DNA from: Chrysochromulina tobinii | Lineage: Eukaryota; Haptophyta; Prymnesiales; Chrysochromulinaceae | Assembly (NCBI GenBank): GCA_001275005.1 | Contig: JWZX01002932.1 | Location: 1-37,513 of the forward strand | DNA: 37,513 nucleotides | Reading direction: 5' to 3' | In this document: piece after piece, positions 1 through 37,513 of the stretch | Position numbering within the stretch: the first letter of the stretch is position 1 | Layout: each line of letters starts with the position of its first letter | Translations under genes and position numbers: made by a program | The notes under the pieces: generated by a model | What the model saw: the letters and a program-made list of their open reading frames with translations, nothing else | Told to the model about the DNA's origin: nothing | Databases searched by the model: none

Positions 1-187
1 GCAGGGACCGGGTTGTCGCGCTCACCAGGCTGCTTGTGTAGCTCTGATGAACAGCAATTCAAGTCAAACACGCGACCAAGTTTACGTGAATGTACAGTAC
101 AAGTACTCTATTCATTCACAACACACCAACACGCACAGACCAAACTCAAACCAAGCGTGAAGGTCGAACACCATATACTCTATTCAT

Positions 188-283
188 ACCTACCCCCGGG
201 ACACACACGGGACACGCGGACGCACAACGGCACACGGACCACCCAGACGAACCTCACAACCATCCAAACCCACCCACAACACA
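188..283 (-). repeat. Dispersed repeat, inverted partial copy
   Basis: Its reverse complement matches 492-580 at most positions, sharing the CACACGGGACACGCGGAC core and AACCTCACAACCATCCAAAC. It therefore forms an inverted pair with the copy at 433-606, separated by about 200 bp. The full left boundary of this copy cannot be fixed by eye. Confidence 0.75.
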
Positions 284-432
284 CGTTCATACCTACCGGT
301 ACTGTTTCGCCCACCGCCTTCGAGCAGGCGCGGGGAGGCGCTCTGGGAGCGGGTGGAGGCAGGGTCGGGTTCGCTGGGGGTGGCCTCTTCTGAGTCGGCC
401 GCGGGGGCGGTCGACTCCGGGCCTGCGGCTCT

Positions 433-606
433 TGAGTCGGCCGCGGCAAGGGGCCGCAGCTTGTCGGTCGTCGCGCTGACGTGCGGGTTGTGTGTTGTTG
501 GTGGGTTTGGATGGTTGTGAGGTTCGTCTGTGCGGTCCGTGTGCCTCTGTGTGTCCGCGTGTCCCGTGTGTGTCCCGGCTCCCCCCGGTGTCTTTTTACC
601 GGTACT
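433..606 (+). repeat. Dispersed repeat, fullest copy (about 170 bp)
   Basis: It begins TGAGTCGGCCGC, contains GGATGGTTGTGAGGTTCGTC, and ends CCGGTGTCTTTTTACCGGTA. The same ordered blocks occur at 23488-23647 and in rearranged form at 37181-37365. The three-block colinearity suggests a short non-coding mobile element (SINE- or MITE-like) rather than chance. No pol III box, poly-A tail or target duplication could be recognised, so the class is open. Confidence 0.7.
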
Positions 607-1544
607 GTAGAATTCATTATGAATACACACAACACGTACAACTGTGAAAACAAAACAAAACTCCCGAAGGGAGTCACATGCAGGCGGAGAGCTGAGAGAC
701 AGCCTACAATTCACACAAACAAACATTTAACCCCAGAGACATGTAACCAGATGGGCTCTTTTCACACGCGCCGCTGTACTGTGTGGTCCTGTTTTCAATT
801 CACAGTTTCACACACACACACACATCAACACGTACGAACGCAAGCGCTCACATGTGAAGAACAACTTCCACACGTTCACACTCAGGCTCGCGCGCCGGGT
901 AAATGAAGTTCTTTAATCTCCACTTCTCCAGCCTTGATCTACAGCGCGACTGAACATGTGTTGTGTGTGAGTCCGCCGCTGATCCGCTCGGTTATCCGCT
1001 AGGCGCCGCTCCGGCGCGCCTCGATGAGCAGTGGGTGTAGAACTGGTGCTAGATGAACACCTCGTACACTGCACCACTGCAGTCTTCTAGTTGTAAAAGC
1101 CGTGTACATGTTGCGCGTTCTGATGCGAAAAAGAACGTCCACCAACCACCAGTCCTGGACCCTGGCCAACATTTGCCATCCGATAAATCCCCTCCAAATA
1201 ATCCGAGAACCCAGCACATCATTAACCCCCCCTTGAAACCCCCCGACGCCCCGTGCCGTCTGCCCTTGAGGCATTGTAAAACTTGTAAGTGGCTACATGT
1301 AAGTGCCCTGTAGAGCTTCTGAGCCCCTGACCCTGAAATCGGTAGTTGACAGCATAATCCACCCCAAAGGACCCCCTGAGCGAGAGGGGCTGACTCAGCG
1401 TCCTAACAATTGTGCTTTATTAGGTAGGTGTCCGACTTCCGAAGCCAGTCGCCTGCCTGTCCAGGTCTAAAAATAAGTCCAGGACGAGGACGCGACGAGG
1501 ACGCGACAACCGCCCTGGACATCGTGTCCGAGAGTATCACGGCC

Positions 1545-4500
1545 ATGCAGACGACTCCGAGGTCGCCGAAGCAGACACCGAGACAAGGACAAGTTGACGC
1601 CACTGCGAAAGACGCAAAGGACTACGACATGCTGGATGTCAGACTGGACGACGACACGCTGGACACACCGTGCAAGCACGAGTTTTCAAAGGACGCCGAT
1701 GATCATGACAGCGAGCTCGAGCCCTCTCACGACCCGTCAGACGACGGCTTCACCTTCACAGCGGTCCTCGTCGGTGGCCTCAACATGTGGAGAGATGTCG
1801 TAAAACACCTGTGCGGCATCAAATTCCCCGTCTTTGTCGCGGTCTTGGGCTCCGTGCTGCTCGTTGCCTTCTCCGCCTTGCCCGGCGATATCTGCATTAC
1901 TCAGAACGTCGGCAAGGTAATCTCGACCATCTGTCTCATCAGCGAGTCGAATTGGGTCATGGCGCTCCACCTCTCGGTCTTGGGCACGGTTTTGGGCTCG
2001 GTATGTAGCCGGAGCATCATGCGCGGCCTCCAGCATCCGATCGCCCTCATCATGACAGCGCGCTTGCTGCCCGTGCGCGCTCGAGCGTACGCCTCGGGCT
2101 CGAGCCGATCGGGTGCCATCGGCGCTGCCGCGGCCGCGCCGAGCCCCGTGACCATCGGCTACGTGACCGATGTCGAGGGCGACCTTGGCTTCTGGCGGCG
2201 CTACTGCGCCATCTCCGAGGTGATCGACGACAGCGGCGGCCTCGACGAGCTGCGACTGCACCCGGGCTGCCACTTTGTCTTCGGCGGCGACTCGGTCGAC
2301 AAGAGCAGCGGCGACCTGCGCTTCCTGCGCTCGCTGCTCGCGCTGCGCCGGCGCCACCCGGACCGCGTCCACCTCGTGCTGGGGAACCGCGACATCAACA
2401 AGATGCGGCTGCTGGCCGAGCTCGATGAGAGCCGCGACAACTGGCTCGCCGCCTCCGAGCACCCGGGCGTCTACTGGCGCGCGGGCGGCGGACCGGAGGG
2501 TGGACCGTCCACGCCAGCCACATACCTGGCGGCCCTCACGGGATCGCGCGCAATGGATACAGTCGCGAATCGTCTGCGGTACATGCTCGCCGACAACATG
2601 GGCTCGCCGCGCGCCTTTGAATTTCGTAGGCAGGAGCTCGCCGCACTCGGTGTGAACGCCGCCGCCGTCGCAGTCGGTGGCGATGCGCCGAGTGCGAGGA
2701 CGGCGGCGGCGACGGCGGGGGCGACGGCGGGGACGGTGGGCGGTGGTGGTGGTGGTGCGGCGGCGGCAGTGGGCCACACGGGAGTTGGAACAGGCGCCAT
2801 AGTGAGTGACGAGGCCGTTCTCCAGTCTTACCTCGACTCGCTCCACAAGCCCGAAGGTACGAATGCACCCGAGTGCACCTGAGTGCACCTGAGTGCACGC
2901 ACCTGAGTGCACCTGACGACCTCAGATTGCGTGCCTCACATCAGGTCTGATGCGGCAGTACCTCGAGCACGCCGTGCTCGCGGTGCGATTAGGCTCGGTG
3001 GTCTTCGTACACGGCGGCATTCATCCAGAGGCCATCGGCGTCGTGCCAGGGCGAAGTGCGATCTCCCTTGATTGCCCGTGATTGCCAGTGATTGTCCTTG
3101 ATTGCAAATGATGGCCCCGTTCATCCAGAGGCCATCGGCGTAATGCCTGGGCGAGGTGCGCCGCTGGCCGATGGAGCTGCTCTGCCCAGCATGCATGTGC
3201 TCACTACGACGCGCACTCTCCCCACAGGTGCGCCGGTGGCCGACATCGACGAATGGCTCGCTGCTCTAAATGCCTTTGCTCGCAAGGAGGTGAACGCATG
3301 GAGTGCGGACGTGGATGAGGTCGCAAGGACTGGCAAGGGGGCCGAGTGGGCAGGGCGACACGATCGCACCGGCTTTGGGTTCTTTGATCGACCAGGTGGG
3401 CTGAAGGCCACTGATGGCCACTGATGGCCTCTGATGGCCTCTGATGGCCTCTGATGGCGCCTACCGCATGTCTGAGCACGCACATGCTCACTACGACGCC
3501 CACGTCTCCTTCCCCACAGGTGGGAGGCTCCTCGCCTACGGCATGGATACGCAGCCCGACTTGACGAAATCGCCAACGGTCGTGTGCTCCTCGTACCTGG
3601 TGAATGGGCACCCGCACCGTCCGGCGGCGCGGGCGGTGGAGCGGTTGGCAGAGGCAGGGGTGCGTGCAGTCGTGGTGGGCCACCAACCCCACGGCGACGC
3701 GCCCGTTGTCATCCGATGCCCGATTAGGAAGGCGCAGGCAGCAGAGGAGCCCGCAGGGCAGTCCGCAGTGAAGTTCGCAGAGGAGTCCGCAGTGAAGTTC
3801 GCAGAGGAGTCCGCAGGGAAGTCTGCAGAGGCGGCTGCAGATGAGGATGCATTCCTCGTGATCACTGCGGACTCGTCGTTCAGTTCCTCTGTGGAATGGG
3901 AACCGCCCTCGTCCTCTCTGCCGCCGCCCTCGCCGCCCTCGCCGCCGCCCTTGCCGCCCACCACCGTGCCCACAGCGGCGCTATCGCCGCCGTCCACAGT
4001 GACGCCCAAGACGGCGCCCAGTTTCGGTCCGCCTCGCGGGCCATCACCGCCCCAATCCGAGGACCCCCGAGGTATGCATGTGCTCATCACGACGCTCTCT
4101 CTCCTCACAGGCCGGCCTCGCGGCCCATCACCGCCCCAATCCGACGACCCTCGAGGCATGGCAGTCGTCGAGGTGCTGCTTAGGGTTGCCTTGGATGGCG
4201 GCGGCGACCAGGACGGCGCCCAAGGTGCCGCCTTGCACCGCCAGCGCCACCAAAGCTGCCGCCACCACACCACCACCCGCACCGCCAGCGCCAGCGTCAG
4301 TGCCATTTGTGCACATGGGAGTGCTCACCACGGCGCCACCACTCCCCACAGGTATGCCATTTGTGCGCGTGCACGGTGTCCTATCGGATGGTCGTCGACT
4401 CGATTGCGTTGTCAGCGACGCCCCTACCGCCGCGGAGGCCTTCGATGGCACCATCCTTGTCGGCTCCGAGGCCGATGCAGCGACGGGGGCGGCGGCGGAG

Positions 4501-4728
4501 GCGGCGGCTGCAGCGGTCGATGCGAATGCGACGGACGCTTCTGCTCCAGCGGAGGCATGCGCCGTGTTGAGCACGGATGGCTGCTCGGCGCACGTGCACG
4601 TGGGGTGTGAGGTGGAGGGCGGCCGTTGGTGGATCAAGGCGAGGCTCGAGGACGGCGCGTGGCTGCTCTCGCGAGGGGAGGGATACAAGGTGCAGAACGC
4701 TGTGGCGGGTGGTAGTAGTTTAATATAA
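1545..4728 (+). CDS. Calcineurin-like metallophosphoesterase with membrane N-terminus
   Basis: Five or six exons; the proposed model is 1545-2856, 2945-3055, 3228-3395, 3520-4071 and 4352-4728, about 839 residues. All classic metallophosphoesterase motifs are visible in order: YVTDVEGD (about 206-213), GGDSVD (about 248-252), LGNRD (about 279-283), FVHGG (about 458-462), then VVVGHQPHGD in exon 4. They bind two metals in this family, so a phosphatase is likely; the substrate is unknown. The N-terminus has an acidic region and two hydrophobic segments (about 93-112 and 137-154), suggesting membrane association. If translation began at the Met about 170, the protein would instead start with a mitochondrial-like presequence. 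Exon 4 carries a repeated SAVKFAEE unit and a Ser/Pro tract. The join between 4029 and 4352 is ambiguous: copies of the introner module there are in frame and could be retained. The start is the first in-frame ATG. Confidence 0.85.
2857..2944 (+). other. Intron 1 of the phosphoesterase gene (88 nt)
   Basis: GTACGA donor and CACATCAG acceptor. Removal joins ...HKPE-G to LMRQYLEH in frame. The body is a tandem array of a 10-nt unit close to TGAGTGCACC, repeated about five times. Confidence 0.85.
3056..3227 (+). other. Intron 2 of the phosphoesterase gene (172 nt), with an internal copy of its own exon junction
   Basis: The donor follows ...GVVPGR and the acceptor CCCCACAG precedes GTGCGCCGG; frame is kept (phase 1). 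Inside, 3112-3170 repeats the flanking exon sequence as if uninterrupted: HPEAIGVMPGR runs directly into GAPLAD. TTGATTGC-type tandem units lie before this copy and the shared introner module (3189-3227) lies after it. Confidence 0.8.
3396..3519 (+). other. Intron 3 of the phosphoesterase gene (124 nt)
   Basis: The donor is GTGGGCTG and the acceptor TTCCCCACAG, with the next exon again beginning GTGGG. It contains five tandem CTGATGGCC-type units (about 3408-3457) and then the shared introner module (3480-3519). Without splicing the frame ends at TGATGG within the array. Confidence 0.85.
4072..4351 (+). other. Complex intron region with two introner modules
   Basis: One frame-consistent model removes all of 4072-4351 (280 nt, phase 1) and joins DPR-G to MPFVRVHG. 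Within it, 4074-4110 and 4311-4351 are both copies of the shared introner module. The 48-bp block 4029-4076 is repeated at 4112-4160, flanking the first module. The alternative is two small introns, 4072-4110 (39 nt, in frame) and 4300-4351 (52 nt), which would retain GMAVVEVLL as coding. The sequence alone does not decide. Confidence 0.55.
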
Positions 4729-4948
4729 ATGTGATGTAGTTTCTTCCCTTGCTAACGCATTCGGATATTTGTGGCACACTGCTGCGTGCGTGGGAGTTGG
4801 GTTCTGAGCCTTCCCCCCACGGAGTATACATCGTACTTCCAAATACGATGTATTCACACAAAGTTGTTCACAACCTTCACAAATCCCGAGCTGTCTCGTG
4901 TGAGTTTCCGTCTGGTCAAGGGGATAAGGGCCGACCACGTCCTTGAGG

Positions 4949-5788
4949 ATGAAGAGGACACTTTTGATGCTCTGCGCAACCGTGCACGGGTCCAATGTCG
5001 ATCTGCCACTTCTCGATGGCGCTCTGGCCGCCATTGCAGCCGCCAGAAATGCACTCACCGCTGCTGCAGAGGAGACCGCCGTTCGACGCATCCTACAGGG
5101 AGATGAACACCTGCTGCTACTGGCCAAGCACTTTGGCTACATGCCGAGCTTTGCACAGCTTCTCAACAATGCGGTGGGTCATCAGTCGGCGACTACGGTT
5201 GAGCCGTCGCTGGCGGCAGCGGCAGCTGGGGTGAAGCCGTCGCCGTCGCCGGTCAACGTGCTCACCTTGCGACGCAGTGTCAAGGAGTACGACTCTCGAC
5301 CAGTCCCGCCAGACAGCATCCGCCGAGCGCTCGATGCGGCGATCTTGGCCCCCAACCACTTCCTTACGGAGCCGTGGCGCTTTTACGAGCTCGGGCCGAC
5401 TGCGCGCCAGGCCGTTGGCGCACTGAACCCGGCAAAGCAAGAGGTCTTTGCCAAGGTACCCGGCTGGATGATGGTCACGGTCGCTGCGTCTGAGTACGCC
5501 GCGGACGGCAGTCTGAGCACTAAGAAAGGCCTCGAGGACCATGCGGCCACCGCCTGTGCCGTACAAAACTTCATGCTCTCACTGGCCGCTGAAGGCCTGG
5601 GCACGAAGTGGATGACGGGAGCTCTCGGCATTGTGCCTGAGAAGCTGATGGATCTGGCAGGTGTGAACGCGACGGCAGAGCGTTTCATGGGGATGGTGTG
5701 GTACGGCTACCCGCAGACGCAGCTGGAGAGTCTCACGGCACCTGCTCGCAAGCTGGGCGTCGAGGGCGTCTATAAGGTGCTCGCATGA
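4949..5788 (+). CDS. Nitroreductase-family FMN oxidoreductase
   Basis: 279 residues, single exon. The segment LTLRRSVKEYDSRPVPP (about 105-121), followed by AAILAPNHFLTEPWRFYEL (about 130-148), is the characteristic start of the nitroreductase fold, where the Arg-Arg-Ser binds FMN phosphate. The second half (GLGTKWMTGAL, then MGMVWYGYPQ) fits the rest of the domain. It resembles the compact bacterial type that reduces nitro or quinone-like substrates with NAD(P)H; the true substrate is unknown. About 100 residues precede the domain. The first 14 (MKRTLLMLCATVHG) look like a short signal or targeting sequence, the rest is helical. The frame opens with TTG 4943; ATG 4949 is the first methionine. 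It lies 220 bp downstream of the phosphoesterase on the same strand and converges with the next gene. Confidence 0.85.
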   Translation: MKRTLLMLCATVHGSNVDLPLLDGALAAIAAARNALTAAAEETAVRRILQGDEHLLLLAKHFGYMPSFAQLLNNAVGHQSATTVEPSLAAAAAGVKPSPSPVNVLTLRRSVKEYDSRPVPPDSIRRALDAAILAPNHFLTEPWRFYELGPTARQAVGALNPAKQEVFAKVPGWMMVTVAASEYAADGSLSTKKGLEDHAATACAVQNFMLSLAAEGLGTKWMTGALGIVPEKLMDLAGVNATAERFMGMVWYGYPQTQLESLTAPARKLGVEGVYKVLA

Positions 5789-5933
5789 GTGTTCGTATTT
5801 GGTCGCCGAGACAGGAGAAACAGAAAGCGATGGCCAATGGCAATGCGTCGCTATAACTCCGTATGATGGACATAAGGTGTTGGCAACTGTGCCAGACTGT
5901 AATTAGTTTGTCACTCTAAAGAGATATATGAAT

Positions 5934-8900
5934 TCAAGAGGGGGGCGCAATGCTCACGCTTGTCGACCCGCCAGGGCTCAGTCGCACCACGTGACTGGTG
6001 CCCAGCAACCCTCGGCGGGCACATCCGATTGCGGCGGAAGTCCCAAGACAAGAAACGTGCATACGGCCCGCACTGACGGCTGGCGGGAACACCCGCTCTG
6101 AACGTAGAAAGAGCGTTGCCTCGGAGGATGGTGCAGCTTCGTGTCGCAGCAGCGCGAGCTTCACGGTGTTGGTGGAGCCCTCAAACGTGAGCTGCTCGAT
6201 CATCGCACCCTCGACGCTGATCGTGAGCCCAAGTCGCGCGATGTATGCGCGCCGACGGAGTGCGTCGCGGGGCGCAATCGTGACCCGACCACCACACACA
6301 TCCGAGACGCTCGCCTGGCTCTTCAGCGCCATCGGCCTGTGGCGAGCCGACTATGTCGCACAGCATGCACTCCCATCCACGCCACACCGAGCAGTCGAGG
6401 TATGCTGCGGCCGAGCGCCAGTAGCCGTACAAGCCAATGCCGTAGTCGCCCGAGTAGGCGTCACGCCGAAGCAACGAGGGGTCGCCATGCCACGCCATCG
6501 AGGCAGCTCCGGACGGATGGATGTTGGAGAGATGGCCGAGTAACGCCGCAGCACCCAGTCGTAGCAGATGCCCCCGCCCCGGGTAAGCGCGGTATGCGTC
6601 GAGGACCGCCACCGCGCTCAGCGTGCTTCCGTAGTGATGAAATTCACGCTCGTTGCCGAGGGAAGTCTTGCCATTGATCACATAGTCCCAATACCGCCGC
6701 GCTGAGCCTGAGTACGCCCAATGCGGGAGCACCGCCATGTACGCGAGCACAGCATCGACTGTCTTGTTTGCGGCCGCGTGATGGCCCTCACGGAGCAGCC
6801 AGGTGTGGATCTCTTCGTGCCCGGTCGAGTCCCAGGGGAACTCCGAGCCGTACGGGAACTCCATCGCCATCCACTTGCGCATCCGTGCTCCTCTCAAGTT
6901 GCGCATCTGGACCACAGCTGCCCTGAGCTCGCTCGCATTGGCCGTCTGTGCAGAGTCGGCAGCATGAGTTCCTTTAGGGCCGGCGGCACTTTTCGCCACA
7001 GTCCAAACGTCTGCGGCTGGCTGCCTCTCAGCTGCTTCGAGCTCGCGCTCCAGATCGGCGAGCAATCGCTCGAAGACGGAGCCCACCATCAGACCCCATT
7101 GTGAGGTGCCGCTGCCCTTTCCGCCGTGCACCCACATGGCCGCTGCCGTCCTCGCCGCCTGCAGCAGGTACCAGTGCCAGCTCGCGCGCGAGGCAAGCGG
7201 CGGCGAGAAGTGCCTCGCGAGCCGGTAGAGTGCCCAATAGACAGCAGTCACGTGCGGGTAGTTGTACGCGCGCCAGGTCTCCAGTGACCGATTCTCACTC
7301 CAGCACACCATCCAGTTGCAGCAGTTGGTCTTCTTGGCACACGCAGTCCAGCACTTGAGGCACTCGGCCGTCAGCGCCGGCGCGGCCGCACGCGCCCTCT
7401 CGGGCGCCGCCTGAAATTCGTCACTCCAGTAGACCATCGAGGCGCGCACTGCATAGTCTCGGCCCTGCAGAAACTGACGCCTGTCTCCATGCTCAGGCGT
7501 CCAAAGCGTCTCGTGCACGTACGCCTCGAGTTGCGCCACCTCCGAGGCCACGGGCGCCCCGAGCTGCTTGATGGCCATCGCGAGCGGAGCCGCTGCGCCT
7601 GCTTCGTCGGAGAGCCCATCCATAAAGATTCGAGGCTCGTCTAGGAGCGCTCCCGCGCCCACGCCCTCCCCTGATCGGTCGGCATCACTCCCCATGAAGG
7701 CGGGTGCGCGGTGCCAAGGGTCGGGCTTACCTGCCGGAAGCCAAGCCTGTCGACTGCCGTACGCGCCGTGCCGCTGCAGGAGCGAGCGTGCGTGCTCGAG
7801 GATGATCAAGTGCACAGTCTGCACGAGCGAGGGCGTGTGACGGCACCAGCCTGGCGACCCGAGGGCCGCGCTGTGATCACAGCCCTTTGCGTAGCGCAGC
7901 GTGAGCCTACAACGCCCAACGGCTTCGCGCAGCTTCAGAGTGATGACCTGCAACCGATGCCCCGACTCCCTCGTTGTCCCGTCGCATCCAACCCGCAGCG
8001 CGTCGTCGCCGCTGCCCATGTCAGCGCAGGAGATGAGGCGAGGGGCTTCCACGACGAAGTCGAGCGCCGACGGTGGGTCGGCACTGATGTTTACGAGAGC
8101 GAGCCAACTTCCCGACGGCAGCGATGGCAGCAGGACCTCAACTCGCGCCTGCATGCCCACGTGAAGCGAGGCAGCGGGCAGAGGAGTGGCGACGGGCATG
8201 CCGGCACCCACCAGCGCAGCAGGCACGTGGTCAACGGAAGCCGCAAGACGAAGCCGTACGCCATACGTAGCTGTTGCGCCGGGTAGCAAGGTGGCCTGGG
8301 TCGGAATGTTCCATGGATCTGGCTTGACCCCTCGATAATTCCACTCCTCTTGCGCATACGCTTTCGAGTGGAACACGATCTCGTAGAGTGCCTCGAACAT
8401 CCACCCCTTGCTGTCTCGCGACTCATCCTTCCGAAGTGGACGCCACGCCTCGAAGCCGGCAGCCTCTGGAGCGCCGTCACGGGCAGCCTCTGGCGCGCCG
8501 TCGCGGGCAGCCTCTGGAGCGCCATCCGCCGCGACGGCGCCGCGCGGCTGCGAAGACGGAAGCACGAGCAGGACTGGCCCACGACCGTTGGCACGTGTCA
8601 CCTGAACGTAGCCTGCGCCTGCCCCGAGGTACACCTCGGTGAAGCTGCAGTTGGCCGCCACATTGGCGAGGTGGCGCCCCGTGAACAGCTGGTTGAACGG
8701 CATCGAGAAGCCGAGCCCGCCGATCTGGAGCGCGAGATCGGCCGTATTTCGGAGGGACCAGCTGATGGACGCCTCGTCGCCCTTGGACGCGACGAGACGT
8801 GTGACGCGCAAGCCCGAGCCTCTGAGCACGTGCACTCGCGCAGCAGGACGTAACCCAGTGAGTGCAAAGGGGTACCATGAATGAATTCGTGCATCAGAGA

Positions 8901-9985
8901 CTGGCAGCATTGATGTTGAGAGGAGGGAGAGAGGAGGGAGGGATCTGCGTGTGGCACTGGAACGCGCACCGAGGCCGGAGCTGCGTGGTCACATCCATCG
9001 AAGCCGACGACCCATCACGAGACGCCACCAGCCCGCCGTCTGCGCCCGAGTCGGCGGGGTGAGGGGCGCTCGCCACGACCGTCGAAAAGCTAGTGTACCG
9101 AGCCTCGAGCGCGGCGGCGTCGGAGCGCGGCGCCGTTGGATCCATTGTTGGATCCAAGCGGCGCACGCGAATCGTCAGGTCTCCGAGGTGCTGGAAGCCG
9201 GGCGTGGAGCGATCGAGCGGCTGCGCCACGTTGCCCGAGCCCGACCAGTGTAGCTTGACGGACGGTTCGCGTAACGGGATAGTGTACGAGAAGCCTGATG
9301 TGGCGGCAGGGGTGACGACTTCGACCGTCCCGAGATCCGTTCGAAGTCCGATCAGGAAGGCGTCGCCGCGCCGCCCGCCCAGAGGCAGCAGCGATGAGCG
9401 AGTGAGTGCGGCACGATCGATGGCGAGGCCAGGGTCGAGCGCAGCCATTGGTGGCTCTGGTGGCTCGGGCGGCGGCGACGAACGTGGCGGTGGCGGCGGC
9501 GGAGGTGGCGGCGGCGGCGGCGGCGAGGCTCGCAGACGAGCGACGGTCTCGGCGACGCACGCGCTCAAAAGGCAAGCAGCCTCAGAGTCGATCCGCTGCA
9601 ACTGGTACGCGGCGCCACCATCGCCGACCTTTGCAAAGTGGTCCATCGTGATCTTCGGCTCGCTTGGAAGTGCCTCGACCATCGAGAAGTCGAGCGCACG
9701 CAGCTTGCACCCAGAGGTAGGGAATCGGATCCACGCCCGCATGCCTGCATCATCGATCCTCCAAACAGAGCCCCACTTTGAAACGAGGCATCCGGCACTG
9801 GCGATGGCTGCTGGTGGTGAATCAACGGCTGCAGCAACCGTGCTTATTGGAGGCGGTGGCGGAGCTGTGACTCGGGCTTGCTCGTTTGTGGCCGATTGGA
9901 GCATTTGAGTAGCCGGCTTCAACACATTCGCCCACAGCACGGCGGCGCCGACGATCAGCAACAGCACAAAGTGCCGGTTCCGCAT
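5934..9985 (-). CDS. Large type II membrane protein, DUF5695/glycosidase-like ectodomain
   Basis: Proposed exons on the minus strand are 9985-8970, 8821-6352 and 6314-5934, about 1288 residues. The N-terminus MRNRHFVLLLIVGAAVLWAN is a signal anchor. A Pro-rich stalk follows, then a beta-rich region starting GDAFLIGLRTDLGTVEVV and continuing across the first intron (VTTQLRP to RGSGLRVTRLVAS, LQIGGLGFSMPF). The helical second half has YNYPHVTAVYWALYRLAR (about 857), EFPYGSEFPWDSTGHEE (about 992) and YSGDYGIGLYGYWRSA (about 1124), resembling the alpha/alpha-barrel of DUF5695-type secreted proteins; the family name is from memory, so treat it as likely. A role in processing extracellular or Golgi glycans is an inference. 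DGAPEAAR is repeated three times near 8456-8530. The frame changes at 6315-6351, where a 37-nt intron or a frameshift is needed to reach the C-terminal beta segment (VTIAPRDALRRRAYIARLGL). Confidence 0.75.
6315..6351 (-). other. Frame break: 37-nt intron candidate or frameshift
   Basis: Reading on in the long frame gives unrelated residues and a stop at 6181, while the expected C-terminal domain lies in another frame. A GT-AG segment of 37 nt (donor after GWECMLCDI, acceptor GAGCCAG before ASVSDVCGG) restores it exactly. Such a short intron is unusual, and a one-base assembly error would have the same effect. Confidence 0.5.
8822..8969 (-). other. Intron 1 of the DUF5695-like gene (148 nt)
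   Basis: Donor GTGCGCG after QLRP and acceptor GTGCTCAG before GGCTCGGG; the phase 2 join is in frame. It also contains a pyrimidine-rich stretch and a second, out-of-frame acceptor (TGCCAG at about 8907). Confidence 0.75.
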
Positions 9986-10278
9986 TGTGAAACTCACGGA
10001 TGTGCAGGCAATCCGCCGGCCAACCGTCGGCCCTCTCGGCGTTCGGAAAAGAGGGCCGTCGGCCCTCTATGGGAAGCGCGCGGGATCGGTGTGAACAACC
10101 AAATTTGGAAACCGAAAAAACAATGCCAATCCGTCGCACAATAGTTCGAGCGCGGACGTGTGCGGACGTGTGCTTGTCGGTGTGCTCACGGCAGCGCCGT
10201 TACGTAAGTTTCGCCGAGAAGTGCGTTCCGCTAACACGTCGGCTCTCAAGATCGCGCTGACGGGAACGCAAGGCGAGG
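9986..10278. promoter_or_regulatory. Shared divergent 5' region (293 bp)
   Basis: It separates the start of the minus-strand DUF5695-like gene from the plus-strand MGCGAS gene, so it must hold both promoters unless these lie inside the genes. Direct and inverted GTCGGCCCTCT copies occur at about 10026-10067. No TATA box was recognised. Confidence 0.4.
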
Positions 10279-10736
10279 ATGGGCTGCGGCGCCTCCCATG
10301 AAGGACGACTTTCGCAATCGTTCCCCCCGATCCGGAGAGCGTCAAATCATTCAAAAGTAGTAGGGCCCCAAGTAGGGGAACCTCATCGTGCCGCCACTGG
10401 AATCCTCGTGGTAGAGTACGAGTTCAGCGAGGAGGATTGGGAGGATTTGACAGTTTACGAGGCCGGTGCGTCAGGCCCCTCTGCATTCGAGGCCGTACCC
10501 ACATGCATCTCATCTGTTGCACTGTCCCCCTCTCTCGCACAGGTATGGCCAGGGCTCGAGCAGCGGAAAATGCAAGGCAGCTAGGAGCGCTGAAATCAGC
10601 GCTGAAGTCGCCATCGTATGAGCTCACCAGCCATGCACACCGTTCGATTGAGCTCTCTATGACCGCATCTGGGACGGACAGCAGACCAGTGCTCTTAAAA
10701 CTATTGGCGACCAAGGGGCGCGCGACCAAGAGGTAG
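10279..10736 (+). CDS. Small MGCGAS protein, predicted N-acylated
   Basis: Two exons (10279-10465 and 10543-10736), 126 residues. The N-terminus MGCGASHEG is a textbook dual-acylation signal: Gly2 for N-myristoylation and Cys3 for palmitoylation, implying attachment to the plasma or flagellar membrane. An acidic stretch follows (EYEFSEEDWEDLTVYEAG), then a basic helical C-terminus ending TKGRATKR. I recognise no enzymatic domain. The intron join (EA-G to MARARAAEN) keeps the frame in phase 1. It lies 293 bp from the divergent DUF5695-like gene. Confidence 0.65.
10466..10542 (+). other. Intron of the MGCGAS gene (77 nt)
   Basis: Strong donor GTGCGT and acceptor CTCTCTCGCACAG. The 3' part (about 10501-10542) loosely resembles the introner module: an ACATGCATCTCAT start and a pyrimidine tract, but a different middle. 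Confidence 0.7.
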
Positions 10737-11068
10737 CGACCAAGGCGCGCGTAGGGGTAGACTTTTCTCGACGGGGCTTTGCGGCTATCACTTGTACACT
10801 CAACATTGCATCTTTAACTCACACTGTACACCTTAGAGTATTCGTATTCTACTAGAGTTGTTGTAACGCATGCTAAGCATCTTGACCCGATCTACTCACT
10901 CTGCGAGCGTACACATCTGCCGCCGAACATCATACTATTATACGGCCCGGAGCCGTCCACTGCGCGGCACTGCACGCAGAGGGTTCTCAGCTCTCTGTCT
11001 GCACCGGAGCAATTGTGAGCCGCGCACTTCCATATTAGGGATGTGCCCTCTCAACAAGCCCGCGCACG
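10737..11068. other. Convergent 3' spacer
   Basis: Between the stop of the MGCGAS gene (+) and the stop of the next minus-strand gene. It is lower in GC than its neighbours and presumably holds both 3' UTRs. I see no repeat or RNA gene. Confidence 0.5.
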
Positions 11069-11719
11069 TTACGGAGTGCGCATACCAGGCGGGTGCCAGG
11101 CTGGGAGGCTGGTCGGCAAGCTGAATGATATCTGCCGGTTGCTCCGCGACGGCCTCCTCTCTGCATCGCAGTAGAGCTTGAAGGCGCTGATGCCAGTCTG
11201 TCCAGGCTGGCGTGCCAAGGCGCGAATGTCGTCGAGGACGTCGGCTGGCGCGTCGCGCTCGAGCGAGCTGCGTAGGCGCTCGCGAGCGGTCCAGGAGATC
11301 TCCGGCCCGTGGCTTGCATAGTAGCCGAGCAAGTGCGGTGTGTGTTCAGTCACGGTGAAGGATTCGTCCTCGTCGTCTCGTGACGCAGCGAGAAGATTCT
11401 GGATGGAGACGGAGTGCCGACCGGTGCTGTTCCTGTATAGCACCACGTCTGCCATTGCCCGCTGCTCCACAAGGCTGGCAGCGGTCGACTGCTGAGCTAT
11501 TCTCGCACCTGCCGAAAAGCCACCCATGCTTGGCGTGCGAGAAAGCGATACGGATGATGCGAGCCCTGCGCTCTGCGCGCGAGCCAAGGGCTGCTGCGAG
11601 CCGTTCAGCCTCATCACCGGCTCGTCGAAGACGTGGGCGTCATCGACGAGCATAGACCCTCGTTGGTGGAGCCGTTTCCCTTCACGGTTCGTGGGGTTTG
11701 AACACTCTCGAACCGCCAT
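11069..11719 (-). CDS. Hypothetical protein, Ser/Ala-rich
   Basis: 216 residues from the ATG at 11719 (MAVRECSNPTNREG). An upstream in-frame ATG at 11785 exists but nearly touches the divergent gene. I recognise no domain. Visible segments are LVDDAHVFDEPVMRLNGS, a Ser-rich phosphorylation-prone middle (SSVSLSRTPSMGG) and a helical acidic part (LERDAPADVLDDIRALARQ). The last 30 residues are basic and proline-containing and may be intron read-through. It is divergent with the PAN/WW gene. Confidence 0.5.
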   Translation of the reverse strand: MAVRECSNPTNREGKRLHQRGSMLVDDAHVFDEPVMRLNGSQQPLARAQSAGLASSVSLSRTPSMGGFSAGARIAQQSTAASLVEQRAMADVVLYRNSTGRHSVSIQNLLAASRDDEDESFTVTEHTPHLLGYYASHGPEISWTARERLRSSLERDAPADVLDDIRALARQPGQTGISAFKLYCDAERRPSRSNRQISFSLPTSLPAWHPPGMRTP

Positions 11720-11810
11720 AATGGCGCTTTGAAGCGGCTTGGGCCCGCAGTTAGTTTCGTAGCTTCTGCATGAAACTTTGACCATATTTGGGGTGACTTT
11801 CCTTTTTTTG

Positions 11811-13307
11811 ATGGCGCCCTTCGCCGTCAGAGCCTATGGAGATGGTGATTCGACGCTGCTGAACCGCTATTTGCGATTTGACAAATTCGATGTCGACGCT
11901 GGTGCAGACTACGGCGTGCGCGACCTCGATTCACCGGGCAGGCTCGAGAGCAGCATGCCGTACACATTCGAGCCACCCACGCCATGCCTGACGGAGTGCT
12001 TTGCAGACCCGCACTGCCATGGCTTCGTCACATTTCATGGCCAATGTTACTTCCGCGGCGGGCCGACCCAGACCGCCGACCACCTGCTCAGCGCCAAAAG
12101 GCTTGCAGAGCAGAGCAAGCTCTACGTCCTAGTTGGCAAGCACAATGAGCTGCCATCACCGCCACCCTCACCCCTGCCGCCGCGGCCGCTGTCGCCTCCC
12201 ACCTCGCCTCGGCCACCGCCATCGCCTCAGCCACCGCCGTCGCCTCGGCCACCGCCATTGCCGCCGTCGTCGCTGCGATCGCTGGAGATCGACGAGCTCC
12301 TCGAGGGGATGAAATCGCACATGCGTGCTGTGCTGCTCGTGCTTCTCGGGATCATGCTCCTGCTCATCTCCTACACGTTCGCCCTCGAGGACGAGGCGAG
12401 GCAGACCTTGAAGCGACACGCCAAAAGCCTTCTCCTCGGCAACGAGGCGAGGCGGTCCTCCTTGAAGCATCATGTCGAACTTGATCGCTCCAAATACTTG
12501 AGCGCGCCGAGCCAAGAGTCAATTGAGGCTACGCTGACTCTCGACCATCCGAATAGCGAGCACTCCGAGTCCAAACACCAGCCGGAGGATGGAAAGCACC
12601 ACATGAGAGCGCGGTCCTCCGAGAATCGCTCAGAGACTCGGAGTGAGGCGGTGCCAGCCCCCGAGGAGGCGGCGCAGGGACGTATCGCGCCGCCGGCGAC
12701 GCCGCCGCCCGCGCCGCCGCCACCGCCGCTCCTGCCAGGCTGGCCCGTGCCTCCGGGATGGTCTGCGGCGCTGGACTCTGCGTCAGGGCAGACAATCTTC
12801 GTACACGCTCGTGCACGTAGTACGTCTGCCCCCTCTCATAAAGCCGTACTGATCACACCGGAGAATGTGCATGCACTGCCGCCGCCGCCGAGGGCTGACG
12901 GTGGCAACATCATTATGGGGTCTCCCTTGATCCAAAGGCTACCTGCCTCACCTGCCACCAGGCCTGACCAACTGCCGTCACAGGTTAAACAGTCTCCTCA
13001 GCCTCAACCACTGCTCTCGGACTTTGAGAGAAGCGTGTACCGTGTCGGCGGCGCCGAGGCGTTCGCCGATGAGGTCGCCAGCACGGCGCGGGAGTGGCAG
13101 GCAACGGGACGGTTGACACCCGCGGTCATCTCAGAGACGGGACGGGTGGCTGGCGACAACACCGCCTCTGAGAAGATCCCAGCGAGCCCCCTACCTGCCT
13201 GCGGCGCTTCAATCTCGACCGACAAACCCGAGGCTCCCGCTTCAGGCCCTTCCGATATTTCGTACGGCGTACTACCGCAAAACACTACAGTACTTGCGCT
13301 TTGTTGA
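11811..13307 (+). CDS. PAN-like / Pro-rich / TM / WW-like membrane protein
   Basis: 498 residues from ATG 11811. Order: a cysteine module (C59, C63, C69, C79 with HCHGFVTFHGQCYFRGG) resembling a PAN/apple domain; a Ser-Pro-rich stalk (about 115-153) of the hydroxyproline-glycoprotein type; one transmembrane helix (about 172-191, AVLLVLLGIMLLLISYTF); a charged juxtamembrane region; and a degenerate WW-like segment (PPGWSAALDSASGQTIFVH, about 318-340). This suggests a surface receptor or adhesion protein with an intracellular Pro-binding module. Oddity: the residues encoded just before the ATG (TIFGVTFLFL, leading into MAPFAVRA) look like the core of a signal peptide, but the frame offers only TTG there. 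An ATG at 11770 is one frame off, so an upstream exon or a frameshift is possible. Confidence 0.75.
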   Translation: MAPFAVRAYGDGDSTLLNRYLRFDKFDVDAGADYGVRDLDSPGRLESSMPYTFEPPTPCLTECFADPHCHGFVTFHGQCYFRGGPTQTADHLLSAKRLAEQSKLYVLVGKHNELPSPPPSPLPPRPLSPPTSPRPPPSPQPPPSPRPPPLPPSSLRSLEIDELLEGMKSHMRAVLLVLLGIMLLLISYTFALEDEARQTLKRHAKSLLLGNEARRSSLKHHVELDRSKYLSAPSQESIEATLTLDHPNSEHSESKHQPEDGKHHMRARSSENRSETRSEAVPAPEEAAQGRIAPPATPPPAPPPPPLLPGWPVPPGWSAALDSASGQTIFVHARARSTSAPSHKAVLITPENVHALPPPPRADGGNIIMGSPLIQRLPASPATRPDQLPSQVKQSPQPQPLLSDFERSVYRVGGAEAFADEVASTAREWQATGRLTPAVISETGRVAGDNTASEKIPASPLPACGASISTDKPEAPASGPSDISYGVLPQNTTVLALC

Positions 13308-13375
13308 GGTTTGAAGGGTTGAGTTATTCCATTAAAGGTCTGAGTTGGTGCTGGTTGGATTTCGCGATCAATACG

Positions 13376-13409
13376 CGATCATTCCCCCGGCGCCCCGGGG
13401 GGGTGATCG
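13376..13409 (+). other. Strong stem-loop after the PAN/WW gene
   Basis: Arms 13376-13390 and 13395-13409 pair over 15 positions (two as G-U in RNA) around a 4-nt CGCC loop, with a C5/G5 core. It starts 69 nt past the stop codon, so it may lie in the 3' UTR. Function unknown. Confidence 0.6.
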
Positions 13410-13877
13410 TACCGAAGAGAACGTATGTACGTGTGTAATACGTGTGGAAAGCCCAAACCAGAGATCATGAGAAAGGGCCAAGGCTGCGAAGCAGCGTCTA
13501 AGCAGCGTCACCGTCTACTCTCACTCTCAGACTCCGCAACTCCGTCTCCTTACCGTCTCCCGCCTCGACCCATGGACTCTCCAAGAGGCAAGAGCGCAGA
13601 AGGTCGCGACGGTCGTGTGCAGAGGGCAACTACAAGGTGCACGAGGTAAGGTGGTAGGTGAAGGGTCCCCGCTTCAAATTCACGAGACACAACCGAACAA
13701 TTAAAAAAGAAAAACCGAACACAGCCCTCCAAATACGTCCCCCAAAGCGATGGTCAAAAGATGCACGGGGTACCGGTACGCACGGCGTGCTGAAAGACAA
13801 CAAAGTTTTATTCATAATGTTTCACCGAACAAACTCACAACACACGGTTGTCGCGTCTGTCGGGGGACCGCGAAGAA

Positions 13878-13911
13878 ACTGACTGACTGACGACACTGAC
13901 TGACTGACGAC
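13878..13911. repeat. 17-bp tandem repeat, two units
   Basis: Two perfect copies of ACTGACTGACTGACGAC, each itself built of ACTG steps. A simple repeat in the 5' region of the SEC14 gene. Confidence 0.8.
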
Positions 13912-14079
13912 ACTTATTACTGACTGGCGTCTGTCGTGTTAACGTTCACGCACAGGGAACCACAACCGCGCACCTGGGATCTCTCGCCTGGCAAGTCGAC
14001 GCTGGGGGCATTGCCAGGCCCCAGCTCTGTGGGTGGGAAAAAGGAGGGAGCCGAACCTGTCGTGGACAAAAGGGGCCCT

Positions 14080-15636
14080 ATGTCATCGCTGAGGCGTCCC
14101 ACTCCGACCGAGGCGGCAGTGGTGCGCTGGCTGAGGGCGCTGCCACGACCCCCAGCGGAAGTGTACCTGCAGGAGGCACGCGTCGCGATTGAGGCGGCAG
14201 TCGAGCAAGTGCTCATCGACAGGCCGGCCGATCCTTTAACCGCCATCGCGGACCACCTTCGGGCTTATCGGCCACAGGCGTTGACTGAGCTGCGGGCTGA
14301 GATGCCCCACATGGAGCACAGTCCGAGCATCTCCTCTCGCATGCTGCTGCCGCCGCTGCTCTTGCACGACGGCAGCTCCATCAAGGGCAGCCTCATCGAG
14401 GGCACAATTCTGGCTCAGATTGTCAAAGCGGAGACGAAGGACGCTACACCATCTAAGGAGCCGGTTGTTGAGCCCGCTCGTGCCTCAGTTCAGGTAGCCG
14501 CGGCACAGGTCAAGGCGGAAGGGCGCGAACGCGTCGTATCGGCCGTCGATGCACAGGTCGAGGCTCATGGGCGCGAGCGCATCGCGGATTTGATCGCCCA
14601 ACATGCGGACGAGCTTGCGACGCTGCGCTCGCGGGTGTGCGAGGAGGAGCATTACGATGCGGCACGGCACGACGATCTTTTCCTCTTGCGCTTCGTGCTG
14701 AGCCACCTCCCGTGCAGTCTCCCACTGGGGAGCACAGGGAGGCAGGCAGGCAGGCAGGCGGCCGTCAAGGCTGTGAAGTCGACCATTGCGTGGCGAGCGC
14801 GACACGGCTTGGATGAGCCGGGCTTGCTGTGCGGCGGACCAGATGCTCTAGTGTTTGGACCTGTGGCCAAGTTTTACGCCTCGATGACGGTGCGCGACGC
14901 CGTCTCGTACTACGTGCCCGATGCGGATCGAGGTGCCGTTCTCGTCGCCGTGCCGGGGTTGCTCGACTTCCACCAGATGGTCGCCACCCTCAGTGAAGAA
15001 GAGCAGGTGATGGCATCATCTGATGACCCCATGCTGGCCCTTGAGTGCTCATGAGGGCATCGTATGACCCTTGATTGCAGGCCCAAGCGCATCGATTAGC
15101 CGTTGAGTGGCTCCATCGCCAGTGCGATGAGGTCACGCGGCGCACTGGCTACCTGACCAAGTATGTGCGCCTCATCGACCTGCACGGCATGTCGCTCCGC
15201 GGCATCAACCGCCGATTCCAGCGGCGTGACGCCGAGAATACGAAAGCAATCGAGGACTTCTATCCTCAGCTCCTCGGTGCTGTCTTCATCTGCCACGCGC
15301 CACGCTGGCTACAAGGGGTTTGGCGCGGCCTGCGCACTATGATGTCCGCGCGCGTGCTCGAAAAGGTGATCGCCGCGGATTGCCGCGGATTGCCGCGGAT
15401 TGCCACTGATCGCGCGGCCTCCTGGCTCACTCAAAAGATCACTGATTGCACTCCAGGTCGACTTCCTTGAGCCACGGACCAACGCTAAGGAGCGTCAGAA
15501 GCTGATGCGCTGGATCACGATCGAGAACTTGCCGCGCTGCTTCGGCGGCACCAGCGACACTTGGCCCCCGCCCAACACTCGATTCGCACCGGTGTCGTGT
15601 GGTGATGGTGTCGCGGAGGTCAGAACCCGTCTGTGA
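14080..15636 (+). CDS. DPY30-like plus SEC14/CRAL-TRIO lipid-binding protein
   Basis: Three exons (14080-15006, 15081-15365, 15457-15636), 463 residues. Residues about 27-64 (YLQEARVAIEAAVEQVL then RPADPLTAIADHLRAY) look like a DPY30/RIIa dimerisation motif, whose hallmark is the RPxDP step followed by a short helix. After a helical linker comes a CRAL-TRIO N-like segment (DDLFLLRFVL... STIAWRARHGLDEP) and the SEC14 lobe: KYVRLIDLHGMSL, AIEDFYPQLLGAVFICHAPR, then FLEPRTNAKERQKLM and IENLPRCFGG, which form the usual hydrophobic-ligand gate and end. It is likely to bind or transfer phosphoinositides or other lipids, and the DPY30-like end suggests docking to an AKAP-type or axonemal partner. 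A CAGG tetranucleotide run (14741-14757) sits in the coding sequence. The start is the first in-frame ATG. Confidence 0.85.
15007..15080 (+). other. Intron 1 of the SEC14 gene (74 nt)
   Basis: GTGATGG donor after EEEQ and TTGATTGCAG acceptor before AQAHRLAVEW; phase 0. It contains CTGATGACC and TTGATTGC units of the second intron type. Confidence 0.85.
15366..15456 (+). other. Intron 2 of the SEC14 gene (91 nt)
   Basis: GTGATCG donor after VLEK and CACTCCAG acceptor before VDFLEPRT; phase 0. It contains three GCGGATTGCC tandem units and ACTGATTGC near the 3' end. Confidence 0.85.
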
Positions 15637-15689
15637 TCAGTGATCTGATCTACGTCTATCGAGCGGTACCGTTAAATCTGTTGAACGAA

Positions 15690-17328
15690 CTAGACTAAAT
15701 CTTTACAGTTGCTCCTGTTGCCGCCCTTGCTGATGCAAAACGCGTTCGTCGCCTTCCTCCACCACGCCGCCCTCGCCATGTTCGGTGACCTGCGTGGAGC
15801 CTGTAGGCGATCGAACGTAATGTGGCCTGAGTGGCTTGGCCGCCCCAGCTCAGCGCGAGTGCGCAAGCTGCGGAGCCCACTGCGGAGCACGGCTCCGAGT
15901 GGTCCGAGTACCCTGCCTCCACGCTCGTGCACCACCTCACCGATGAGGCGCCCAAAGTTGCCCCCACTCGGCGCGAAGAAGCGCGCTTCGGACATGAACG
16001 CGAAGTCGCAATCGACGCCAAGCTGTCCAGAGCCTGCCGGACTGATCCAGCGCACGTGAAGTGATGAGCCGCTGCGCGACTTCGCCGACTCGATCCAGCG
16101 GCGCAAGTGCGAGATGTACCTATATGGCGGCGGTGTGGCAATCAGCATGCAAACAGCATGCAATCAGCATGCAATCAGAGGCCATCAGAGTAGCGGGATG
16201 TACTTGAGACTGCGCCCCATCGCGCCATGCCCGAATCCAGTCTCGTTGTCATTGTTTGAGAACTTGCGCCCGTCGTCGAGCAGCGTATTGACCTTGGCCA
16301 CGATCACAAGGCCAGTGGCACCTTTGGGGAGCTCGTTGAGCAGCCCGTAGTAATAGCTCTCAGGTCGCACGTACCTGCCATATATCCGTTCCATAGATGG
16401 CCATTAGTCGCCATCTACAGTCGCAATCAGTCACAATCAGTGGTAATAGTTCTCGGGCCGTGCGTACCGGTCGCACACGGACGCGCTGCCGACCTCCTCG
16501 TGGATCGTCCATGGGGCCCCTGTCGCCTGGGCGCCCGCGCCACAACTCGTCGGCGCTCCGATTGCACACGCCGTTGCCGAAGACTTCGCCGAGGCGCACG
16601 TGCACTACGCACTCGTTTCGCGCGGGCTTCACGAACGGGCACGTATGCGGCCCTTGGAGCGCAGAGCTGCGCGGCACGGGCCGCATGCCCCGGTAGCGCA
16701 TCGCATCCGCCGATCGCGTCAGAGCTTTCATGTCGTACACTTTCTCGGCGAAGCGCGTGTAGTAGTCGCCAATTGAGCCCGGCCACTGCTTTCGCACATT
16801 CGCCGGATCGAGTCCAGCACAATGGAAAGCGTCGACACGCTCGCCGAAGCAGCCGATTATGTCCGCGAGCCGGTACTGCCCAATCATCCCGGTCGCGTTC
16901 AGCCACCACCGTGGGAAGTCGATCGCTGTGCGCGAGCACGCTTTGGGCTCCAACGCATGGAGTGGATCGGATGGCAACACCTTAATGACCAGTGCTCGAT
17001 CTTTGAGGATGCAATTCCCCTCCTCATCGATGCTGAACGAGAGGCAGTCTCGGCGGGCTGCACACGCGGCCCGGCAGCTCGAATAGGTGTAGGGGGCAAC
17101 GTAGTGCTGCAGTGGGCATGGCATACTGTTGATGCACCTTGCCTCAGGTGAGGTTATCGCCTCTGCCTGACACTCGAACTCGTCGAACTCGTCGGCAGGT
17201 GTGTGGCGAGTTGAACCGTTGATGGTGGAAGCCAAGGTGGAGGCGGCAAGGCCGATGAACAAGGCGAAGGCGGAGTAGCAGGCGGCGCGCGCGATGTTAC
17301 GTGGCAGCTTGACAAAGCCATCCTGCAT
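15690..17328 (-). CDS. Type II PAN-domain glycosyltransferase-like protein
   Basis: At least three exons on the minus strand; the last two are 16374-16204 and 16119-15690. The N-terminus is a signal anchor (about 14-34), followed by a six-cysteine PAN/apple-like module (about 65-112, CRAACAARRDCLSFSIDEE). The catalytic part has ECVVHVRLGEV (about 237-248), RYVRPESYYYGLLNELPKG, LVIVAKVNTLLDDGRKF, and DFAFMSEARFFAPSGGNF. This order resembles O-fucosyltransferase-like Golgi enzymes, in which the HVRLG-type motif and a late Asp/Ser-Gly-Gly segment contact the sugar nucleotide; the assignment is by pattern only. The frame does not run cleanly through 16470-16545. Either a 1-nt shift occurs there before the intron 16375-16467, or a longer intron 16375-16543 is used (461 residues). 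The start is ATG 17328. Confidence 0.7.
16120..16203 (-). other. Glycosyltransferase-like gene: intron before the last exon (84 nt)
   Basis: The donor begins GTACATCCCGC and the downstream exon begins GTACATCTCGC: an 11-bp duplication of the exon edge with one mismatch. Removal joins GRSL-K to YISHLRRW, phase 2. The interior repeats CTGATTGCATG-type units three to four times. Confidence 0.85.
16375..16467 (-). other. Glycosyltransferase-like gene: first intron, begins with a copy of the next exon
   Basis: The 27 bp at the intron start (16467-16441, reading RYARPENYY in one frame) closely match the first 27 bp of the next exon (16374-16348, RYVRPESYY). TGATTGTGACTGATTGC units follow, and the acceptor is TATGGCAG. 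The duplication supports this intron, but the exon upstream is in a different frame, so the exact donor is uncertain. Confidence 0.6.
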
Positions 17329-17516
17329 TTTCTTCTCCCCGCGAGATTCTTGCTAAAAAAGGACATGAATTGAAACTGCCCCACGGAACCCTTCGCCACC
17401 AAAACGTCTAAAAACCTAGCCTTCTCTTGACTTGTCCTTGGCTCACTTGGCGACAGACTTGTGAGACCCGACCACATGGCGTGCAGAACCGTACAGTACA
17501 GTAAGTGCAACGTTCA

Positions 17517-18626
17517 ATGATTTTACCACCACGCCATTCGCAAGTGCTGCTCGCAATGGCCTCCGTGCTTCGCCGCCCGGCGCCGCTCGCATGTCAACCT
17601 CCGGTCGAGGAGGTGCTGCCTGGACAGATCACACTGGCAGAAAGTTCGGTAGGCCTTTATGAGGTATTGCGTTGTGTTCCTGAGGTAGCCAAAGGGCCTG
17701 CAACGCAGCGGGTCATCGTCCTCACGGGTAACCCGGGCCTCGCGGGCTTCTACGCCGATTTTGCCAGCGTGCTGTCTTCGGAGCTGCGTGCTGAGGTCGT
17801 GGTGCTCGGGCTTGCTGGCCACGTGTCGTGGTCTCTGCTAAGCGCCGCAGCCAGCCCATCGCAGCTTCGGCACCGCCCGCCGCACGGGCTCGACGACCAA
17901 GTCGCTCATTTAACTGAGGTTGTGGCGCCGCACTTGCAAGCGGCCGAGGAAGAGCGTCAGCCCGTGACGCTCATTGGCCACTCCATCGGTGCGTGGCTCG
18001 CGTTTCGTGTGTCCCAGCAGCTGGGATTGGCGCGCAATGGCGCATCGGCTGCGCCGCTCGTGCTGTTCCTGATGCCGTTCCTCGAAGAGAATATGAGCGA
18101 TCCGGCGTATGCCAGCAAGAGCCGCGCGCTCCGGCGCTTCCCGTTCGTCATTCCGCTCATCAGCCGCGTGGCGCCGCTCCTGCGGAGCGTCGTGCCGTCA
18201 CGCGTGCGTCGCTGGCTCCTGAGCTCACAAGTGGGGGGCATGGAGCGCGAGTACGTGCGCCTCGTCGAGGAGGGCATGCTGCATCGCGGCTGCATCGAGA
18301 ACTATCTTTTCCTGGCGAGGACAGAGATGTTCTCACACCAAGCGACGTTTGCGACGGAGGCGTTGCGTCCACTCGCAACAATAGGTAGGCTCGCCGCCCT
18401 GTACGTGAGTAGTGGGGACGAGTGGGCGCCGCTGGCCATGGAGCGCCGGCTGGCCACCGAGGCGGCGGTGCCCACGACTGTCGTGAGCCGCGACGAGGTG
18501 AGCCATGCCTTCTCGTGCAGATCACGCGAGACCAATGTGGTGGCGCAATGGGTCGTGGAGCGGGTCAACGAGGCATTTCCATTTGCCGACGCCGTTGCTC
18601 GGAGTCGGACGAGGAAGCTCCCTTAA
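17517..18626 (+). CDS. LDAH: Lipid droplet-associated hydrolase (LDAH/C2orf43-like)
   Basis: 369 residues from ATG 17517; the Met at 17556 (MASVLRRPAPL) is an equally good start. This alpha/beta hydrolase has VIVLTGNPGLAGFYADF (about 66-82), the oxyanion-loop signature of the LDAH/DUF2305 family; VTLIGHSIGAW (about 151-161) with the nucleophile Ser157; YVSSGDEWAP with a candidate acid; and EVSHAF with the catalytic His. A hydrophobic pair of segments (FPFVIPLISRVAPLL) follows the nucleophile, as in the family's droplet-associated insertion. Family members sit on lipid droplets and are proposed ester hydrolases; the physiological substrate is debated. No intron. The gene is divergent from the glycosyltransferase-like gene, 188 bp away. 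Confidence 0.88.
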   Translation: MILPPRHSQVLLAMASVLRRPAPLACQPPVEEVLPGQITLAESSVGLYEVLRCVPEVAKGPATQRVIVLTGNPGLAGFYADFASVLSSELRAEVVVLGLAGHVSWSLLSAAASPSQLRHRPPHGLDDQVAHLTEVVAPHLQAAEEERQPVTLIGHSIGAWLAFRVSQQLGLARNGASAAPLVLFLMPFLEENMSDPAYASKSRALRRFPFVIPLISRVAPLLRSVVPSRVRRWLLSSQVGGMEREYVRLVEEGMLHRGCIENYLFLARTEMFSHQATFATEALRPLATIGRLAALYVSSGDEWAPLAMERRLATEAAVPTTVVSRDEVSHAFSCRSRETNVVAQWVVERVNEAFPFADAVARSRTRKLP

Positions 18627-19019
18627 ATTTACTCTACTCCTGCATGTATATTCCTCTTTACTATACGGCTTAATGCTGCACGCACAACGACGCACACGGC
18701 GCGCGCGATCGCGCGGGCGGGCGCGTTGTGCACGAAAGACAATACCCGAATACGCGACAAGGACATTGCAAGCCAATGTACAGATGCACTTGCAGGTCGC
18801 AGCACGTATGGCACGGTATGGGTCGCAGCGTGCGCCCCCTTACGCTTTACACGTTGGTGCAACCAACGATCTCTTTCCACTTTCGATGTACGGCGATGTA
18901 TGCACATGGCAATGGTGCAGCACAGCGTTCTGCGCTTTGCCAGAGAATGTCTCTCGGCTGTAGTTGCAAGCCTTTCAGCCTACACAGCAACTCCGAGAGT
19001 TGGCGATCGACTCTCTGGG
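18627..19019. other. Convergent 3' spacer
   Basis: Between LDAH-like (+) and the Gln-rich WW gene (-). It has an AT-richer start (TATATTCCTCTTTACTATACG), a CG-only palindromic stretch near 18699-18722 and no convincing open frame. I see no RNA gene. Confidence 0.5.
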
Positions 19020-19709
19020 TCACACCCAGCGCGCCTCATTGGTCTGCTGGTTCAAGTAATAACGCCGGCCGGTCTGCGGATCCACCTGAATCACCCACAG
19101 ATCCTGCTGCTGAGTCGCTGGCTGCTGCTGCTGCGGCGGCGGCGGCTGCTGTGCCAGCTGCTGCTGCGCAGCCGCCGGGTACATTTGTGCCAGCCGGTAC
19201 TGCGCCATCTGCTCCTGTCGCTGACGCTCCGCCTGCTCTTGTGCGGATGATGGCGCTGACAACTGCTGCTGCGCCTGCTGCTGTGCTAGGTGCTGCTGCC
19301 GCACCGCATGGTACTGTTGCGCCAATTGGTATTGCAGCAATTGCTCCTGCCGCTGCTGCTCTAGAGTCGATCCTGGCGCTAGCTGCGGAAGCTGATGCTG
19401 CTGCACGAGATGCTGCTGCGCATGGTATTGCTGCGCCAGTTGGTACTGCAACATTTGCTGCTGCCACTGTTGCATGAGTTCCTGCTGCAGCTGCGCGCGA
19501 TACTGCATCTCAAGCTGCTGCTGGCGAAGTTGCTGCTGCTGCTGCTGCGCCACTTCGGCAGAGGGCAGCTTTACGTGCATCGTACCGTCTGGTGGGGGCG
19601 GAGTAGGTGACATGACCGTGTACGTCTGCCCCTGGTAGTCGAACGTAAATGGTTCACCTGGCGCGACGGTGCTGGGGATGGTCACTCTGACCATCGTCGA
19701 GTTCTCCAT
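19020..19709 (-). CDS. Gln-rich protein with C-terminal WW domain
   Basis: 229 residues from ATG 19709 (MENSTMVRVTIPSTVAPGEP). The first about 50 residues form a small beta-type module (FTFDYQGQTYTVMSPTPPPP, ending MHVKLPSA) of the kind often repeated in algal proteins. The middle (about 60-195) is dominated by Gln with regular Tyr/Leu/Met spacing (QLAQQYHA, QMLQYQLAQQ), probably a helical or prion-like low-complexity region. The end, LWVIQVDPQTGRRYYLNQQ followed by TNEARWV, is a WW domain with both tryptophans, a GRRYYLN strand and stop directly after the second Trp-Val; the usual Pro two residues later is missing. It would bind Pro-rich ligands; a role in transcription or RNA processing is only a guess. 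Confidence 0.75.
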   Translation of the reverse strand: MENSTMVRVTIPSTVAPGEPFTFDYQGQTYTVMSPTPPPPDGTMHVKLPSAEVAQQQQQQLRQQQLEMQYRAQLQQELMQQWQQQMLQYQLAQQYHAQQHLVQQHQLPQLAPGSTLEQQRQEQLLQYQLAQQYHAVRQQHLAQQQAQQQLSAPSSAQEQAERQRQEQMAQYRLAQMYPAAAQQQLAQQPPPPQQQQPATQQQDLWVIQVDPQTGRRYYLNQQTNEARWV

Positions 19710-20158
19710 CTGATGGTCCAATCTCAACTGCAAGGACGTGCACAGCAATTTTGCAAAGGACGGGGATACGAGCGATCAGTAGGGAACTAGGGATTCAGGA
19801 GGCAAATGGCGGCCCGAAGCGCCCCCCCGTCATCGAGAGGAGGCGCACAATTAGTATGGATGCGCTTTTCGGCCGCGCGCGAGTGTGCGCCGTCCCCACG
19901 AAGCACGCGGGCGCGCAAACGCACGGGGCGGAGTGATGCTTGCGGTGCAGTGGTCAATTCTGGGGTCGCTCAATCGGGGCAATCATAAATCACATTCACG
20001 GTACTTTCTAAATTATCTCCGTAAATCTCCGCGATGCCCATGTGCAGACCTGCAACTGTGGCAGAACTCCAGGTCCGGTGTTCTTGTCGTCGAACCTTCG
20101 CGGAGCTCATCTCCTTTTCAAGCGCACTGGTCTGTGACCGTGGAGACCACGCGGGAAA
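19710..20158. promoter_or_regulatory. Divergent 5' region (449 bp)
   Basis: Lies between the Gln-rich WW gene (-) and the Tudor-like gene (+), so both promoters are expected here. I see no recognisable core element, repeat or RNA gene. Confidence 0.4.
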
Positions 20159-21208
20159 ATGCTGCAAACGCCGAGCGATTTCGCAACGGGAAGCGCGGAG
20201 TCGTCAGATACCAATTCAGCCATGTCGTCGGACCCCAAGCTCACTGTCCCCTCGCTTTCTCCTACCGGCTCGGCGGAATCGGTGAAGACGGAGGTACCCG
20301 AGGTAGAGGACGCGCCAGAGTCCGATAGCAAGCGCGCCCGTGTGGAGGGCCTGCCGCTTGGCGACCTCGGCTTGGCGATCGGCGCCACGGTCGAAGTGGC
20401 GTGGGTCATAGAGCGCGAGAACATGCCCTCGGAGCGTGTGTGGTGGACGGCGCGCATCGAGACTGACGATAACGCCTCGGTCACCGAGGCGGGCGCTGCC
20501 CGCCTCATCTACGCGGCACAGCACGGCTTCGAAGAGGAGAGCCGCCGCGTCACCTTCTTGGCCGAGTCGTTCCTCTTCGACGCGCAGGACAGGGAGCGGC
20601 TACCATACCGTAAGGAAGGCGAGGAGGGCCCGGCACTCGACGACGACGACGAGGGCGAGGAGGGTGACGAGGCCGACGCCGAGCAGCTGTACGATCACTC
20701 AGTCGCCGAGGCGGACGTGGCGGCGGCGGCGGCGGGTGGCCCGCTGCTCGTGGGCATGAAAGTGAAGTCGCGCTTCCAGGGCGGCGAGCGCTTCTGCGCG
20801 GGTAGCATCGTCGAGGCGCACGACGACGGCACGTACGATGTACTCTACGAGGACAACGTGTGCGAGCAGAATGTGCCGCGCGAATACATCGAGGTGGTGG
20901 CGCTCGCTGCGAACGTGCGTGCGGCACTGCAAGCGGAGGAGCAGGAGACGGCCGCCGAGTCCACCGAGCAGTTCTTCGAGCTCTTCGTCTCGTCACTCAC
21001 CTCCGGAGCCATGTTCCAAAATCTGCCGCCCGACAAGCAGCGCCAGGCCTCTGAGCACGTGCGCACGATGCGGCCGCACTTTGAGGCGGAGCTCGGCGTG
21101 CTGCGCGATGCCCGTGGCTGGGGCGCGATCGTCACGGGCGAGGACATCAAGGAGCTCATGCCCAAGGTGATGCTCCGTGCCAAGCAGTTTCAGCAGGCCT
21201 CCTCGTGA
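20159..21208 (+). CDS. Tudor/Agenet-like nuclear protein
   Basis: 349 residues, single exon. A Ser-rich acidic N-terminus carries a short basic SKRARVE (possible nuclear signal). A first beta-rich module follows (IGATVEVAWVIERE then VWWTARIETDD). A Glu/Asp tract (about 153-170) leads into a second module about residues 193-247: VGMKVKSRFQGGERFCAG, SIVEAHDDGTYDVLYEDN, VPREYIEVV. This matches the Tudor/Agenet pattern, in which aromatic residues read methylated lysine or arginine. The C-terminus is helical (FFELFVSSLTSGAMF, DIKELMPKVMLRAKQF). Chromatin or RNP recognition is the likely role. Met at about residue 22 (MSSDPKL) is an alternative start. Confidence 0.75.
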   Translation: MLQTPSDFATGSAESSDTNSAMSSDPKLTVPSLSPTGSAESVKTEVPEVEDAPESDSKRARVEGLPLGDLGLAIGATVEVAWVIERENMPSERVWWTARIETDDNASVTEAGAARLIYAAQHGFEEESRRVTFLAESFLFDAQDRERLPYRKEGEEGPALDDDDEGEEGDEADAEQLYDHSVAEADVAAAAAGGPLLVGMKVKSRFQGGERFCAGSIVEAHDDGTYDVLYEDNVCEQNVPREYIEVVALAANVRAALQAEEQETAAESTEQFFELFVSSLTSGAMFQNLPPDKQRQASEHVRTMRPHFEAELGVLRDARGWGAIVTGEDIKELMPKVMLRAKQFQQASS

Positions 21209-21526
21209 CCCGCGGGGCGGCGAGTGTGGAGCGAGCGGCCCCCGGGTTCTCTCGCCCCTCGGTAATCGCCGCGCTGACCATGGTAGACTCCGGCAAGCTT
21301 TTGAAAGAACCGCTCTTCACACCTCGGAGCTGCGAGAGAAAACGTTCACACCAGGATCCTGCGTGGTCCCCTCGAAGCCGGCGCTTGACTTTGCCACCCT
21401 CACGAGCGAAAGATTCGCTCAGTGCGACTCACGACATCTTCAGCACCACAACGGGCAAAAACGCGGCACCTCAGCTCTCCGCGCGTAAAAGTGTCAGCGG
21501 CGGTGATCGCCTTTCCATGGATCCGA
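21209..21526. other. Spacer between Tudor-like and glycosyltransferase-like genes
   Basis: 318 bp, same-strand neighbours. The frame of the downstream gene is open back to about 21422 without an ATG. No repeat or RNA gene seen. Confidence 0.4.
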
Positions 21527-22561
21527 ATGAGTGCGGTCGCCATATTGGGTGTCTTCTTTCTGCTGATGGGCGTGTTCCACCAGCGCCGATCTCACGCCGG
21601 CTTGCTGCCTCAGTATCCGATGAAGCGCCGGCTGGAGGCGTCTGGGTCTGCTCTTCCTGCATTCGCCATATCTGTAAGCGGCGCAAGCCGTAGTCCGGCA
21701 GTGCTCAAGAGCTTTGCATCGTCGCTTCTCCGCCATGTCATCCGACCGGCGTCGACAACGTACGGCTTCCACGCGCTGGTGTGGATGCAAGACTCGGACG
21801 CTGAGATGATGCTGTGCAATTTGCTGGAAGCGGACGTGACGCTCTGCCTCACGCGGCAGATGGCAGTCATGACCCTGCCCTCCGGTTCCAAAGGTGAACA
21901 GGACGAAGCCGCAGCCATTGCCGCCGACCATCCCAAGGAGGCGTACGGCGCTGCATGGATCGAGGACATGAGTTTCAATACTCTGCGCATGCTCCATAAG
22001 CTGCGCGGCGTCGAGTACCTTCGAGAGCGCGCTCTCGCGACCGCCACCGACGGATCCGCAGCTGCTGCCGGCCACATGTGGGTGCTGCGAGTGAGGCCCG
22101 ATATCGAGCTGCACTCGCGCCTGCCGCTCCCGCCGCCGCCGCACCCTCGCAAACTCGCGGCCGACGATACGCACGAAGGCGGGGGTGGCGGAGACGGCGA
22201 GCTCACGCCTGCGGTGAGCGCGACGGCCTTTGACGCGGCTGCTCGTCAACGACATTCAAATGTACTCATGCCATGGCTGTGCCATGCGGAGGCACTGTGC
22301 TCCGATCAGTGGATGCTGCTCTCGCCCGCCGCGTCCGCGCGCCTTGCCACCCTGTACGAGCCGTCGGTACTCCGGAAGACGATGAGCCTCTCGTCGCCTC
22401 CCAGCCTGTATCCGGAACGGCTGGTGTGGAAACTTCTTACGACGGCCTACACCGTCACGCCCCTGCCGAGCGCGCCGGAGCACCACTTGCTGGCTGCTGA
22501 CGGCATCGAGCGCGACGCGTACGCGAAGCTCAAAAGGGACTTTCCGAGCTGCTTCCGTTAG
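21527..22561 (+). CDS. Type II membrane glycosyltransferase-like protein
   Basis: 344 residues from ATG 21527 (MSAVAILGVFFLLMGVFHQR), whose first 17 residues are a short signal anchor followed by Arg-Arg, typical of Golgi enzymes. Further on: FAISVSGASRSPAVLKSFA, VWMQDSDAEMMLCNLL, then MWVLRVRPDIELHSRLPLP and, after a Gly-rich insert, PWLCHAEALCSDQWMLLSP. The WVLRVRPDIE ... DQWML pattern recurs in poorly characterised algal and plant glycosyltransferase-like proteins, where the RPD acts as a DxD-like metal or nucleotide-sugar site. The function is inferred from this pattern only. The frame upstream of the ATG lacks another methionine. Confidence 0.65.
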   Translation: MSAVAILGVFFLLMGVFHQRRSHAGLLPQYPMKRRLEASGSALPAFAISVSGASRSPAVLKSFASSLLRHVIRPASTTYGFHALVWMQDSDAEMMLCNLLEADVTLCLTRQMAVMTLPSGSKGEQDEAAAIAADHPKEAYGAAWIEDMSFNTLRMLHKLRGVEYLRERALATATDGSAAAAGHMWVLRVRPDIELHSRLPLPPPPHPRKLAADDTHEGGGGGDGELTPAVSATAFDAAARQRHSNVLMPWLCHAEALCSDQWMLLSPAASARLATLYEPSVLRKTMSLSSPPSLYPERLVWKLLTTAYTVTPLPSAPEHHLLAADGIERDAYAKLKRDFPSCFR

Positions 22562-22791
22562 ACGGAGGCCATCTCGGTAGACGTGGAGGCCCCGCCGGGC
22601 CTCCAACCGGAACCGGAACGACGATGCCGGGGTAACAAGTTGAGCAGTGAATCAGCTGTTAACGTTTGTTTCCTGTTACTCGAGTCCCGCGGACGTCTTT
22701 AGACCATGCTCTCGAGGGTTTTTTCTCGGGCCCATTCAGCTCACAACAGGTGTCCGCGGGACCGAAGGGGCCGGGGACCCTCGATACAAGC
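22562..22791. other. Convergent 3' spacer
   Basis: 230 bp between two stops. It begins with a GGAGGC...GCCGGGCCTCC-type imperfect inverted repeat near 22564-22604 that could fold. No gene. Confidence 0.4.
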
Positions 22792-23343
22792 TCACAACAA
22801 CGGTCCAGCCGCATACTCTGCCTTCATGGGTTGCTCCGCCTTTAGCGCCTCCAGTCGTCGGCGAAGCTCCTCAATCCCACGCCCAGATCCCGCTGGACTG
22901 AAAGCCGCAGCGGAAGGCGGCGCGTGATCCTTCGCACTACGAGCATGGCTGCCGTCGTTTGCCGGCCGTTGATTAGCACTCAAACTCAGCACTCCAGCAG
23001 CCTCCGATGGCGCAGCCATGGTGGCGATCACGTCCGGCCCCACCGAGGCAACGGCAGAATCGGGGCGCTCGCCTCGGGTCGCATAAGACCACTCGTCGGC
23101 CGACCACTCGCTGGCGCTCGAGGAACTCTCGCTCGTGCAGGTGCGAGCAGAGCAAGGCGTCAGCGGCTTGTCGTCCATCGCGCTTGTCCTCACGCGTCGC
23201 GGCGCATGCTCGATGGCCTGCTGCTTGAGCTGTCGGAGTTGATGCACGTGCGAGCGCGCCGAGCCGGGGTGCACGTGCGAGCGCCAGCCGCCATCGTGGG
23301 CGGCGGCAGTCACGCCTCTCTTGATACTCAAGTCCGGCAACAT
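22792..23343 (-). CDS. Hypothetical Ser-rich protein with short coiled coil
   Basis: 183 residues from ATG 23343 (MLPDLSIKRGVTAAAHDGGW). No known domain. The middle is an acidic Ser/Trp segment (TSESSSSASEWSADEWSY), probably a kinase target. The C-terminus has a heptad-like helix (GIEELRRRLEALKAEQP). The frame continues upstream to a GTG at 23418 but offers no other ATG. The gene sits next to the dispersed repeat at 23488. Confidence 0.5.
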   Translation of the reverse strand: MLPDLSIKRGVTAAAHDGGWRSHVHPGSARSHVHQLRQLKQQAIEHAPRRVRTSAMDDKPLTPCSARTCTSESSSSASEWSADEWSYATRGERPDSAVASVGPDVIATMAAPSEAAGVLSLSANQRPANDGSHARSAKDHAPPSAAAFSPAGSGRGIEELRRRLEALKAEQPMKAEYAAGPLL

Positions 23344-24260
23344 CGATGCGAAAAGGTAAAACCGCCTTGTGGGGAAAATGGCGCTCGCAGAATGTGAAAC
23401 CACTTTCACTTGTTTCACAAATTTTTGAGGCCTGAAACCGAGCAGAGTTCCTGATCTGAATTGAATTGGCTTGACTTGACTTATTACTGAGTCGGCCGCT
23501 GATTCGGTCGTCTCGCGGTCGCTCGGGTGCCGTGCCCCGACCCCCGTGCGGGTTGGGAACTTGGGATGGTTGTGAGGTTCGTCTGTGTCACTGTGTGATG
23601 CGTGTGCCCGTGTGTGTCCCGGCTCCTCCGGTGTCTTTTTACCGGTAGCTTTTCAAACACCACGAGAGCGTTTTCAACTCTCTGATGCCCCACAGGAACC
23701 GAAAGTTCGCTTTTCCGAGTCATTTCTTGCCCACGTTCATCTTCGGGAGGGTCATGCTCTCCGGCCGCGTGTGCGAGTGGGTTGCACGTAAGAATGATCA
23801 CGCGAATGACCCATTTGCCAATCTCGGTGAGCTGCCATCGCCGGCTGCCCAGGGGATTGGAGCGGCAACTGCGTCTGCAGCAGGCACGATTGTTGCAAAG
23901 TCTGATCGCATCCAGAAGGCAAACAACAGAGTATACATACCCGTGCAGGATTGCAACGCTTCCCTTTTCATACTGTCTGAAAAGCGATGGCGATGAGCGC
24001 GCGGAGAACAGCTTTGGTACCACGTCGCTGGCATACGAGATGCGGCGTGGTGCTACCCTGAGCCTGCGCCTGGCAGGGAAAACTTGCGGAATCACGTCAC
24101 CTTCGCCACTGGCAAGGGCATCCTCGTGAAAGAGCATGGCGACGCGATACATGACAGCGCCGCGCCAAACAACCCGTTTGAGGCGCGGCGCTCGAGACCC
24201 ATCGTCGTCGCTGGCTTCGGCACAGCTCTGCAGGCAGTTTCTCCCTCGAAGCCGCCGCCG
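23344..24260. other. Region with repeat copy and uncertain 5' exons
   Basis: Contains the dispersed repeat (23488-23647). The following 600 bp has open frames on both strands, none clearly real. The frame of the SPRY-like gene is open from 23997 without an ATG, so an upstream exon with start codon may lie here. Confidence 0.4.
23488..23647 (+). repeat. Dispersed repeat, second copy
   Basis: Colinear with 433-606: TGAGTCGGCCGC at the left, TCGGTCGTC, then GGATGGTTGTGAGGTTCGTC, and CCGGTGTCTTTTTACCGGTA at the right. The middle is shorter and diverged. Confidence 0.75.
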
Positions 24261-24824
24261 ATGACGCCATTGGCAGCGCTGCCGCCATCACTGCGTGACG
24301 GATCTGCCAGCGAAGGCACGTTGCTCACATTTGATCCGACGCGCTTCTCGTCGCGTTTTCTGCGCCTCGAGACCCCCACACGTGTGGCATGCCATACCAA
24401 CTGCAGCCAGTCTACTCAGGGCACAGCATTCCTCACTCCCGCCATCCGCGGCGGCGAGGCCGTGACGCTGAGGATCCGGTGCAATGCCAAGCCGGGCAGG
24501 ATGCGCTACTTTATAGGCTGCGCACCGGCGCCCTTCGACGTGGACGCTGGTCAGGCCGCGGTCCAGGCGTCGGGCTACTCGCTTGAGAACCTGAAGGCTG
24601 GGCCCAACTGCCCGGCTCAGCCGTGCGGCGGCTCGGCGCCGCCGTGCTTCCATACGGGTAGCGTGGTCACAATGTGGATCGACCTCCAGACCTCGCCTGG
24701 CAGCGTGCGCTGGGAGGTTGACACCACTGGCGTGGTGCACACCGTCAGAGTCGACCCGAATACGCCCGAGCTGTTCGCCTTTGTGAGCTTGTACAATCGC
24801 GAGGCAGTCTTCGAGCTCATGTAA
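24261..24824 (+). CDS. SPRY/NHR-like beta-sandwich protein (5' end uncertain)
   Basis: 187 residues from the first in-frame ATG (MTPLAALPPSLRDG). The beta-rich body has LTFDPTRFSSRFLRLETPTR, AVTLRIRCNAKPGRMRYFIG, CFHTGSVVTMWIDLQTSPGS, VRWEVD, VHTVRV and ELFAFVSLYNREAVFELM. This order (a hydrophobic strand, an acidic strand after a Gly turn, and a final F-VSLY strand) resembles SPRY or neuralized-repeat domains, which bind peptides in ubiquitin ligases and scaffolds. It may be only the C-terminal domain of a longer protein, because the frame is open for another 260 bp upstream and no start codon is there. Confidence 0.6.
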   Translation: MTPLAALPPSLRDGSASEGTLLTFDPTRFSSRFLRLETPTRVACHTNCSQSTQGTAFLTPAIRGGEAVTLRIRCNAKPGRMRYFIGCAPAPFDVDAGQAAVQASGYSLENLKAGPNCPAQPCGGSAPPCFHTGSVVTMWIDLQTSPGSVRWEVDTTGVVHTVRVDPNTPELFAFVSLYNREAVFELM

Positions 24825-25224
24825 GGTCGGGTGAGAAAGCGTCTGGCCCCGTCCGCCCCCGGTCGCGACGCCCCTCTACCCGTTTACTTTACTTTATAAG
24901 TGCTGCCGTGGTAGTAGTACATAGGTACCGGTACGCAAGGGATCCGATAAATAACACGATGACTCCACGCCACACTCCATAGCGCATAGGCACCGCAGTG
25001 CGTCTGCGCTCTCAACAGTCACGTCACCCGGCACACAGGCGGCCCCAGTGACTTATCCCCCCGGAGCAACGGAGATGATGAGGGAGGTCATACATTCGAG
25101 TTGCCAGTGGCCCGCAGCCCTGCAGGTGCAGTATGCCCCCGTGGGTTCGAGGCCGACACTGGTACAGCAGACGTTTCCCTATGCCCCCGTGGGTTCGAGG
25201 CCGCCACCCGACACTCTCAGTCTC
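24825..25224. other. Convergent spacer with direct and inverted repeats
   Basis: Contains the 14-bp GGTACCGGTACGCA word at 24924-24937 and a 24-bp direct repeat at 25132-25155 and 25180-25203. It also holds one arm (25164-25185) of an inverted repeat whose other arm lies in the coding end of the minus-strand gene. No open frame of interest. Confidence 0.6.
25132..25203. repeat. 24-bp direct repeat (two copies)
   Basis: 25132-25155 and 25180-25203 are identical (TATGCCCCCGTGGG followed by TTCGAGGCCG), 48 bp apart, start to start. They flank the left arm of the inverted repeat 25164-25185. Confidence 0.85.
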
Positions 25225-25319
25225 TCACGCCTGAGCCGGAAGTTCCGGCAGGACGCCGCCGTGACCGATCCAACCGAGTCCGAGACTTGCGTTCGGTGGC
25301 ATAGGGAAACGTCTGCTGT
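25164..25319. repeat. 22-bp perfect inverted repeat at the 3' end of the PDZ/IQ gene
   Basis: Arm 25164-25185 is the exact reverse complement of 25298-25319. The right arm codes for part of HSRRFPMPP near the C-terminus of the minus-strand protein, and the left arm lies about 40-60 nt past its stop. A transcript reaching past 25164 could fold back over its own stop codon. Confidence 0.85.
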
Positions 25320-28300
25320 GCCCTGTGTCGCCGAGTGTGGGGAGAGGGCTGCTTGAGAGCGGCGGCCGCGGGCCGCGCGGCGAGACAGGCTGCGAATGCG
25401 ACCGCTCCGACAATGCGGAGCTGCGCGGCGGCCGTCGCGGCTGCAGCTGGAGCCGAGGGCTTCGCATGCCACCCCGAGAGACGCGCGACGAAGACGGAGA
25501 CGCGGGCACCGATTGCGCGCCGAATGGGGCCGGGGCGGTGGCGGGGCCGGTGGCGATGGCGGTGGCGGGGGCGTAATCGGGCCTCGAAGTAGCGGAGGCC
25601 GTGGACGCATACGACGTGTCTACGAGCGTGTACCCCGTCCAAGATCCTACACTTCGGCGGGGGGGGTCGTGCTCGTAGACGCTCTCGTAGACGTTGCCGA
25701 GGGGATCACGCCACACAGCGGATGTCGTCACGCTCGAGCCTACAGGCGAGGGCGGGCGCGTGAACTCTGACGCGTGATCTCTGTGCGAGTCTGACGCGGC
25801 GTCTCGCGATTCTGACTTGGTGCTTGGTCGGAAGAGCGTCCCGTCTGGTCCCACAGCGCCATCGTACAGCGTGGTGTCGGTGGTGTATTGGCTCTTGACA
25901 TGGCGCTGCTGCCAGCGTGGCTCGTACCAACGCGGCTCGCTCGTCTCGGTCGAAGTTCCGGGCAATCTCCATGCAGCTCGGTCCTCTGCGTGTTGCATCC
26001 ACTCGGGCACGGGCGGGCCCAAGCCTCGAGGAGAAGACGAGTTTCGTGCTGGAGGGACTGGAAGCGAAGGCGGCACCGAGGGTGGATTGCGTGGCGGGCG
26101 CGCGACGCCCGGGCAGCCGGCCCCGCTGATCGGCAGCTTGATCGGCAGCGGCCGCATCAGGGGCATAGCGGGGCCCAGCTGCGAGCGGTGAGGGTCGAGG
26201 ACTGTGGGAATCGACGGGGGCGGCGAGCGCCGACCGGGGCCGCGTGGGGCAATGGCCTGGAACCGGCCCTGTCGCCCTACCGTAGGCGTCACCCATGCTG
26301 TCGTGAACTGATTCGCTACGTCCGCCGGGGTCAGCTGTTCGATCGCCTCCGCGGCGCGCGCGTCAAACTCGCGGGAGTAGACGTCCTCCTTGTAGCTCGC
26401 ACTCGATCGGATTGCATTGTACCACGAGCCGCCGGCCGCCGAGGAAGTGCGCGCGCTCTGCACGGCACTCTCGCACAGCACCGCTGATGACGTGAGGGAC
26501 GCGCTCATGCCAAACGAGACGTCGTGGGTCCCCATGTGCGACCTCTCGCTGCCGCCGTAGCCGTAGCCAGAGCCCTCAACAAAGGATGTCGTGTTGGAGC
26601 TTGGTCTCGTGGGTGGTGGCGGGCGCCGCTCGTCAAGGAAGGCAAGGTACTGGGTGATGGGGGATGGGACGACGCCGAGCGAGTCGCTCGGCGGGGAGGG
26701 CTCGATGGGGATGGGCGAGCCACGCCGCGGTAGCAGGTTCATGGGTGCAGCCGCTATGAGCATTTTGGCATGCCGCGGACCACCGCCGCCAGCGGCCACC
26801 GCGCTCGCGCCGCTGCTGTTGCTCGACTGGAGAAGCTCGGGAGCACCGCCCTCGAGCGCTGCATCGGCCGCAGTAGCGCCGGCTGAGTCGTGGGCGCCCT
26901 CGACGCGCGCGCCCACCTCACGCTGAGAATGATCAGTCCTCCCGATCGCAAAGGCGCGCGGCGTCATGCGATGCACGTGCTCGTTGCAGTCCTTGGCTCC
27001 GACGGCCAGCTTAAAGTACGGCTGGCTCAGCTGTAGCGACGGGTGACGTTCGAACCAGCTCGAGTCCATCACGTGTGGTGCGACGGCGAGGAAGCCATCG
27101 CCAAACTGCACAAACTCATCGCCATGCAGGTGGCGCACGCCTATGCGCTCGAGCTGCACCTTGGTGAAGTCGCGCACGCCGTAGCCGAGCGCCGAGATAA
27201 GCAGCTTGTTGCGCAGCTCGCGCCCGGTGGTTGGGCGCATCTCGATACCAGTCCAATTCAGGGTCTCGTAGCGCTGCCAGTACTCATCCATGGGCGACGG
27301 TACGACGACTCTCGCGCGGCGGGGGGGCATGGCCGACATGTTGGTGTGCGACGAGCGGGTAGAGCAAGCACTGCGCCCTCGCAATGGCACATGGTTGCCG
27401 TCCAGGGCGAATTCGACAGATGGGGGGCTCTGGGGACGGGATGCCTCTACCCGCGACTGGGGACGGGATGCCTCTACCCGCGACTGGGGACGGGATGCCT
27501 CCACCCGCGAGCCGACCTCACCCGACCCCTCGCCTACAGCCTCGTGACTCAAGCGAGGCTGCATGTGGATCGTGCGGCGGTTCGACTGGCGAGAGGGTAG
27601 GCGGGATGATGACGTCGAGCCCTCCTTAGACGACGTGTGATCTACGGGCGGCATGTCAGACGGCGGCGGCTCGGGCCGAGGCCCACCGCGCGACGGCGGT
27701 GGGCTGAGCGTGCTGCCTCGCGAGCTACCGCGCGAGTCAGGCCGTGAAGAGCCCGGCCGCGGGGGGGTGCGCGAGCGTTGCGGGCGCGATGACGCGGGTC
27801 GTGAGGTGGGAGTCTTCGGCCTTCCGACCACCATCGGCCAGTCGGTCGCGGGGGCAGGAGCCGAAGCCTCCTCAACCGCATCTGCAGTGGCAAGGCGTAT
27901 TAAGGTGAAGGTTGCCTGCTGCCCCTCGCTGCTGCCGTCGGTGAACATCTTGACGGGCTTCTCGCGTGTGATCTCGTTGTCGTTGACGGCGATGACCCGG
28001 TCGCCCAGGGCGACCTTACGCATCGTCCGAGGCGCATCGTCCGTCTTGATGCCCGTCACCACGTTTTCGCTGTCCACAGTCAACCCAAAGCCGTCCGGGT
28101 AGCGCCAAGTGAGAGTGATCTTGAAGGGCCGTCCGGCGCCCGGCAGCTCCAATTTTGAAGGATCAAAGATGCCCTCACCACCCGTATAACTTTCCAAGAA
28201 GGAGCGTCTTTTCCCGGTCAGTGGGCGCGAGGTCAACATCAGCAACTCGACGGGAGCAGAGGCTTCGGCTTCGGCAGCAGGGGCGGAAGAGGCGCTTGGC

Positions 28301-29982
28301 TCGCATCGACTGTCGCCTTCTCCAACCACGCCACCTGCGCCGACACCTCTGCTACTCCCGGGGCGTGGCTTCCCTAGAATTGGCTGCTCCAAGCCCTCAG
28401 GCCACCAATCGTCGTAGTCGTCATCGGCGCGCGTAGCCTTCGCCTCGGCTCCCGGGGCGGCATCCTTCACGGGCGCGAGGGACTCGGAGTCCTCGGCGCC
28501 GCTCTTTTGGAGCCCTCCATGGTGCCGTTCGACAAAGGCTCGCACCTCCGTCTCCAGGTGGAAAGCATCGATCCCCGTATGCTTATGGCAGAGCTGCAGT
28601 ATAAACTCGTGCCGGTCCGGAAGTGGCATCGCGACAAACCGCCCCCAGTCGTCCTCTGTTAATGAATCAAGCACATCCTGCAGCTTGCCCGGTAGGCCGT
28701 CGCGCAGCGCCCAAAACTGAAGCCGGCCGCGCGCGCCCGGCGTGCCGCCTTCCCTATGCCTCACTTCTCGTTCCACCTTAACTGCGGCCACCGTTCTTTT
28801 GGCGAGCCTGCCGCGGCTAATATTCTGAATCTTCTGCGCGGCCTGCTGTCGTTCCTCCTTCTCCTTGCGCGCCTTCTTGCCTCGCACCTTGGCCTGCACC
28901 TTGCTCGCCGCCGCGCGCTTCTGCTGGCTGCTCCCCACGCTCTTGGCAGCCTTCTGGCGGTAGTTAACCTCCTCCTCTTCCTCCTCCTCCTCCTCCACCT
29001 CAGCCTTTTGGCGCTTTGCCTTTGGTGGCGGTGGCGTCACCTCCGCCGTACCAGTCGGTGCCGGTGGTGGAGGCGGCGGCGCCTCCTCCTCCTCTTCATC
29101 AAAAGTCTCGTCAAACACGCAAGCGGCCTCATCCTTCCAGACAAAGGTCATCATGATGACGTTGCCGTTGGCGTCCGTCACCGGGTACGATACGGTCACT
29201 GTTCCAAAGAGCATCCACAGGAAGGCCGCGTACTCATGCCCGCTGATTCCCGCCGTCCACGTGTCTGCAAGCTCAAAGAAGGCGTCCATAAAGCGCTTGC
29301 GTGAGAGGGTGGGCGCGCCTTTCGAGTCGTTCTTCCAGTCCTCGGCAATCGTCTTCTCCGCATCCACTGGGTCGAAGTTCTTGATCATGACGCGGTAGAT
29401 GCGGCGCAGCATGATTGCATGCCCCTCCTGGTGTAGCTCGTTAGCATTTGGATCGCCTCCCGAGTGCAAGCTGCGTTGTGCGGCCTCCCAGAAAGCTTGC
29501 AATGCCTCGAGCACGCGCCGGTCGTGCCGGAGCTTCTGCCGCTCACGCATCTTCTCTTCCGTGGCCAGGCTGGCGTCGCCCTGCTGCCACATCTCGAGCT
29601 TCTCAAGATCCGCCTCCGACTCTACGACGGTTGTGACTGTGCCGCTCGCCATGCTCTCCTCTTCGGCGGTAAGCGCCTTCTTCACCTTTGTATCGAAGCC
29701 CAAGGAGCGCAGGATGGCTTCACCGTGTTTCGCACCCGCGCGAAGCTTGGCCATGTACCGGTCGTGGTTTGAGCTTTTTGTTTCACTCTTGCCCCAGGCG
29801 GCCAAGGCGCCCTTTCCTCCAAGCGCGACGCTAGACGTCAGCCGGCGCTTCATCTTAGCGAGCGACCGTGCAAAGTTTGAGACCTTATGCCATCGCAGGC
29901 CCGCCTTTGATACTGGGCGAGGGCCAGCACCTGAAGCAGCAGTGGCGGCGGCAGTCGCACCCTGTTGGCGTGCTGGACCCAT
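25225..29982 (-). CDS. Giant PDZ/IQ multidomain protein, possibly flagellar
   Basis: 1585 residues from ATG 29982 (MGPARQQGATAAATAASGAG), no intron required. Order: a helical N-terminus; a calcium-sensor-like helical module about 190-262 (IYRVMIKNFDPVDAEKTIAE, LADTWTAGISGHEYAAFLWM), a pattern I associate with algal flagellar-associated proteins; Pro and poly-Glu tracts; two IQ motifs about 358-400 (AASKVQAKVRGKKARK, AAQKIQNISRGRLAKR) for calmodulin or EF-hand partners; a helical segment (LQDVLDSLTEDDWGRFVAMP); and a PDZ-like domain about 616-696 (PFKITLTWRYPDGFGLTV, KVALGDRVIAVNDNEI). A further conserved-looking block follows at about 884-1010 (DEYWQRYETLNWTGIEMRPT), then a long disordered Ser/Pro tail with a VEASRPQSR unit repeated three times (27432-27507). 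A scaffold role, perhaps in cilia, is inferred from the domains. Confidence 0.8.
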   Translation of the reverse strand: MGPARQQGATAAATAASGAGPRPVSKAGLRWHKVSNFARSLAKMKRRLTSSVALGGKGALAAWGKSETKSSNHDRYMAKLRAGAKHGEAILRSLGFDTKVKKALTAEEESMASGTVTTVVESEADLEKLEMWQQGDASLATEEKMRERQKLRHDRRVLEALQAFWEAAQRSLHSGGDPNANELHQEGHAIMLRRIYRVMIKNFDPVDAEKTIAEDWKNDSKGAPTLSRKRFMDAFFELADTWTAGISGHEYAAFLWMLFGTVTVSYPVTDANGNVIMMTFVWKDEAACVFDETFDEEEEEAPPPPPPAPTGTAEVTPPPPKAKRQKAEVEEEEEEEEEVNYRQKAAKSVGSSQQKRAAASKVQAKVRGKKARKEKEERQQAAQKIQNISRGRLAKRTVAAVKVEREVRHREGGTPGARGRLQFWALRDGLPGKLQDVLDSLTEDDWGRFVAMPLPDRHEFILQLCHKHTGIDAFHLETEVRAFVERHHGGLQKSGAEDSESLAPVKDAAPGAEAKATRADDDYDDWWPEGLEQPILGKPRPGSSRGVGAGGVVGEGDSRCEPSASSAPAAEAEASAPVELLMLTSRPLTGKRRSFLESYTGGEGIFDPSKLELPGAGRPFKITLTWRYPDGFGLTVDSENVVTGIKTDDAPRTMRKVALGDRVIAVNDNEITREKPVKMFTDGSSEGQQATFTLIRLATADAVEEASAPAPATDWPMVVGRPKTPTSRPASSRPQRSRTPPRPGSSRPDSRGSSRGSTLSPPPSRGGPRPEPPPSDMPPVDHTSSKEGSTSSSRLPSRQSNRRTIHMQPRLSHEAVGEGSGEVGSRVEASRPQSRVEASRPQSRVEASRPQSPPSVEFALDGNHVPLRGRSACSTRSSHTNMSAMPPRRARVVVPSPMDEYWQRYETLNWTGIEMRPTTGRELRNKLLISALGYGVRDFTKVQLERIGVRHLHGDEFVQFGDGFLAVAPHVMDSSWFERHPSLQLSQPYFKLAVGAKDCNEHVHRMTPRAFAIGRTDHSQREVGARVEGAHDSAGATAADAALEGGAPELLQSSNSSGASAVAAGGGGPRHAKMLIAAAPMNLLPRRGSPIPIEPSPPSDSLGVVPSPITQYLAFLDERRPPPPTRPSSNTTSFVEGSGYGYGGSERSHMGTHDVSFGMSASLTSSAVLCESAVQSARTSSAAGGSWYNAIRSSASYKEDVYSREFDARAAEAIEQLTPADVANQFTTAWVTPTVGRQGRFQAIAPRGPGRRSPPPSIPTVLDPHRSQLGPAMPLMRPLPIKLPISGAGCPGVARPPRNPPSVPPSLPVPPARNSSSPRGLGPPVPEWMQHAEDRAAWRLPGTSTETSEPRWYEPRWQQRHVKSQYTTDTTLYDGAVGPDGTLFRPSTKSESRDAASDSHRDHASEFTRPPSPVGSSVTTSAVWRDPLGNVYESVYEHDPPRRSVGSWTGYTLVDTSYASTASATSRPDYAPATAIATGPATAPAPFGAQSVPASPSSSRVSRGGMRSPRLQLQPRRPPRSSALSERSHSQPVSPRGPRPPLSSSPLPTLGDTGHSRRFPMPPNASLGLGWIGHGGVLPELPAQA

Positions 29983-30931
29983 CCTTCGGTGTGCAAGCCT
30001 TTCCACACGAAAAGATCTGCGGTGTCACCTCTGACGAGCCGATTGGAGGCAAACCTCTTGCCACTGCTGAAGTCTCGTCGAGCGTACTGCCGCCCGTGTC
30101 GTCCGCGTGGTCTTGTCGTTGCGGACGCGGCTCACCGTCGCAAAATAGAACGACAAGGCGACTTCAAAGAAACGCTACCGGTACAGTACTGTACCGGTAA
30201 AAAGACAACGCTACCGGGTACCGGTCAACTTTCGCACTCGCGTTCATGCGCGTTGACACGACCTCTTCGCTACTGGTCCTATTGCTTGGAGCCCTTTCGC
30301 TTTTGGAGCTTTGGTCAGTCCCTTCTTTCGAAGAACGCCCGTGCGCTCGACGTGTGTGGTGACTTTATACTTATTTGAGATGTGATGGCCAAAGGCTCCG
30401 CTCGGTGGACCGCCTACCCGCTACCGCGCATCCACGCCGCGGAGGCGGTTGCCGGTACATCGAGCGAGTTGCCGAGATCGCTGTTCGGCGCATGTGTTTG
30501 GCATTGACCGGAGACCGTGTCAAGGGGAGACCGTAAGTGTAAGTAAGTAAGAAAGTGGCAGCGTACAGACGTGGCGAGGGGGATACCCAGGCATACAGGG
30601 CATGTCGTGTACGGTGTTATTGACCCATGACCGGAGACCGATATTCCCGATGTTCAACTTGAAGTTCAACATGATGTTGTATAGAATTTTCACATTTCAG
30701 AGACGCTCGCACATCACGGTGGTCTAGTCCAACTGGTTACGTGTCCTCGTGTCGACCGGGCCGGCGGTACCTCTAAATCCCACCGGTCGATGAATCGCTT
30801 GCGTTTTGTGTGTTCGCACGTGTCGACCAATGATCTATGATGTCGGACAGTGTTCGTGGAAGAGCGATGTAAGCGTGACGAGTGTTAATGAAGTGTGTAT
30901 CATGCCGTGCAAGCCTTCATCTCCGCAATTG
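29983..30931. other. Spacer upstream of the PDZ/IQ gene
   Basis: 949 bp holding the promoter of the PDZ/IQ gene and the 3' end of the WKF gene. It contains the 24-bp palindrome at 30176-30199 and an 8-bp inverted pair (TCGACCGG and CCGGTCGA near 30752 and 30784). Open frames are short and unconvincing. Confidence 0.5.
30176..30199. repeat. Perfect 24-bp palindrome next to a repeat-end fragment
   Basis: The half-sites TACCGGTACAGT and its exact complement meet at 30187/30188. The right side continues as ACCGGTAAAAAGACA, the reverse complement of the TGTCTTTTTACCGGT end of the dispersed repeat. It may be the joined ends of two repeat copies in opposite orientation. Confidence 0.8.
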
Positions 30932-31504
30932 TCACTGCTCGAATTCTTGACTACTCTTTGCCGCCACGAGTGCGTTCAACACTCGCAGCGCGCGTGCTCG
31001 TTGGATTTTGAGCATAGCTCTCTGCTCCTCGAGTGCTGCTATGCCGCCATCCTGGGCTGCGCCACCGCCACCGCCCGTCTCATTGTCCTCGTCGTCCTCC
31101 TCATCAGCAGCATCAGCATCAGCAGCAAGCTCCTTTCTTGCAGCCACCCGCGCCTCGAGAGCCAGCTCATCCTTCTCAGCACTGGTTGCGACCTGTTTCG
31201 CCTGCTCGATAGTCTTGGTGGCAGTTCCTTCGGGCAGCGTCTGCAGGTAATTGAGCAGATGCTTGAACGAGTCCCGAGAGACTCGATGACTGTGAGGCCA
31301 TCCCTTGAGCAAGAATGTCTGACGAGACTTGCTAAACTTCCAAGTCGCATTAGGCTCCTTCCGAACCGCCCACTGCTCAAGGTATTCACTTGCAGCAGCT
31401 GCGGCTGCACCGCCAGCCGTTGCCGCTGAGGCTGCAGCATCTGGCTTGCGCGCTTTGAGCTTCTTCTTGCGCCGTTGCTTTGCCTTGACAGATCCTTTAC
31501 CCAT
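30932..31504 (-). CDS. WKF-domain nucleolar protein (C7orf50-like)
   Basis: 190 residues from ATG 31504 (MGKGSVKAKQRRKKKLKARK); the frame continues upstream to 31651 without a better start. The Lys/Arg-rich N-terminus looks like a nucleolar signal. The core about residues 39-100 contains YLEQWAVRKEPNATWKFSKS, RQTFLLKGWPHSHRVSRDSF and KHLLNYLQTLPEGTATKTI, the WKF domain that defines the C7orf50 family, with the WKF tripeptide intact. The C-terminal half has an Asp/Glu-rich tract and a helical end (MLKIQRARALRVLNALV). Family members are nucleolar and linked to ribosome production; the exact role is not settled. All three genes from 25225 to 37073 are on this strand. Confidence 0.88.
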   Translation of the reverse strand: MGKGSVKAKQRRKKKLKARKPDAAASAATAGGAAAAAASEYLEQWAVRKEPNATWKFSKSRQTFLLKGWPHSHRVSRDSFKHLLNYLQTLPEGTATKTIEQAKQVATSAEKDELALEARVAARKELAADADAADEEDDEDNETGGGGGAAQDGGIAALEEQRAMLKIQRARALRVLNALVAAKSSQEFEQ

Positions 31505-31780
31505 CGGATCGTTCGTGTATGAACACCTGTCGCTCTTGGTCCGGAGGCTGCTCAGAAGCCGGACGACGTGCGCGCGGAGCCTGTGTGGACGGCTCTTGCC
31601 ACGCGGCAGCACGACAGAGCGTCGCCTTGGGCGGATTGCGAAAACAAGCACGTCAATGACGACTGCGGGACTAGGATTTTGTGCTTGAAAAGCACTATGG
31701 GTGTTCCAGCACGTGTGATCATTTGTTCAGCCATGGCGCGCACACTCTGGAAATGCAGCGTCATTCCCTACTGCAATTCC
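31505..31780. other. Spacer between minus-strand genes
   Basis: 276 bp: 5' region of the WKF gene and 3' region of the EF-hand gene. No repeat, RNA gene or clear core promoter seen. Confidence 0.4.
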
Positions 31781-33119
31781 CTACCCTACTCCAGGTCCAC
31801 GCGGCACCTCAGCGGCGTCGCTACTGCTGGCCTTCCCGGCCACCCTGGCATTGATCGCCTCCACCTCGGCCGCGCGCTCCACTGCGGCCTGCTTCTCCTT
31901 CTTGAGCCTCTTCGTCGACGCAGCCTTGAGCAGCGAGTTGATCTGATCGGCTTCAGCTTTCGTCTTACGGAGCTTTTCAAGAGTCCGAGCTCCCTCCTTC
32001 TCAGCTGCGGCCATCTTGGTGCCCTCGATCATTACAGCTGGATCCATGGCCGTCCAATTGATCTTCTCGCCCGTCGCAGCTGCCTTCTCCATCAGATCTG
32101 CCGCCTGCTGCCGCGCCGCCAGCCGCGCCACTTCCAGTTCGGCGGCTGCCTCCGCAGATTTAGCAGCTTTTTGGGCTGCGGCCCTCGCAGCATCGGCTTG
32201 AGCCGCCTCTTGGGACGTCCTTTCAACGGCCAGCGCCTCGGTAGCCGCCACAGCGGCGGTCACGCGCGCTTCGTCGTCAGCACGCTCCACCGCTTTGTCA
32301 GCACGCTGCACCGTTTCGTCAGCACGCTCCACCGCTTTGTCAGCACGCTGTACCGTTTCGTCATCACGCTGCACCGCTGCCCGCTCCGCTGCCGCGCGCT
32401 CCACAAGTGCCTGTTCTGCCGCTGCGAGCTCTGCTGCTGCCTTCTCTGCCACCTCTTGCTCCGCCGTGACCTGCTGCACAGCTACTCTCTCTGCAGCCGC
32501 TCGCTCCGCTAGCGCTCGTTCCGTCGCCGCCTTCTCTGCTGCCGCAGCCATCTCTGCTGCCGCCGCCATCTCTGCCGCCGCAGTCTTCTCTGCCGTCGCC
32601 GCCTTCGCTGCCGCCGCCTTCTCTGCTGCCACCTTCTCTGCTGCCACCTTCTCCGCTGCCACCTTCTCTGCTGCCGCATCCTCTGCTGCAGCATCCTCTG
32701 CTGCCGCCTGCCGCGCGGCGGCCCTCTCTGCCGTAATGCGCTCGGTCTCCTGCCTCTCCGCCTGCTGCTTCTCCGCAGCAGCCCATCGCGCCTCCTGCTC
32801 TGCTGCCTCCACGCCCATGGCTGCTTTCGCCGCCTCCATCGCAGCAGCGCTCAAGTTGGGAGGCACATACTCTCTGGGAACGTATGGCTCAGCACGGCTC
32901 GGCGTCTGTGTCGGAGCTGCCGAGGGAGGAGCAGACGGAGGAGGCGCACATGCGGGAGGCGCGACCAGCGAGGCCTCCGCATCAACGTCCACCTCAGCTA
33001 CCTCAGCTGCAGCCTTGGCCTCCGCCGCCGCCTCGGGTACGGGCGCCGCCTCGGGCGCGGGGGCCGGCGCAAAGGCCAAAGCAGCTGCTTCGGCCGCCAC
33101 AGTATCGGTCGCCGCCGCC

Positions 33120-33199
<80 letters not shown>

Positions 33200-36100
33200 C
33201 ACCGCCGCCGCCTGTGCAACATCTGCCGCCCGCACCTGTGCTTGAGCAGCGACCCGCGCCTCAGCCTCAGCCGCCGCCTTCATCTCGGCAACTTTGGCCC
33301 TATCAGCGTTGCCCCTCTCAATGGCTTGCAGCCTCGTGGCTGCCTCCTGCTGTGCACTCGCCTCCGCCGCCTCCGCCGCTGCTACTGCCGCCTGCGCCGC
33401 CTGCACCTCCGCGGCCGCCTTCTGCGCTGCCAACCGCGCGTCAGCCTCTTTTTGAGCCTTGAGCGCGGCAAGTTTGGCCCTATCCTTCTTGCCCCTCTCG
33501 ATAGCCTGCAGCTTCGTGGCTGCCTCCGCCTCCGCTGCAACCCTCTCCGCCTCCGCTGCAGCCCTCTGAGCTGCGGCTGCCTCCGCTGCGGCCCTCTGCA
33601 CCTGCGCTGAAATCCTCTCAGCCTCGGCCGCCGCAGCTGCCGCCGCCTCGGCGAGGATTGCTTTCACGACGGCCTCCTCCTCATCGGCTTCCTGCAGGAT
33701 TGCCGCCTCGTCGGCGTCCTCCTTCGCACGGTGCGCCGCCGCCCTGTCGTCGGCTGCGAGTCGTGCATCCACACGGCGCTTCGCCTCCAACTTGGCCTGT
33801 TCTAGGAGCTCCTGCTCCTGCTTCTCCCTTTCCAATCGCTCCGTGAGCAGCTGCTCTTCCTTCCGGTGGGCGCTCGCCTGCGCCGCAGCTTTCGCTGCCG
33901 CCGCCGCCGCCGCCACTTCCGCCGCCTCCGCCGCCGCTGCTGCCTCTTCCGCCGCCGCCAAAGCCGCCAAAGCCGCCTCCGCCTCCGCCTCCGCCTCAGC
34001 GATCGCCTTGGTTGCAGCTTCCGCTCTGCGATGCGAGTCCACATAACGAGCCCGAGTAGCGTTACCACGCTGCGTGGCCTGGAGCATGGTGGCCGCCTCG
34101 ACCTCAGCAGCCGCACGCTCCTCGGCGCTGAGCTCGGTGATGGGTTGCCTCCGAGGCAGGGCCTCGGCGCTGGGCTCGCTGACGGACTGCGCGACGCCCC
34201 AAACCTCTTCGTACGTGGTTTCCCCCACCTCGGGCGGTGGGGGCGGCAATGCTGCTATGGGGGTTGAGGCGTTGGCGGCCGCAACGGCTGGCGGGGAGTC
34301 GGAAGACAAGGGTGCGCGTGGGGGCGGCGTCTCCTCGATAGGCTCCAGCGCCGCCGGCACTCGCAGCGATCCTGACAGTTCCGGCGGCTCCGTAACTGCA
34401 CGGACACTCGCAGCGATCACCCCCTCCACCACGGCCTCTCCGGGGGTTTGAGGCCTGCTGACGGCCCGGAGACTCGCCGCGATCACCCCCTCCACCACAA
34501 CCTCCGCAGGCGTTTTGGGCCTTTCAGCGGTCACTGCCTGGGCACTCGCAGCGATACCCCCCTCCACGGTCTCGGCAGGGGATGGGGGCCTGCCGCCGGT
34601 CAGGACGCTCGCAGCAATCCCCTCCTCCACGGGAGCGTACGGCTCGGGCAGATCTTGGCACAAATCTCGGACGCTCGCAGCGATCCCCTCCACGGGAGCG
34701 GACGGCTCGGGCAGATCTTGGCACAAATCTCGGACGCTCGCAGCAATCCCCTCCTCCACGGGAGCGGACGGCTCGGGCGGATTTTTGTACTCCACAGGAG
34801 CATAGGGCTCGGTGGGGGACATGGCGGGGGAAGAAGGCGCGGGGGTCTGTGCCGCCGACGGTGGAGCAGATGGAGGGGAGCCAGGGGGCGCGCCGATCGG
34901 CACGGCCTCGGCGCCAGAGCCCATCTCAACGATCGGCGCGGCTTCCGCGCCCGTCACGGCACCCGCGTTGTGATGGGCACCCGCGTCCTCATCCGGAACA
35001 GCATCGGCCGTCTCATCTGGCTGCACCTCGCCCCCCTCCTCCACCGCCTCCTCGTCCGCCTCCGCCACCGCTGACGCCTCGCGCGACACTGTCGCCCTTG
35101 CAACGGGCGCAGCCGACGGCGCAAATGCAAGCGCGGCGTCATTGATGGACGCCAAATCAATTTTGAAACTGATATTCACCTGTGGGGAGAGTCGAGCGCC
35201 GTGGTGAGCACTTGCATGCCAACGGCCACGTGGACGCCCAATCAATTTTGAAACTGATATTCACCTGGATCGGCGCGGGCGCCGCCGCTTCGTCGGCCAA
35301 CCCCTCAGCCACCGCCCCGCGCACGCGACGGTCCACAGCCGCTGAGGGTGCAAAGACGGGCGCAAAGTAGTCTGCCACGTCCTCTGCCACCGGTTGGACT
35401 ATGGCTAGCGACTTCGTCGGGCGCGCGTCGAGCTGCACGGCGACGGGCGGGGCGGCGGCGGGCGCAGTTTCTCTCAGGCTCTTGGTCCGTATAGGCGGCA
35501 GCCCTTGTTCCTTGCTGGCGAGGTGATGCAACTGACGCTCGAGGGGAGTCGGCGGTCCCTCAGATGAGCGAGTGAGTGGCACACGTCCATCTGCTTCCTT
35601 GAACGTCTTCGGAGGTTGCTGCCCATAGCATAGCTGCGGATGTCTACGAGTCACGCCGTGGTGAGCACTTGCATGCGGCGGCTTTGGACGGCTTCGGATC
35701 GGCGAGAGGCCCCCCGCACTTCGGCCAGGGCTGGAACCGCGGCTGTGGCTCGGGCTGGAGCCTCTCGATCGGCGGTTAGGGCTCGACCCGATCTCCCCGA
35801 TCTCCCTCGAGATCTCCCCGTCGTCCGGCGGCGGGCGCGCCCGCGGCTGCAGCTGGCTAAGCGGCGTTGCGAGCTGGACAAGCTCATCCGTCGTGGGCGG
35901 AGGCAGTATCGGGCGCCGGGCGGGCGGGGGCACGAAGGGGGTGATGCAAGATTTGGGCTCGGGCGCCACGTGACGCTTGGCGAGCTCGACGGCAGATCGC
36001 GCTCTCGGCCGATCTCGGTCGATCTCGATGGCGGAGCTCCGGCTGAGGCCGCCGTTCTCTACGCTCACGCCGCCGCCGCTGCGACTTGCGCCTCCGTCCG

Positions 36101-37073
36101 CACCACCCCCGGCGCCGCCCTGGCTGCTGAGCTCTTGCAGCCGCATCAGGCGAGACAGGTTCGATTGCCGCCGAGTTGCCCACAGGCGTCGCTCCGCCTG
36201 TAACCGTCGAAGGTCGTGCTGCTCCTGCGACGCCGAGCTGCGTGCCGAGTTGGACATTCGGCTGGAGCGTGGCGTGGCCGAGGTGGCGGTCGAAGTCTCT
36301 CCAGTCCATGGCGAGCCCGGGGGTGGGTGCGGCGTGAGCGCTGGCGGGAGCGCCGTGGCGAGCGCCGAGGCGTCGTGGCGAGCGCTCGGCTCGGCGGACG
36401 CGAGGGCTCCTCGGGGCGAGTGCATTGGCAGCATGCGCGGCCGAAATGTCGCCCTCAGCTGCTGGTTGAGCTCCGCAAAATCGATGGAGCCCGACTCATT
36501 GGCATCCAACGACGTGAAGAGCTTGTCGACGACGGAGGCCGACGCCTCGTAGCCGAGGAACGAGAAGGCGCGCTCAAACTCATTGCGGGTGACGACGCCG
36601 TTGCCGTCCAGGTCCCATGACGTGAACAGGTCGATGACGCGCACGCGATTCACGCGCAGGAGCTCCTTGAGCTGCTCGGCCGCGGTCGCGTCGTCCACAG
36701 CGTCGAGCTTGATCGTTGAGTCAAGTGCCTGTCCTCGCTCGCCGTGTGCCGCCTGGCGTAGCGAGAAGTTGTAGTTGTGGTGGTTCAGGCCTTTCTTGCC
36801 GTCATTCTGCCCAGCCTCCTCCAAATGGCGTTGGTGGTAGGTTTTGGGGTGGTAGAAGCCCGGTTTGCCCGCAATCGGCTCGAGCTCAGCTAGAGCTGCC
36901 TCCCGCTCCCTTACTCTCTGGTCATGGGTCAGCTGTTTTCTCACGATGCGCGTCTCCACCTCCTTTGCTTTGACCGCGGTCTTGATGCGCTCCCACCGCT
37001 GCAACGCCGAAAGTTGATACTCCGCAGCGCGGCTCGAGGGCAGGGCGCCAAGCCCATGTGAAGTTCTCCACAT
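31781..37073 (-). CDS. EF-hand / IQ / Ala-rich coiled-coil giant protein
   Basis: Two exons (37073-35265 and 35179-31781), 1735 residues from ATG 37073 ([20 protein letters not shown]). Two complete EF-hand loops are visible: D154-E165 ([12 protein letters not shown]) and D190-E201 ([12 protein letters not shown]), so it should bind calcium. A Pro/Ser/Arg-rich disordered region follows, including a read-through copy of the introner module (35644-35676). After the intron (APIQ to [10 protein letters not shown]) comes a segment of imperfect repeats of about 22 residues ([23 protein letters not shown]). Then there are several hundred residues of Ala/Glu coiled coil with three IQ-like motifs ([52 protein letters not shown]) and AEKVAAEK and [12 protein letters not shown] arrays. 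Likely a cytoskeletal or basal-body calcium-responsive scaffold, by inference. Retaining the intron would stop translation soon after the EF-hand half. Confidence 0.85.
32270..32370. repeat. Coding minisatellite, about 18/36-nt units
   Basis: Alternating units read on the minus strand as [13 protein letters not shown], repeated between about 32270 and 32370 within the coiled-coil gene. Likely length-variable between strains. Confidence 0.75.
33113..33202. repeat. Coding minisatellite, 15-nt units
   Basis: At least five near-identical CCTCGGCCGCCGCTG units, read on the minus strand as AAAEA pentads in the coiled-coil gene. Confidence 0.8.
34605..34800. repeat. Coding tandem repeat, about 66-nt units
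   Basis: Three units containing CGGCTCGGGCAGATCTTGG and ACGCTCGCAGC(A/G)ATCCCCTCC, each coding on the minus strand for about 22 residues ([12 protein letters not shown] with a PVEEGIAAS flank). Confidence 0.8.
35180..35264 (-). other. Intron of the EF-hand gene (85 nt) with 37-bp exon-edge duplication
   Basis: 35146-35182 and 35231-35267 are identical but for one base over 37 bp. The intron starts with GTGAATATCAG and ends CTCTCCCCACAG, and the next exon starts GTGAATATCAG again. The 48 bp between the copies (35183-35230) is essentially the introner module. Removal restores the frame (phase 0). Confidence 0.9.
35644..35676 (-). repeat. Introner module copy inside coding sequence
   Basis: Reads on the minus strand GCATGCAAGTGCTCACCACG GCGTGA then CTCGTAG. 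It matches the first part of the module in the intron 35180-35264, but the pyrimidine-CCCCACAG end is replaced. It is in frame (HASAHHGVT) and probably retained. Confidence 0.7.
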
Positions 37074-37513
37074 GTGCGCGACGAGCAAACTTGACGCGCT
37101 CTCGCTGAACTGATCTGAACTTGGATCTGAACGTCCGCGCGGCGAGCTCGTGTCGAACTCAACGTCTCAAGTCTACCGTGTGTCCCGGCTCCCCCCGGTG
37201 TCTTTTTACCGGTGTCCCGGCTCCCCCCGGTGTCTTTTTACCGGTGCTGGTGGGTTTGGATGGTTGTGAGGTTCGTCAGTGTGATCCGTTAAATCCGTGT
37301 GCCCGTGTGCCCCCGTGCCGTGTGTCCCGTGCGTGTCCCGGCTTCCCCGGTGTCTTACCGTAAAGCGTTTTGAGGTGGTTTGTGAGATTCGTGTGTCTGT
37401 TCAGGCTCATAAACACCGGCCACCACCCGGGTGACGGGGGGTTTCCTATACAAATTGGGGGGGGTTTCCTATACAATACGTATCCTGATGTATCCTGCAT
37501 GTATCCTGCATGT
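37074..37513. repeat. Right flank: tandem and rearranged copies of the dispersed repeat
   Basis: A 32-bp unit (TGTCCCGGCTCCCCCCGGTG, then TCTTTTTACCGG) is repeated perfectly at 37181-37212 and 37213-37244. It is followed by GGTTTGGATGGTTGTGAGG at about 37253 and a second diverged end near 37336-37360. Two GGTTTCCTATACAA words lie at 37440-37475 and two TGTATCCTGCA words at the edge. The region also contains the 5' flank of the EF-hand gene. Confidence 0.75.

What the first reader, a model, noticed from the sequence alone, without database searches (positions are those of the whole stretch)
3189..35676. A shared ~38-nt intron 3' module (introner family) in two genes on opposite strands
Copies sit at 3189-3227, 3480-3519, 4074-4110 and 4311-4351 (+) and at 35180-35220 and 35644-35676 (-). 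The core is GCATGCAAGTGCTCACYACG, then RCG, a pyrimidine tract and CCCCACAG. Unrelated introns do not share 3' ends like this. Every copy is in the sense orientation of its host gene, and the frames require splicing at most of them. This is the signature of introner-like elements, known from algae such as Micromonas and Aureococcus; this family's core and its small size may be undescribed.
Basis: partly seen in the sequence, partly recalled or inferred. Interest (0 to 1): 0.88.

Follow-up and report, generated by a model that had tools for sequence, protein, structure and literature searches.

The report
Tiny introners with long target duplications
A haptophyte alga carries over two thousand copies of a 24-letter sequence that, when it lands in a gene, often leaves a second copy of about 35 letters of the landing site and so appears to make a new, cleanly removable intron, in a way that does not look like the usual jumping-gene route.

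Summary
The repeat is real and is best read as an introner family. The window matches a 37,513-base contig of Chrysochromulina tobinii (inferred). The genome holds 2,442 matches to the 20-nt core with up to 3 mismatches (reversed control 8). The invariant part is 24 nt, followed by a variable pyrimidine tract and CCCCACAG. Intron = target duplication (donor) plus element (branch-site-like motif, acceptor); splicing restores the exon. Removing five introns in the window gives a 926-aa frame; a relative shows an empty site in another gene. A second family ending CTCATCAG (3,062 matches, control 0) shows the same duplications in 19 of 40 tested sites. Acceptor-less copies have insertion lengths mostly divisible by three (14 of 20). 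Published introner TSDs are given as 3-9 bp (PMC9860276, section 7). Long variable duplications and 5' microhomology (n=18) argue against a transposase; repair-type versus RNA-primed copying is inference. No RNA-seq was available.

The parts
3189..3227 (+). Introner copy 1: core 3189-3212, tail and acceptor CCCCACAG to 3227
3156..3171 (+). Upstream copy of the target duplication of copy 1 (GTGCGCCGCTGGCCGA); the other copy is exon start 3228-3243; 15 of 16 match
3476..3519 (+). Introner copy 2: core 3476-3499 (diverged), acceptor at 3519; only a weak duplication (12 of 13 next to the core), with a TGATGGCC array at about 3400-3460
4072..4110 (+). Introner copy 3: core 4072-4095, acceptor CTCACAG at 4110
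4031..4075 (+). Upstream copy of the 45-nt duplication of copy 3 (41 of 45 match; its last 4 bases overlap the core); downstream copy 4115-4159
4313..4351 (+). Introner copy 4: core 4313-4336, acceptor at 4351; intron 4300-4351 is only 52 nt
4301..4312 (+). Upstream copy of the 12-nt duplication of copy 4 (12 of 12); downstream copy 4355-4366
35180..35219 (-). Introner copy 5: core 35219-35196, acceptor CCCCACAG ending at 35180
35231..35264 (-). Upstream copy of the 34-nt duplication of copy 5 (33 of 34); downstream copy 35179-35146
35653..35676 (-). Copy 6: core without a pyrimidine tract/CCCCACAG acceptor; reading frame open through it (HASAHHGV), so possibly an exonic in-frame insertion
1428..4728 (+). 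Host gene of copies 1-4: phosphoesterase-like protein; introns removed in the model: 2857-2944 (no module), 3056-3227, 3396-3519, 4027-4110, 4300-4351; 926-aa frame plus stop (the true start codon was not determined)
   Evidence: the family name comes from the database name of NCBI protein Ctob_003976; Pfam itself gave no hit

Best explanation
Supported by the tests here: this is one of at least two high-copy introner families in a Chrysochromulina genome. Many insertions add a short element (24-nt core, with or without a pyrimidine tract and CCCCACAG) between two copies of the target, mostly 25-47 nt long. Copies with the tail read as introns by frame and homology (no RNA data): the upstream target copy gives the GT donor, the element gives a branch-site-like motif (GTGCTCAC) and the acceptor, and removing duplication plus element restores the pre-insertion exon. 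Copies without the tail tend to have insertion lengths that are multiples of three, as expected of tolerated exon insertions. Inferred: copying happens during repair of a break or nick pair staggered by about 25-47 nt. The upstream DNA end pairs by a few bases with the start of the core (GC, GCATGC) of a nearby introner's DNA or RNA, copies 24 to about 60 nt, and is rejoined upstream, often at an AG/GT-like position; gap filling makes the long duplication. Selection then keeps copies that splice or stay in frame.
For: Copy number and specificity. Duplications: 77/135 against 6/666 permuted; 56 non-tandem cases with the duplication start 16-47 nt from the core; in 18 of these it reaches the core within 2 nt, lengths 16-40, mean 32.7, sd 5.7. 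Bases after the duplication match the start of the core by 1.56 nt on average against 0.47 at other offsets, p about 1e-4, n=18. Second family with the same architecture: 19/40 against 1/388 permuted. Domains continuous after splicing: DSPc, JmjC, GH47 314.5 to 327.0 bits, window gene. Empty site: P0021 has GH47 intron 1 but not intron 2; 14 of the 19 rows have neither. No-acceptor copies: 14 of 20 rows divisible by three (11 of 16 after collapsing tandem arrays by hand, p 0.004); acceptor copies 30 of 81. Tails alike (normalised edit distance up to 0.2) in 14/216 same-locus pairs against 72/6660 pairs between loci, permutation p 5e-4.
Against: No RNA-seq and no strain comparison at DNA level. 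The fetched loci were chosen because they are rich in copies. 58 of 135 acceptor copies show no strong duplication. 5' microhomology rests on 18 copies, 8 of which have none. Microhomology at the 3' side of core-only copies is weak: outside tandem arrays only 2 of 13 hand-picked rows show any (6 and 3 bases). Median tail distance is 0.5 both within and between loci, so the local effect rests on a minority of pairs, and gene conversion could also cause it. Codon-usage strand calls were weak (70 sense, 45 antisense of 117) and an open-frame test did not separate sense from antisense (37 against 44 of 56).
Confidence: 0.58

Rival explanations
1. SINE-like retroposition: an intron RNA is copied by a LINE reverse transcriptase by target-primed reverse transcription, which also gives variable duplications and microhomology at the 5' end.
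For: 26 RVT_1 and 50 endonuclease-domain matches, within about 2 kb of each other on nine contigs, so LINE-type machinery is present; in spliced copies the 3' end CACAG lies directly before the duplication; 5' microhomology; variable 5' fillers such as TGCCTT, which match the longer form.
Against: No A-rich tail. The element's 3' end is not constant: CCCCACAG, CTCATCAG, or directly after GGCGC. Duplications are longer than the 7-20 nt usual for LINEs (recalled). The local tail likeness is not expected of a trans-acting system.
Confidence: 0.26
2. Non-autonomous DNA transposon (MITE-like introner) moved by a transposase, as proposed for Micromonas and Aureococcus.
For: Thousands of copies, duplications at both sides, donor site recruited from the duplication as in the published Symbiodinium case (PMC9860276, section 7 read).
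Against: The consensus ends are not inverted repeats of each other. Duplication length varies widely. The tail varies from copy to copy. Core-only and longer forms have different ends. No transposase search was made.
Confidence: 0.06
3. Tandem genomic duplication of AG/GT exon pieces makes the introns, and the shared core is only the splicing signal that selection keeps.
For: AG/GT bias of the targets (A 0.52, G 0.82, then GT). The mechanism is known (PMC3443670, passages).
Against: The same core recurs at thousands of places and is absent from the empty GH47 site of P0021. It is also found in acceptor-less copies, some reversed relative to the likely reading frame.
Confidence: 0.06
4. The motif is a general, strongly conserved 3' splice signal of this species, not a mobile family.
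For: It holds a branch-site-like motif, a pyrimidine tract and an acceptor.
Against: A second family of introns has a different 3' end. Conservation extends 14 nt upstream of the putative branch point. Presence/absence between relatives.
Confidence: 0.03

Closest known systems
Introners of Symbiodinium, Chrysochromulina sp., Florenciella and Aureococcus (Gozashti et al. 2022, PMC9860276)
   Same: High-copy intron-making repeats; in one published mode the element carries the acceptor and the duplication supplies the donor (section 7).
   Different: Previously described duplications are given as 3-9 bp, with 4 and 8 bp in the examples; here 16-40 nt where complete and variable, with a 24-nt core and no inverted repeats. 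Supplementary tables were not open to me, so these families may be listed there.
Micromonas introner elements (PMC3879977)
   Same: Thousands of repeat introns; one class (mean 67 nt) has a conserved branch-point motif (passages).
   Different: The passages seen mention no target duplication, and one says that such copies are never in coding sequence; here acceptor-less copies lie in open reading frames.
Amoebophrya introner elements (PMC7789003)
   Same: Repeat introns with direct repeats at the exon borders (passages).
   Different: Direct repeats of 3-5 nt and inverted repeats of 8-20 nt; neither is the case here.
Intron gain by tandem genomic duplication or by repair of staggered breaks (review PMC3443670; Daphnia)
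   Same: Direct repeats at intron ends; AG/GT duplication gives a precise intron (passages).
   Different: In the passages seen the inserted sequence is not a repeated family; here it is.
Direct repeats near intron borders (PMC11782384)
   Same: Direct repeats of 4-30 bp at intron ends (abstract and passages).
   Different: Mean 11.4 bp over 213 introns of many kinds; not one mobile family.

Membership tests
Introner (broad sense) | Many near-identical sequences that form introns at unrelated positions | tested here: met
   different targets with proteins continuous after splicing
Introner (broad sense) | Sense orientation relative to the host gene | tested here: met
   67 of 68 neighbouring acceptor pairs on the same strand; direct gene evidence for L012, L014, L039 and the window. 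Codon-based calls were inconclusive.
Introner (broad sense) | Spliced in RNA | not testable with these tools
   No RNA-seq; only frame, homology and one NCBI gene model that joins to the acceptor at 3227
DNA-transposon introner | Short duplication of constant length | tested here: not met
   16-40 nt in 18 complete cases
DNA-transposon introner | Terminal inverted repeats | tested here: not met
   By inspection of the consensus: ends GCATGC and CCCCACAG (or GGCGC) are not inverted repeats of each other
DNA-transposon introner | Related autonomous element with transposase | not tested
   No search for it was made
Fungal introner-like elements | No target duplication | tested here: not met
   Duplication in 77 of 135 copies
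LINE-mobilised SINE | Variable-length duplication and 5' microhomology | tested here: met
   (18 copies; 8 of them without microhomology)
LINE-mobilised SINE | Constant 3' end or A-rich tail shared with a LINE | tested here: not met
   Ends differ between forms; the LINEs' own 3' ends were not read

The most novel reading that the evidence does not exclude
Introns in this alga are born as repair patches: a 24-nt sequence is the smallest copied unit, taken by microhomology from an introner nearby (its DNA or its just-excised RNA) into breaks staggered by about 25-47 nt. No transposase is involved, several unrelated intron sequences are spread by the same process, and the same process also writes 8-codon peptide insertions into exons.
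Probability: 0.36. Interest if true: 0.86.

Novelty: new variant of a known kind. Interest (0 to 1): 0.73.

Why it matters
Where new introns come from is a long-standing question, and recent mass gains have mostly been put down to DNA transposons (PMC9860276, passages). This genome offers thousands of cases whose scars (long variable duplications, 5' microhomology, some locally shared tails, likely in-frame exon copies) point instead to repair-type or RNA-primed copying. It also shows why such insertions could be nearly harmless: the duplication lets splicing give back the exact exon. That makes the mechanism open to test by comparing strains.

Tried and rejected
Codon-usage strand calling was too weak, and the open-frame test around junctions did not discriminate. 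A strand bias of acceptor-less copies was not significant (3 of 37 against 2 of 100 on the minority strand, Fisher p 0.12). A family-free search for duplications was swamped by minisatellites (9,242 positions) and was replaced by the CTCATYAG test. Pfam found no family in the window phosphoesterase; of six spliced pieces one had matches over the cut-off, two only below it, three none. GIY-YIG (Penelope-type) enzymes: 4 matches, none on a contig with an RVT_1 match; Penelope duplications in the passages seen are 8-10 bp (PMC3846280), so that route was dropped. The 23-nt core was not found in prokaryote genome contigs, a 20-nt core once and the extended pattern not at all in viral contigs. A first try to splice L012 used wrong coordinates and was redone. 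A constrained splice signal and simple tandem duplication were considered and disfavoured as sole explanations (see rivals). Paper searches on introner with target site duplication and splice site, introner alone (67 papers, 40 listed), with haptophyte and with Chrysochromulina, and on intron gain with repair terms, showed no description of long variable duplications in what I saw: listings, and for eight papers passages or one section, no whole text. Only open-licence papers are held and supplements were not available.
Full report
Observation. Five copies run through a pyrimidine tract into an acceptor; the sixth (35676, -) does not. In the whole assembly (53.15 Mb, 2,253 contigs) there are 2,442 matches with up to 3 mismatches and 8 for the reversed pattern; 277 places have an exact 20-nt part of the core followed by CCCCACAG.

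Source. A database protein 93% identical to a third of the spliced window query is Ctob_003976 of Chrysochromulina tobinii, longest contig 37,513 bases, the window's length. The species is a prymnesialean haptophyte. Its genome paper gives 59 Mb in 3,472 contigs (the assembly held here is smaller), 63.4% GC and on average one intron per gene; the word beginning 'intron' occurs once in its main text, so introners are not mentioned (PMC4580454, passages).

Anatomy. In 35 stretches (249,482 bases including the window, chosen for being copy-rich) there are 167 matches to the 20-nt core with up to 4 mismatches. Conservation starts sharply at GCATGC, lasts 24 nt, and is followed by a C/T-rich tract that differs in length and letters. 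A second script took the 24-nt core with up to 5 mismatches, dropped copies within 200 nt of a stretch end and repeated entries, and set aside 31 without an acceptor by its rule. In the remaining 135 the first 15 exon bases recur within 200 nt upstream with at least 13 matches in 77, against 6 of 666 when exons are swapped among copies. In 70 of them the duplicate begins within 60 nt of the core. Among the 56 of these outside tandem arrays that distance is 16-47 nt; in 18 the duplication reaches the core within 2 nt, mean 32.7 nt, sd 5.7, and the exon starts with GT in 48 of the 56. Intron length in the 56 is 57-93 nt, median 77. So such an intron is duplicated target plus element, and splicing would return the original exon.

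Protein evidence. In the window, removing five introns (four with the module) joins a 926-aa frame. Leaving in any of the four introns that are not multiples of three ends the ORF early (484, 521, 578, 904); intron 4027-4110 is in frame. Of 11 database proteins aligned with the spliced query, seven read across both of the first two module junctions without insertion; P0146 has a ten-residue insert of other sequence at the first and diverges at the second, P0134 and P0139 end before, and P0141 is the NCBI model of the same gene. The third and fourth junctions lie beyond that query; the end of the 926-aa frame resembles the ends of P0135 and P0136 by eye only. Elsewhere the junction lies inside a continuous DSPc domain (E 5.5e-25) and JmjC domain (E 2.2e-16); removing two introners from a GH47 gene raises its score from 314.5 to 327.0 bits (the donor of the first of the two was chosen by hand).

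Empty site. In the GH47 alignment of 19 rows the query, P0014, P0015 and P0029 carry both introners (in P0015 and P0029 the second is read in a shifted frame), P0021 carries the first but has a single YGARWGSLPA at the place of the second, and 14 rows have neither (one of these, P0032, has an unrelated insert near the first). This is protein-level evidence, from metagenome-derived and database proteins, that intron and duplication arose together.

Second family and other forms. Of 101 CTCATYAG sites in the same stretches 40 are followed by GT or GC; 19 of the 40 carry the same kind of duplication against 1 of 388 permuted (a few of the 19 are tandem arrays; the other 61 sites were not tested). 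The pattern TGATTGCMTYCCTCATCAGGT, up to 2 mismatches, has 3,062 genome matches and 0 in control. A longer form, in which TTGATTGCCACTGATGACCTGCCTT precedes the core, has 175 matches, up to 3 mismatches, and 0 in control; at L047 +7587 it lies between perfect 30-nt repeats, where the duplication would supply the acceptor instead. Of 20 no-acceptor rows with a duplication score of at least 12, 14 have insertion lengths divisible by three (11 of 16 after collapsing tandem arrays by hand, p 0.004), against 30 of 81 with acceptor; 10 ambiguous rows (5 divisible) were kept apart, and some of the 20 may be introns with unusual acceptors. In L046 four insertion events (six core copies) read RRGEHLHA or close variants in an open, coiled-coil-like frame on the opposite strand; that this frame is the gene is inferred from its composition only.

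How it may be copied. The bases after the duplication match the start of the core by 1.56 nt on average against 0.47 elsewhere (n=18, 8 with none; p about 1e-4). At the other end of core-only copies such sharing is weak (2 of 13 hand-picked non-tandem rows). Tails of copies at different targets in one locus are alike more often than between loci (14/216 against 72/6660; permutation p 5e-4), though the medians are equal. LINE-type reverse transcriptases are present (26 RVT_1 and 50 endonuclease matches, together on nine contigs); GIY-YIG matches (4) are not on those contigs. Variable long duplications, 5' microhomology and several different element ends speak against a transposase. They fit templated repair of staggered breaks, or target-primed reverse transcription of intron RNA. 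I cannot tell the two apart, and prefer the first because two families with different ends share the architecture and some donors seem local.

Known or new. Introners, and the trick of taking the donor site from the duplication, are published (PMC9860276, section 7), with 3-9 bp duplications cited there. Micromonas carries 6,112 elements of one class (PMC3879977, passages), so the copy number here is high but not a record. New, as far as my searches of open papers show, are the long variable duplications, the 24-nt minimal unit and its likely exonic in-frame copies.

Limits. No RNA-seq, biased sampling, a small junction sample, no count of intergenic copies, weak codon-based strand calls and an uninformative open-frame test.

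Noticed in passing
window 3056-3155 and 3396-3475: Introns also contain short TGATTGCC/TGATGGCC repeat arrays; one such insert (about 3064-3120) is itself flanked, by eye, by a roughly 41-nt repeat of TTCATCCAGAGGCCATCGGCG..., so a second kind of insert with a long duplication may lie in the window.
   Followed up: partly
genome-wide; examples in L043, L052, L056: Second introner family ending CTCATCAG with minisatellite-like interiors and the same long duplications (3,062 genome matches to its 3' module).
   Followed up: yes
L046 2046-2990 (+), L040 1616-1700 (-), L052 4177 (-): Core-only insertions of 24 nt plus duplication with lengths divisible by three, some as tandem arrays that look like repeat-spacer arrays.
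   Followed up: partly
window 3228-3420; NCBI Ctob_003976: The deposited gene model joins to the acceptor at 3227 from a far upstream exon and reads into the next introner (ends GGLKATDGH), so introners may have harmed automatic annotation of this genome.
   Followed up: partly
L059 4321-4554 (viral-collection contig): A contig with phage-like frames ends in a stretch with the core and, by eye, an approximately 36-nt repeat around TGACGAACCC units; possibly a chimeric assembly or DNA of a related alga.
   Followed up: partly
G000 contigs C914, C1323, C1586, C1004, C1728, C962, C1778, C767, C367: Endonuclease and reverse transcriptase domains close together on each contig: LINE-type elements are present in this genome.
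   Followed up: partly
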